NCBI GenBank assembly: GCA_014281115.1
Contig: JACONQ010000007.1
Coordinates: 62,001 to 126,000 of the forward strand
Source of the DNA: Laburnicola sp. R22_1
Taxonomy: Eukaryota; Ascomycota; Dothideomycetes; Pleosporales; Didymosphaeriaceae
Length of the DNA stretch: 64,000 bases
Direction: 5' to 3'
Shown: positions 1 through 64,000 of the stretch, in pieces
Layout of the letters: every line of letters starts with the position of its first letter
How positions within the stretch are numbered: position 1 is the first letter of the stretch
The notes under the pieces: model-generated
Databases searched by the model: none
What the model was told of the DNA's origin: nothing
What the model saw: only the letters and a program-made list of their open reading frames with translations
Position numbers and translations under genes: made by a program

Positions 1-822
1 AGGTCTGATGGATGCCGTTCTGGGTGTGGTGGACCCAGAGGGCGGCGTGGAAGTCGTCTGGGGAGGGGGAGAAAAGGGTGCGTGGGGAGGGTGGGGGCCG
101 AAGGTGCCGAGGAGCGGGGTGAGGTTTGTGGGGCTGCGGAGGATGTTTTCTTGATATGTATCTGTGGCTCCGTTGGCGGTGGTGGTGGTGTCGTGTTGGG
201 TTTGGGGTGGTATGCCGGCGTTTAGGGCCATGTGCGTGGTGCCTACTGCCGCGGCGATTGTCTGCCAGACGGGCTGGAGGGCTGGAGAGGGTGCTGGGTG
301 GGCGGCGAGGAGGGCTTTCCAAGGTGGTGATGTGAAGGTGTTGTGGGGGAGGAGGAGCATGGGGCGGTATATTGTGTATGATTCTGGGAACGTGGAGACT
401 AGGAGGTCCACTGATAGCTCCAAAGATATTAACAAGTCTTCTGGAAATGCCTCCAACGCTGATCTGAAAGCTTTTAGTACTGGATTTCCGCGCAAATATT
501 CGTCGTGTGCGATGTACGACGATATGGAGATCTCGTCCTGGAAGGCGGTAAGTCCTAGCTGTCGGAGTATGCCGTCGATGTGTGTCCGCGTTTCGTCAGC
601 TAAAAGTCCGTTCGTAGAAGTTGTTTCCTCGCTGCCAAGAAAAGGTATGGTGGTGGGAATGGCCATGCATGGTTGTTGTTCGTCTTCTTCGGTGGGCGAA
701 GCGTGCTGGGCGATTTTTCTTGACTTGTTCAATAACTTGTGGTCTTCCAATGCAGATTTGATCCTCTTGACATAATGCCGGGGCACTACCACCTCCATGT
801 ATGCTTGCTTAATGGAAGCCAT
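1..822 (-). CDS. TRM12: tRNA wybutosine-synthesizing protein 2 (TYW2/Trm12), 5' part, apparent frameshift
   Basis: Read on the minus strand from ATG 822-820 the frame is open for about 245 codons, then the recognisable family sequence continues in another frame to the window edge, so the C-terminal catalytic half lies outside. TYW2 transfers the 3-amino-3-carboxypropyl group of S-adenosylmethionine to the tricyclic base at position 37 of tRNA-Phe in wybutosine synthesis. The evidence is the family-like stretch NLTPLLGTFG followed by DDFHAALWVHHTQNG, which precedes the SAM-binding part in this family. The two stretches need a -1 shift between about 70 and 105; a G5 run at 93-97 is the likely site, and one extra base there would join the frames. 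This may be a sequencing indel or a real lesion. It is divergent from the Nudix gene, with 346 bp between them. The family call is from memory of conserved motifs. Confidence 0.65.
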   Translation of the reverse strand, partial: MASIKQAYMEVVVPRHYVKRIKSALEDHKLLNKSRKIAQHASPTEEDEQQPCMAIPTTIPFLGSEETTSTNGLLADETRTHIDGILRQLGLTAFQDEISISSYIAHDEYLRGNPVLKAFRSALEAFPEDLLISLELSVDLLVSTFPESYTIYRPMLLLPHNTFTSPPWKALLAAHPAPSPALQPVWQTIAAAVGTTHMALNAGIPPQTQHDTTTTANGATDTYQENILRSPTNLTPLLGTFGPHPPHAPFSPPPQTTSTPPSGSTTPRTASIRP

Positions 823-1168
823 ATTTTCCTCATTCCAACTCCTGAATGGTGAAGTAATTTTGGAGAATTGAGAGTTGGTGCGAAGTTTGGAAAGTCGGGA
901 GCATTTAATCCACCGGCATCCAAAAGCAGCGACGAGTTACAGAAACATTGTATGGTAGTGTATGACGAGCGTGACAAGCCGCAGTAGGTTGTTGGTTTGC
1001 TGAGACGTACGTTGGACATTTGATTGAAGGACGAAGGCGACCTCTCACAGCTACCCCGCCACCCCGCCCCCACCAAAACTCGCCGGCCACCGAACGTCCG
1101 CCCCACTTCTTCCCCCAAGCTCCCACCAAGCCATCCTTTCTCCCACAACAACCCCCCTATCCGCAAAA
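823..1168. promoter_or_regulatory. Divergent promoter, TRM12 / Nudix hydrolase
   Basis: This 346-bp non-coding gap separates two start codons pointing away from each other. The side next to the Nudix ATG is C-rich and pyrimidine-biased on the plus strand and ends in CCGCAAAAATG, a good fungal start context. No clear TATA box was seen. Confidence 0.5.
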
Positions 1169-2170
1169 ATGTCGCGCACATACCTCGCCCTTATCAACGA
1201 AGTCGACGGGTACACGCTCCTTCCTCTCCAACCCTCAATCCAATCCACTAACACGCGCCAACTCAGCTTCCCCTACTACCAAGTCGACCCCGACCTCTAC
1301 GCCGCCAGCATATCCACATACTACGAGTTGCGCGTCACAGACCACGGCTATGCGCTGGGCTACATGCTCCCCTCGGTGGCCGAAGTCTTCCGCGGCATCC
1401 CGCACTGGGAGCTCGATGACCAAGACCGCATCTTGACGCTTACGGGTGGAAGCACCGCCGCGGAGCGCTCTGCTATCGTCGCTACCACGCTCGTTGCGCT
1501 GCGCAAGACGGGCCACTTCAAGGTGCTGGAGAAGTGGAGGGGTGAGCTGTATCCCGTGTACGGGCGGAGTAAAGAGCTGCTGTTTGATGTGGAGAGGAGC
1601 GCGAGTCTGCTGCTGGGCGTCGTCACGTACGGTGTGCATCTTACTGCTTTTGTGCGGAAGGAGGGTGAGCTGCGGATCTGGGTGCCGAGGCGGGCGCGCA
1701 CGAAGCAGACGTATGGGGGGATGTTGGATAATGCGGTCGCTGGGGGAATTGCGTCTGGGGAAATTGCTTTTGAGAGCTTGGTTAGAGAGTGTGCTGAGGA
1801 GGCGTCTTTGCCGGCAGAGCTGGTGAGGAGCAAAACGAAGACATGCGGATGCATCACGTACTACTACGTACGTGATGAGCGGGCGGGGGGAGAGACAGGC
1901 CTGATGCAGCCGGAGGTGCAGTATGTGTATGACCTAGAGTTGCCCGAGGATGTGATACCCAAGCCTGGCGACGACGAGGTGGAGGAGTTCTATCTGTGGA
2001 GCGCAGACGAGGTCAAAGAGCATCTGGCGAAAGGAGAGTTCAAGCCGAACTGCGCCGCGGTTATGATAGACTTCTTCGTACGGCACGGCATCCTGACACC
2101 GGAGAACGAGAAGGACTTCATCGAGATAGTGGCGCGGCTGCACCGCAGATTCGAGTTTCCTACTCTGTAG
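1169..2170 (+). CDS. Nudix hydrolase, oxidised thiamin diphosphate family (DUF4743 + Nudix)
   Basis: Single-exon protein of 333 aa. The N-terminal about 150 residues match the DUF4743-type domain that precedes the Nudix fold in yeast YJR142W, plant Nudix 20/24 and the N-terminal half of fission-yeast Tnr3. The Nudix box is at residues 192-214: G192, E198, then R206-E207 and E210-E211, the GX5EX7REXXEE pattern with an Ala (A212) replacing the usual Gly after EE. Family members hydrolyse damaged (oxo/oxy) forms of thiamin diphosphate, a metabolite-repair role in the cytosol; that substrate is known for the family and inferred here. The start is the first ATG after a stop-rich leader with A at -3. 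The gene converges on RPB8, with 178 bp between the stop codons. Confidence 0.88.
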   Translation: MSRTYLALINEVDGYTLLPLQPSIQSTNTRQLSFPYYQVDPDLYAASISTYYELRVTDHGYALGYMLPSVAEVFRGIPHWELDDQDRILTLTGGSTAAERSAIVATTLVALRKTGHFKVLEKWRGELYPVYGRSKELLFDVERSASLLLGVVTYGVHLTAFVRKEGELRIWVPRRARTKQTYGGMLDNAVAGGIASGEIAFESLVRECAEEASLPAELVRSKTKTCGCITYYYVRDERAGGETGLMQPEVQYVYDLELPEDVIPKPGDDEVEEFYLWSADEVKEHLAKGEFKPNCAAVMIDFFVRHGILTPENEKDFIEIVARLHRRFEFPTL

Positions 2171-2348
2171 AAGACAGGATTGAACATCTAAGTAAGGACG
2201 CCCACGGGGTATCCACACTGGCACCTGTTGCCGAAATAGACTAGACCAAATGATACCACTCCACACTTTTCCTGAACGCCATCCATGCTGTGGTTTGTGT
2301 GCTGTTGCGAGATGTAGGCGAGATCTATGCTGAGATGAGACGGGGCGC

Positions 2349-2845
2349 TTATTTCTTGATGAGCATATAAAGGTGCTCGATCTTGAGGCCCGTAAGCTTT
2401 TTGAACGGGCCGGACATGACGAGCAGCAGCCCCCCAAACGAAAGGTAAACCTTGCTATATGTCGGTCAGCCCCTCCTCGATTCAAACCCTGCCTTTGACC
2501 AAGAACTTACACATTACTCCCCTCCTCCTCGTCCGTCACCCTGTACACCTTCCCATAACACACATAATCGTACATATCCGCCAACGTCGACTCGGCGCCC
2601 TTCTTCTGCAGATCTCTCCAGCCCGCCTTCTCGTCCGCCTTCGAGCCGTCCAAATTCAGCGTGTTCACAAGGACGAGGTTGAGTGTGTCGCCGACACTAA
2701 CGGGGAATAGTTCATGGTTTATGTCGAGGGTGAGCGAGATGGTGTTGTCGGTCGAGGCGCCTGTCAGGCGTGATACGCGGTCGTAGTGCGCCTGGTCGAC
2801 GTCGCTTATGGTAAAGGTATCTTCGAAGAGCTGCGCGTCGGCCAT
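2349..2845 (-). CDS. RPB8: RNA polymerases I/II/III shared subunit RPABC3 (Rpb8)
   Basis: Two exons on the minus strand, 2845-2511 and 2454-2349, with a 56-nt intron (GTAAGT donor, ATATAG acceptor) that joins in frame to give 146 aa, the same length as yeast Rpb8. The protein starts MADAQLFEDTFTI and continues with DVDQAHYDRVSRL; the second exon supplies KVYLSFGGLLLVMSGP and the C-terminal LKIEHLYMLIKK. This OB-fold subunit is common to all three nuclear RNA polymerases. No acidic or basic extension is seen. The start ATG lies in GCCATGG context (minus strand CCATGGC). It is divergent from the F-box gene. Confidence 0.95.
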
Positions 2846-3447
2846 GGTGGGCGGCCCAGGTAGAGGTAGGTATGCGAGCGAAGTGGTATCGGTGGTCGCT
2901 TTCGCTCTGGAAATTCGGGATCGGCGGGGCACGGGGTGGATTGCAAAGCTACAGGAGCGTTCCGGCCGGATGACAGGTGTAGGAGCCAAATTTTGCGCAA
3001 AGCCCGAAGCTACAAAGCGAGCTGGAGGGGTGAAAGAAAACAGCTCCGAGGCAAGTTCCGGCCGGTCCAAGGTTTCGCCGCGGCCGACAAGGATATCCGC
3101 CCTCCGCCCGCCGCCCCAGCCTGCAGACAAACACCCCACCTCGTTTCTCTTGGTGACCTCTTGCTGGCACCAGCCGACTGCTTTCGTGTGATATTGGGGT
3201 CTGTGGTAGACGAACTGAGTTACTACACGAGGAATGTGCAGTTGCTGAGCCACGGTACTGTTCTGGTCGTATCGATACCATTGCCCCGGCAGTCCGTCGG
3301 CTCCAAGTGTGCCAGTCTTGCCCTCGAGGTCACTTGCGCCACTATCCAAGCGCCATCGACAGTAGCGTACAGGACTGCTACTCGCCCTCCACGTCTCCAG
3401 CGCCCCGGCATGCAAGAGACCTGCGCTCGTGTGCAGTAGACGTATAC
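2846..3447. promoter_or_regulatory. Divergent promoter, RPB8 / F-box gene
   Basis: About 600 bp without a convincing gene. An open frame runs through from 3307 into the F-box gene, but the conserved protein starts at ATG 3448; other frames here are low-quality shadows. No TATA box was recognised. Confidence 0.4.
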
Positions 3448-6333
3448 ATGAGCAACGCGGTGCTCGACCTGCTACGCCTTTGCGGCGAGCTCGGCCTCCC
3501 AACCGGCGACATGCCACCAGCGTCGCTCTACGATGCTGCTGCTGCTGCTGCTGCTGCTGCGTACAACCCAGACAGCCGCGAGCAGAGCCCCCCGGCCCCG
3601 GGCCCCACGGTGCCCTCCCTCGACCACTTCCTCTTGCCCAAGAAGCAGACGTCGCCGTTCTTACAGCTGCCCAACGACCTGTTCAAATGCATCATGGACT
3701 ATCTCGACCGCGACTCGGCCTGGGCTTTGAAGCGCCTTTGCAAAGGCATGGCAACATCAAAAGTCGTGAACGAGCTGATGTACCGATATCCCCTGCAATC
3801 CGACGACGTTATAAATATAAAGCTGGCAGATTGGAAGTACAGGTCCTCGGGCATGGCGCGTTGGAACTGCTTCCAGCAGAGTATCAACGATAGCAATCGG
3901 CATCATGTGCACAAGCTCTCAATTAGCCACTGGGCCAGCATCGCCGACTTTAAGTGGATAGAAGCCAACCTACCCGCCTTGAACAGCCTTGACCTCACAG
4001 CCATCAAGGACTTTGTGTGGACGCCAGAGGAGACCTGGACGTGGAAAGAGCTGGCTGAGGCATGTCCAAAGCTCTTCGCCCGCGTCGAGGAACTCGAAGT
4101 GTCTAATTGGGCTGACTACACGGTGCATTCGCGGATCGAGTATAGCTATGCATGGGGTGACTACAGGTTCAAGCACAACTTCCGCATGTCGCGACGGCGA
4201 GACGGCGGTTCCATCGCGAAGATGATCTTTCCATGTTGCACCAAACTCAAAACTCTGGTGAGTTATCCTGGGATGCGTGATGGTTTCCATGGCTGACTTT
4301 ATGGTGCAGGCCATCAGGGAGCGTCACTCGGGCTTCCACACGTGGAATGAATGGGAAGTTCACCAACGTGTCTGCTGCCTTGTCGATGGTATTTCAAATA
4401 ACTGTCCGCCTACCTTGAAAAAGCTGCGGGTCCACGACTACGGTGAGTTCGCACATGCATCCCCACCCCCATGAAATAATTTGTGTCCGATGTCAAAACC
4501 CAACAGCCAACAGTACAGTATGCAAACCATATTTATAATTTGGTTAATATAGCTAGAAGTAACTCCTTGTATAAAGGAAGCTTATAAAGGGATTTCTAGC
4601 TTACAGGGCAGCTCACAGGTGCTGTGTTGACTTTGGCAGCATCTTGGCATCGGACACGAATTATTTCATGGGGTGTCCCCAGTACATACGCTAACATCTA
4701 CGTGCAGCCTCCTATCGCTCGCTCTTCTCTACCGACGCTTCTGATTGGCCGAACATCACAGATATCGAGATAGACTTATACTCATGGATGGAAGCCCGTC
4801 GAGATAGGGATATGATCGGATTCATCCCATATCGCATCACACGAGGCGACCACCACCGCGATGAGGAGGAGGTATTCAACGACAAGACATACGATGGCTG
4901 CACGCGAGATCATATGACGCTAGGTGAGTCGAGTTACCCTTGGATCTGGAATGCAAGTGAGACGTATGCTCATCCACCCATTCATAGGTAATATCATCGT
5001 TCAAGGTGTTGGCACGTCTTTCGACGGTCTGCTCAACAGTCTGCAGACCATCACGCAAAAGTATCCGTCCGTGAACATAAGGCCGATCAACAGCCTTCGA
5101 GATATCACATTACGTCCCTTCCACCTGGTCAACGTCAACCAGCGGCGGCTTCCTCCCCATAATGCTCAGCAAATCAATGCACAATCACAACCTGACCCCG
5201 TGTCAACCCCGGAGATACAGGAGGCCCTACGGTGGCTTGCAGAAAAGTGCGACTGGAGACCCATCCTATCGTGGGACAGCATGATGTGCGACGTCTTCCC
5301 CGCTAATGTAGAACCTAACCGACATCTCCTGCCGAAGCCTGAAGTGCTGTCTCGCATTCAGATCATGTTCTCCACGTTACGTTCGCTCAATATCCCCATT
5401 CGTCTCTCCATCGGCGACCGGGCAAATAGCTGTCCGACCTCGGGCTTAGATGGCTCACTCTACTTCGGCGACTACAAGACCTTTGTGGGCGAGGGCGAGG
5501 ATCGGCACGAGCTGCTGGCGCCTACACAGGCCTGCTTCAACTTGACGGGCATTGCTCACATGGTGGACGAACTTACCATACAGTATCCCTTCGACGTGCC
5601 CGGTGTTCACGGCCTGCTGCCCGCGTCGAAGCGCCCCACGGAGGCGGAGAAGAAGCTGTTCCACCGCGAAATGAAAGGCTGGCGTCGCTTCTGGCAACGG
5701 TATGCGCGGCAATTCACGAATCTGAAGAAACTTACCGTCAAAGTGCCTGGGGATATCTACAACGACTGGGGCAAGTGCCAGGGCCTGCGCGAGCTGCTCG
5801 GCGACGAGCGCTGGGATACGCTGGACATGGAAGAGAAAGGTGGGTTTTGTCCGTCCCCGTTCCGTCCATCTAACTTGCGCAACGTGTTGCGCGATGATAG
5901 ATGGATGCTTACTAACTGGGCGGCTTTGACAGGTGAAGACTTTGGCTGGTTGGGCGGATACTACCCGTTACCCAGCTTACGATATAACTTTGCGCGGCGG
6001 CGGCCCCGGATGAAGTTTGTGCAGCGTGTCTTTTTTCGCGAGGATAGCGAGCCGCTTCATCTGAGGGTGGTGCCGCCCGGCTTGTCGGACGAGGAGCGCG
6101 AGGGGAGGGTTATCTCTGATGAGGAGATTGCGGGGGGTGAGGAGGGGGGTGGGGAGCATCGGTTTTGGCCGGCAGGGAGTAGTAGGGAGGGGAAGAAGGG
6201 AGATGAGAAGGAGAAGGAGAGGGAAGGGGAGAGGGAGGGGGGTGAGAAGCGGAAGGTTGAGGAGGTGGGGAGTGGTGGGGAGGAGGGGAAGGCGAAGAAG
6301 GCGAAGACGAAGGTGGAGGGAGCGATTGAGTGA
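3448..6333 (+). CDS. F-box protein with LRR-like body
   Basis: Five exons inferred: 3448-4257, 4310-4442, 4708-4923, 4988-5839, 5933-6333, about 803 aa, all joining in frame at GTGAGT/GTGGGT donors with CTAAC or CTGAC branch sites. The last intron (93 nt) is a multiple of three and open, so its retention would also be readable. The F-box lies at about residues 69-108 (FLQLPNDLFKCIMDYLDRDS). F-box proteins are substrate adaptors of SCF ubiquitin ligases; the target is unknown. The middle resembles degenerate leucine-rich repeats of fungal F-box proteins. A poly-Ala tract from a GCT run (3533-3561) lies near the N-terminus, and the last about 75 residues are a Glu/Lys/Gly-rich tail. The second intron is long (265 nt) because of a palindromic insertion. 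No narrower function can be given. Confidence 0.75.
4467..4673. repeat. MITE-like palindromic insertion inside an F-box intron
   Basis: A 26-bp terminal inverted repeat with one mismatch bounds this 207-bp segment: left arm 4467-4492 (CCCCATGAAATAATT...) and right arm 4648-4673. Weaker complementarity continues inward. The whole unit sits within intron 2 of the F-box gene (4443-4707), leaving donor, branch site and acceptor intact. No clear target duplication was seen. It could be a MITE or an introner-like element. Confidence 0.6.
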
Positions 6334-7539
6334 TTGAGTGAGGAGTTTGCTTGGAGTTGTGAAGAGGTGGAGAGGTGGTGGAGGGGCTGCGCGATGTGCG
6401 ATGGGCTGCGTTTCTTTTCTTCGTTGATCATGCGGTATGGCATGGTGGCGGGGCTGCTCAGCACTCAGCAGGCTCCATACATCCCGGGAGAGGCGGGGGA
6501 AAGGATGCATCTGTCTGATCTGCATCTGCATCTGCATCTGCATCCTCGTGGCGTTTCCCTTTGTTTTCTTCTTTGCTTTCTTTCTTTCTTTCTGCTTTCT
6601 TTCTTTCTTTCTGCTTTCTTTCTTTCTTTCTAGAGTGTGTGTATTAGAATTTTTTGGGGGGGGGGGCGCGTTGGGGGATGATAGATAGATGGGTGGATGG
6701 GTGGGTGGCGGGGGAAGGAAGGGTAGACTCAGACTCAGACTTGGGGAAGATACGTATGTACGTATCGTATGTGGCTGCTGCTGCTGTTGCTGCTGGCTGC
6801 ATGGGTGGGTAGGGGGGAGATGTTTGAAAAATAAATCATGTATTTGGTATGATGTGTATGTATGTGTCGTTTGTCGTTTGTTGTTTGTTATTTAGATGTG
6901 ATGGTTGTGTAATTTCTTAATTAGATGTGGTGTTAGGGTAGGGTTGTAGGGTAGTGTAGTATAGTGTAATATAGTATAGTATAGTGTAGTGTAGTGCAGT
7001 TTCGGTGCAGTAAAGTGAGTACCTACAGTTAGAGAGAGAGAGAGAGGTAGGATATGGGCATAGGCATAGGTATAGGGTTGTGATTAATGCGCTGGGCTGG
7101 ATGGGAACTTTTGACGCAACCTACCCATTTGGGGTGGGGGGGATTTGATGGACAGACGGGGAAATAGCTGGAGGGATTTTGGTCGTGCGGGGAGGGTTGG
7201 GTAGGGAGGTGTGGACATGGACATGGACGGTTAAGGGTAGGTAGGAGTCACGATCGAGGGTACGTACGATGGGTGGGTGAAGAAGTATCGTTATTATGTG
7301 ATTCATTTAGATGGCGGTGCCTTGACGGGCAGATGAAGGGTGGGTGGGGTATCGCTATGGAGAGATGGAAGATGGAGTACATGTGGGGGTTTTGGACAGA
7401 GAAGTTTTTTTTGTGAAGTATCAAGGTCAGCATCGGCTTCGCTAGTTGGAAGGGCTAAAGAGAGACGTGCATGTCGGTTGTCCTAGGCAAGACTTTTGAA
7501 CATGGATAGATGATAGATAGCCGGAAGCGAGATAGATGG
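6334..7539. other. Convergent intergenic region with microsatellites
   Basis: Region between the 3' ends of the F-box gene and SEN34. It holds a TGCATC hexamer run (about 6520-6544), a CTTT/CTTTT pyrimidine tract (6574-6632), a G10 run near 6656, TAGTG/TATAG pentamers (about 6945-7000) and an AG run near 7031. No coding sequence could be supported. Confidence 0.6.
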
Positions 7540-8472
7540 TCACAAGCCAGCCCATTCGATCGAGAAGGCCCGCACGGGGGCCGTCTTCCCACTGTCTCCA
7601 TCCGCCGTGTTCTTCTCCTCTCCGCCGATGAGATAGGCCTTCTTCACGCCCGTGCCCAGTCTGCCGCCGCCAATGACGTCGAGCAGGTCAAACTGCTCGT
7701 CCCAGGCCAAGCCCGTCGCGAGAAAGTGGCTGTGGAAGCGCAGCGGGTCGCCGGGGTAGACGGAGTAGTGGCATCCGAAGCGTAGGCCCGGCATCGTGAA
7801 GTAACCCTTCGAATGCAGATAGCGAAAAAGCGGATAGCTGTTCGGAACTTCGGGCAGCGCCGCAACGGCATCAGCGGGAGGTGTCGACAGCGGAGGGTAC
7901 GACGTCGTGGGTGTGATGAAGGTAGGCTCCAGCTTCTTCTCTGGGGCTGCAACAACCGACAGCACCTCATCATCCCTGGCGCCGTCGAAGAGCGAAACAG
8001 AGGAGCCATCGCCGTCCGCATCGCTCGCAGCCGACGCCGATGCACACTCTTCGCTCTTCTTCCCACCGCTCACCAATCCCTTCTCCCTCAACGCCCTCTC
8101 GCTCCTCTCCCCAGCCTTCCTCACAACCTCCCTACTAATCTCGGCACCCCTCTCATCCATCTCCCTCAAATACTCCATCCTATCCTCCCTGCGCATATCG
8201 AGAAACCCGCTCCGATGCACCACGGCATCATCGACGATATACGCATGGCCCCGCTCGACCAGCACCCTCGCCTCCTCAGGCGTAAGCTGCAGCGGAACCC
8301 CCAGAAAAACATTCTGCTGGCTCAAATTCGGAATCGTACCGACCAGCACGCCCGTGATGTTGTGCGCGCGACGCGCATGCGCGACAGTCGCCGGGTCGAA
8401 GAGCAGATACCTGCCCGCGACTTTGGAAATGGGAAACGGTTCAGGGACCGGAGGCGGTGCATCCGGAGCCAT
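7540..8472 (-). CDS. SEN34: tRNA-splicing endonuclease catalytic subunit Sen34
   Basis: Intronless 310-aa protein. The C-terminal domain carries the endonuclease signature HYSVYPGDPLRFHSHF and a downstream VKKAYLIGG. Spacing to yeast Sen34 suggests a catalytic triad of Tyr239, His247 and Lys277 or Lys278 (Tyr to His eight residues apart, as in the family). The N-terminal domain (about residues 15-80) matches the Sen34 N-domain; a charged, low-complexity linker (about 95-205) is typical of fungal orthologues. With Sen2, Sen15 and Sen54 it cuts pre-tRNA introns; Sen34 makes the 3'-splice-site cut. The start is the first ATG of the frame at 8472, in a CACCATGGC context. Confidence 0.93.
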   Translation of the reverse strand: MAPDAPPPVPEPFPISKVAGRYLLFDPATVAHARRAHNITGVLVGTIPNLSQQNVFLGVPLQLTPEEARVLVERGHAYIVDDAVVHRSGFLDMRREDRMEYLREMDERGAEISREVVRKAGERSERALREKGLVSGGKKSEECASASAASDADGDGSSVSLFDGARDDEVLSVVAAPEKKLEPTFITPTTSYPPLSTPPADAVAALPEVPNSYPLFRYLHSKGYFTMPGLRFGCHYSVYPGDPLRFHSHFLATGLAWDEQFDLLDVIGGGRLGTGVKKAYLIGGEEKNTADGDSGKTAPVRAFSIEWAGL

Positions 8473-9058
8473 GGTGGTGCTGCGTGTTCTGCGTTAGTTG
8501 AGGCTTCGCGCAGACGGAGGTGCAGTGCGGGGTAGGAGGTAGGTAGGTTGGAGTCATAGTGTGAATACAAAAAAAATTGAGTCATCAGAATCCCGGAGGA
8601 TGTCAGTAGATTGACAGATTGAATTTTTGGTGATAATCATGTGAGAGGTGGGGTTTGTTTTGGGGTTGAGAACTTACCTTCTACTTGTACGGTTTCATGG
8701 TGCAGGATGGAAGTCGGAGGTGAGAGAAAGGTTTCTCGCGATTTTATGGGCGTGCCTTGGCGTGTGACTAAGCCGCGAGGCGAGGTTAGTTCAACGGGGA
8801 AACGGTAACGACCTGCCGTAGTCACGCTTGTAATCTGCTCGATTGAACATGACGAATACTGTGCGAACTGCATGCGTTCAACAACCCATCCGATTTACAC
8901 AGGTCATAATAAGAAGGCGTCAGGTGCAACCAAAAACGATTGTACTTCAAGGGTATCTCATCCGCTCACCCAAATGCTCCATTCCCTTCTTCTCTGCCCA
9001 CAAAAGCAACAATACTGCGCTTATATACTATACCCCTTTACTTGAAACACAGAGCGAA
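8473..9058. promoter_or_regulatory. SEN34 promoter and LCB3 3' region
   Basis: Both neighbours are on the minus strand, so this holds the LCB3 3' UTR and the SEN34 promoter. An A-run near 8569 and a possible minus-strand donor (GGTAAGTTCTC, about 8668-8678) hint at a 5'-UTR intron for SEN34; this is not certain. Confidence 0.35.
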
Positions 9059-11031
9059 TCACGACCGTACCCCTGTACCCAAGGCAATATACTCGAATAG
9101 AATAGGGTTACCGCAAACAGCAAGGTACCCAATGCCTATACAAGTCAGAAACACGAGAGAGTCATGTAAAAGTTGGACAGCTTACCTGTATAAATGATCA
9201 ACTTGGTGACGACTTCGACGTCGTACCTCACACGAGGTTTCATCAGCATCATGAAGATCTCCCGCTTCTCGTTCTTGGCTTCGGCCGGCGTCTGGACAGC
9301 AGATTCCAGCTCGCTGTCTGACGGCGACATGTCCACCGCCTCTACACTTCCCGTGCCCATCATCTGCTCGTAAGCTTGCACTTGTGAAGCCGCAGGTGTG
9401 GGAAGGAGGCTGGGCCCGGGCGGACTCTTGCCTCTTTGATTCGATTTCAAATCCTCCGTCGAGCCCTTCTTCTCGACTGGCGACCAGGTAGAGTCTTCGT
9501 GTACGGTCCCGTCTATTGAGTTGATGCTTTCCCTCCGCCGCCTATTACGGTAGGCGAGGGTCTCGTAAGCATCTGCCGCGGATTGTGGGCCAACGGATAC
9601 GGAGCGTTTGCGGGGATGTGCAAGGTTCTTGAGCATATGGGGTAACTCTGAGGCGGGGGGGATGACATTATCGTCTCCTCGCAGAGTCGGGATGCTAGTG
9701 TATTTGCTGAGTATGGTAAGCATTTGGACGTGAACACAGTATCACAGCCACCTACGAAGCGTTCAGGAAGAAAGCGCGGGGCAGATTCAACCGGGCGTGT
9801 TCCAACAAGCGAAATATAGGAGGTAGTATCTTGAAACAAGCTGTCTTCATGCTCGCTCGCCACAGAAAGATGACCACAACGCCGAGCAGAATCCTCAGAG
9901 CTGCCTTTGGCAAGCCAACATATTCCAGTCGAAACGGATTCGTCGATGGGACAGGGTCGTCGATGGCGAGGCCGCTCCATGCGTAGTGCCATCCCCCAAT
10001 GTTAACGCCGATGATGGTTCCGGCGAATGCAACGCTGTCGTCGAAACATGGACAGTCATCGGCAGGCTCGGGATGTATCCGGACTAGCGTAAAGATTGCC
10101 AGAGTAAGCACGATTGGGGATAGGGGGCTGCCACTGAAGAGCCAGCTATCAAAGCTTTGCTCGTATATCAATTGCGTGACAGCTATGGCTGCCCCAAGAA
10201 TGCTTCCGATTATAACGTCCAGAAAGCCGTGCATGCCACAATAGAGTCTGCCGAATATAATGGAGACGGCAAACCAGTAGCACAGGCCCTGCAGAGCGAT
10301 GAAGACGTCGGGGCGGTACTCTCCGCGTGCGCCATGGAGCATGTAGAGGGCATAGAAAGCCACGGAAACCGCATTGGTGGAGTGAGACGAGGGAAAGCCG
10401 TACTCCAAGGCAGCGGATCCGGACATGGTGATGCGCGAAAGCGGAGGAGACAGCGGGCGGGGGAGACAGAGCATGTCCTTGATGAAGCCGCTGAGGAAGA
10501 TGCCCACTGCCAGCATATGGACGGTCCTGCGCACGTCAGCGTGTGCTGCTTGGGCTGGCACATTCCTAGGACATGAATTTGAGGACAGTGTCTCGGCACG
10601 TGGTACTGTCCTGGCAGTGTCTGTTTGGTAGCAACATACGCTCGGGCAATGTTCGTATAGCCGCACCAGAACAGGATGGGCAAGAAGACCATGTAGAAGG
10701 TGTGCGTGCCCAGGTTCGCGGTTATGGCGAAGTACGAGTCCAGCGTCGACGAGCGCAGCCTGGCCTGCATGAGGGCGAGGTAGGGCGTCTCCCAGCGCAC
10801 GACGGGGATGAGGAAGTTCCGCAGGGCATTGCGCCACGGGGGCAGCCGTCGCGCATCTGCACAGGCAGGTCAGCTACAGCGTGTCGCGGGAGGAGTGCGC
10901 GCACAGTGGTCCTGGTGCTTGTTGCCCGCATCGAGCCTCGGCGGCTCCTTTTCTGGGGGGACGGGGGGGACTGGAGGGACTGGGGGGACGCTGGTCGCGG
11001 GCGGCGCGGAGCCGTCACGGGGCAGGCTCAT
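9059..11031 (-). CDS. LCB3: Long-chain-base-1-phosphate phosphatase (Lcb3/Ysr3 type, PAP2 family)
   Basis: Five exons inferred on the minus strand: 11031-10905, 10856-10640, 10526-9756, 9706-9186, 9135-9059, about 570 aa, every junction in frame. The three PAP2 phosphatase motifs are present: KX6RP (KDMLCLPRP), the PSSH motif in EYGFPSSHSTN, and RX5HX3D (RLYCGMHGFLD). Several hydrophobic segments fit a multi-pass ER protein. It would dephosphorylate dihydrosphingosine- and phytosphingosine-1-phosphate, returning bases to ceramide synthesis. The N-terminal Pro/Val-rich stretch and the lead-in to WRNALRNFLIPVVRWETPYL resemble fungal orthologues. The C-terminal half is cytosolic-looking (YETLAYRNRRRR) and ends in GIGYLAVCGNPILFEY. 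An in-frame ATG at 11076 is an alternative start. Divergent from RHO4. Confidence 0.9.
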
Positions 11032-11393
11032 GGCAGCGACAGCGGCGGTGCATCTATGACCTAGGCGCTGCAACATCTGTCCATCTCACGGCGGGGAGCT
11101 TGCGCGATGGAGTGGGCCGTGAGCCGCCGCGGGCTGGGCGTGCAGCCGACGATGCCTGCCCGTCGCTTGCGCCGGTTGCCCCGTCCAACGGCCAGAAACA
11201 TCAACACGCCGCGTAGTACGTACTACCCAGCCCGCTCGCTCCACGTCCCTCCCATCTGGCCACCCGTTGACCGCACCGCGCACCAGCTGCACACACAGCG
11301 TCGGCCGTATTGATCAGAGGTTTACATTTGTAAATCTAAGGTTTAATACCGCGACTCCTTCGCATCGCCCGCGCCTCCTGCTCTCCACCCACC
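11032..11393. promoter_or_regulatory. Divergent promoter, LCB3 / RHO4
   Basis: A GC-rich gap of 362 bp between divergent start codons. The RHO4 leader is pyrimidine-rich and ends CACCATGTCG. No TATA box is evident. Confidence 0.45.
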
Positions 11394-12323
11394 ATGTCGG
11401 CCCAGACGGCGTCCTCGCAGAACTACGACTACCTGCGCCGCAAGCAGAGCACAAAGGCGCCCTCGTCGTCCATCGCCCCCGTCCGCACGCCCGTCCGCAC
11501 CCCCAGCGAGCGCAACAGCAACGGCACCGTCAGCTCCTATGCCACCACGGCCACGCGCGACACCAACATCACCGAGCCGCCCACCTACTCGAAGAAGCTG
11601 GTCGTTGTCGGCGATGGCGGCTGCGGCAAGACGTGTCTGCTGATCAGCTACAGCACCGGCAACTTCCCAGAGGTGCGCCCGGCCTACACCTGTCACGTCG
11701 AGATGCAAAGCTAACGGTCCCAGAAATATGTGCCCACCGTCTTCGAAAACTACATCACACACACGCCCCATCCGCCCACGGGCAAGATGGTCGAGCTTGC
11801 GCTGTGGGACACGGCCGGCCAGGAAGAGTACGACCGCTTACGCCCGCTCTCGTACCCCGAGACGGACATCATCTTTGTGTGCTTCGCCATCGACTGCCCC
11901 AACTCGCTCGAGAACGTCATGGACAAGGTACGTCTTCCACGACGGCAGCATCGAGTCCTCTTCTGACATGACCAGTGGTACCCCGAAGTCCTCCACTTCT
12001 GCCCGACCACCCCGCTCATGCTCCTCGGCCTCAAGTCAGATCTACGGAACAAGAGGAGCTGTATCGAGCTGCTCAAGACGCAGGGCCTCACCCCCGTGAC
12101 CCCGGAGCAGGGCCGCGCTGTCGCCAAGAAGATGGGCGCCGTGTACATGGAGTGCAGCAGCAAAGAGCAGGACGGCGTAGAAGACATCTTCGACCGAGCC
12201 GTGACGGAAGCCGTGGGCGACGAGTACAAGGAGCCAGAGGTGACATCGGCGACCGCACCGCGGCCCGCATTCCCCACTGGCGGTAAGAAGACCAAGAAGC
12301 GCGAAAAGTGCACCATTCTCTAA
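11394..12323 (+). CDS. RHO4: Rho-family small GTPase Rho4
   Basis: Three exons: 11394-11672, 11724-11927, 11976-12323, 276 aa. G1 [10 protein letters not shown], switch [11 protein letters not shown]3 [18 protein letters not shown]4 LKSDLR (in place of TKxD) and G5 CSSKE are all visible. It ends in the CaaX box CTIL, whose final Leu predicts geranylgeranylation and membrane anchoring. The N-terminal extension of about 65 Ser/Thr-rich residues before the G domain is typical of Rho4 and separates it from Rho1 and Cdc42. Rho4 acts in septation and exocytic polarity in filamentous ascomycetes. Intron 1 has a GTGCGC donor and a CTAAC branch site; intron 2 starts GTACGT. Confidence 0.92.
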
Positions 12324-13025
12324 GTGCTCGTCCGTATTTAGAGTCCGTGGCACGGCGCGCTTCTTCCCCCCGTCCGTCTTCCGCTTCACCGACCCCTTCT
12401 AGTTCGACCACTTCTGCATCTACCACCCAGACGGACAAGGGCTTGTCAAGATTCACGACGCTGGACGACACGATCGAGATGCTTAATGACGTTATCAAGG
12501 ACGCGCTGGTCTTTCTGCGCGCCCTCTTTCGCTTCCGCGCTGCGTAGCAGCTGCTTGCTTGCCTGCCTGCTTGCATGGGTGACCTGCGAAGGGAGGCACT
12601 GGGATGGCGTTCCTTCTATACACACACACATACATGGGCGATGGCGTTGTTTTGGGGGATTTTCCCATACATGAAGGGGACATGGCCCTGTTCGGCTCAC
12701 ATCTTCCTTTCTTTTCTCTGTCTGTATTCGGTATCTTATAGGGTGCGGCTAGCCAGGCTTGCATCGGGTGCAATAAATTTGAGAAAGATATCTTCATAAT
12801 GGATGGTCTGGGGGTGATTTTGCATCTTTGAGGTGTTGTGTGTGTGTGATGGTAACGTCTTGTTGTTTGTGTGAAGTTTGAAATTGGGTATCTTGATATC
12901 GTGCCATCGGCTCCATTCATCCTCCCACCCTGACTCCCTCTATGCGCCAAATAGCCACCGCATCACTCTCTCAACTCCATCTCCATCTCCATTCTCAATT
13001 CAATAAAAGTCCTCTCCACCCCATC
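12324..13025. other. Convergent 3' region of RHO4 and DAD1
   Basis: About 700 bp between facing stop codons. An open plus-strand frame to 12547 shows no family similarity and is probably RHO4 3' UTR. CA and GT microsatellite tracts occur near 12620 and 12840. Nothing else could be supported. Confidence 0.5.
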
Positions 13026-13472
13026 TTACTTGGCCCCCACACTCTCTCCCTCCTCACCCCCCTCCCCCTCCTCATTTCCATCATCCGCCCCATCATCATC
13101 ATCCCCGTTTTCATCCCCGTCTCTCTTCCCCTCCCCCTCCGCCTCCTCCTCCTCTTCCCGCTGCAGCGGCAGCTCCAGCCCCATGACGGCCTCGAAATGG
13201 CTCCACAGGCTCTCGACGGGCGCAAACTCGTTGCCGACTTGGATGACTTCTTCGAGGGAGCGGTTGAGGTGGTTGAGGTGCGAGAGGACGCCGTGGAGGG
13301 ACTGGGTCGCACCGGGTTTGGCGCGTTAGTGACTTGGTTGGTTGGTTGGTTGGTTGGGGGAGTGGTGGTGGGACTGGGGGGATGAAGGGAGGGGATAACG
13401 CACCTGGGCGATTTCTACCATGAGGAGTTCGCGTTGTTGCGTGTAGTAGGTGGGTTGTTGGTCGGTGGACAT
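13026..13472 (-). CDS. DAD1: DASH complex subunit Dad1
   Basis: Two exons, 13472-13404 and 13301-13026, joined over a 102-nt intron (GTGCGT donor, CTAAC branch, CCCAG acceptor), giving 114 aa. The first exon encodes [15 protein letters not shown]; the second continues [20 protein letters not shown] and [16 protein letters not shown], the Dad1 core. The DASH/Dam1 complex forms rings around kinetochore microtubules and couples them to chromosomes in mitosis. After about residue 65 comes an acidic Glu/Asp/Gly tail of about 45 residues, longer than in yeast. The gene is too small and split to stand out in a single frame. Confidence 0.88.
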
Positions 13473-14330
13473 TTTTTTTGGGGGGCGGTTGGGGGTGTTG
13501 AGTGGGTGGGTTTGGGGTGGGGTGGGGTGGGGAGAGAGCGCGTTGGATCGTGTTGTGGTGTGGTCGTTGTGTGTTGTGATCCGAGGTGGTGGTTCTTTTG
13601 GTCGGAACGAGCCGAGCGAGGGCGAGCGCGGGATGGCTGGATGGATGCGCGGCGGGTGTGGCGGGTTATGTAAGCGGGAGTGGGGGTCTTGGGTCTTGGG
13701 TTGGTGGGCGTGTTGTTTGGTCTGTGGAATTTTTTTTTTTTTTTTCATAAGAGGGTGATGTTTGGGATGGAGATGTAGTGTTTAGTGTTTGGATTAGGAG
13801 AGGGTAACTTGTGGCTGTTCGCCGACGTCTATGGCTGAGGCAATAGATAATTTTTGTAATGACCTGCAGAATCCAAGTTTCTATAGTGTAGCCCGGTTGT
13901 ATTTTTGTAGATTCCACATCGAAGTATGCGTTAAGAGTCAGTCTTGTACACCTACTTGTTTAAGTGCTGGGTACGCAGTATTGCTGCATTCTGCAGGCGA
14001 CTACGTGTTTGGAGTATGCCTTAGCGCGACTATAGCACTCTGGTCCAGAAGTACCACTGTACAACAATTGCGGTGGGGTATGGATGCTAGCCTCCATGTA
14101 GGTATATGAAGCCGGTGCCCTGCGTAAGATTGGTTGGTGCCTGAGGTTAGAGGTATTGACCGGTGTGATAATGCAAGGGTTGGAATACTCGAGCTAAGGT
14201 CCAGCCACGACGCAGGGCGTATACAAGAGGAACCAATCGCAACTGAATAAAAGTAAGGAAAGGTCAACACGTCATCAAATCGCTGACCATGTGCATCCTT
14301 TCTAGGACTAAGGCAGCAAAGTTAAAAGCC
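13473..14330. other. DAD1 promoter and spacer before the AT-rich block
   Basis: GT-rich DAD1 upstream sequence with GGTT repeats nearby and a T17 run around 13730-13746, followed by normal-GC sequence without a supported gene up to the abrupt change in composition near 14330. Confidence 0.45.
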
Positions 14331-16275
14331 CTTAGCAAAATAGTTAATTATGTACTAATTATAATAGCTTTTAAGCAGCTTTTACTTAGTAACTATACTA
14401 TTATAGTATAGTAACTAAAATTACTAACTATATTATTAAAGTGTTTATTCTTTTTAGTGAAATTTTTAAATACTTTAGTAATTACTACTTTTAATTTAAT
14501 AAATTTAATTTAGGTATAAAAAAAGTTTATAGTAGTAGTATTAATAAGTATAATTTAGCTTTAAAAATAATGTAATTAAAGCTTATATACTAGTATAATT
14601 ATTTTTATACTATATATACTAAATAGATATTATATTATAACTAAGTTAGTCTTAGTTAAAATTAAAAAATATAATTATATTAAAGATCTTTATTATGTTA
14701 AGATTCTAACCAAGATTAAATTCGCACTATATATAGAGAGAAGTAAAATAGAAGGCACTAAAACCTAATACTTAGTATATAGTACTAGTAACAAAATATA
14801 TATAAAATAATAATAATTTTATTATTAATATTTTATATAGTAGTATTATTAATAGTAGTTAATAGATAGTCTACTAGTTGCTATTATAATTATTATTATT
14901 ATTATTATTAGAGCGAAAAATATTATTAAAGAAATTATTAATTACGTAACGCGATAGTCGGTTAAACAGCTAGTCCGAAATTATATAACATTACGAATTA
15001 ACCTTAGAAAGAAAAAAATAAAATTATATAATAAAATACTTGTAAATAGTTCTTAGTTTCTATTTTTAAAAACTACTAAGTACTTATACTATATTAGGAA
15101 AGTTTTTCTACTTAACTATATAAATCGTATATAGATATACACAGACTTACGCATCTATACGCATTTTTATATAAGTAATTTACTAGTATAAAAATGCTTA
15201 GAAATATATAAATATACATAAACTTACGTAGATGTGTATAAATAGCCTAAATAAGTACTTTTTTAAAGCTTTATAACTTTTTTACTAGTAAAGCTATAAT
15301 TTTAATGTTTTAATAGATTTATAGAGAAAACACTAGTCTTTAATTATTTAATTTAAGAATACTATTTTTATTATATAATTAGTTAGTCATTAATAAAAAA
15401 ACTCTTTATTTTACTAGTTATTATATATATTACGTAATATTATTATATAAATATATAGTACTAATAAATTATTATATAAAATTTTAATAAAGTTATAATA
15501 ATAATAAACTAGTTAAAAAGTTATTAAAGTTTAAACTTTATAAAATACTATTCTTTGCTAAGCTACTAATTTTTGCCTAATCTAATTCTTTTAAATAATT
15601 ATAAAACTATATTTTTCTATTTTTAAACCTATGTGGCGTTATTTTATCTCTCTAGGAGTAGGACAACAAAGGCTTTTATCTTAAATAACATAAAAAAAAG
15701 TAAAGCCCTCTGCTTAGTAATTAAAAAAGGCGTAAAAAGATAATAATAATAAAAAGCTTTAAACCTATAAAATCTAGAATTTAGGATTAGGTAGAAGTTC
15801 TATATAACACGCTAGTAATTAGTACTATTATATTAACTAGTAATTACTATCTAGTAAGAGACTTTAACTTTATACTTTAAAAAATCTTTTTTTAAAAGCT
15901 TAGTAAGCTGCTTAGTAAGCAGTTTACTAAGCTTTTTTTTAAATTCTAGCTAATTAAAGAGCTTTATTTGCTAATTAATTAGCATTATTTTAATAGCATA
16001 GATATGCATTTTTGCGTAACCTTATATATACGCACGCTAAGAAAAAAAGTAGTATTGCTAGTGCGCAGGCATACGCAGGCGTGCTTAGAGCCGCTTAGGT
16101 GCCCTAAGTGCTTACTAGTATGCTCGCTTAAAACTTTTCGTAATATAGTATTTTTTAATAATATATAAAATAAAAAAAGTAGCTAGTAAAATAAGTAGCT
16201 TAAAATAAGTAAGTTTTAAAAAGGCTAAAGTTATAAAAACTATTTAACTAATACTAGTAGTAACTTATAGTTAAC
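14331..16275. repeat. AT-rich, RIP-degenerated repeat relic
   Basis: About 1.95 kb with an abrupt shift to very high A+T, saturated with TA, TAGTA and TTATA words and nearly free of CG and CA/TG. No open reading frame of note survives. Edges are sharp: normal-GC sequence resumes near 16276 (GCAAGTCG...). This composition is the hallmark of repeat-induced point mutation in Pezizomycotina, so the block is probably a mutated transposon copy whose family can no longer be read. Local palindromes such as TATACTATTATAGTATA occur near 14392. Confidence 0.75.
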
Positions 16276-17088
16276 GCAAGTCGTAAGTTGGTGGTTATAG
16301 CTACAGCCTCGGGCGATTGCTTCTATGCCCGAAAGCAAGAGGTCAAAGCCTGATTGGGATTGCTGACAGAACATGGGAATATCGCGACAATAGAAGAAGG
16401 CTTTGAATAGAACGTTTATTTTAATGGTGTTGTCGTTACAAGCGTTTGGCCGCGGCGATCAAGCAGCGGTCCGTTGGTGTCAAGTCTCGGATTCCTTGTT
16501 TGGCGCGAGCTTCGCACCGTTGGCATCGTGGCACCGCGCCATTCTGGGGACCTAGCGTCATTCGTCGGCGCGAGTCGTCGCGACAACGAGGAACCTTGGA
16601 ATCATGCTTCAACGGGGATGATGATATTTAAGTCGGTTGGACAGCGCGCGCGAAGCCGTTGCCATCCCTCCTAGTGATCAGAGATCCACATTGACCGCCT
16701 GCGTGCTGGAGCCCTTACGCACGCTCTCGCTCTCACATGCCTGCCCCGTCCACTCCAAATTGCCCGGCGCCGTTTAAACCTCCTCCGTGCTCCTTTTGTC
16801 CTCTCCGCACTCCTCATCTCTCGAGCAAGGCGTGTACTTTCCAGCGGTACGGAACACAGCCGATCCTGCAGCAGAGCAACCAGATCGGTGAGCGATACAA
16901 AGGTACAAACACGTCGTTTGACCAACCGCAACGGCGGATCGCAGCAGCACAGCCTTTTCGCCCCCAAACGCGTTCCAGGTTCCAGGTTCCATATATCTTT
17001 CCGGGCTACGCAATCGACGAGCTTTGTGCCTTCGTGCTCGGCCATCTGCGATTGGCGTTCTCGTCAGTGAGCAACATCTTCCACCAAG
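16276..17088. promoter_or_regulatory. VCX1 upstream region
   Basis: Normal-GC sequence between the AT-rich block and VCX1. Several short open frames exist on both strands with no family similarity. The last part is pyrimidine-rich on the plus strand and ends CCACCAAG immediately before the VCX1 ATG. Confidence 0.4.
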
Positions 17089-19164
17089 ATGCGTGAGTCA
17101 GAAATCTGTTCTGCGCCAATTTGCGGCCATATCCATATTTACCTCAACTCGCAACAATCATCACTCCATCATCAATTTTTTCAATACTAACAGTGCGCTG
17201 CATAGACGCCATACGAAGGCAGGCGTATCGCGTGGCGAGCTCACCCGGAGCGGGTACCTCGTACAACCCATTCTCTCGTGTACAGTCCAGGGAAACACAA
17301 TTCGATGCCGAAAATGAGCCGCATAGGCATCATTCGGAGGCGCAAGTGCAGATGGACGACGAGCAACAGAGACGGCTACAGAGCACGCAGGCGGAGAAGG
17401 AATTCGGCGGCCCTCATCATGCTAGCACCGAGCCGTCGCCCATATCCCCCAGAAGATCATCCAGTGTCCACGGTCCAGTGGTGAATGACTTTGCCCCAAC
17501 CTCGAGTGCCGCTGCCCACAAACCATCGGCAGACATCAGTGACAAGGCTATGATGTCCAATAGCACAGACACCCAAACCAACGGTTCGACTGTCAAACAT
17601 CGCGGAGGTTGGGTCAAAAACATTGTGAAAGGAAAAGGGCACGATAAAGACGTCGCGGATGCGGATCATGAGGCCGAGAAGCTGGATATGGAGGAACGCA
17701 GGAGGAGATCTCTGAAGAGGAAGATCCCCGTCGGCCAACAGATCCGTTACGTGTTTTTTGGTGCATGGATCAACATCCTCCTTTTGGCCGTTCCTGTCGG
17801 GTTTGCTGTGTACTACAGCAAGAAAGTTAGCCCCATCGGTGTCTTCCTCGTCAACTTTATTGCCATCATTCCTTTGGCCGCAATGCTTAGCAATGCCACC
17901 GAAGAGCTTGCTCTTCGAGTTGGCGAGACGCTTGGTGGACTGCTCAATGCGTCTTTCGGGTATGTTTCAATGCTTCCATTACACCTCGCAGGTGTGATTA
18001 CATGGCTAACGGAGATAGTAACGCTGTCGAACTCATCGTATCTATTCAAGCCTTGATCAAAGACGAGATCACTATCGTCAAAACATCGTTGATTGGCAGT
18101 ATGCTTTCTAATCTTTTGCTTGTGTTGGGTATGGCCTTTTTCGTCGGTGGCTTCAACCGCGTCGAGCAATTCTTCAATGTCACAGTTGCACAGACCGCCG
18201 CATCGCTACTTGCTCTCTGCATTGCTTCGTTGATCATTCCCACCGTGTTCCACAACATGATTGCCGAGATTGGCACTGGCGCTGCTGATGCGCAAGAAGA
18301 TGCTAAGAAAAACTCAGAATTGGTGAGGATACCTAGGTACCATTCTGATTGAACGATGTTAATTACGTCCGGCAGTCTCACGGAACGGCTATTATTTTGC
18401 TTTTTGTATACGGCTGCTACTTGTTCTTCCAGCTCAAGACCCACGTTAACATGTACAACGCGCCTAGTGAAAAGGGCGTGAAGCGGAATCCCTCCATTGA
18501 CGGCAACGTGGCGCGCGGCATTGCAGCTATTGGAGCTGGTACAGCAGCAACATCAGGCGGTGCTGCCAACGCGCAACAGCTGCATCAAAATGACGCCGAA
18601 GAGGAAGAAGACGACTTCGAGGAGCCGAACTTGACTATGTGGGGTGCCTTCATCACGCTCGCCTTCTCGACCACTCTTGTCGCCTTCTGTTCCGAATTCA
18701 TGGTGTCCAGTATCGATGGTTTCACCAGGGAAGCGCACATCTCAACGACTTTCGTCGGTTTGATCCTATTGCCCATTGTGGGTAACGCCGCTGAGCACGC
18801 CACCGCCGTTACGGTTGCCATAAAGGATAAGATGGACCTCTCCATCGGCGTTGCCGTTGGGTCAAGCATGCAGATCGCCCTCCTAGTACTACCAGGCATT
18901 GTGGTCATCGGTTGGATTGCGGGCAAGGAAGACATGACATTGTACTTCGACACTTTCCAGATTGCGGTCCTGTTCGTGGCAGTGTTGCTTGTCAACTACT
19001 TGATCCAGGACGGGAAGTCCCGTAAGTACTCCAAATATTAATATTTCGAATAACGCTAACGTGAGGTAGATTGGCTCGAAGGCGTACTACTCATGTCTTC
19101 TTACATCATCATCAGTCTGGCCGCCTGGTTCTACCCCGATCTGCCCACGGGCGCCGAGGTTTGA
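17089..19164 (+). CDS. VCX1: Vacuolar Ca2+/H+ exchanger (CAX family, Vcx1)
   Basis: Five exons inferred: 17089-17092, 17206-17959, 18019-18322, 18376-19021, 19070-19164, about 600 aa. The first coding exon is only 4 nt (ATGC): the ATG has a strong context (CACCAAGATG), the intron starts GTGAGT and has a TACTAAC branch, and no ATG opens the second exon near its start, which supports this choice. The two CAX alpha-repeats are clear: [16 protein letters not shown] and [14 protein letters not shown], each with the Glu used in cation exchange. An acidic stretch ([11 protein letters not shown]) lies in the central loop. About eleven membrane segments are visible. The N-terminal about 190 residues are a Ser/His/Asp-rich cytosolic region. 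The protein moves cytosolic Ca2+ into vacuoles against the proton gradient. Confidence 0.92.
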
Positions 19165-20224
19165 TAACCTCAACTCCCACATCTCTTCTCTTTGTGTACA
19201 TTCTCTTGCATCCTGGTTTATTCCGGGTCACCTATTTTCGATTTTATCGTGTTTCCTAGATACCCTGGCTGTTGCGCTGCGCACAAATAGAAAGTAAGCA
19301 AGCGAGCCATGTCATCTCTTTTGTTCGGATTTGGATACGCATACGTTGTATTGCTAGATATACTAGTGTAGTTTATTCATGTCACGCTGCGTTACGTACT
19401 CCAGCCGCTTATCGTGGTGTGGTCGGGAAGGTACGACTGCGCGTGCGATCCCCTCGCTCGGTTCTCTCCATGTCGGAGCAACGTCAACGCGTGTTGGTAT
19501 GTGTCTACGCCTTGTCTTGTGTGCGTGCGCTGACTGCTTTGTCTCGTTTTCAATGTTGATGCTCGCATACAGATCCTCCGTTGGCATGCTTTGCGCCTTC
19601 CTCAAGCGCTGAGCAGCGGCGCCAGATTCTTGCACCGAGCTGGGTTTTCCGCATCTACGGAATCTGTCTCGCGATCGGTCGGTTCTTTGGATCTTGGTAG
19701 AACTTCAGCTGGCGGTTAATGACCGCGCGCTTTCCTGCCTTTACCTGGCTGTTGCTCGTTATGGATATGGCTTCTCCGGCGGAAGTCTCTTTTACCTTCA
19801 CTCGGCCGTTTGACTACGTATCTCTCACTTCTCAGCGAAGTTTGAGGTGAGGCTATCATGGCGCCGCTAGGCTCTGGGTATATAAAGGCTTTTTGGGAGG
19901 TGAGGTCTGCCTTTCTCCTACACCACACACAGTACTCTACCTTCTACTGCTCCTCGAGCTCCCATCCTACTACCACTTCCCTCATCCCATCCGCCTATAC
20001 CTGACCTATCCTCCTCGTCTATACTAGCACTCCTCTGCCTGAGCACTCTCTCGTCACTCACTGCACCTACGCCTCGACACTTCCATATCACTCTCAGACC
20101 TCTTAACCACCGAACACCAAGTCAAGCTGTCCGTATTGGACGTTGCTGAAGGACTGACTCCAAGCTGGTATGTCAGGGTTGCTTTTCTGGGTTTGAAGCT
20201 TGTACTGACCACCGCTTAGATATC
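19165..20224 (+). promoter_or_regulatory. Promoter and 5' UTR (with intron) of the ULS1-like gene
   Basis: The VCX1 3' region is followed by a TATA box, TATATAAA at 19879-19886, then a long CT-rich leader. A likely 52-nt 5'-UTR intron runs from GTATGT at 20168 to TTAG at 20219, with an ACTGACC branch site, ending 5 nt before the ATG. No gene was found in the gap. Confidence 0.5.
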
Positions 20225-23200
20225 ATGGCGGAGCCTGGCCCTAGCGATGAGGGTATGGGGGACGCCCGACTGCCCGGAGATGCCGGTATCCAACAATCCC
20301 AAGATGAGCCCGAAGCTGGGCTTGGAGATAATGATTCTCTGTTCGGCGGGGACGAGAATGAGCCTGAGGCTGCGGATGATCCTGTGCTGTCTGCCGAGGA
20401 ACTCTCTCACTTCGCGTCCGGCCCATCGGGTGAGCCTGAAACGCAGGATGCAACTCAAGACCATGAAGACAACATGGACGTTGGCGAAGATGGTCACCCA
20501 GACATCGATTCGTTCATGGGTGAAACTCCGCACGACGACCTTCAGCCCGATGGAGGTATCCCGGAAGGGTACAGCAATGACAGTTCAGCGCACGACATGC
20601 AGCATAACACCTTTGATATTGGTTTGGGCGACCTTGGAGCCAAAACACAAGAGCCGGTGAACTCAATGGAAGGCATTGAATTTTCGCAGGCACAGCAGGA
20701 ACACCATGCGAGCTTCAACGCACTTGATGATGCGATGCATGGTGAGGATGAACAAGCTCCCACAGTACAGCCAGCGGACAACGTGGTCGTTACTGAGCCA
20801 GAAGAGTCTCTTTTTGTTCCTGAGAGTAGAGTTTCCCAGACTCCAGACCGCTTTGGAACTTCATCGATGCTGGGTCCTTTCGCCAGGCCCTCTCCGACTC
20901 CAGAGCCTTCTGTTAGGCACTCTTCGGCACTAGGCCCCTTCGTTGGGCCCTCCTCGACTCCAGAGCCTTCCGCTGGACAGTCCTCATCTAGAATGCCGCC
21001 ACCACCACTTCAAACGTCTCGACCGACTGCTGGACCTTCGGCGTCTACTTTCGCTAGGATTCGCAATCTTCAGAAGAGGTTCAATCAGAGAAATGCCACC
21101 ACGAACAAGCCGACGCATCGAATCGAGAGTACACCTGACCGTGAAACCTACCTAGACGCGATCCTTCCGTCTGCGACTAAACGCCAGGGCTTGAGTGTTA
21201 AGTCAACGGTTGACGCGTATGACAAAGCAGACAGGCAGGCAGCAGCTGAATACCAACGGCAGAAGCGCCACTATGACGATATCAAACGCAAGAACGGTTC
21301 TCTCTCATTCCGGGAAGATGTCCTTTGGATGAAAATCAACACTGCCGAACTGAATCGACAAGAGAAGATGAAACGCGATAAACAAATGGCTGAAGATGAT
21401 AACGGCTTAGAGAACTTGTTTCCTGATTTCAATGGTCCTGGTCAAGGCTATAGCCGTGGAGAAGGTGATCCGGACGAAGAAATGTCCGATGAAGATGATC
21501 CTGCCGGCTCATCTCGCAAGCGGGCACCAGAGCGTTCACGCCTCTCAATACAAGAGGCCGAACTACAAAGCATGGCTGTTGCCCTCCAAGCTGATAGAGA
21601 TCTACCACCGAAGAAGAGAAAGGGAGTCTACACATCCGACGACCCCCAGGGAAAATCCTCGGGCAGAGGCCGCGGTAAACCCAAGGGCTCCAAGTCCAAA
21701 ACTCCTGCCAAGTCTTCTCGTAGTGCAGGCTCCCGGGCGAAGGGAGGCGCCCCTAAGCTCACTATCAAGGAAAAGAAAGACCTACAGAGAGCCGTTCGTA
21801 TGGGAAGTTCATTGTTCAACTCCAACGTATTCGATCAACAGGGTGGAGAGGACGGACCCAAAGAACCGAGGTTCACAGCCACTAACAGACAAGATGTCAT
21901 GAAGCAACTGATATGCAGTGTGCCAATTGAGGATCAGAAGTCGGTAAAGGACGACAAAGCAGCTCTTTTGCGGGATATCAAAGACTTTGATGGTCGTGGT
22001 TCTGTTAGACCCAAAGCTGGGTTGTGGGCGGTGAAGGGCATGAAGACACATCTGAAGAACTATCAGATCATGGGGACAGCTTTCATGAGGTGATATATCA
22101 CAATGCAGTAGTGGGTGGGCGGTAGGCTAACATATGACAGACGACGGGAGAGGGACTGTAACGAACCCCGGGGAGGTTTGATGGCCGATCAAATGGGACT
22201 GGGAAAAACTGTGATGAGTAAGTTGCCTGATCGGTTTATTGGAATCTATCAACTCATGTGTTCCATCAGTGTTAGCAAACATCGTCAACGATCGTCCGCC
22301 AAATAATGTTACCGGCAGGACTACGTTGCTGGTCGCTAGCCCAGCTCTTACGATGCAGTGGACCCGAGAAATTGGACTGCATACTGACGCAGATCTTCGA
22401 GTAATGAGGTACACCACAGGCACGCGAATTGATTCGAATTGCGCCGATGATGTTTTGCGCAATCACGACATCATCCTCACAACCTACAATGAGGTTATGA
22501 AGAGTTACCCTAAGAATGAGCCGCCCATCGAATACCAGACTGTTGAGCAGAAGGTCGCGTGGTGGAAGGATGTCTACGAAAAGGATCGTGGAATCTTGCA
22601 CCGCATGTTTGTGAGTAACCTGAGATACATATTAAATTTGGCCTGCGCTCACTATTCCGCCTAGTTCCATAGGATCGTGCTGGACGAGGCCCAAGCGATC
22701 AAGAACCACACCAGTAGGACTTCAATCGCTTGTCGGGCATTGATGGCTCAGCACAAATGGGCCCTGAGTGGCACGCCTATTCTGAACAGCCTGACCGAAC
22801 TTTACTCATACTTCAAGTTCCTTGGCGTTCCTTTTACCGGAAGCTTCCAAGTTTTCAAAAACAACTACACCGGCGCAGATAACACAGATAACGTTGAACG
22901 GCTCTTAGTTCGGCTCTCTCAGTTTATGATCCGGCGGGACCACGCAGATATGCTGTTCGGATCTCGCATCTTGACACTCCCCAGGGCCACCCAAATGACA
23001 CATTGGTGTGAATTCAACTCTGTGGAGCGTAGCATCTACGAGATTGTTCGGCAGCGCTTCATTGAACGAATCAATGCCGCCGCCGCCGGGGATGGCGGAC
23101 CAGACAAGTCTTACAATAACATTCTCGTGTAAGTATACCGCACTCATAGTGACGTCAAACACCTATCAACGCCAGTTGCTAATGACATCGCAGGATGCTT

Positions 23201-24852
23201 CTACGTTTACGTCAACTCACGGCACACATACTGATGCTACAATTCGTCGTACAAGATCTGGCAGAGCGTGAGGATATCGAGAGAATTAGAGAGGTTGTTC
23301 AAAAGGAAGCAACCGATAGTAATAGCAGGAACGGCGCAACAATCAAGGCTATCCGTAAGCAATTGGACCATCTTGCCGCGGAAGAACGGAAGCGGGCTAC
23401 GCAAAAAGACGCGAAGGGCTCCAAAGGCTCCAAAGGCTCGAAACGCCCACGCGTCCTCGTTGAAGATGAGGAGGGTGAAGGAAACGCCAGTCTCAATGAG
23501 TTGAACGATGATGATCAGGATCGCGGCGACATTGACGCAAGCGGCAAGGCCTTCGGTAAGGATTTCGACTTCCGACCCTACTTGAACAGCTTGACAAACG
23601 GTGACGGCTGGGAGAAGGTAAAGAATAGGGCTAGATGCTGCGATTGCGAGCAACTCCCATTTCATCCTTGGATCACTAGCTGTGGTCACATCTATTGTAA
23701 CCGCTGCTATGACAACGGACAAATTCTGGCAGCAGAGGCAGAGCGGTTGAGTGTCGCTTGCAAAGCTTGTGGCCGAATCTTCACACACGCTCACGAGATA
23801 CCCCAAGATGAAGCCGATGCTTGGGTTAATGGGGGCCGGCATACGCGCGCTAAGACGAAAAAGCATGCTCGAGATGTGCAGAGGATCGAGCAGCAGGACG
23901 TTTCGGAAGATTGGCTCCAGCTTGGTGGCGAGGGTGTCCTGCCTTCCGCCAAAACCATTGCTATCAAAGCTCAGATCATAAACTGGTGGGCGGTCTTGCA
24001 GTACCACTGAATGGCCTTACAGACGCTGATTTTTCTAGGGTCCGCGAGAACCCCAAGGCGAAGATTATCATCTACACCCAATTTTTGGCCATGTGAGTAC
24101 CTCCTGTTTGTTGGCAGGAGACTTGGGCTGACGACGATAGGATCCGGATTCTGGCAAAGGTGTGCCAAGAGGAGGGCTGGCTGACTGAGCAGGTGAGCGG
24201 ATTTTGCAAAGCAATTGGCTCGACTGGCTACCCGGATTTCACCCCAGGGTACCTTTTGGGGAGCCAGCTTGAGACATTTTTCTGCAGTCATCGGCGTATG
24301 GAAAATACTGACAAGTGTTAGTATCATGGGAAGATGAACCTCACGGCTCGCGACAAAGCCATCGTTCACTTCGCCAACAATCCCGAGGTGAAGATTTTGT
24401 TGGCGTCTCTTCGTTGCGGTGGCCGTAAGTATTCTCCCTACGACTGAAGTATATGGGTACTAAGTCGGGCTGCAGTGGGACTCAATCTTACCATGGCCTC
24501 ACGCGTCGTTATCATCGATCCATGGTGGAACTCAGCCGCGGAGCAGCAAGCCTTCTGTCGTGTCTTCCGCTTTGGGCAGACGGAGACGACTTTCCTGACG
24601 CGTTTCTGCGTCAAGAGAACGGTCGATTCAAAACTGATCGCAATGCAAGAGAGGAAACAGGTGGAAATCGACTCTGTCATGGAGGACGACGGCTCCAAGG
24701 TAAAGAAGATGGGCATCCGGGACCTCATGCGACTCTTCGGCAACCTCAAAGAGGATGAGAAGGGTCGACCTTTCATTCTTGTGGACAATCCTGATCCACG
24801 CGGTGGTTTCCGGGCCGACAGCGACGATGAGGGTTATGCGGACGAGGTTTGA
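20225..24852 (+). CDS. SNF2-family ATPase with RING finger (Uls1/Ris1-like)
   Basis: Nine exons, all in frame: 20225-22089, 22141-22217, 22270-22610, 22665-23128, 23194-23985, 24039-24092, 24141-24192, 24322-24424, 24476-24852; about 1374 aa. The N-terminal about 600 residues are acidic, Ser/Pro-rich and disordered, with a basic patch. Walker A lies in MADQMGLGKTVM, motif II is LDEAQAIKN, and motif III is WALSGTPILN. A C3HC4 RING (CCDCEQLP ... CGHIYCNRCY ... CKACGRIF) is inserted between the two helicase lobes. The C lobe has IIIYTQFLAM and RVFRFGQTE. This layout is that of Uls1/Ris1 (SUMO-targeted translocase/E3) and, less well, of Rad5, which has a HIRAN domain not seen here. It is nuclear, acting on chromatin and in genome stability. 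Confidence 0.85.
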
Positions 24853-25673
24853 GGGGGGAATTGTTATCGGAGGGGTCAGTACTGGGGCTGAGTTTCCTTT
24901 GGCTGGGCGTTGCGGAATTAGATTACTGGCATGGTCCCTCACGATCCGGCGATGCGTTAGCTGGAGTGTGAGGCTTGGACCCGGGCTTGCAGGATACTCT
25001 GGTTGGGGTTCAGGCAGCCAGGCTGATTACTTTGGGCACTATGATTGGACGTTTTGGTCTTGCTTTTTCCTAGAGTAGGGGGCGGCGATAGGACTTTGCA
25101 GTCTGGGGATTCGTTACCCTGGGGATCCTCAAGGCCGTCTCGGTACAACAATGGATGTATACCTGTGTAGTCCTGGTCTGCCATGGGCTCGGTGGTGTCG
25201 TGGGGGTCGAGGTGGATCTGTCAGCCGGGGCTTTGCGGCGAAAATGCAAGCTCTCTGATTCCCCAGCGGCGCGTGGCCAAAAGCAAGCGCGCCCGCGCAT
25301 GGTATCACACAGAATCTGGCAAGCCAGCGCTGGGTCTATCTCTCGCCGGCCCTGCCCAGCTGCTCTCCCTCGCTGCGGTCCCGATAAGGCCTAGAACAGA
25401 CCAACCACACGTCGTCATCGTCCCCGTCGCCGCTGCCCTCGCACATCCCCAATCCCATATCCAATGCGCGCCGCCCGGGCTCCCTATCGCGCCTCTGCCC
25501 CGACGCCTTAAGCATGTGGACGACGGCCGTCCGCGCCCTCAACGACGACGACGACGACGAACGCACATCTCCGCCCCCTTATAGCTGTACCTAGCTACAC
25601 CTGGCTACTAGCGACGACGAGGCCGCCAACCGCCACACGTCGCAGCCGCAGCCCACCAGACATCTCCACGGGG
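24853..25673. promoter_or_regulatory. Upstream region of the NirA-like gene
   Basis: GC-rich gap of 820 bp. It contains a run of GAC trinucleotides near 25540-25560. Short open frames on both strands show no family similarity. Confidence 0.4.
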
Positions 25674-28650
25674 ATGCACGGCGACGACGCAGCGCTGGCA
25701 CAGGCCGACGCTCCCGCCAAGGGCCGACGCAAGCCCAAGAAGGACGCTGCCAATGAGGACTCCGCGAAGAAGCGCAGGTGCATCTCGAGCGCCTGTGTGC
25801 CGTGTCGCAAGCGGAAGAGCAAGGTACGACTCTCGCTCCCTCTCCGGCGGCCGCCTTGTGATGGTACTATCATTGCACGCTGCACAGTCCGAAGAACGCT
25901 GAGCTGACCCGGCGTGCCTGTGAATAGTGCGACGGCACGACGCCTGCCTGTTCCGCCTGCGCCGCCGTCTACAACACCGAGTGCGTCTACGACCCCAACT
26001 CGGACCACCGCCGCAAGGGCGTCTACAAAAAGGACCTCGAGGGCCTCAAGACGCGCAACTCGACCCTGCAGACGCTCGTCCAGGCCATCCTCAACTACCC
26101 GGAAGACGACGTCGCCGCCCTCGTGCAGCAGATACGCACGTGCGAGAGTCTGGATGCCGTGGCCGAGGCCATCATCGCGAAGGAGAATGGCGACGGCTTT
26201 GACGACGACGAGGCCTCTCCGCTGGAGAGCCCGCAGGCCGTGGCACAACAGTCGACTTTTGAGACGCAGCTGAGCGGGAAGATGGGCGAGCTGAGGCTGG
26301 AAGACGGGTCGACGCGGTACATAGGGGGAACATCGCATCTGATATACCTGGGCACGGGCACCAACGGGACCGACTCGCCGGCATCGCTCGCGAATGTGGA
26401 TCAGTACCAGCAGATGGAAGACCCGTGGACGTCGTGGACGACGGTGACATCGGACCCGGAACTCGTACGGCACCTGATCAACATGTACTTTTGCTGGCAT
26501 TACAGCTTCTTCACCACGCTGCCGAAACACCTATTCATGAAAGAATTCCAACTGGGGAAACCGCCGCCAGGGTCGCGACGGAAATCCGAATATTGTACGC
26601 CGTTGCTGGTCAATGCCATGTTGGCGCTAGGCTGCCACTTTACGTCCTGGCCGGCGGCGAGGGCCGTGAGGGATGACTCGGCGACGGCGGGGGATCACTT
26701 CTTCAGAGAGGCAAAGAGGCTGATATTGGAGGACGACTTGCACGAGGTCCCTGCGTTGACGACGGTGCAAGCGCTTGCTCTGATGTCGGTGCGGGAAGCG
26801 GGCTGTGGAAGAGAAGCAAAGGGCTGGGTCTACAGCGGGATGAGCTTCCGGATGGCGTGCGACTTGGGCTTGAACCTGGGCATGTCGAGTAAGGGCGGCA
26901 TCGAGGAGACGGAGGAGGATGCGAGGAGGATAACGTTCTGGGGTTGCTTCCTGTTCGATAAGTAAGTTTGGTTGATAAGGAAGTAGAAGGACCTAGACTG
27001 ACCTCTGCAGATGCTGGTCAAATTATCTCGGAAGATTACCCCAACTGCCTAGGGCAATCGTCACAGTGCCGAAGCCTGAAGTCTTCCCGGTGGAAGATGC
27101 AGAGACTTGGTCTGCGTACACGGATTCTGGCGTCAGTCAGGCGCATTCGCAGCCGTCGCGAACTCGAGCGGTGCGTGCTTCCGAGATGAAGATGCTGACT
27201 CTTTGCTAATGATAGGCAGGTGGCTATTCAGATATCGAAACTTTGCGAAATTTCTAGCGATTTAATGAACTACTTCTACAACCCCATAGACATGGACAAG
27301 GTCAAAGGCAAGCAGGCCGAGCTCAAAAAGCTGAGCGAGATACATCAAAGACTAGAAAAGTGGAGACGAGAACTACCGAAAGAGCTCGAACCGAAAGAAG
27401 GCGGCCTCCCTTCGATGCTCGTGATGCAGTAAGTAAGCTTTTGTCACTACTCGACTACTCACTGACGCACGCAAAGCATGTTCTTCCAACTCCTCTACAT
27501 CCATCTTTTCCGCCCCTTTCTCAAATACAACCCCAATAACTCCCCCCTCCCGGCTCACGTTTCCCCCCGCAAACTCTGCACCCAAGCCGCAGCCATGATC
27601 TCCAAGCTCCTCCGGCTGTACAAGCGGTCCCACGGGCTCCGCCAAATCTGCAACATCGTCGTCTACATCGCCCACTCGGCGTGCACGATCCACCTGCTCA
27701 ATCTGCCCGAAAAAAACGCAAAGCGCGACATCATCCACGGCGTCAAGCACGTCGAGGAAATAGCCGAAGGCTGGCTGTGCGCGCGCCGCACCCTCTCCAT
27801 CCTCAGCGTCCTCTCCAAGCGCTGGAAAGTCGACCTCCCCGACGAAGCCGCCACCGTGCTCGCGCGCACAGACGCAAAGTTCGGCCCCTGGACCGACATG
27901 ACGGGTGCGAATAAGGCAGCGAAGCTGCGCGACGCAGATGTCGTCGAGGGCGTGGAGCCTCCCGGGACGACGTCGCCTGTTCTGCAGCCGTTTAGTGTCT
28001 CGCTCGGCGAAACGGCAATGCAGGCGACGCACTTGTTTGATGGCAGCCGAAACCCCAATCTTAACGCCAACACCAACGCCAACGCGCTCTCCTCCTCTTC
28101 TTCTCCTTCTTCTTCTTCTTCTTCTCCAGCAGGGAAAACGCAAACGCAAAGCAGCCTCCACCCCCACCACGGTAATCGCGCATCAGAGGCACGTTCGCTC
28201 CCCCCCAACGACGCGCGTCCGCTCGCTTACCCTCGCGCCCAGTACCCTCCCGCGTCGTCGGAAACGGCCGCCGCTGCCGCTACGCCGGCAAGCACGACGG
28301 GGGCGATGGACGGCGCGTCGTCGTCGGGCGCGTCGCCGAGTCAGCTGTTTGGCGGGGTGGAGCAGCTGATGCGCGAGGGGCAGGATTGGTGGCTCAGGGA
28401 TCAGAATCAGTTGGCTTTTGGGTTTGGGAATTGGAGTGGGGGGCAGGTTGAGGAGGCTGGGGGGTGGTTTGGTGCTGGGGGGATGGATGGCGGGGCGGTG
28501 GGGGGTGCGGTGGTGAATGGGGGGACGGTGGTGAATGGTGTGGGTGTGGGTGTGGGGTTGTTGGGGGGTGTGGGTGTGGGTGTTGGTGTGGGCTTGGGTG
28601 GGTTTGGGGCGGGGTTGAATGCTTATGATGAGGAGGAGTGGTATTCGTAG
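25674..28650 (+). CDS. nirA: Zn2Cys6 transcription factor, NirA/NIT-4 type (nitrate assimilation)
   Basis: Five exons: 25674-25823, 25928-26961, 27011-27170, 27220-27428, 27477-28650, about 908 aa. The binuclear zinc cluster uses Cys41, 44, 51, 58, 61 and 69, split by intron 1 directly before Cys51. It is followed by NSDHRRKGVYKKDLEGLK and a family-specific stretch (ALLNY-like AILNYPEDDVAALVQQIR). The fungal transcription-factor domain includes ALALMSVREAGCGREAKGW and FDKCWSNYLGRLPQLP. NirA/NIT-4 activates nitrate and nitrite reductase and transporter genes on nitrate. The late motif DWWLRDQNQLAFGF is present. The extreme C-terminus is Gly/Val repeat-like, encoded by GT-rich DNA. Orthology rather than a paralogue is likely but should be confirmed by tree. 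Confidence 0.78.
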
Positions 28651-28845
28651 GGTTTGGGGGGGGGGTGATCTGTTATATGATATGATATGATATGATACGA
28701 TAAACATGCAGACGCGAGACGCGAGTAGGAATTCAACTATGAAAGTATGAGACTAGCTGGATATTTGGTGTCTTTCTAGTCTTGGCTGGATAGGTCTCTC
28801 TAGGATCTGGGGTCTGGGGTCTAAGATGGAATAGAAGGGAGGGGG

Positions 28846-28908
<63 letters not shown>

Positions 28909-29130
28909 CTTGTGCTTGTGCTTTTGTGTTATTTTATTTTATTTTATTATATGATAGTCTAGACTCTGGTGGAAGAGAAGTGGGAACTGGGAACTGGGAC
29001 GAACTAGAAGTGGGAACTAGGTCTTGGTTGGTGGAGGGGGTGGGTGGATCGTTTGCGTTGGAGGTGAGATGCTGAGGGAGCGAGCACAACGCACAGCCGG
29101 CAGAGGTACATGGTCCAGTACCATATTTTA
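28651..29130. repeat. Microsatellite-bearing spacer up to the transposon block
   Basis: A TATGA run at about 28676-28700, a long GT microsatellite at about 28850-28922 with a few T interruptions, and TTTTA repeats near 28931. No gene could be supported. The spacer ends at a TA (29129-29130), the likely target of pogo element B. Confidence 0.7.
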
Positions 29131-29547
29131 CCACCAAATGCACGGACCCACCAAATGCACGTTTTTGCCGCCACCAAGGGCAACACTCCAAAACCTATAC
29201 AACGCCAAATATATAGTAAAATCACTAGATTATTTGCAGTAGCACTCGTAGGAGCATGTAAAACTATTGCGCAATGATAAATTACTTGCGATAACGCTGT
29301 GGGAGCTGTACAGTATGGGTGCGCGTGGCTCTGGCGGGTGAGGGCACCCTCTCTCCAGTGGGCTCTTGATCAACAATAGTAGCCTCAGGTCTCTCAAGAG
29401 CTTGTTTTTTTGGTGTACAAGGGTTGAGGCTTTATTAATTACCCTTTTTAGACAATTGTATATCACCTTTAAGTTGCTTTTCGAGCTGCTTTTGGAGTAG
29501 CTTTTTAGCTCGCTCAGCAGCCTTGGCCTCTTTTGCTTGCGCCTTTA

Positions 29548-31655
29548 CCATGGGTGCGGGGTCAATGCGCGCTCAACACGAAAACACCTCAAGCTTCAAC
29601 ACCACCTATCGCTACCAATATGGGGTCAATTGAGGCTGCGCTTGAAGCGATACAATCGCAAGAACCTGGAGACTCTATCAACTATACAAAAATCGCGAAG
29701 GAGCATAGCGTTGTACGCTCTACGCTCACCCGGAGACACCAGGCTGTAACGCAGTCGCGTACAGCTGAGGGAATCAACCGACGAAAACTTCGCCCTCAAC
29801 AGGAGCAGGAGCTTATACGCTATATTAAAAAACTCACTTAGCGAGGCCTACCACCTACACGGCAAATGATTTAGAACTTTGCAGCCTGTATAGCCAAAAC
29901 GAGCGTTAGCATATACTGGGTTGATTAGTTTGTCAAGCGACACAGCATTGATCTAGTTTCAAGATGGACAGCTAGAATGGACAGCAATCGCCACAAAGCT
30001 GACTCAGAGACAAAGTACAGCCTATATTTCGACCTACTACAGCAGAAAATTAGCCAATACGATATCGAGCCTCAGCACACGTACAATATGGACGAAAAAG
30101 GCATCCTACTAGGCATTACTACTCGCTCAAAGCGGATCTTTAGTAGGCAGCTGTACGAGAGCAAGGAGGTGAGGCAGGCTATTCAGGATGGTAGCCGTGA
30201 GTGGATTTCGCTCCTAGCCTGCATATGCGCCGACGGATTGGCTCTAGATCTAGCCCTTATCTATTAGGCTGCCTTAGGTAGCCTACAATCAAGCTGGGTT
30301 GAAGAAATTAACCCTCAGGAACACTCAGCCTTTATCACCTTATCGCCTTCTGGCTGGACAAATAACAAGATAGGCCTCGCGTGGCTTAAGCAGGTGTTCG
30401 ATCGCTGTACTAAGGAGAAAGCTGGACGCTCCTACTGACTACTTATCCTTGACGGCCATAGATCCCACCTTACTATGGATTTTATTAATTACTGTGACTG
30501 GAATAGGATACTCCTAGCTATATTTCCGCCTTATTCGACGTATACGCTACAGCCGCTCAACATTGTTATGTTTAAGCCTCTCTCCACTGCCTACTTAGCT
30601 GAGCTCTTAGCCTTCCTATATAGGTGCCAGGGACTATCGTCAATCGCAAAAAGAGACTTCTTTAGCCTATTCTGGAGGGCTTGGGGTAGCTCGTTCAGGA
30701 AGCCATTGATTATTAAGGCCTTTAAGGCTACTGGCATATCACCACTTAACCTAGAGGTTATACTCAAGAGATTCACTAAGACCAGCCTACCTGAGCGGGA
30801 ATTAAGAGAAAGCTCAACCTTAGTACTTAGCGCGTCTGACTGGAGGAAAATTAACCAGCTCCTAAAGGCTGCAGTAGATATAGGGAATAGTAATAAGGCA
30901 AAGAAGCTGAGCCGAACAGTGCACTCAATTGCCGTACAAAAACAGCTACTATAGTATGAAAATAAGGGACTAAGAGCAGCACTAGGCAATAAGAAGAGGC
31001 GTAGGAAGCGTGGCAAGCCTTTGCTGGATAACCAGCCTACTAAGTACTTAGGGGGTGCTGTTTTCTGGTCCCCAAGGAAGGTGCAGGACGCACGTGATCG
31101 TCTACAGCAAAAAGAGGCTAAGGCAGAGCAGCTAGTACTCTAAAAAACTAAGGCAGCTAAGGCTTGGAGGGCTAGCCAGCAGCTAAAGGCTAGACTACTC
31201 CAAGAGAAGCGCGTTGCGAGGGCTGAGGCTTAGGCAGCTTAAGCAAAGGCAAAGGCGGATCAGGCAGCTAAGCGAGCCTAGAAGCAGCAGGCTTGTAGGG
31301 CTTAGCAACACTATAAGAATTGTATAAAAATAGCTAAGAAAGGTAGCAAAAAGGCATTAAGGCTACCTAAGCAGGGCATAAGGGAAAAAAAGCTTATTAA
31401 TAAGGCTATAGATGCTGCTAAGGCCTCAGGTGCTGCATCACAGCCTCTACAGCCTCAGTCGCGCCGGGGCCGGAATATTAGAACTCCGAGTAGATTTTTA
31501 TAGCTATAATTAATTATTAAGATTCATAGACCTCATCACCAGAAATTCTTATAATAATAGCACTTGTAGGGAGCTCTGCAGCTTCAAGTTTAGCTGAGCT
31601 GGTTTGGTGTTGAGCGCGCATTGAGGCTCGGCGCGCATTGACCCCGCACCCATGG
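29548..31655 (+). mobile_element. Pogo/Fot1-like DNA transposon A, nested in B
   Basis: A complete 2108-bp element flanked by a TA duplication (29546-29547 and 31656-31657). The termini are CCATGGGTGCGGGGTCAATG at the left and its complement at the right. The right repeat holds two copies of TCAATGCGCGC 17 bp apart; the left repeat has one. It lies inside the C-terminal coding part of element B, in opposite orientation, and so inserted later than B. Confidence 0.88.
29620..31503 (+). pseudogene. Transposase of element A (pogo/Fot1 DDE type), decayed
   Basis: From ATG 29620 (MGSIEAALEAIQSQEPGDS) the frame shows the HTH_psq motif (EHSVVRSTLTRRHQAV), the CENP-B HTH after RGLPPTRQMI, YNMDEKGILLGI, LLILDGHRSHLTMDF (second Asp) and THTLQPLN-like TYTLQPLNIVMF where the third Asp reads Asn. 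A Lys/Ala-rich basic tail follows. At least six in-frame stops occur, mostly TAG or TAA at places where relatives have Trp or Gln, consistent with C-to-T mutation. No frameshift is needed to follow it through most of its length. Confidence 0.82.
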
Positions 31656-33444
31656 TAGTTCTCGCGCCGCCAAATGTACGCGAGCTCTCTCCTCTTTAAG
31701 AGCTTGTTTCTCCTGCTTTTTAAGAAGCCTTTGGTGTTGAGCCTCTAAGAGTTGTTGTTGTTAAAGCTTTTTATTAGTCTTAATTTGCTTCTGCCTCTTA
31801 TAGGCCCTCTGAACTTTGCTAGGTGAGTAAAATACGGCGCCGCTATGCTAATTATTAGGTTTATTAAGTAGGAGAGGCTTGCCACGTTGACGGCGCCTCT
31901 TCTTGTTGATAAAAGCTTGCTCAAGCCTATTATATTAGTGTTGAAGGATTCTGTATTTGATCTTAAGCTTGTGATAACTTTGTGACAGCTGTTTATGCTC
32001 CTTAGTGTGGTCCTCCGCAACAATGTCCTTTAGTATTTGCTGTACTTTACGCCAATTAGAATTAGAGAGGTTTAATAAGCTACTCTAACTTAAGGGAGGG
32101 CTCTTGTGCTCTGCGATAAACTTCTTGAGTATAGTGTTTGGGTTATAAGGTGACAACCTAGTACACTTAAAAGCTTTGAGTATTATTGTTTCTTAAAAGG
32201 CCCTTTGCTAGGAGGCGTTAAAGAGTTGATAAAAGTCGCATTTGGTAATTGCTGAGAGGCCCTGGCAGTTGTACATAAACTCTAAGAGCTCTCTTGTATA
32301 CGCTGTACTTAGAGGCTTGAATATTACCATATTAAGAGGCTGGAGAGTGTGGGTAGCGTGTGGTGGGAAGGTTGTAAGGAGTATTTTGTTATTGTTGCAG
32401 TACGTGATAAATTGCATAGTAATATGAGACCTATGCCTATTAAGTATGAGTAGTTGGTACTCCCTATGAGCTTTCTCCTTGGTCTTGCGATTAAATACTT
32501 GTTTGAGCCACGCTAAACCAATCTTATTGTTGGTCCACCCACTTAATGAGCTCGCAAAAAAGGCCTTGTGGTGTTGCGGATTAAAATCTTGAAGCTATGA
32601 GTCTTGTATATTGCCTGTAGTAGCTTGATAAATTAAGGCTGGCGTTAGCGAGGTGCTGTTGGCGCAAATACAGGCAATTGTTGTTACCCACTCTCTATTG
32701 CTGTCCTGGAGCATTTGCTTGTGAGGGCCCTGCTTATACAGCTGCCGCGAGAACACTCTTTTTATCTTGGTGAGCACTCTAATAAGGAACCCTTTTTTAT
32801 CCATATTGTACATATGGCGACTGTCGATATCGTACTGGGTTATTTTGTCGCCTAAAAGCTTAAAGTATAAGGCGTATTTGGTAGCAGAATTAGCGCGGTG
32901 GCGACAGGCGTCGATACTAGTAGTCCATCGCGATATGAGCTCAATATTGTTGCGGGCAATAAAGCGCTTAACCTAGTTTTTGCCTGGCTCTTTTCTGGCT
33001 ATTTCTATTGCAAAATTTCGGATTATTTGCTTTGTAGGAGGCAGGCCTCTCTTGTTAAGCTTATATATGTAGTTTACAAGCTCTTTTTCTTGTGTGGTGT
33101 TGAGAAATTTCTGCTTATTTGCCCTCTCTATGTGGCTTTTATTGATCCCGCGCGCGCGCCGCGATAAAGTTGATCGCTCAACGCCAAATAATTTGGCAAT
33201 TTTGGTGTAATTAGGCTTTTCGCCTGCTGGCAAGCTTTCGATTGCTGTTAGCGCGGCCTCCATAGCGTCAATATTGGTGGAGTTATGAGCGTTGATAAAC
33301 TACGTGGATTTTTTCAAAACCGTGCATTTGGTGGGGTCGTGCATTTGGTGATTACCATGTTTCCCCGCTCAACGCACAGACCCCACTCAACGCACAGTTG
33401 GCACCAAAAATCTCTATACTTTCAACCCTCATAACTCTACCAAT

Positions 33445-33723
33445 ATGGACCCGATTGACGCAGCTGTTGAAGCTTTGAGATCCCTGAAGCTAGGAGAACG
33501 TCCTAATATATCTCAGGTTGCGCGAGAGTACGGCGTTGAGCGGTCGCGGCTCTCGAAGCGTTTTCGCGGGGTGCAGGGCACCTATGCGTCCTGGACAGAA
33601 GAAAAGCGACTCCTCAACTCTACACAGGAAAAACAGCTACTATAGTACATTAAAAAGCTGTGTACACGAGGCCTACCTCCTACAAGAGAGATGATACGAA
33701 ATTTCGCAGCAGAAATAGCCCAT
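33445..33723 (+). pseudogene. Transposase of element C, N-terminal piece
   Basis: Starts MDPIDAAVEALRSLKLGERP with an HTH_psq motif (YGVERSRLSKRFRGV) and runs through one TAG to RGLPPTREMIRNFAAEIAH, where the 22.5-kb insertion begins. The closest relative in this window is the N-terminus of element E (50038). The reading continues at 56268. Confidence 0.85.
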
Positions 33724-33725
33724 TA

Positions 33726-36077
33726 CAGTACTTTGCAAAACCGCCCTCACCCTTTGCGTAAGCGACGATTCTGTACGACCCTCGTCCGCCTAGGATACCC
33801 CTTGCTAGTCTCGGCCAATAGCAGAATGTCGAGATCCACTAGCTCTAAGCGAGCTAGCTCGTAATCACGAAGTACTCTTGTCTGTAAAACAGGTCTAATG
33901 CAATGCTAAAGTAATAAGCTTAATATACAATACAAGGTACACTATATGGCAAGTTACTAATTAGTTGTGCCTTTCGCCTTCCCTTAGCAGCATGTTCTTA
34001 AGCGTACACTCTGCATCAGCATCTGCTCACTCCGCTTCCCACTCTTCTAAGACTGTCAAAGATGACACAAACACGGGGTGACCAGCTTTTAGCACTTGCT
34101 GACGCTGCTGTACACACTGCCTCATTAAGACTATAGCCTCTGCACTCCGAGCTTGTGCTTTCCACGTGAAGGCCAGATTGGCCATGCTGGTCAGCGTGTC
34201 TGGATGGTCCGCTCCCAGCTTCGTCTTGCTCATCTCCATCACTTGCATCTCTAGCTCTTCCGCTGCATCCCACCGCCCTTGAAACCGGTAAGTCGCCGCC
34301 AGATTGGCCATGCTGGTCAGCGTGGAAGGATGGTCCTCTCCCAGGTTCTTCTTGCGAGTCTCCATCACTTGCACCTCCGGCTCTTCCGCTACATCCCACC
34401 GCCCTTGTTTCCAGTAGGTCGACGCCAGATTGGCCATGCTGCTCAGCGTGTCAGGATGGTCCTCTCCCAGCTTCTTCTTGCTCGTCTCCATCACTTGCAC
34501 CTCCAGCTCTTCCGCTGCATCCCACCGCCCTTGAAACCGGTAAGTCGCCGCCAGATTGGCCATGCTGGTCAGCGTGTCTGGATGGTCCGCTCCCAGCTTC
34601 GTCTTGCTCATCTCCATCACTTGCATCTCTAGCTCTTCCGCTGCATCCCACCGCCCTTGAAACCAGTAAGTCGACGCTAGGTTGGCCATGCTAGTCAGCG
34701 TGTTGGGATGGTCCGCTCCCAGCTTCGTCTTGCTTGTCTCTATTACTTGCAGCTCCAGCTTCTCAGCATCGTCCCATCGCCCTTGATTCCTGTATGTCGA
34801 CGCTAGGTTGTTCATGCTACCTAGCGTGTCAGGATGGTCCGCTCCTAGCTTCGTCTTACGAGTCTCCATCACTTGCACCTCCAGCTTCTCGGCATCGTCC
34901 CATCGCCCTTGATCACGGTATGTCGACGCTAGGTTGGCCATGCTAGTCAGCGTGTCGGGATGGTCCGCTCCCAGCTTCGTCTTGCTTGTCTCTATTACTT
35001 GCACAAACAGCGTCTCGCCATCGTCCCACCGCCCTCCAAGTATATATGCTAATCCGACCATTGCCACACTACACAGCGTGTCCTCGTGCTCTTGACCTAG
35101 CACTTTCTTTCGTGCCCTCATCGACTTCATAGCCAGCCTCTCAGCATCAGCTATGCTGCCTTTCATCCATGCATACCATGCTGCACGATAAAGTACCGTA
35201 GCCCACTCTGCTAGCGACGACTCTGCATCTGGCTGATGTCCTACAGCCGACTTAGCATGCGCGAACAGTGCCTGACATGCCGCCCAGTTCTCGTATGCTC
35301 CTGTCGGAAACGCTGCGCACAGGTTACTAACAAACTGCTGCTTCCACCGCTCAAGCTTGCTGTTACCCTCGAGCCATTTCCGCGTTGCTAGCTGCACTAG
35401 TGCATGCATCTCAAAGCTCGTGCCAGTAGTGTCGACAGAAATGAAGCAGAAATTACGCAGCACTGCTACAGCAGCTTCAAACTCGTCGTCACCCGCGCTA
35501 GACTGCGATGTGTTGTCTTCTAAGTCGCTATCTCCATCATCGTCCTCCTTCTCTTCCTGATCTGTCTGGGCTTCTTCTCGTTCGGTGCGAGGCCTAAGTA
35601 AAGCCTCTGGAATACCTTGTCGGTCGAAGAAGCTCATCAGCGAGAGCAGGTCTGCTGCGGATGGCCGTGTCTGCTGTATATACTCGAACGAGATCTGCCA
35701 GGTAACAACGATTGAGTTCTTCGCCTCCCAGTCTCGCCGCAGCTGTCCTTCGTCGTAGTCGAGGAGGCTTGTCTTCTTACGCTCGCTCTTCCTGTACTCA
35801 GCCAGGTACTTTGCCACAGAGCATCGCGGCGCCCTCTGCGAGATGTACGCTGCTGCTTGCACGATGGCGAGCGGCATGTACTCTAGCGCCGCGGCCAGCT
35901 CAGCAACATTGCTGCCGTCTGCCTGTGGTCCCAGCTTCTTTTCCAGCAAGGCTAGCGCCTGCGCCTCGCTCATCGGCTCCAGCACGATAATGTCGCGCTG
36001 CTCCACTAGCTTCAGTGCCGCCTCTTTGTTTCGCGTTGTGATGAGGATCGAGCCGAGTTCGCAGTGAGGAAGGTACT
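33726..36077 (+). repeat. Left long inverted arm of the 22.5-kb element
   Basis: Homologous in inverse orientation to 54643-56265. It covers about 300 bp of non-coding terminus and the NLR 3' part. It is longer than the right arm because it has about five more 126-bp TPR-coding units and lacks the 103-bp deletion. Identity outside the repeats looks near 90% by eye, with mostly transitions. Confidence 0.8.
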
Positions 36078-36302
36078 CGCGCAGTGGTCTAGCTGCCATC
36101 TTCGAGCTAGCAGCTTGAGCTTCGAGAAGAAAGCCAGCATCGTCCACATTGTCTAGCACGAGCAGCCACCGCTGCTTACAGTCGCACAACCAGTCGTGCA
36201 CCAGCTGAAAGATGTTCGCCTGCGGATCTCGCCGCCCAGAGATCTTGACCCGATCGGCGATAACGCGGTAGCTCTCCCTGAACCGATCGGCGTTGCTGGC
36301 CA
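34027..36302 (-). pseudogene. NLR-type protein (NB-ARC + TPR array), 5'-truncated
   Basis: A frame of about 750 codons without stops on the minus strand. It begins inside the NB-ARC domain (ASNADRFRESYRVIADR), so the P-loop and any N-terminal effector domain are missing, and no ATG opens it. Walker B (RWLLVLDNVDD), the TTRN motif (SILITTRNKEAALKL) and the GLPLA-like EYMPLAIVQAAAYI are present. Then come a winged-helix-like region, an acidic linker, and eight to nine 42-residue tetratricopeptide units (LGADHPDTLTSMANLASTY ...) almost identical to each other. Fungal NLRs of this layout act in non-self recognition and programmed cell death; function here is lost or doubtful. The break at about 36302 meets an oppositely oriented NLR 5' fragment. 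Confidence 0.85.
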
Positions 36303-36360
36303 CCTGGTGAGTTGCGGGATCAGCCCTAGCTCTACCGGTAGAGGGCCCGAGCAAGCGCTA

Positions 36361-36835
36361 ACAGACCCCGCCTCAAGAGCGGCCAGAGACTCCACCATCC
36401 CCATCCATAGTGATACCTTTCCCCCGCGACGCCGACTTTGTTGAGCGAGGCACGACGCTCGACCAGCTCCAGCAGAGATGCGCTGCGCCGGACGGGCGGG
36501 CTGCGCTCGTCGGCCTAGGCGGCGTAGGGTAAGCAGACGCCTGCTCAGCCAGCACTATGCGCTAACGGCAGAGAAGCAAGTCGCAGCTCGCCATCAAGCA
36601 TGCTTACCGCACCTACAAGCAGTCGCCCGAGACGTGGGTGTTCTGGGTGCATGCCAGCAACGCCGATCGGTTCAGGGAGAGCTACCGCGTCATCGCCGAC
36701 CGGGTCAAGATCGCTGGGCGACGAGACCCGCAGGCGAACATCTTCAAGCTGGTGCACGACTGGCTGTGCGACTGCAAGCAGCGGTGGCTGCTCGTGCTAG
36801 ACAATGTGGACGACGCTCACTTTCTTCTTAGCGGT
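36361..36835 (+). pseudogene. NLR 5' fragment with P-loop (head-to-head with the left NLR)
   Basis: On the plus strand an exon after a CTAACAG acceptor reads TPPQERPETPPSPSI, then FVERGTTLDQLQQRC and the P-loop start LVGLGGVG; a 45-nt intron (about 36529-36573, GTAAGC donor) splits the P-loop, and SQLAIKHAYRTYKQSPETW follows. It continues through the RNBS region to LLVLDNVDDAHFLL and stops at about 36835 where other DNA begins. It overlaps the left NLR by about 70 residues at high similarity, so it derives from another copy rather than from a simple inversion. Only the first third of NB-ARC is present. Confidence 0.8.
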
Positions 36836-36839
36836 CAGG

Positions 36840-38197
36840 CAGACGGCGTCGGTCAGGGCCAAGCCACCAACGCGCAAGCCAGGCCTATGCCACGGTCCAG
36901 CACGAACAGCGCTATCCAAGCTCGCTCTCTTCTGCGGAGCAACATTTTGCCCAGCTCGGATGTGGATTCGACGTCTTCGAAGCCATCCATGGCCAACGCT
37001 TTCTTCGCGTCAAGGCAATGGCCTTTCGGGACGCGTTTGAGTACATCTTGATCGAACGATGACGACGGAATGATAATCTTGTTGAGCGACAGGTCCAAGG
37101 CTATGCTTAACGCTGTTGACATGTACAGTCCAGTGTCGTCGTCTCCGGCATTCGCACCGGGATGCATCCAAGGCACATTGACCATAAAAGCGATGACGAT
37201 TTCGACTGAACGGAACCTCCTCGCAATCACTTGTTCAGCCATAAACTTCCTGTGCACAAGCAAGCGTTTGCACATGGCGGCAGCTGCTGGCAAGAATAGG
37301 GATGATGCCGCCAAGAGCGAAGTCAGAAGAAATGCTGACTGTCTGCGGCAGAACGCTACAGTATGAGTCGCCTTATCTGAGCCCCAACGTGTATGTGCTA
37401 GTTTTTCGTGATAGCTGAAACCCCGAGTTAGCCTTTCCCGATAAAAGTCGACGATTTCTTGCCATTACGGATCGTTCATGGATGCTAGTGCCGAGACCAC
37501 GGCGTGTTGAAGACGGAAGATTTATGATGGACTTACAATGACAGTAACAGCTCAGCTTCTTCTACCGTCACCAAGCCGAGATCGATCGGATCGTACGTAG
37601 GGCCGCGGTCCAGGCTGGCCTTGATTGGAAGGAAGAATCGATGGACATCTGACTGCTGGTCCACGTCGCCACCCAAATGAGATGTAGATGTGGTAAACAA
37701 GCTCTCGATAGTCTGCGCCGAAGCCAAACGTAGATCTGATGCGCGAGCAAGCAGTTGAAGAGGGTTCTCAGCATCATCCAGGGGCTGCGGGTCCTCGTTT
37801 ACATGTGCCACTTCGTCCGAAGCTGCCGGAACGCTGTCGGAAGGGCTACTAGCTGAGGAAGCCCGACTTCCTTGTGCTTCTAGGAGGAGCTGCTGCAGCT
37901 GTTCCACGGTCTTCTCGCCTGCATCTGGGTCTGACTTGGACTTCTTGATCGCCTCTTCAATATGATGGAGCGCCTTTTCAAGCCCAGTCCGCTTACTAGC
38001 ACAAGTCAGAGACACTCAGGAAGGTGATATACGACTTACTTCCTGACGCCTTTCTGCCTTCCGATATGAAAACCATCTGGTATAACGCACGCAGACCCCG
38101 AATGCAAGCACTTCTCGCAAACGTCGGCTCCAGGGCCCCGTTTGCATCGGATCTTGCTCCTTCGGCAGGCGAGACAAGCAGCCTGTTTGGTCGACAT
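36840..38197 (-). pseudogene. Zn2Cys6 fungal transcription factor, 3'-truncated
   Basis: Three exons on the minus strand: 38197-38040, 37995-37537, 37414 to about 36840. The zinc cluster is CLACRRSKIRCKRGPGADVC plus two further Cys (Cys8, 11, 18, 27, 30, 37), followed by a coiled, acidic linker and the start of the fungal transcription-factor domain: FYHEKLAHTRWGSD, SAFLLTSLLAASSLFLPA and RERAWIALFVLDRGIGLA. Introns are 44 and 122 nt and join in frame. Homology stops after LDRGIGLACA at about 36850, next to the NLR fragment, so perhaps the last third of the protein is missing. The target pathway cannot be told. Whether it is transcribed is unknown. Confidence 0.75.
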
Positions 38198-39704
38198 TGT
38201 CGCAGGGAAAATTAACCTCTCTGTTGTGGAACTCCCATGGATCCTTTTGGTGACTTGCGCTGCGACATGTATAGCTGGTGGGAGATGGCGCGGGAATAAG
38301 CGGTGTTGGTACCAGTATGGCTAGAAAACCCAGACATGCAGCGAGCATGTAGGACGTGATACTGCTCAGCCCCATTCATAGCGTCATGCGCTGATGCTAA
38401 CCTTGACAGGCCGCGAAGCTGTACACGTTGGCGGTGAAGATGTTGGAGCGCCCGTCCGACGTCAAGTATAAGGGCCAGCTGAGTCATGGTGACTAGCGCA
38501 GCCCCGCGTCCACCGACGCTCTTGCAATCTCAGTCTGACGTTGGTCTCATCAATCTGGTTTTCTGAAGCGCCACATTATTCACATCTTCGTGTTCGTTGG
38601 TGCGTTCTCGCGCTGTGCCGCAAGATGTGGCATCGCGTACGGGTACGCACATCACGCTTACTCTAACTTGCAAGGACCGCCTAGTCATCTTCAACCTTGG
38701 TAGGCCGTCATTCGTCAGGTTGGCTGGTACCCTGGATGGTCGATAGTAGATACATGGAAACATGGCCTGAGCGGAATCTGTTCCGAAGGATAATCCTTTA
38801 GTATTTAAAATCCTTAAATACAAGACCGACGGATGGCAGATTACGGTGCTAAGGCATAGCTATAAGAGAAGTCGTTTATACAGTTCTCTCTTGCGCGTAG
38901 CACATCAGGAATCGCGCAGCACATCAGGAGAGCACATCAAGTCCCTCTCTAACAAGGCTACGAGACCCACATATTGATTCGCACCGCATCGCAGCACACG
39001 AAGGGGCATCGGAATACCTATCCGCCTGCGTCCCCCAGATCGTATCAGGTTGGCCGGTACCCTGGATGGCTGCCTTCTTTCGAGGTGTTCGATGCCAGCC
39101 ATGGCGACGGACGATACTTTCGGCCTTCGCCCTGCTGACGGCTGACAGTGGGATCTGTGTTACAAGAATACCCGTATAAATTGACGTACAACGAACCGCA
39201 TCTAGATAATTGTAGGTAAGGCTTCCTGCTATACCTACCTCCATCAGTACATAGCTAAGCACCCAAACTCAGCACTAGTCCAACGCTAACCAATTAATGT
39301 GAAGCTGTGGGTACCTACTTACCCTACGTGGCTAGGCTAGCGCGGTTCGTTGTACGCCAATTTCTAGGGTACAACGCTGACGGGCAAAAGGAACGTATAG
39401 TGCTTTGCGTGCTGTGGTGTAAGGGATAGGTCACCCCCAGTACCTAATCGATGGGGGCACGGGATCGATGAGTAAGCCGATCACGTGTCTAGGGACTTGA
39501 GGTGTCATCATCGGGTAGGCAGGCCTCCAATCGTCAGCCATCACACAGGACGATAGCGGAATCAGTGGTAGCTACTTAACTCACTCATCGATTGCGAATT
39601 CTATCGAGCATCTTATGTTTTATCTCACAGCACGAACCCTGGAAGAGTAAAAGCTCTGGTTCTGCGGTCATATACTCTATATTGTCTCTCTTTATCTAAT
39701 TACT
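38198..39704. other. Non-coding stretch with short dispersed repeat
   Basis: No full gene was found. A plus-strand exon-like piece after a CCTTGACAG acceptor (38409-38490, reading KLYTLAVKMLERPSDVKYKG) may be a gene scrap. The word GGTACCCTGGATGG with its flanks occurs twice (about 38728 and 39056), and GCGCGGTTCGTTGTACGCC-like sequence near 39340 suggests further repeat relics. The rest is unremarkable. Confidence 0.4.
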
Positions 39705-40384
39705 TTAGCTTTTTAAATTATTAAACCACCTTCCGTAAGATACCTCTAACTTCGCTTCAGGAACTTTTCTAGCATCTGGCGTACCCGCGACTGCGATTAA
39801 CATCATGCTAAGAAGCACGACTGTACAGAACGCGAAAAGCAACCCACTAATCCATCGAAGTCTTGGCAACACCATAAAGATAAACGCTAACATGGCCTCA
39901 ATCGCACACACCCCAGAGATTACGGAGCCTTGATTATTAAGTTAGCTTTCCTCTCCGCAGACTTTGCCGTCTTCGTAAAGGGCGCGGGACACTCACGGTT
40001 CTTTGTTGCGTCAAAATTAGGATTCCGCTTTATATTCATTCGCGTCGTCCGGCTACCGACCTCTTTGTACAGCACCCATCCGGCCTGGTCTCCAAAGACG
40101 CTGAAAAACATGTGTACTGGATAGGTGCGTAGCTCGCGCCCCGAACCGACCGTCCAAAGGCTGGCTATGTTGCGTGACGCTTCAGATTCGACTCCGTATT
40201 GCGTGCACAGGACGTCCGTGAGAAACGCGCGGACTTCCACCGACGTTGCACTTTCTGAAGGCAGTGGAGGGTCGTTGGACGCGCATATCAAGCTGTCCGC
40301 CTGCTTGTTGTTGTGATCTGCGTTTTCTAGGTCACTCCGCGTGCCCGTGCCTGTGGGCTCGGCCGTGTGGGCTTGGGCCGCCAT
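39705..40384 (-). CDS. Small two-exon membrane protein, unknown family
   Basis: Exons 40384-39997 and 39928-39705 join across a 68-nt intron (GTGAGT donor, GCTAAC branch, ATCAAG acceptor) to give about 203 aa. The N-terminal about 125 residues are soluble-looking and mixed. The second exon encodes two hydrophobic segments (IEAMLAFIFMVLPRL and GLLFAFCTVVLLSMMLIAVA), then a short tail ending RWFNNLKS. The pattern of a soluble domain plus terminal membrane helices recalls several fungal DUF families, but I do not recognise it. It is the only cargo gene in the 22.5-kb segment that looks intact. Its promoter is cut 86 bp upstream by the 797-bp repeat array. Confidence 0.55.
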
Positions 40385-40901
40385 GGCTGTTACGAAATGA
40401 CGACGAGAACGGTCAAGGGAGTGGACAGCTTCGCTCTCTTTAAGCGGTTGACAGCACCTGCACTGCCTCATGCCTCTCCACTTTCGAGGATACATGCCAA
40501 GCCATCCGCGCGAAACGTACTCTACCGTGGCTCGGCAGGGTGCCTAATCAGCGCGCCAAGGCACATGCAACTACTATCCTGGGGTGGCGAGGAAGAACGG
40601 CACCGCACGCGACGTCACCACAAACCTCTAGTAAGGGAGTTGTTCGCAGGCAGGTTAATAAGCAATTGTGAGCAGGTTAATAAGGGCCTACTTTTGCTAT
40701 ATAGCTAACTATTTTATCTTAGCACCCTTGCAAAGGATCCCACTAGAGATCCACCTATGCATTGCCTTACTAAAATTCTAAAACTTGTTAACTTTGAAGG
40801 CTGTTTTATCTTTGAAAAATATAGTTTTTTCTTTAAATTTTCTGGCATTGATAAGAATGGACCTTTAGTTGATAAGAAACAATTTTTTTAATAACTTTTT
40901 T

Positions 40902-41070
40902 TGTAAGCAGTTGGGTAGTATGTGTAGAAAGTGTATATCGTAGAAGTATCTGTGTTCAGATGTGTATATGCCTGTGTATCGTACATGGAGTGATTAGAGG
41001 CTCGTATATAGTAGGCGAGCTAACTTATAAGACTAATGTTGTTATGTGACATAGCTCTAGGCTGCTTACA
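40902..41070 (-). repeat. Copia LTR (3' LTR in element orientation)
   Basis: 169 bp, near-identical to 46373-46541. Lies next to the polypurine tract. Confidence 0.88.
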
Positions 41071-41479
41071 CACCCCCTTCAGGTTTGAACGCATATTTAA
41101 AGCTAATGTTGGCTATAGGTCCCCCTCTGCCTTTGTGTGGCAGCTGCATTTAGGTTAAGAACTAGTCTCTGTATTGGTGCAGTCCTAGGTAGGTAGCCGT
41201 CCGCTATCGCAGTGTTAGTGGACCTCGCTCTATACTACAGGCGTCCCTGATAGTAGGACGTCTCCTAGAGCTAGTATTAAGATCCTTATTGCTTTGCGTT
41301 CTGTGCTGAGGTTGATAAGCCTTGTAGGTGGAGCTTGATACATAATGCGAGCATGTTTGCTCTATATATAAAGGTAAAATACAGCGTAAAGCTAAGTACA
41401 TAATAGAGCTAAGTAAAGTGTAGGGGTATAGCGTAGAGCTGTGTACAGGATAGAGCTTAGTAAATATATAGCCTCGTTA

Positions 41480-44400
41480 AACCTGTAAAAACCACATGGG
41501 AGAAACCAGGAAGAGTACTATACTGTAGGGAAGCTCATTTAGAAGGAAATGGTTAAAAATAAAGAAGAGAAACCCAGTTTTCGTGCTTCTGCCTAGGTAG
41601 CAGCTTGGTGAGGCCGTTAGCTGGTTGACAGCTTGTCTGGATGTATGAGAGGTTGATGTTGTTAGATTGAGCTTCTTGGCGTAGCCAGTAATGATGGATA
41701 TCGACGTGCCGTATAGTAGTCTTAAGACGAGGCGTAGTAGAGGTGAGAAGCTGGATAGTCTGCTGATTGTCACAGTATAGAAGGCGTTCATGATCTGGAT
41801 CAAAGCCAATTTGTTCAAAGACTCTCCACCACTAGATCAGTTCGGTGCCTGCAGACGATGCGGCGACCAGCTCTGCTTCTGTAGTGGACTTGGTGATACA
41901 GCGTTGGAGTGTTGCTTTCTAGTCTATAGGTCCGCCAAATAGGAAGAAGATGTAGCCTTGTGAGCTCTTGCGTGTGATCTTATTATCGGCGTACGACGCA
42001 TCTGTTGCTCCAAAGAACTTAGGCTGAGTCTGGTTAGCTATATAGACTAATTCGTTTAAGATAGAGGCTGTGTAGTAGAGAGCTCGATCTTTGGTGCCTA
42101 GTAGGTAGGCGATTGTCTGGTAGGCTGCGTTGAGATGACGTGAAGATGGATTTGTGAGAAACTTAGCTAGTTTAGAATGAGCTTTCGAGACATTAGGTTA
42201 GGTAGCTCTAGCCGCGTAGCCTATAGAGCCTACAAGCTGGGCATATCTGTGCTTAGTAAAGTCATTTGCCTAATCCTTGGACGGTAATAGCTCTTCTAGA
42301 GGTAGTGGGGTAGCTGGTAACTTTGTGTATAGCTTTGGTGAAGGATACTTCTGTGCCAGCTTCTTAATATATAAAGCTTGTGATAGCCAGATAGAGCTAT
42401 TCTTACGGTCTCTATGCGTTTGAATGCCACAGAACGTTTAAAGCTCTCCTAGAGATCGAATCTCATATTGGCGCAGGAGCTTCTGCTCGAATTTATGTAG
42501 TGCAGCCTTGTGGGCTGGTAGGCAGAGTACAACAATGTCATCCACATAGAAGAAGACTAGAAGCTTGTCATTCTTCCATAGACAAGGAACGTCTTTGACT
42601 TCGCGTAGGCCTAGCTTAGTAAGCGTCTTAATAAGCTCTTAATACCAGAGTAGTGGTGAGGTCTTTAGGCCGTATAGAGCTCGACGTAGTCTCCATAGAT
42701 AGTTAGGGTTAGAGAATCCTTCTAGTGAGTGACAATAGACTGGTGTCACGAGCTGAGCGTTTGTAAATGCGTTGACAGCATTATATTAACGGATTTCTAT
42801 GTTAAAGTAGGCAGCTATAGCAACTAGAGCTCAGAATATTCGAACCGCTAGAGTGGCTGCGTAGGTATCCTCAGTAGTCGCCTGTAGATCGCCTCGTACG
42901 CAGATACGGGCCTTATATTTCGTAAGGTAGCTTTGATCATCAAGCTTGTACTTGAAGACCCACATTAATGGGAGGACCTCTTGGTCTTGCGGGTTGAACT
43001 CCTACCAGGTAATCCTCTCATATGTGCCTTTTTGCTTCACGTTGCTAATTTCTTATTTCATAGCCTAGAGGAAGCCTTCCCTGTGTGGAGATGGCATTTT
43101 CATCACATCTCTATAGAGACGCGGCTCAGAAGGTAGCTCGGTGTAGTGAAATCGTGTTTTTGATGCTGTAGCTAAGGCTGCTACGTATGCTGACCAGTAT
43201 GTGCTAATAAAGAAGCTGCTACTCTTCTAAGATGGCTTTCTAGATCTTGTTGACCCTTTAGGTAGTATGTAAGACTGACGAAGGTTGCTATTAATTAGTT
43301 CTCGATTCTCTGCTTGGTTCGAGTCCGTTTATAAGACAGAATCTGATGTTTCACGTTTGCGCTTCTTTGAAGATGTGGATAGCGGCAGTGAGCTAGTTGG
43401 TGTAGCTGATAGTGAGCATGGTGAGTTGTTATGAGGTGAGCCCCGTGAGCTGCTGTGAACCTCAGTAGTCTCTGTTCGACTCGGTGTTGGAAGCTGCTAA
43501 TAGTAACTTCTTGTCTAGTGTTAGGTTGTTGTTACTCTTTGCGTCAATTGGCTTTGCTCTATAATAGCAGCAGTCTAGCTAGACTGGTCTAGATCTGATG
43601 TGAGCTTGTCTTTAGATGAATCTTCTATAGAGCTGTCTTGGCTGCGTATTAAAGGTAGTTGATACTTGTGGGCGAATTGCTCTAGCTTAGAGCCTTGTAG
43701 GAGCGGATCTGCTTCATTGTGTGGTTGATAGAAGAGGTCTTCTCGGAAGGTAATGTCTCTCACACGAATGACTTTGCCTCTATAAGCTCGGCTTCTCGCC
43801 TTGGGCATCTAGATTTGGTAGATGTTTGACGAGTTGTAGCCAACTAGGTATCCTACTAAAGCTCGAGGACTGAGCTTGTCTGTTTATGGTATCTGCTTGC
43901 GCAGTGCGTATGCTTGGCAGCCATAGACGCGTAGGTGAGCAATTGACGGTTTCTTGCTGTAGGCAATTTCGAATGGTGTTTTCCAGCCTAGTAATCGCGT
44001 GGGTGTGCGATTGAGCAGGTATGCTGCTGTGGGGTAGATCTTAGAGCCAAGTGCTAGAGGTAGGTTTAAGGTGATCCTTATTGAACGACTTCTCTCAATA
44101 AGACTCCTGCCTGAGCGCTCTGCTAAGCCGTTCTGCTCTTTAGTGTGTGGAGCTCTGATCTGTAGCTTGATGCCTTCTCTCTGACAGTAGTCTCTAGCAG
44201 AGTTGTCTGCCAGGCCATATCCTCGCTCATCGTTAGCAATGAGAAAGGTGACAGTTGTGTTGAATTCTTGTTTAATCGTTCGATCTAGTCGTCTAATAAT
44301 AGATAGTAGCGTAGGCTTGTCTCGTCTAGGTATTGTGTAGACGAAATGGAACTTCGAGAATAGGTCAAACCCATAGAAGATATATCAATCACCGTTGTAG

Positions 44401-46290
44401 GCTCTTGTGTCAAGCTTAATTAGGTCGATAGCGATAGTTTTAAAGGCTCGGGTTGCCCCTATCTTATGGCCTATTTGACGCGAGATAATCTGATGTGCTT
44501 TGCTTTGTAGGTATTCTTCGCAGTCAACTGTTTGAGGAGCAGTTCCAGTAGCTGGCTGTATGCCTGTTACGTGACTTGACAGTTGGTCAATCGCATTATT
44601 ACTTGGATGTCTTATAAGGATATGGAGCTGGGCCTTGCTTAGCGATCTTGATTTAGGCGGTAGGGCTGAGTACTGTGGCCAATGTTGATGGGTAGCGAAT
44701 GTTTGAAGCTGAGTAGATTGGGTAGATGGAGGATCAGTTCGATGGACTACTAGCCAGTGACCACCTAGCCTAGTGAGGCTAGCAATGTCTTCAACTCGTG
44801 ACCCTGATAAGTTGGACCAATATAGAGTGTTTCTTCCTGAGTCGAAATGGACGTTTAACAATAATAGTTGGGCTAGAGAGACTAGGCTTGTAAAGAAGCT
44901 TGGTATTAAGGCGACGCGCTTAAGCTTTGTCTTTCTCTATCCTTAAGGCGTTGATAGGAGTATCTCAACTTCTCCCCATGCCTGAATAGCCATCTCTGTG
45001 CCTCCTGCGAGGACAACATCGTCTGGCGATGCAGGAGCCTTCCATTGGAACTTGGTAGGATTGTTGCAGATGTGGATATTAGTGGCTGGATCTAGCGTCC
45101 ATAAGTGGAGGAGCGGGAAGTGTTATAGCGTTGGCCCGTTATTAAATGCTGATGAGTAGACAGCGTAGGCTTTATGGGGAAGGTCGGCTGTAGGTGCATC
45201 GCCTGCGTCGATTTCTATCGAATTAGGTTCTGACCCGTGGCTCCCTTAAACCCTACGCTTCTTATAGCGCTGATTCTTTTCCCGAATCTTGTTTAGTATG
45301 CCTTTCGTATCCTTGGCTTCGTATTTAACTATCTTCTTGGCTTTTTTAGGGTTTTCGACGAATCCTCCTCTGCGCTGTGAGGTGTTGATGTACGGACACT
45401 GTCCCCAATAGTGTAGATCCCTACAGAGACATAGCTTTGATGGCTTTGATGGCTTGTCCTGATAAGGTCTCTTTCTGTTGTTTTGTCTATATGGAGACTC
45501 CTCTTGATTCAATGTAGCTGCAAATGCTTCGCCTTGGATAGTTGATTTTGTTGCGGTCGTACGATAGTAGCGCAGGTATCCTGCTAGTAGTTCAGGTAGT
45601 GTTGGCTGGATAGAGTCGCTATCTGAGGCAGTTGAGATAGTTTCCGCGTTGAATACTGTGATGGCGATAGTAGCAGCGTAGCCAGGGTCGATCTGCCTAA
45701 TAGCTCGAATGAGGTCCTTGTGACGTTGGTAGCTATGCGTCTCTAGTAGCTTGAGTTGTTTAGCCCTATTGTAGGCAGCAAGAAAGGTGCTACACTACTC
45801 CTCTAGATTCTCTCTACAAGCATGCAGTACTTTAGCAGTATTGTAGGCTTTCTGGACCTAATATTCTTAATCAGCTGTTGTAGGGCTGTAGAGCTCCTGT
45901 AGCATCTTGAGCTGATCGTGGAGGGACTTTTGGTCCTTGATTTGATAGACTAGGTCCTGAGTAATAGTGTTAGCTACGTGCGCTTTAATTTGGCCAATCT
46001 TATCTTTAGTTCGTCTGTATTCCTTAAGCTCCCTATAGTAGAGACTTATTTCCTGATTGTACTGCGCTCGAGCTTCAGTAGTAGGTTCTGTCGCTGGCGA
46101 TCCGTCTTTATTGACAGTTTGAAGCTGGGCAGGTTGCTAAGGCTTGCTGAGCGTCGATGGGGGTGACAGATCTGGATTAATATATCCCCATACGTCTCCA
46201 GCCTCTGCGAGCCTTTTGACAGTATAGATCCATAGTTCCCAGTTGTGTGGACCGTGAAGGATGATCGAAGAGCTGGCCTTTAACATGGCA
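41480..46290 (-). pseudogene. Gag-Pol polyprotein of the copia element, broken
   Basis: Pieces in gag-PR-IN-RT-RH order on the minus strand: a CCHC-type knuckle (CLCRDLHYWGQCPY) near 45400-45430, a GAG-pre-integrase-like segment at 44385-44861, an integrase C-terminal piece (RVRDITFREDLF) near 43730, the reverse-transcriptase YVDD motif at 42537-42548, and RNase H remnants near 41500-41820. IN before RT identifies the copia order. Stops and frameshifts are frequent. Confidence 0.8.
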
Positions 46291-46372
46291 AGATAGAGTA
46301 GGCTCGATCAACGGATAGGTAGGTAGGGAGTCAATGTATGTATATAAGTGCGGATTAGGCCGGGCTTATAAC

Positions 46373-46541
46373 TGTAAGCAGTTGGGTAGTATGTGTAGAA
46401 AGTGTATATTGTAGAAGTATCTGTGTTCAGATGTGTATATGCCTGTGTATCGTACATGGAGTGATCAGAGGCTCGTATATAGTAGGCGAGCTGACTCATG
46501 AGACTAATGTCGTCATGTGACATAGCTCTAGGCTGCTTACA
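46373..46541 (-). repeat. Copia LTR (5' LTR in element orientation)
   Basis: 169 bp; TG...CA ends; differs from the other LTR only by transitions. Confidence 0.88.
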
Positions 46542-46691
46542 TTTTTTTCTTTAAAAGTTGGTGGTTGTAGGATAATTAAAAAAGGTGGCCTTATTAACCT
46601 GCCCACAATTGCTTATTGACCTGCCTACAAACAAGTCCCCTCTAGCAAGTAGTTATTTCTAAGGATAACATTTTATATGCAGTAGTGCTGG

Positions 46692-46932
46692 TGTCAGATA
46701 GACGGTCACTGTGCATTCCAGTGATAATTTCTCTGTGAAATACACTGAGGAGGCTGGCGCACTACTGTTTTGCATTGCCCCTGTACTATCCTAGATAGTA
46801 CAAGGGCCTTAGCATAGATAGAAACTTCTCGCGATAGCTGGGCTTCTCCATCACAATAAAAAAAAATCATCACAGTCATCAATTCTCATTAATATATTAT
46901 CTTAAAGTGACAGAACACTATCAAATCTGACA
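46692..46932. mobile_element. Solo LTR
   Basis: 241 bp from TGTCAGAT to ATCTGACA, flanked by a 5-bp duplication GCTGG (46687-46691 and 46933-46937). It interrupts the first 797-bp unit; the second unit shows the empty site. No internal coding region. A solo LTR is the simplest reading. Confidence 0.7.
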
Positions 46933-47322
46933 GCTGGCACTATTGCCACGTCCTTTTAGGTATAATCTTTCTTTAGGAAGAAGCAAGCAAGCTTTACTAT
47001 GCAATGCAACGCAGAGTTAAGTCCGCCTTATTACTCTAGCTATTTCTAAGTTATCCTTTTAACAACAAGTGCTTACCTGCCCTCTTTATCCGCACACTTT
47101 TGCTAACTAGATTGCTTGACTGGCACAGGTTCCGCGGTTAAGTCAGAGCGCTCCTTTATGCCTCTCCACTTTCGAGGATACATACCAAGCCATCTACGCG
47201 AAACATACTCTACTATGGCTTGGCAGGGTGCCTAATTGGCGCGCCAAGGCATATGCAACTACTATCCTAGGGTGGCGAGGAAGAATGGCACCACACGCAA
47301 CGTCACTACAAACCTCTAGCAA

Positions 47323-47682
47323 GGGAGTTGTTTGCAGGCAGGTTAATAAGCAATTGTGAGCAGGTTAATAAGGGCCTACTTTTGCTATATAGCTAACTAT
47401 TTTATCTTAGCACCCTTGCAAAGGATCCCACTAGAGATCCACCTATGCATTGCCTTACTAAAATTCTAAAACTTGTTAACTTTAAAGGCTGTTTTATCTT
47501 CGAAAAATATGGTTTTTTCTTTAAATTTTCTGGCATTAATAAGAACGGACCTTTAGTTAATAAGAAACAATTTTTTTAATGACTTTTTTTTCTTTAAAAG
47601 TTGGTGGTTGTAGGATGATTAAAAAAGGTGGCCTTATTAACCTGTCCGCGATTGCTTATTAACCTGCCCGCAAACAAGTCCC
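47323..47682. mobile_element. Mutator-like MITE within the 797-bp unit
   Basis: A 360-bp non-coding element with inverted repeats of about 50 bp (GGGAGTTGTTTGCAGGCAGG at the left, GGGACTTGTTTGCGGGCAGG inverted at the right) and a 9-bp duplication CTCTAGCAA (47314-47322, 47683-47691), which is typical of Mutator-like elements. It is present at the same place in all three units, so it inserted before the tandem amplification. Confidence 0.75.
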
Positions 47683-48009
47683 CTCTAGCAAGCAGCTGTT
47701 TCTAAGGATAACATTTTATATACAGTAGTGCCGGCACTGTTGCCACGTCTTTTTAGGCATAATCTTTCTTTAGAAAGGAGCGAGTAAGCTTTACTATGCA
47801 ATGCAACGCAGAGTTAAGTCCGCCCTATCACTCTAGCTATTTCTAAGTTATCCTTTTAACAATAAGTGCTTACCTGCCCTCTTTATCCGCACACTTTTGC
47901 TAACTAGATTGCTCGGCTGGCACAGGTTCCGCGGTTAAGTTGGAGCGCTCCTTTATGCCTCTCCACTTTCGAGGATACATGCCAAGCCATCCGCGCGAAA
48001 CGTACTCTA

Positions 48010-50125
48010 CCCGTTTTTCTCGCCTGACGCACGGGCTCACCTGGCGCACGGTTTTTGCCGAACATTGTCAAATGCTTTTGAAGCTACTGAGCCTCACACA
48101 AATCTCTATATCGTCTAATTTTGAACAGTAGTAGGCAATTAAGTATGGCGAAAAAGTCTACTTGATTATCTAATCACGATATCTTGTAGGGAGGTTGATA
48201 TGCCGCCCCCGACGATTTGTCGCCTGCGGGGCCTCAATGACCTTAACAACCAATTGCTCGCTGCCACAAACCTCCTAAGGGACAATAGACTGCTGCTTCC
48301 TTGCTTTTCTAGCCTGTTTAGCAAATTAGATGTCCTTTTGAAGCTGCGTAGCAGCAAGCCGAGCCTGTCTATTGTCCTCCTTTTCCTGCTGCTTCTGCGC
48401 TTGCTCTTGAAGCCGGATCTCCTTTGCAGTAGCCTTTATACGACGCCTCTCCTCTAAAGCTTGTTGCTTCTCGGCTTTCTTAATTGCCTTGCGCTGACTA
48501 TCCTCCTCTTTTTGGAGCCTCTCTGCCTCTGCTGCCTCTGCCTTTTGAGTTTCACGCTCACGCGCTAGCTGCACCTTGTTTGGGCTCCAAAAGATAGCAC
48601 CACTATCCTGAACTAGAGGCTGCTTAAGCTGGAGCGCTTTGCCTCTCTTCCGACGCTTCTTCTTGTTAACTAGCGCTTTTTTGAGGCCTTGAACCTTAAG
48701 TTTTAATATTATATTTTAAGTAGAGAGCGAGTGGATTGTTTGTGAGAGCAGCTTAGCCTTAGAGTTGTATACGTCGTCAACAACTGCTTGTAGAATCTTA
48801 GTAACCTTCCTCCAATCGTCAGCCGTAAGGACAGACCTCGAGCTCTCGCTGGATGATGGTCTCTTAGCCTTAGTGTGGCTAAATCGTTCTAAGATGACCT
48901 CTGGCTTGAAGGGGTGAAGGCCACACAATTTAAAGCTAGAGAGGATATTCTTTGCAGTAAAAGCTTTCTCCCACGCAGTCTAGAACATGCGAAAGAAGTC
49001 TCGCTTAGTAAGTGCAGAGAAGGCTTGAGATTCCTCCATAAATCGTGCTACCTCGTACGAGTAGGCTTGTGAGAGTGGCCTGAACAGAGTGACGTCAAGC
49101 GGCTGCAGCGTATGAGTACTATGAGGAGGATAGACTGCTAGGAGGATCTTGTTGTCGTCGCAGTACTTAATAAACTTCATATTGATGTGGGAGCCATGGC
49201 TATCGAGGATAAGCAGTCGATACTGTCGCGGTTGAACCTTTAATTTAGTCTCTCGATCAAAGATAGTCTTTAACCATTGAAGCCTAAGGTTATCGTTCGT
49301 CCATCCGCTAGGAGAGGAAGCAAAGAAGGCCGTGTGTATTGTAGGATTAAAATCCTGCAGCCATAAGTCTTGAATATTGCCCGAGACAGCCTGGTAGATA
49401 AGGCCTAGGGATAGAGACGATCCATCAGCGCATATGCAAGCAATTGTCGTAATCCATTCACGATTGCCGTCCTAAATCATTTGCCTAGTTCCCCCCTCCT
49501 CATACCTCCGTCGAGAGAACACCCGCTTCATCTTTAATAGTACGCCGATGAGGAAGCCCTTCTCGTCCATATTGTAGGTGTGCTGTGGCTCAATCTCGTA
49601 CTGCTCGATCTTACGCTTTAAGAGCTCGAAATAGAGTGCGTACTTGAAGGCAGAATCAGCTCTCTTCCTATCCTTGTCCATGCCATTTGTCTATTTTAAT
49701 ACTAGGTCGAGATAGTGACGCTTAATGAACCAATCCAGCCAAGAGCTTCCCGCTTGTTTGCCGCTTATTTCAGTAGCAAAGTTGCGTAGCATGTTTCTCG
49801 TAGGCGGTAGCCCTCGCTGGCAGAGCTCGTCAACGTATTGTACCAGCTCTAGCTCCTGACGGTCGTTGAGAAGTCGTTGATTCTCATATTGGGCTGCACG
49901 GGAGCCCTGTACACCGCGCCACCTTCGCGATAGCGTAGATCGTTCAACACCATACTTTTTTGCTGTCTGCGCGATATTAACTTTTCCTCCAAGCTCCAAG
50001 GATTTCAAAGATGCCAGCGCCTGCTCAATCGGGTCCATATTGGTGGAGCTACATCTATTTCAATTGTGGGGATTTTTGGAAAAGTGTGCGTCAGGTGAGC
50101 CCGTGCGTCAAGCGAGAAAAACGGG
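48010..50125 (-). mobile_element. Pogo/Fot1-like DNA transposon E, in the third 797-bp unit
   Basis: A 2116-bp element flanked by TA (48008-48009, 50126-50127). The termini start CCCGTTTTTCTCGC and contain two CTGACGCACGG-like words 17 bp apart. The empty site is readable from the first two 797-bp units (CTCTAC-TGTGGC). Confidence 0.9.
48170..50038 (-). pseudogene. Transposase of element E (pogo/Fot1 DDE type), mildly decayed
   Basis: Starts MDPIEQALASLKSLELGGKV at 50038; HTH_psq (YGVERSTLSRRWRGV), CENP-B HTH (RGLPPTRNMLRNFATEI), YNMDEKGFLIGV, LLILDSHGSHINMKF and THTLQPLDVTLFRPL with the acidic triad positions kept. A Gln/Lys/Glu-rich coiled tail leads to a family-typical INLPTRYRD end at 48170, reached only with a frameshift. 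A handful of TAG/TAA stops interrupt it, mostly where relatives have Trp or Gln. Confidence 0.85.
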
Positions 50126-50870
50126 TACTGTGGCTTGGCAGGGTGCCTGATTAGCGCGCCAAGGCACATGCAACTACTATCCTGGGGTGGCAAGGAAGAA
50201 CAGCACCGTACGCGACGTTACTATAAACCTCTAGCAAGGGAGTTGTTCGCAGGTAGGTTAATAAGTAATTGTAAGCAGGTTAATAAGGGCCTACTTTTGC
50301 TATATAGCTAACTATTTTATCTTAGCACTCTTGTAAAGGATCCCACTAGAGATCCACCTATGCATTGCCTTACTAAAATTCTAAAACTTGTTAACTTTGA
50401 AGGCTGTTTTATCTTTGAAAAATATGGTTTTTTCTTTAAATTTTCTAGTATTAATAAGAACGGACCTTTAGTTGATAAGAAACAATTTTTTTGATGACTT
50501 TTTTTTCTTTAAAAGTTGGTGGTTGTAGGATGATTAAAAAAGGTGGCCTTATTAACCTGCCCGCGATTGCTTATTAACCTGCCCGCGAACAAGTCCCCTC
50601 TAGTAAGTAGCTGTTTCTGAGGATAACATTTCATGTGTAGTAGTGCCGGCACCGTCGCCACGTCCTTTTAGGCATAATCTTTCTTTAGGAAGGAGCGAGC
50701 AAGCTTCACTATGCAATGCAACGCAGAGTTGAGTCCGCCCTATCACTCTAGCTGTTTCTAAGTCATCCTTTCAACAACAAGTGCTTACCTGCCCTCTTTA
50801 TCCGCACACTTTTGCTAACCGGATTGCTCGGTCGGCACAGGTTCCGCGGTTAAGTCGGAGCGCTCCTTCA

Positions 50871-51287
50871 TGCCCGTACAGTACGGCTTCTCTATTCTCG
50901 TCATGATCAACGACCTGAACAGATCATCCGACAGACACTTCCCATATCTTCAGGGCGTAATACGGCTCGCTTGCAATGCTTCCTCCAATGGGGTTTCGGG
51001 AATACGTTACTCAAGAGCGACTTACAGGGAAGGCGCATCGATCGAGGTCTTGATATCTTGGAGGATATCTTGGAGTTCTATCGCTTGATCGCGATGATAC
51101 GGCGCATCTGCGCCGTCGGCAGTTGGAAAGGTCTTGAAACTGGGCCTGGGACGAGGTATAAAGGAAGAGCCAAAATGCCAGCAATCCATCGGAAACGCAA
51201 CCCCATCCTCAATCCACTCTCACACCACTCTCTATCTCAAACGTCCACGAACTCGACTTCTCCAGACAAATTCGTGCCTTCGGTACA
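50871..51287 (+). promoter_or_regulatory. Promoter of the secreted-protein gene
   Basis: Unique sequence from the end of the 797-bp array to the ATG. A TATA-like word (GTATAAAGG) lies near 51155-51163, about 130 bp before the ATG, and a CACTCTCTATCTC pyrimidine leader follows. Confidence 0.5.
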
Positions 51288-52472
51288 ATGGTCTTCCTGC
51301 ATGTGGCACGGCTTCTGGCCTTTACCAATACGGTTGCTGGCTTCTCTTTGACATTCTACAAAGGCGATTAATGTCGCGGTGAACGGCTTGGTGGCTTCGA
51401 CGTCTCGATTGAAGACGGCTGCGTACCCGACGATTTCTATAGCACGCCTTCTTCATCAGTCACCATCACTCCACAAGACGGGGACCAGCCCGACCACATG
51501 CTGTACTTCTTCGAAGGCGACACTTGCGATATAAACAACCCTGCTAATCCTGTTGCTGGCGGTAACACGGGCTGTATCAATGTCGGATTCGGCAGGAACG
51601 ATTTCTCAGCCGTCAGAGTCTTCGGTGGAGGCGGAAGTCCACAGCAAGTCGCCTCGCGCAGGACGCGCACGGCGGGCAATAGACGAGTCGCTCCTCGCAG
51701 GGCACGATCGGTGGGCGAGCTCCAGCACGGCGATGTTTTTGAGCAAGACGGCAAGGACTACCGCTGGCAGCAGATTGCCCGTGGCACCTTCACCGGGGTG
51801 CCTACGGAAGAATGGGATACCGCATTTCGAGTGATGAACGATGAGCCCCTGATCTTCAATGCAAGCTATCCTTTCAACTTTGAGGAGTACTACATGGCCA
51901 ACCCCAATATGGCACCCCGAAGTCGAACTCAGAATGATAGCCCAGGTATGTCCCTCGCCGAACGACCTGACGCTATGCTTCTCCCCGACGGACTGCTCCC
52001 TTTCTGTCGACGCGCGTACGAATGCGTCGTATATCTCCCCTGGGCTGCCAGCATATACTTCCCCGCCCAGACAGAGTACGTCGTCAATGCCATAGAAGCG
52101 GCACGTACCCAGGCCACCCTAGAAAACCTCTGGAACTTCCTCCTGCAGCCCGTCATCATCCCCCTCGCCACAGGTGTCACTACGGGCTACATCTCCGCCC
52201 AGCACTTTTCCTCAGGCTCCGCCAGTGAAGTGCCAAGCACCTGCTCTCAAGCAGAAGACACCGCCGTACTGGCTGCACTGATCAATAGCGGCGCCGTCAC
52301 CGAAGACCAAGTCAACGCTGTGCGTGCCGAAATCTACGACTCCAACGCTGCACAGGCAGCGACGATTGCCGTGGCCATCGTGCCGGAGTACGTCAACAGC
52401 GGGAACCAAATCTGCGGTGCACCGGTCATGCGCAACACGCTTGTTGCAGCTACTGGTATCACGCGGAAATAG
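51288..52472 (+). pseudogene. Predicted secreted protein, one premature stop
   Basis: ATG 51288 opens a hydrophobic signal-peptide-like start (MVFLHVARLLAF... up to about residue 20), but the 28th codon (51369-51371) is TAA. Past that stop the same frame is open for 366 codons to 52472. The body has spaced Cys residues (for example in GDTCDINN, TGCINVGF, FCRRAYECVV), an Arg-rich segment (RRTRTAGNRRVAPRRAR) and a hydrophobic Ala/Ile-rich C-terminal third. The stop lies where a single C-to-T change at a CA site would make TAA from a Gln codon. I do not recognise the family. Secretion is inferred only from the N-terminus; use as an effector is speculation. Confidence 0.55.
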
Positions 52473-53826
52473 TTGAAGGAGGGTTTCATACTATAGACGC
52501 GCTGTATACATGTCCTATGCCTGGAGGCTGCTACTTCAATGCTTTGGAACTACTCCGCATCGACTTGGAGTACGGTTCATGTGGGATGGTAAACAATGAG
52601 GGTGGTGTCGCTGTCGCAACTCTCCTCTCTTCGGCCGACCAAGTAGATGTTAGAATATAACTGCTTTGCCCCCTCTGATCAACTCCCATATTACGCGAGG
52701 TATCTCAAATAGCTGGTTTAAGAAATCGCGCTACCACTATTTCTTGCACCTTTCGTACTAAGTGCCAGGATTATTTGCCTACAACCCCTATGCTTTTAAT
52801 CAACGTCACAGTTTTTCGTGCATTAGAAGAGCACACAAACAAGACTGATGCTTTTTGTGGAAAACCACCTACGGGCAGAGTCACACGTTTCAGTCTCCAA
52901 GTACTGTACATGATCGGTAGTATACTCTTAACACTCGACTCATACATTCCGAACAACTGCTCAACCAGAAAGCGTCATAGTATAAATAACACCACCTCTG
53001 AACCATTCTTCCGCTTTCTTCTCTAATACAGCTATTGTAGAAGAGCACATCAATCGCCATAAGGCTCAATCATTATGGCAAGCAATCGAGGATGAAAATC
53101 AGCCGATTCGTTCGGAGGCGGAAAGTTTCCTTTTCCATTTTCATCTTTCTGCGTATTCGGTATATTCTTTCCTAATCATTGGGATATCATTAAAACCAGG
53201 TAATTTCAGTCTGGCTTCTTCCGAGATGGGCTATTGTGTACCTGTACATTAATCTCCAAACGTTATAGTGCCGTTAGCAAGTTAGTATATTTATTCCTCC
53301 ACTGTCTCGTTTTTCCGTTGATAGTCGCCTTGACCCCTAATATGTTATAACTAATATCGTGAGTGGCCAATCAGCTGTCCCAAATCATATACTTCGAGCC
53401 TACAAGTACGTAGAAACGCTTTCCTTCAAACAGTTGTGTCTTTTGTAGTCACCCTTCTCGCCAGCCCTTACCTCGCATCTTGAAACATCTTTTCGATCCT
53501 TTCTATCCTGTCAATTGCGGCTTCTACGCTACGGTCACTATACGCAATCATGCAATTAGACGTGTCTATCTGGTGGCGTTCTAATTTAATTGAAATAAAG
53601 GAGTTTTCAACCAGGACTAGTTATTCCCTACCACACTAAGGTCCACACGATATCAAGAGACGCTTAATGTGCGGCACCATTAGACTTGACGTAGCCTTAA
53701 CAGTACCGTGCATACATACCTGCCTCCACTCGTACACGAGCAAACACCGTACATTCAGCAACGGACCACAACTCCTTGAATCCAACGAGCTTACCCCCAA
53801 GACTCGCAACACCGCAGTGACCACGA
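52473..53826. other. Spacer without supported genes
   Basis: About 1.35 kb of slightly AT-richer DNA with many stops in all frames. Short open frames (52775-53026, 53636-53864) lack family similarity. No repeat boundary was recognised. Confidence 0.5.
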
Positions 53827-54066
53827 CTACGCAACCCCATCCCCCAACTCAACATACAACCTAAGTTCCTTCTCCAGCATAACATCGTACACCTTCCTCA
53901 GATCCTCCCTTTCCAGAAACTCCTCTCCCAACCGCGTAAAGGCCATCATCATGTAATCCTTACACCACGGCAAACAAGTCAACCCCTTAAAAAACGTCTC
54001 TCTAACTCTCCGACACGCCTCATCCACCTTGACATCCTCCTTCCTCTGCTTTCCATCGTAATCTAG
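53827..54066 (-). pseudogene. C-terminal gene fragment (possibly NRDE-2-like)
   Basis: A frame from about 54066 (after a CCTAG acceptor-like site) to 53827 reads DEACRRVRETFFKGL, CLPWCKDYMMMAF and DLRKVYDVMLEKELRLYVEL. This resembles the last exon of a larger protein; the ending resembles C-termini of fungal NRDE-2-domain (RNA silencing/splicing) proteins, recalled with low confidence. Nothing of the rest of such a gene is next to it, so it looks like a captured or left-over fragment. Confidence 0.35.
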
Positions 54067-54234
54067 GCTAAAAATATGGACGGATTAGGATCTCTGCCAA
54101 CGCGTGACAAGGGGTCAGAAGCGGCCCACTCCCAAGATAGCCCTCCTTTTTTCGGAAGCACAATCGCGTTTTGATATATAGTAGCGTTCCACAGACTCGA
54201 CAGAATCCATCTCATACCCTGCACGCCTGCAGCC

Positions 54235-54642
54235 ATGGCGGAGCAGCCGGCCAGAGACCGAAACAAACAGCTAAAGAAACGATTGCGCGGATTGGAGAAC
54301 AAGGTTTACCAGTATGGAGAGCTGGGCGTCGACGTCGCATTGGTCATAGGTTTTCGGGAGAAAGAGGGCGGCTATTCTTATACAACTTCAGAGGAATTCT
54401 TGCAGAGGATCTCGCAGATCGTAAGTGTTCTTAGCCAATTGCCTACGACTTTCTAATGCCAGCAAACAGCGATCGCATCCTAAGTGCGTAAATCGACTTC
54501 CCGAAGATATAAAGAGAATGGATGCACAATCCGGTTCAAACACCACGCGCCAGATCAAAAAGAGGAGGAAAAGAGCCAGGAGAGTTAACGCATTGGAGCA
54601 ATCACCATCAAACACGACATTGGGCCAAACTGCGGCACAGGA
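54235..54642 (+). pseudogene. MADS-box-like gene fused to NLR sequence
   Basis: Exon 1 54235-54420 and exon 2 from 54470, joined over a 49-nt intron (GTAAGT, ending AAACAG). Exon 1 encodes RDRNKQLKKRLRGLENKVYQ and ELGVDVALVIGFREKEGG, the pattern of short fungal SRF/MADS-type DNA-binding proteins; exon 2 adds CVNRLPEDIKRM and a basic patch KKRRKRARR. At about 54643 the sequence turns into NLR coding DNA in a different frame, so the original 3' end has been replaced. The chimeric reading ends at TGA 54707-54709. Confidence 0.5.
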
Positions 54643-56028
54643 CAGTACCTTCCCCGCTGCGAGCGCGGCTCGATCCTCGTCACGACGCGAAACGAGGAAG
54701 CCGCCCTGAAGCTGGTCGAGCGGCGCGACATTGTTCGTGTAGAGCCGATGGACGAGGCAGAGGGCCTAGCGCTGTTTGAGAAGAAGCTAGGACCGCAGGG
54801 CAATAACAGCGATGCTGCCAAACTCGCAGCAGTGCTTGAGTACATGCCGCTCGCTATCGTGCAGGCTGCTGCGTACATCTTGCAGAGAGCGCCGCGATGC
54901 TCTGTAGCCAAGTACCTGGACGAGTACAGGAAGAGCGAGCGTAAGCGAACCAGCCTCCTTAACTACGACGAAGGACACCTTCATCGCGACTGGGAGGCAA
55001 AGAACTCGATCATTGTCACGTGGCAGATCTCGTTCGAGTATATACAGCAGACACGGTCGTCAGCAGCGGACCTGCTCTCGCTCATGAGCTTCTTCGACCG
55101 ACAAGGTATTCCAGAGGATCTACTCCGGCTCCGCACTAAAAGACAAGAAGCCGAGTCCAACCAGACGGAGAGGGTGGAAAATGAGGGAAATAGCGACTCA
55201 GAGGACGATGCATCGCAGTCTAGCGCGGGCGATGACGAGTTTGGAGACGATGTGGTGGTGCTGCGAAACTTCTGCTTCATATCTACTGATGCTGGTGGGA
55301 CCATATTCGAAATGCATGCACTAGTGCAGCTAGCGACCCGGAAGTGGCTCGAAAAGACCAGCAAGCTTGAGCAGTGGAAGCAGCAGTTTGTCAGCAATCT
55401 TTGTGCAGCGTTTCCGACTGGACAGTACGAGAACTGGGCAGCATGTCAAACACTCTATGCACATGCTAAGGCCGCTAGAAAGCAGCAACCTAAAGACGAG
55501 TCGTCGATAGCAGAGTGGGCGACGGTGCTCTACCGTGCAGCGTGGTATGCGGAGAGGACAGGAAACATTGCTGATGCTGAGATCCTAGCTACAAAGGCAA
55601 TGGAAGCGCGGAAGAAGGTGCTAGGGCAGGAGCACGAGGATACGCTGTGGAGTGTAGCTATGGTTGGGCTAGCATACAAGCTTGGAGGCCGATGGGACGA
55701 TGCGGAAGAGCTGGAGGTGCAAGTGATGGAGACTCGCAAGAAGAAGCTGGGAGAGGACCATCCTTCCACGCTGACCAGCATGGCCAATCTAGCATCGACC
55801 TACTGGAATCAAGGGCGGTGGGATGTAGCGGAAGAGCTGGAGGTGCAAGTGATGGAGACTCGCAAGAAGAAGCTGGGAGCGGACCATCCTTCCACGCTGA
55901 CCAGCATGGCCAACCTGGCCTTCACGTGGAAAGCACAAGCTCAGAGTGGGAAGCGGAGTGAGCAGACGCTGATGCAGAGTATACGCTTAAGGACATGCTG
56001 CTACTGTAAGGGAAGGCGAAAGGCATAA
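54643..56028 (+). pseudogene. NLR-type protein (NB-ARC + TPR), both ends damaged
   Basis: Begins mid NB-ARC (YLPRCERGSILVTTRNEEAAL), continues through EYMPLAIVQAAAYI, the winged-helix region and an acidic linker, to three TPR units, against eight to nine in the left copy. The P-loop half is absent. Near the 3' end a 103-bp deletion between GAGTG repeats shifts the frame, replacing the normal end (the left copy ends VLEEWEAE) with an unrelated tail to 56028. The frame is otherwise open. It forms most of the right arm of the 22.5-kb element. Confidence 0.82.
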
Positions 56029-56265
56029 CTAAGTTAGTGCCTTGCAACATATTGTACCTTGTATCGTATATTAAGCTTATCACTTCAGTGCATTAGACCT
56101 GTTTTACAGACAAGAGTATTTCGTGACTACGAGCTAGCTCGCTTAGAGCTAGTGGACTTCGGCAATCCGCTACTGGCCGAGACCAGCAAGGGGTATCCTA
56201 GGCGAACAGGGGTCGTACAGAATCGTCGCTTGCGCAAAGGGTGAGGGCGGTTTTGCAAGGTACTG
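54643..56265 (-). repeat. Right long inverted arm of the 22.5-kb element
   Basis: Inverse counterpart of 33726-36077. Homology begins abruptly at about 54643 (AGTACCTTCC) within a MADS-like gene exon and runs to the terminus at 56265. Confidence 0.8.
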
Positions 56266-56267
56266 TA

Positions 56268-57870
56268 AGAGCTAGGAAAACACTAGGTTAATCGCTATAT
56301 TGCGCGGCATCAAATCAACCTTATATCGCGATAGACATCTGGTATTGATAACCAGCGCCACAAAGCTAATTCAGCCTTCAAATACGCCCTCTATTTTAAG
56401 CTTTTAGACGATAAGATCAAGCAGTACGACATCGCGCCATCAAATACATACAATATAGATGAGAAGGGCTTCTTAATTAGGGTAGTGTCAAGAATGAAGC
56501 GCGTATTCTCCCGACGCCAGTATAATCAGGGTAGCGTCAAGCAGGTACTCTAGGACGGCAATAGGGAGTGGATCACGACAATAGCTTGTATATGCGCCGA
56601 CGGCAGCTCTCTCAATCCTGCCCTCATATATCAGGCAGCTTCTAGCAATATTCAGGACACCTAGTTGCAGGATTTTAATCCTCAAGAGCACCGCGCCTTC
56701 TTCGCCTCATCACCTTTAGGATGGACAAACAACAAACTTGGCATTGCCTGGCTTAAGAGGTGCTTTCAGGAGGAGACTAAGACGAAGGCAAAACGCGACT
56801 ATAGGCTCCTTATTCTTGATAGGCATAGCTCGCATATTACAATAGAGTTTATCGAGTTCTGCAATCAAAATAGGATCCTCCTAGCTATCTATCCGCCGCA
56901 TTCAACTCATACGCTGCAGCCTCTAGATATCTGCCTTTTTAAGCCTCTCTCAGCTGCATATACCAAAGAGCTCTCCCAATTCATGTACAACAGCCAGGGC
57001 CTTACATCTATTACTAAGCGCGACTTCTTCCGCTTCTTCTATAGGGCGTATAGGACCGCGTTTGCTAAGGAAACGATTATTAACTCATTCAGAGTTACTG
57101 GCATCTCTCCACTAGATAGCAACGCTATATTAAAGAAATTCAAGGATCCAGAGCCTAAGAGGCCATCAAGCAGTGATAGTACGTCGTCAGTACTCTCTGC
57201 AAGCGACTGGCGCAAGATTGAACGGCTCCTACAACAGGTAGTTAATAATATCTACGATAAACGCGCCTTACAGCTCTCTCACACGATACATGCAATCACA
57301 ACTCAAAAACAGCTCCTTTAGCATAAAAACAACCGCCTTAAAGACGCCCTTATCAATAAGAAGAAGCGCCGTACGCGTGGCAAGGCATTACTACTTAAAC
57401 CTTCCCAGAATTACGCTAGTGGCGCTGTCTTCGAGTCGCCATCTAAAGTTAAAGCTGCCCGCAATCAACAAGTCCAAAAAGACGCCAAAGCAGAAGAACT
57501 ACAACACCAGAAGGATCGCAATAAGCTAGCTAGGGAGCAGAAAAAGCAGGAGAAACAGGCTATGCTTCAGCAAAGAGCAGAAATAAGGATGGCTGCAAAG
57601 GAGATCAAATTACAGGAAAAACAGCAGAAGGCTGCAGAGCGCAAAGAAGCCCTACTCGCCCACGCAGCTAAAAAGCAACTCCAGAATAATATACAATTAG
57701 CTAAAAAGGGTAAGGCGCGTAGCCTCACAGCTCCTGCACCTCCTGCTCATGTTATTGAGGACCTAGAGGCTGATGCTGAGGATCTATCCGTCATTGAAGG
57801 GGTGGTAGAGGCATCTGGCCCATCAACGCGCACACGTACAGTACGCCTCCCACAGAGGTATCGCACCTAA
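56268..57870 (+). pseudogene. Transposase of element C, DDE and C-terminal piece
   Basis: The continuation of the piece ending at 33723: VNRYIARHQINLIS follows a TAG where Trp stands in relatives. The DDE_1 core is well kept: YNIDEKGFLIRV, LLILDRHSSHITIEF and THTLQPLDICLFKPL with the third Asp intact. A basic Lys/Gln-rich tail ends LPQRYRT at 57870. Four or five stops remain. The frame from 56665 to 57321 (218 codons) is open, so this is the least decayed DDE core of the four elements. Confidence 0.85.
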
Positions 57871-58295
57871 TATATCGTTGCCAATCGATTAAAACAACTT
57901 TTAAGAATGCTACTACAAAAAATCTCGTAATAATTTGATCTATATAGAGCTGTACAGCTTTAAAAGTAGTAGTAGTGGGCATCCTCAAACTGTGCGTTGA
58001 GTGGGGTCTGTGCGTTGAGCGGGGAAACATGGTAGTCATGGTACCATTCTTGGCGCGGATTCATTGATAATCGACAATCCTGTACAACCCCCCTCTGTCC
58101 ATTAACTGCCGTCGTCGATGATGCCGTGCAGAACGTCAACGACGAAATTATTGTTATTTTGTGTATATTTTGTTACTACTACTGTGTGCTAGGTACTAGG
58201 TTTTAGTACCTCCTGTTTTACTCCTCTCTGTGTATGATGCGGACTCGACCTTAGTTAGAATCTCCACACGACGAAGATCTTCAATATAGCCCCCC

Positions 58296-59490
58296 TCATA
58301 CCGCAGCATCTAACACGATGTTGTCGATGAGTCGGACGGGAATCTGGCCACCGCCCAGGCCCAAGTCTTCGCCCTCACGAGGCTCCTCAACAGGCAGCAT
58401 CTTGACAGCGCCGCTCAAGATGGCTCCGCGCGCCTCGTCGACCTCGTCTACTTCCTCCATCGTCTCCGGGTCAGCCAGACTGATGTAGTCGACCTCGAAC
58501 CTGGCGCGTTGCCCGGGGTCCAGCGCCTCTTGCGCAAGTAGCGTCTCATCCGCAAGCGCATCCGCCGGCCACAGTATGTCGCCGCGTCTCCGCTTCCCAG
58601 CCTTGTACTGCGCCTCGGCCCTCCGAAGCGCCTGGTAGAGCACAATGCCGACGGCGCGGCGCCTCGCACCGAGATAGACGTTGCGCGACGAGAGGGCCAG
58701 GCCATCTTTTTCGCGCGCCGTCGGCCCGACCCGCACGTCCATGTCGAGATGGAAGTCCTTGACAAGGCGCTTCATCACGACCGTCTGCTGGATGTCCTTC
58801 TGGCCAAAGTAGACGCGGTGCGGGGCGCAGATGTTGAACAGCTTCATGCAGACGGTGGCGACGCCGCGGAAGAAGACGGGCCGCGAGGCGCCCTCGAGGA
58901 CCTGGCCGAGGGGCCGCATTTCGACGAAGGAGCCGACGCCCGGGAGGGTGCTGTCGGGCGGGGCGGTCGGGTACATTGTTTTTGTGGAGGGGGCGAAGAC
59001 GGCGGCGATGCGGCCGGCGCCGGGGGTGGCGGCGAGGTCGGCGTCGAGGGCGGCGAGGGCGGCCATGTCGGCGGGCCAGGTCTGCGGGTACGAGGCGAGG
59101 TCTTCGGTGGGGGCGAATTGGGTGGGGTTTAGGTAGATGGAGAGGAAGACGTGGGCGTTTTCCGTGGCGGCGAGGCGGACGAGGGAGAGGTGGCCGGCGT
59201 GGAGGGCGCCCATGGTGGGGACGAGGGCGATGGTTTGGTTGGGGTTGCGGAGGAGGAGGCTGCGGCGGTGGGCGCGGAGGGGGGCGACATCGTGGAAGAT
59301 TGGGGGAGAGGGGGTGGCGGTGGAGAGGGAGAGGTATCGACGGCGGGCGTGGTTTGTTGTTGGAGGGCGGAAGGAAGGTTGGAAGCTTTTGGCTAGGTGG
59401 CCGGAAGCTGGAGGCGGTTCTGGGCGTTAGATGAGTCAGTCAATGGGTTGGATGTGTGGACTTGCCTCGAAGGTGTCGTAGGTGTGCCAT
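58296..59490 (-). CDS. PAN6: Pantothenate synthetase (pantoate-beta-alanine ligase)
   Basis: Exons 59490-59466 (25 nt) and 59419-58296, about 382 aa. The intron (46 nt) has a GC donor (GCAAGT) and CCCAG acceptor; the join is in frame, and no ATG upstream in the second exon gives the conserved start. Motifs: the HIGH-type VPTMGALHAGH, YLNPTQFAPTEDL, VFFRGVATVCMKLFN, YFGQKDIQQ and the KMSKS-equivalent KDGLALSSRNVYL. It makes pantothenate (vitamin B5, CoA precursor) from pantoate, beta-alanine and ATP. The N-terminal about 80 residues are Arg/Pro/Ser-rich and may be a targeting sequence. Divergent from DBP7. Confidence 0.92.
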
Positions 59491-59856
59491 TGCGGGGGTG
59501 AAGCGGAGGAGCTCAGCTAGGGTCTAATCTGCTAGCTTTGCGCGCGCCTTGAAGGCTGCAGGTGCGGCCGATGGGAATCTGCTATGTTGAACACCTGGCG
59601 CGGCGATGAGCGGAAAGCAGAAGACGAAGATTCCATGATTACTTGCCGTCCGTGGAAAGCGCGGGCGCGAGTCTCCATTGTGCGCCGCAGTTGTGAACAC
59701 GGCTATCACGTGCCGAGGCCCACGCCGGGCCGGAGTTTATCGGAAACCGGCCGTGCGCTTGCTCCACCAAAAAGTTGGGCCGCGAGATGGGCGAGGAACC
59801 TGCACGCAACCCCGCCGAAACGGACACAACAGCGCGCAACGCAGCAACGCTCACAA
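59491..59856. promoter_or_regulatory. Divergent promoter, PAN6 / DBP7
   Basis: 366 bp between divergent starts. An open frame from ATG 59584 is in frame with DBP7 and would add 91 residues, but these look non-conserved and DBP7 family members begin at the later Met. Confidence 0.5.
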
Positions 59857-62331
59857 ATGGCCGACCATGGCATGCTGCTCAACTTTTCCATACCTGACGG
59901 CGGTATTTTGAATAAGCCGAGTTTCAAGGGCGGGTCTTGGAGAGATCGCTTGACGGCGAAGAAGGCGGCGGCGAACTGGCACACCAAGGCTACCGAGCGG
60001 TTGACTGGAGTGAAGGCCCCTTCGAAAACCACCCAAACACCCTCAACCAAGGCGACGGATGTAAATCTTACGGAGCTGGGCCAGCGGCCCGAACGACCGC
60101 ATGTACCGTCTCATTATGACAGCAACAGACCTGCGAAGCGACCCAGAGTCAGCGGCGACTTCCAGGAAAAGTCGACAGAGGATGATGGACCGGCCGTGGA
60201 TTTTCGGCCCCAGTCGAACGCAAATGTGGTGAAGAATACGGGTTCAAAGCAGGATGCCTCAAAAGGCGGAAAGCAAATCATTTCGTCGCTTTTCACCTTC
60301 AATCCCACCTCGACGACTCAACCGGTCACAAAAGAAGCCGTCGAAGATGATTCCCCCGTCGAACCCTCCAATGCACCGCTCACCAACGAGCTCGATACGT
60401 TTACCTCCCTCGGCATATGTACGACGCTCGCAGCCCATCTGCTTAAGAAGATGGACCTGAAGGCGCCTACCGCGATCCAGAAGGCGGCTGTGACGCAGCT
60501 TTTGAAAGACGACTCGGACGCCTTCATACAAGCAGAAACGGGGTCAGGAAAAACGCTGGCTTATCTGCTGCCAATTGTGCAGCGTCTGATGGAGCTGTCG
60601 GCAAACATGAAGAAGCGGAAGGTTGACGAGTCGGTATCGCGGGATTCGGGTCTTTTTGCCATCATACTGGCCCCGACGCGAGAACTGAGCAAGCAGATCG
60701 CGTCTGTTCTAGACAACCTGCTGAGATGTGCGCATTGGCTCGTAGCTACGACGGTGATAGGTGGCGAGAAGAAAAAGTCGGAAAAGGCTCGACTACGAAA
60801 GGGCATCAATATCCTTGTGGCGACTCCTGGACGTCTCGCAGATCATTTGGAGCATACGAAGGCTTTGAATGTGAGCAATGTGCGGTGGCTGGTACTCGAT
60901 GAGGGGGATCGACTTATGGAGCTGGGATTTGAAGATGAAATTCAGAAGATCGTCAGCATTTTGAATCTGCGCATGAGGGCACAAAAGGACCCGGCTTTGG
61001 CGATCCCGGGATTACCTGCTAAGCGCACCACCGTTTTGTGTTCGGCAACAATGAAGCTGGACGTGGAACGCTTGGGGGAGATTAGTTTGAAGGATGCGAC
61101 GCACATACGGGCTGACCCGTCAGAGAATTCAGACAAACACGCGGATAAAGGCGACCAGGCGTTCTTTGCACCGGCGCAGCTCAAGCAGTCGTTTGCGGTT
61201 GTAGCTCCGAAACTGCGCTTGGTGACTCTCATTAGCTTTCTGAAACGTGCGTTCAATCGCAAGGGCTCGGTCATGAAGGCGGTCGTCTTTATATCATGCG
61301 CCGACTCTGTCGACTTCCACTTCGACATACTGACGAGCAAGCTCGAGGGTGATGATACGGTTGCAAAAGACGAAACTAAGGATGCGAAAGAGGAAGATGC
61401 AGACTCGAAAAAGGCGAAGAAGACGAAAGTTCCGCAATCGGACCCAACGAAACTGGCCGTAACATACGCTGAATCGCCAGCTCTCTCACCCAGGACACAC
61501 AAGGTTACAACCTATCGTCTCCACGGATCATTGCCTCAAGCCCTGCGTACCTCTACGCTCGCACATTTTACAAAGAACACCGAGCCTGCTATACTCCTGG
61601 CCACTGATGTTGCTTCTCGCGGTCTTGATTTGCCGAATGTGGATCTCGTAGTGGAGTTTGACCCGGCCTTCGCGCGTGAAGATCATTTGCATCGCATTGG
61701 GCGGACTGCTCGTGCGGGTCGCGATGGTCGAGCATGCATCTTCCTCATGCCGGGATGTGAGGAAGGCTACGTTGATATTTTGAAGAGCGACAGAAAGGAT
61801 GGCGAAACTGGTGTTCACATCGGCCGCCACGACGCTGATGAGATCCTGAAAAAGGGTCTCGTCACGTCGGGTGTAATGAAAGACAAGACAGAGTACATGG
61901 AAAAAGCGACCGATCTCCAACTCGCCGTCGAGCGGTGGGCTCTAGCATCACCCTCTCGATTAGAAAGCGCGCGACGAGCATACCAAAGCCACGTTCGCGC
62001 CTATGCAACACACGTTGCTGCCGAAAGAGGATACTTTGACATCAAACACCTTCACCTTGGTCATTTGGCGAAAGCCTTTGCGCTGAGAGAGCGCCCCAGC
62101 GGCATGAAAGTTCCAGGCCTGCGGACAGGAGCTGGAAGGGAGAGCAAGACGCCTGCTAGGATTAGAGGTGCTGCGACAGGCGGCAACAAGGTAGCTGTAG
62201 GTAGCAAGGCCGCGCCGGATGTGCCTGCGGTTGATGATACGGAGGAAGCGGCGAAGATGCGGAAGGCGGTGAGGGCGAGGGAGAAGTTTACGAGGCATGC
62301 GGGTATGGCTGATGAGTTCAACTTGGGTTAG
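59857..62331 (+). CDS. DBP7: DEAD-box ATP-dependent RNA helicase Dbp7
   Basis: Intronless, 824 aa from MADHGMLLNF, the family's start. Motifs in order: Q motif (FTSLGICTTLAAHLLKKM, TAIQ), I AETGSGKT, Ia PTRELSKQ, GG, TPGR, II as DEGD (LVLDEGDRLMELGF; Asp-Glu-Gly-Asp rather than DEAD is usual for Dbp7), III SAT, then a long charged insert rich in Lys/Asp in the second lobe, TDVASRGLDLP, and VI HRIGRTARAG. The basic C-terminal tail contains ARRAYQSHVRAYATH. Dbp7 works in the nucleolus on early 60S pre-ribosomes. An in-frame ATG 273 bp upstream is less likely the start. Confidence 0.95.
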   Translation: MADHGMLLNFSIPDGGILNKPSFKGGSWRDRLTAKKAAANWHTKATERLTGVKAPSKTTQTPSTKATDVNLTELGQRPERPHVPSHYDSNRPAKRPRVSGDFQEKSTEDDGPAVDFRPQSNANVVKNTGSKQDASKGGKQIISSLFTFNPTSTTQPVTKEAVEDDSPVEPSNAPLTNELDTFTSLGICTTLAAHLLKKMDLKAPTAIQKAAVTQLLKDDSDAFIQAETGSGKTLAYLLPIVQRLMELSANMKKRKVDESVSRDSGLFAIILAPTRELSKQIASVLDNLLRCAHWLVATTVIGGEKKKSEKARLRKGINILVATPGRLADHLEHTKALNVSNVRWLVLDEGDRLMELGFEDEIQKIVSILNLRMRAQKDPALAIPGLPAKRTTVLCSATMKLDVERLGEISLKDATHIRADPSENSDKHADKGDQAFFAPAQLKQSFAVVAPKLRLVTLISFLKRAFNRKGSVMKAVVFISCADSVDFHFDILTSKLEGDDTVAKDETKDAKEEDADSKKAKKTKVPQSDPTKLAVTYAESPALSPRTHKVTTYRLHGSLPQALRTSTLAHFTKNTEPAILLATDVASRGLDLPNVDLVVEFDPAFAREDHLHRIGRTARAGRDGRACIFLMPGCEEGYVDILKSDRKDGETGVHIGRHDADEILKKGLVTSGVMKDKTEYMEKATDLQLAVERWALASPSRLESARRAYQSHVRAYATHVAAERGYFDIKHLHLGHLAKAFALRERPSGMKVPGLRTGAGRESKTPARIRGAATGGNKVAVGSKAAPDVPAVDDTEEAAKMRKAVRAREKFTRHAGMADEFNLG

Positions 62332-62531
62332 TTTAGGTGATACCAATCGTTTCGTTTCTATCTCGCGTCTCGCGTGCTATATTACTTTCAGACGCACAAT
62401 TCATTCCATGAGATGGAGCGGCTTGCACTTTCACTTGAACTACCCGCCGAAGGTCAACACTGTGAATCGCGCCTTCCCTCAACTTCAATGCGCTACAAAA
62501 AGGTAATAAAAATCTTCTGCTGAAATCGCCA

Positions 62532-64000
62532 ATGGCTCGACAGTCAACCTTGAACTTTTCCCAAGGGCCTCGAAAACATCACCCCGTACAGGCTGACAAA
62601 GCGCCAAATTCGGAAAAGATAGACTCGTCACGTGAAGGCGCTTCGCTGATCGCGTCGCGCGTCGAACTCACGCCGCCATCATCCCAACCTCCCGTAACGC
62701 CTTCAAGCCCCACGACATTCATGATGGAGCCTTCCTTCGAGCTCCCCGACTCCACCGACTGGCTCGCGACCTCTCTCCCTGCCTTTGAACCGCTCGAGGC
62801 CGCCCTCCGCTGCGAAGTATGCAAGGAGTTCTACGCCAACCCCGTCATAACGTCGTGCTCGCACACTTTCTGCTCGATATGCATACGGCGGTGCATTTCA
62901 AGCGACGGCAAATGTCCCGCGTGCAAAAGCGGGTGCCTGGCGGACAAGCTGCAGCCGAACATTGCGGTGCGCGACATCGCGGCCAGATTTCAAGATGCGC
63001 GTGCGAAGGCGCTAGAACTAGCGCGTGCGAAGGACAGTGATGAGAGTGAGCCGCCGGGGAGTGGGTGGAAGAGAAAGCGGGAGATGGAAGAGACAGATGG
63101 AGAAGATGGGGAGAGGAAGACGCGGTCGAGGCGGGCAAGGAGGAGCACGCGGCGGGAAGAGGCGCATGGCATGTCGGACGATATGCCTATGGTTATCCCG
63201 GATAGCGGGGATGAAGAGGACAGGAAGGACGAGCACGTGCCCGAGGGGATGGCGCAGTGCCCGATCTGCTGGAAGTTGATGAAGGAAGAAGTGGTGTTCA
63301 ATCATATACCCATTTGTCCTGCTGCACAGCCAGAGGATGGGGCGCGCAAGACGCGGTCAAGGTGGGCATGATCACCACACTACGCGTCTGACGCAACGCT
63401 GAACGGCTACAGAAAGAACAATACTTTCGCCACCGCGCTGCAAAGCCGGCAGAAGGACCCAGCGCCCGCACCGACGCGCTTGTCTGGGCTCCACTATCCC
63501 ATGCTCAACGAGAAAGCGTTGAGGAAGAAATTGTCAGAGCTCGGGATTCCAACTTGGGGTACAAAAACCCTGCTGGTAAAACGACATCAGGAGTGGTTGA
63601 ACATCTACAACTCGAATTGTGACGCATCCGACACGGTCAGGAAGACTAAACGGGAACTATTGAAGGAGCTAGACGAGTGGGAACGTACACAGGGCGGCAG
63701 CGCAGTGGCCAAGGAATCAGTCATCATGCGCAAAGACTTCGACGGCCAGACGCACGCTACAGAGCACAAGAGCCAGTTCGACGATCTGATCGCCAATGCA
63801 AGGAAGAGAGCGAAAGCGGCTTCACAAGCCAAAAACAAAGAAGGCAACGGAGAGGAGCCCGATGATGTTAGTACTAACGCACCTCCGCCACCCCACCCCG
63901 AACCGCGAGATGTCCTTCCACCAGCGCATCCTTACGAAGGCAACGAGACGGCATTATCGAGCATCAGAGCCAAAGTCGAGGAAGCGAACCGCGCCTGCTC
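62532..64000 (+). CDS. RAD18: Postreplication-repair E3 ubiquitin ligase Rad18, 5' part
   Basis: Exon 1 62532-63361, a 51-nt intron (GTGGGC...GGCTACAG), exon 2 from 63413 open to the window end. C3HC4 RING at residues 94-131 (CEVCKEFYANPVITSCSHTF ...), Rad18 zinc finger at 243-262 (CPICWKLMKEE...HIPIC), and a SAP domain (YPMLNEKALRKKLSELGIP) in exon 2. With Rad6 it mono-ubiquitinates PCNA at stalled forks and starts translesion synthesis. A charged insert (about 165-235) separates RING and zinc finger. The Rad6-binding C-terminal part probably begins near the window end (ATEHKSQFDDLIANARKR). The 3' end lies outside. Confidence 0.93.

Follow-up and report, generated by a model that had tools for sequence, protein, structure and literature searches.

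NLR genes seem to be carried about by TA-inserting DNA transposons in the genome of Laburnicola sp. R22_1

In the analyzed window, a stretch of 64,000 nucleotides from the genome of Laburnicola sp. R22_1, a segment of 22,540 bp (positions 33726–56265; approximately 14.8 kb without its nested insertions) was inserted as a unit into a pogo-type transposase gene, with duplication of the dinucleotide TA, and is a transposon sitting in another transposon. The element plan of this segment recurs in a second, larger family of elements with terminal inverted repeats (TIRs) and, because this second family of the same genome has the same build, NLR genes seem to be carried about by transposons. The reading to which we assign a probability of roughly 85% is that the segment represents a non-autonomous, TA-inserting TIR DNA transposon carrying NLRs whose TPR ends lie at the terminal repeats. 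It would have been moved by a Tc1/mariner- or pogo-type transposase acting in trans, and the window copy is probably decayed, with truncated NLRs and nested insertions. The inverted arms of intact members would let the TPR sensor arrays copy between two opposed NLRs and between loci, and by such copying the elements may disperse and diversify NLR genes.

The inverted ends of the segment read CAGTAC[T/C]TTGCAAAACCGCC, are each flanked by TA and show 92% complementarity across the outer 183 nt (Table 1). These exact ends with TA on both sides confirm the TIR-bounded segment of 22.5 kb described in the earlier note. Short inverted ends starting with CAGT are characteristic of the Tc1/mariner superfamily, including pogo/Fot1-like elements, and two features of this superfamily, namely TIRs and a TA target-site duplication, were found.

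Table 1. Features of the NLR-carrying segment and its insertion site (positions within the window).
Feature	Position	Strand
Interrupted pogo-type transposase frame (target), 5' part	33436..33725	+
Left TA target-site duplication copy	33724..33725	
Left TIR, CAGTACTTTGCAAAACCGCC, opening an end module of ~185 bp (module also solo at two other loci)	33726..33745	+
Arm A: NLR frame, 776 aa (NB remnant, DUF7779, TPR array of 126-nt units), 3' end facing the left TIR, without 5' part	34030..36357	-
Inverted duplicate of the arm A NB region, 176 nt, 93%	36653..36828	+
Interior common to the C13 copy, longest piece 3,780 bp at 98.4%	36856..40823	
Nested copia-like LTR retrotransposon, 169-bp LTRs	40902..46541	
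Tandem repeat of ~1 kb, broken up by nested elements; more repeat copies at 40460–40901	46542..50925	
Nested pogo-type element, own ends CCCGTTTTTCTCG and TA, DDE_1 transposase	48010..50125	-
Open frame, 366 aa, no Pfam match, two database homologues	51372..52469	+
Arm B: NLR frame, 479 aa (NB remnant, DUF7779, TPR), 3' end facing the right TIR	54589..56025	+
Right TIR, CAGTACCTTGCAAAACCGCC	56246..56265	-
Right TA target-site duplication copy	56266..56267	
Interrupted pogo-type transposase frame (target), 3' part (match reaches 57342)	56268..57342	+

The insertion as a unit and the TA duplication are concluded from two empty-site reconstructions. Removal of the segment together with one TA copy restores the pogo-type transposase frame, gap-free at the joint: positions 33001–33725 joined to 56268–57900 matched residues 12–463 of a 466-aa reference with 43% identity (E 5e-142). 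Furthermore, when the joined flanks (180 + 180 bp) were searched in the genome, 38 of the 41 matches listed crossed the joint, the top ten being 95–98% identical over 360 of 360 bp (40 of 570 candidates scored); all match counts from the genome searches are lower bounds and refer to this genome only. The proposed TIR element with NLR arms is supported by these reconstructions. An assembly artefact in a repeat-rich place, which the repetitive nature of arms and flanks would favor, is extremely improbable, since an exact TA insertion together with a gap-free empty site would have had to arise by chance.

The ends, searched within one mismatch, were found at five places only in this genome, all preceded by TA and with unrelated outer flanks. 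Beyond the window pair, these comprise one half-copy at the locus C13 and two solo ends of ~185 bp. At this second locus, too, the window end adjoins an NLR: end, NLR, and interior of C13 are shared with the arm A side, the two longest pieces being 1,434 and 3,780 bp long at 98.4% identity, and no second arm was found in the 28 kb read inwards. The position C13:251907 was rejected as the right end of this copy; it carries a 20-base variant of the end and is part of a 1.3-kb insert bounded by inverted ends. A further 24 matches with two or three mismatches were not counted as ends. Among the 14 inspected, 11 share one surrounding sequence without TA before the match and three are unrelated single places, likewise without TA, and the 20-base variant of the 11 recurs in nine of the remaining ten; in our reading, this variant lies within a transposase gene.

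As a pair, the window ends occur nowhere else in this genome. The earlier note had held that such a result would point to chance assembly by recombination or to a misassembly; the observation on which it relied was indeed made, but the empty sites exclude these two causes. The lack of a second pair and the two solo ends would also suit an independent insertion of two short MITE-like elements beside opposed NLR genes, in which case the 22.5 kb would not be one mobile unit. This is highly improbable and is contradicted by the outer flanks, each of which represents half of a single pogo-type frame that is continuous at the 38 other places; moreover, arm A, arm B, and C13 have the end-to-NLR junction in common but differ in the outer flank.

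Alignment of the two arms extended over +1 to +2352 in arm A and +1 to +1622 in arm B (54644–56265), with 80% identity over 1,277 aligned nt of the NB/TPR part; the lengths of 2.35 and 1.62 kb given previously for inverted arms made largely of an NB-ARC/TPR gene are therefore right. The NLR genes are oriented away from each other, each having its 3' end (TPR, sensor) next to a terminal repeat. In arm A, the first ~300 bp from the outside are non-coding, and the NLR 3' end begins just inside them. Both genes lack their 5' parts. Matches to TPR, DUF7779, and, weakly and below the curated cut-offs, NACHT/NB-ARC were obtained for both arms, and the Pfam search revealed no N-terminal effector domain in either of them, so that the full fungal NLR domain set is absent and the genes are referred to as truncated.

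In the interior, the frames 36856–37464, 37536–38015, and 39923–40543 gave no Pfam match, and the nested copia and pogo elements account for 7.8 kb. The sole DDE_1 frame found inside the segment (48983–49471) belongs to the nested pogo insertion, a separate element that has ends and TA of its own, which bears out the previous statement that no transposase for the segment's own ends lies inside. Neither an autonomous partner with the window ends nor a transposase for either end family was identified in this genome among the 150 of 2,759 DDE_1 candidates scored; in an inventory by eye, one listed DDE_1 match was located in a TIR pair (C4:777447 in C4:775391–783964).

According to one report (PMC9594970), HET/NLR genes are carried by Starships in the same fungal class, and the genome contains 88 DUF3435 matches, so the segment might be a Starship, i.e., a tyrosine-recombinase element, or part of one. 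This is nevertheless very unlikely: none of the 88 matches lies in the window, the closest one (C24:205875) being degenerate and 87.6 kb from the right end, and the TA duplication and inverted ends suit a DDE-type TIR element. A larger, decayed Starship may surround the segment.

The ends of the second TIR family begin with ACRTCC directly after TA. In this genome, 17 convergent pairs less than 25 kb apart were counted, representing 0.28% of the genome, and four of these 17 were read; in a separate tally of neighbouring ends within 25 kb, 16 of 17 were convergent and one was in ++ orientation. A pair of 59.6 kb (C13:202718–262328), obtained with a limit of 60 kb in a pairing that used 45 of 48 pieces (all but the three smallest), is excluded from the 17. 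Seven of the 15 NB-ARC matches lie inside second-family pairs and eight outside, a strong over-representation in a binomial test that treats the matches as independent, which they are not: four of the seven belong to copies of one element. This HET-NLR element is present in four copies with 91–98% identity. HET matches numbered 153, and 8 of the 13 picked by eye among the matches listed lie inside pairs, a selection from which no statistic was drawn. In nine arms of seven elements, the TPR match begins 209–301 bp inside the terminal module. In contrast to the window genes, HET, NB-ARC, and TPR were all found above cut-off in one frame of the locus L053, where SesA occurs in a separate frame ahead of an NB/TPR frame, and across two adjoining frames of L055. 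The closest HET-NLR homologues (87%) carry the names Bimuria novae-zelandiae and Lentithecium fluviatile. For the element on C20, three empty sites with 97–100% identity were detected; for those on C26, C24, and C21, none was among the matches listed (40 of 570 candidates scored). At C7:1371–1380 kb, inverted arms (1,112 bp, 95.8%) enclose an interior sharing 98% identity with the C20 element. This region lacks TA at its arm ends and was not counted as a pair.

The C20 element contains two head-to-head NLRs, one of the HET and one of the SesA type, with 0.56 kb between their frames. Identity between the two is 30% in the NB domains and 88% in the last 323 residues, i.e., the TPR sensors located in the inverted arms. 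This one gene pair suggests that sensors may be shared between opposed NLRs. More tentatively, and at clearly less than even odds, the elements could be regarded as sensor-shuffling NLR cassettes, in which the terminal repeat is fused to a TPR array, inverted-repeat gene conversion would give the opposed HET and SesA NLRs a common sensor, and sensors would be spread and swapped among loci by transposition; a transposon family of this kind would generate the non-self recognition repertoire of the fungus.

A competing view, which we rate as plausible but a little short of an even chance, accepts the transposon itself and considers the NLRs as passive cargo, captured once, with arms that were produced by errors in transposition or repair (palindrome formation) and contribute neither to sensor exchange nor to NLR function. 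The truncated NLRs of the window agree with it, as do the C26 element, a near-perfect palindrome of 7,569 bp (99.4%), and the C21 element, in which no NLR was found and whose arms (2,040 bp at 99.8%) carry a zinc-ribbon gene; long arms can therefore arise without an NLR. Against passive cargo speak the long open HET-NB-ARC-TPR frames kept on C20 (985 aa) and C7 (1,321 aa; not among the counted pairs), the common sensor of two different NLR classes on C20, and the over-representation of NB-ARC in pairs, with the reservation on element copies made above.

Pack-type elements contain a host gene between TIRs and are mobilised in trans. The segment resembles them in carrying a host gene between TIRs and, probably, in being moved in trans, and differs in that the NLR cargo recurs in two end families and lies within inverted arms. 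With non-autonomous Tc1/mariner elements, including pogo/Fot1, it shares the TA duplication and the short CAGT-starting inverted ends, but it has no transposase of its own, is 22.5 kb long, and has NLR genes as inverted arms. Starships are large fungal mobile elements able to carry HET/NLR genes (PMC9594970, PMC12134995), and in the literature covered they are the mobile elements mainly associated with the carriage of fungal NLRs. The segment is likewise a large fungal mobile element carrying NLR genes, but without a DUF3435 captain and with inverted ends, a TA duplication, and the NLRs in its arms. The HNWD NLR genes of Podospora have nearly identical C-terminal repeats, and the available portion of the source mentions an association with transposable elements in general terms only (PMC12222747). 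The elements described here are similar in their near-identical C-terminal repeats, which are however TPR instead of WD40 and occur in inverted pairs inside TIR elements. Full-text literature searches, with subscription papers and preprints mostly outside their coverage, showed none on NLR-armed TIR elements among the papers listed.

Fungi have many NLRs, which evolve fast and often lie near repeats. Here, TA-inserting DNA transposons have the NLR genes themselves as inverted arms; this applies to two end families of the same genome, and in each family one member has empty sites. NLR-armed elements thus offer a concrete way in which NLR genes can be dispersed and duplicated and can exchange repeats, and the diversification of the recognition repertoire becomes testable at defined loci, through sites that are filled in some isolates and empty in others and through sensor arrays that follow the element and not the NB class.

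The inverted ends, flanking TA and NLR arms described for the TIR-bounded segment in the earlier note were observed correctly, as judged from the end sequences, the complementarity of the two arms (92% across the outer 183 nt) and the Pfam domains. Inward of these 183 nt lie mutually divergent NLR genes with their TPR ends facing the terminal repeats. TPR and DUF7779 were matched in both the left arm (A) and the right arm (B), with additional weak matches to NACHT in arm A and to NB-ARC in arm B, and the two proteins are 77% identical across 434 residues. The 5' parts are absent from both genes, and the NB region of arm A features a 176-nt inverted duplication. The arms do not look RIP-like (TpA/ApT 0.94 and 1.03); an AT-rich stretch elsewhere in the window (14000–16100; GC 0.25, TpA/ApT 1.54) appears RIP-affected.

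The empty site was reconstructed by taking out the segment and one TA, i.e., by fusing positions 33001–33725 to 56268–57900. The fused flanks formed one frame with a few stops, aligning to residues 12–463 of a pogo-type transposase frame (466 aa) on contig C13 of the same genome (43% identity, E 5e-142) with a gap-free joint, and the separate flanks matched residues 12–108 and 115–463. Empty sites, which the earlier note had proposed to look for in other isolates, were also detected within this genome (63.9 Mb, 26 contigs), of which the window represents C24:62001-126000: a joined-flank query of 180 + 180 bp was matched across the joint at at least 38 places (40 of 570 candidates scored), the best ten matches showing 95–98% over 360 of 360 bp. 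The segment was therefore inserted as a unit into one of the copies of a multi-copy pogo-type element, duplicating TA. Two further degenerate pogo-type transposase copies are located immediately to the left of the segment (29605–30942 and 31971–33281).

No transposase for the segment ends had been noticed inside it, and this held: the sole DDE_1 (transposase domain) frame found there by Pfam belongs to a nested pogo-type element, whose ends are unlike those of the segment. This element and a copia-like element were both placed within a tandem repeat of approximately 1 kb, and without them, the segment measures approximately 14.8 kb. The window copy is probably a decayed member. The segment also contains a 366-aa open frame (51372–52469) without a Pfam match, for which only two database homologues were found, at 94% (metagenome) and 50% (Zasmidium cellare).

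Allowing at most one mismatch, the genome contains the segment end at five positions (A, B, C13:240700, C20:211067 and C21:1718285), each time preceded by TA and with unrelated outer flanks. Besides the end and the NLR, the C13 copy shares 7.1 kb of interior sequence with A, the two longest pieces being 1,434 and 3,780 bp at 98.4% and shorter ones ranging between 91% and 100%; it has inserts of its own, and no second arm was found within the 28 kb read inwards. The genome-wide search advised previously thus recovered the ends joined to an NLR at two loci, but paired in the window only. The copies at C20:211067 and C21:1718285 are solo ends of approximately 185 bp, followed by TA and unrelated sequence, with TA at both borders and no obvious inverted repeat at the far end, perhaps representing a one-ended or MITE-like form.

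Features of the segment (window positions) and of the second-family elements (contig positions)
Feature	Position	Strand/direction	Description
Segment, left end	33726	+	CAGTACTTTGCAAAACCGCC, TA directly before
Segment, right end	56265	-	CAGTACCTTGCAAAACCGCC, TA directly before
Arm A NLR		-	776 aa
Arm B NLR		+	479 aa
Copia-like element	40902-46541		169-bp LTRs
Pogo-type element, nested	48010-50125		own ends CCCGTTTTTCTCG, TA
C26 element	C26:694043-710617		near-perfect palindrome, arms 7,569 bp at 99.4%
C20 element	C20:2036594-2046935		inverted arms 2,318 bp at 96.7%
C20 element, NLR 1		leftwards	HET-NB-ARC-TPR, 985 aa
C20 element, NLR 2		rightwards	SesA frame, then NB/TPR frame of 972 aa
C24 element	C24:2725107-2731331		6.2 kb, arms 82%
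C21 element	C21:1186056-1191398		5.3 kb, arms 2,040 bp at 99.8%

The TIR-element interpretation was strengthened by the unit insertion of the segment at TA and by a second TIR family repeating the plan: NLRs are fused to the ends in both families, and empty sites were found for one member of each. The C26 and C20 elements both end in TA followed by ACATCCGTCCCTGGGTTACCGG, and a 1,284-bp terminal module common to the two (96%) is fused to different NLRs; the C24 and C21 elements have related ends (TA followed by ACGTCCCTCACTGCG). The TPR match starts 209–301 bp inside the module in nine arms, which belong to seven elements. Three empty sites of the C20 element were matched at 97–100% across the full 360-bp query; none were found for the C26, C24 and C21 elements among the matches listed in the same search. 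Copies of the C24 element reaching both ends were detected on C22 (94–98%), C1 (95–96%) and C13 (91–93%).

The module search (48 rows, 45 used) yielded 38 copies after merging. Among copies less than 60 kb apart, 13 of 14 neighbours were convergent and one was in -- orientation (strand shuffles reaching 13: 0 of 20,000). Querying with the first 130 bp gave at least 40 ends, six of them without a partner, and 16 of 17 neighbours within 25 kb were convergent (one ++). Both lists combined comprise 17 convergent pairs below 25 kb, covering 177 kb (0.28% of the genome). Of the 15 NB-ARC matches, 7 fall inside these pairs and 8 outside (binomial P 8e-15, assuming independent matches, yet one element, present in four copies, accounts for four of the seven). 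A DDE_1 transposase (C4:777447-777956, 554-aa frame) lies inside a second-family TIR pair (C4:775391-783964), as a nested insertion or a resident.

Regarding cargo, a TPR frame follows a HET/NB-ARC frame in the C24 element, and the C20 element encodes two head-to-head NLRs with frames 0.56 kb apart, the SesA and NB/TPR frames being assumed to represent one gene. The NB domains of this pair are 30% identical versus 88% over the last 323 residues, the last approximately 75 being identical, and this shared portion is located in the inverted arms, adjoining the module. A head-to-head NLR locus at C7:1371176-1379584 is 98% identical to the C20 element in its interior, with different, non-TA arm ends. 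The C26 element also carries a DUF6601 frame between its arms. In the C21 element, a GRF-type zinc-ribbon frame lies partly within the arms and no NLR was found; therefore, element cargo is not confined to NLRs.

TA duplication and CAGT ends are Tc1/mariner traits. Since the segment shows both, it would be moved in trans by a Tc1/mariner- or pogo-type transposase; 2,759 first-look DDE_1 candidates were counted in the genome. As suggested by the one C20 gene pair, inverted arms could let opposed NLRs copy their sensor arrays (the TPR arrays at the 3' ends) onto each other.

None of the 88 genome matches to DUF3435, the tyrosine recombinase domain of Starship captains, lies in the window, and the nearest, a degenerate one, is 87.6 kb right of the segment. 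The C20 element target and its three empty sites (C8:1633007, C20:3226411 and C13:264438) are each 56–74 kb from a DUF3435 match (C20:1975914, C8:1689756, C20:3151065 and C13:327699), and always on the same side of the match once its strand is considered. The C20 element may be located within one copy of a multi-copy Starship-like region.

According to the portions of the literature consulted, NLR/HET genes are carried by Starships (PMC9594970, PMC12134995), transposons can carry fungal NLRs (PMC9815663), and HET genes are numerous in Pyrenochaeta lycopersici, with 42 lying near transposable elements (PMC6034849). Cargo-carrying TIR elements, as the earlier note had stated, and NLR-carrying transposons are already known kinds. 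For the NLR-armed kind, which had seemed unfamiliar, none of the consulted passages gave a description, and full-text searches judged by titles and the beginnings of abstracts revealed no paper on it. Within the literature searched to this depth, NLR genes that repeatedly form the inverted arms of TA-inserting elements within a single genome seem to be a new arrangement.
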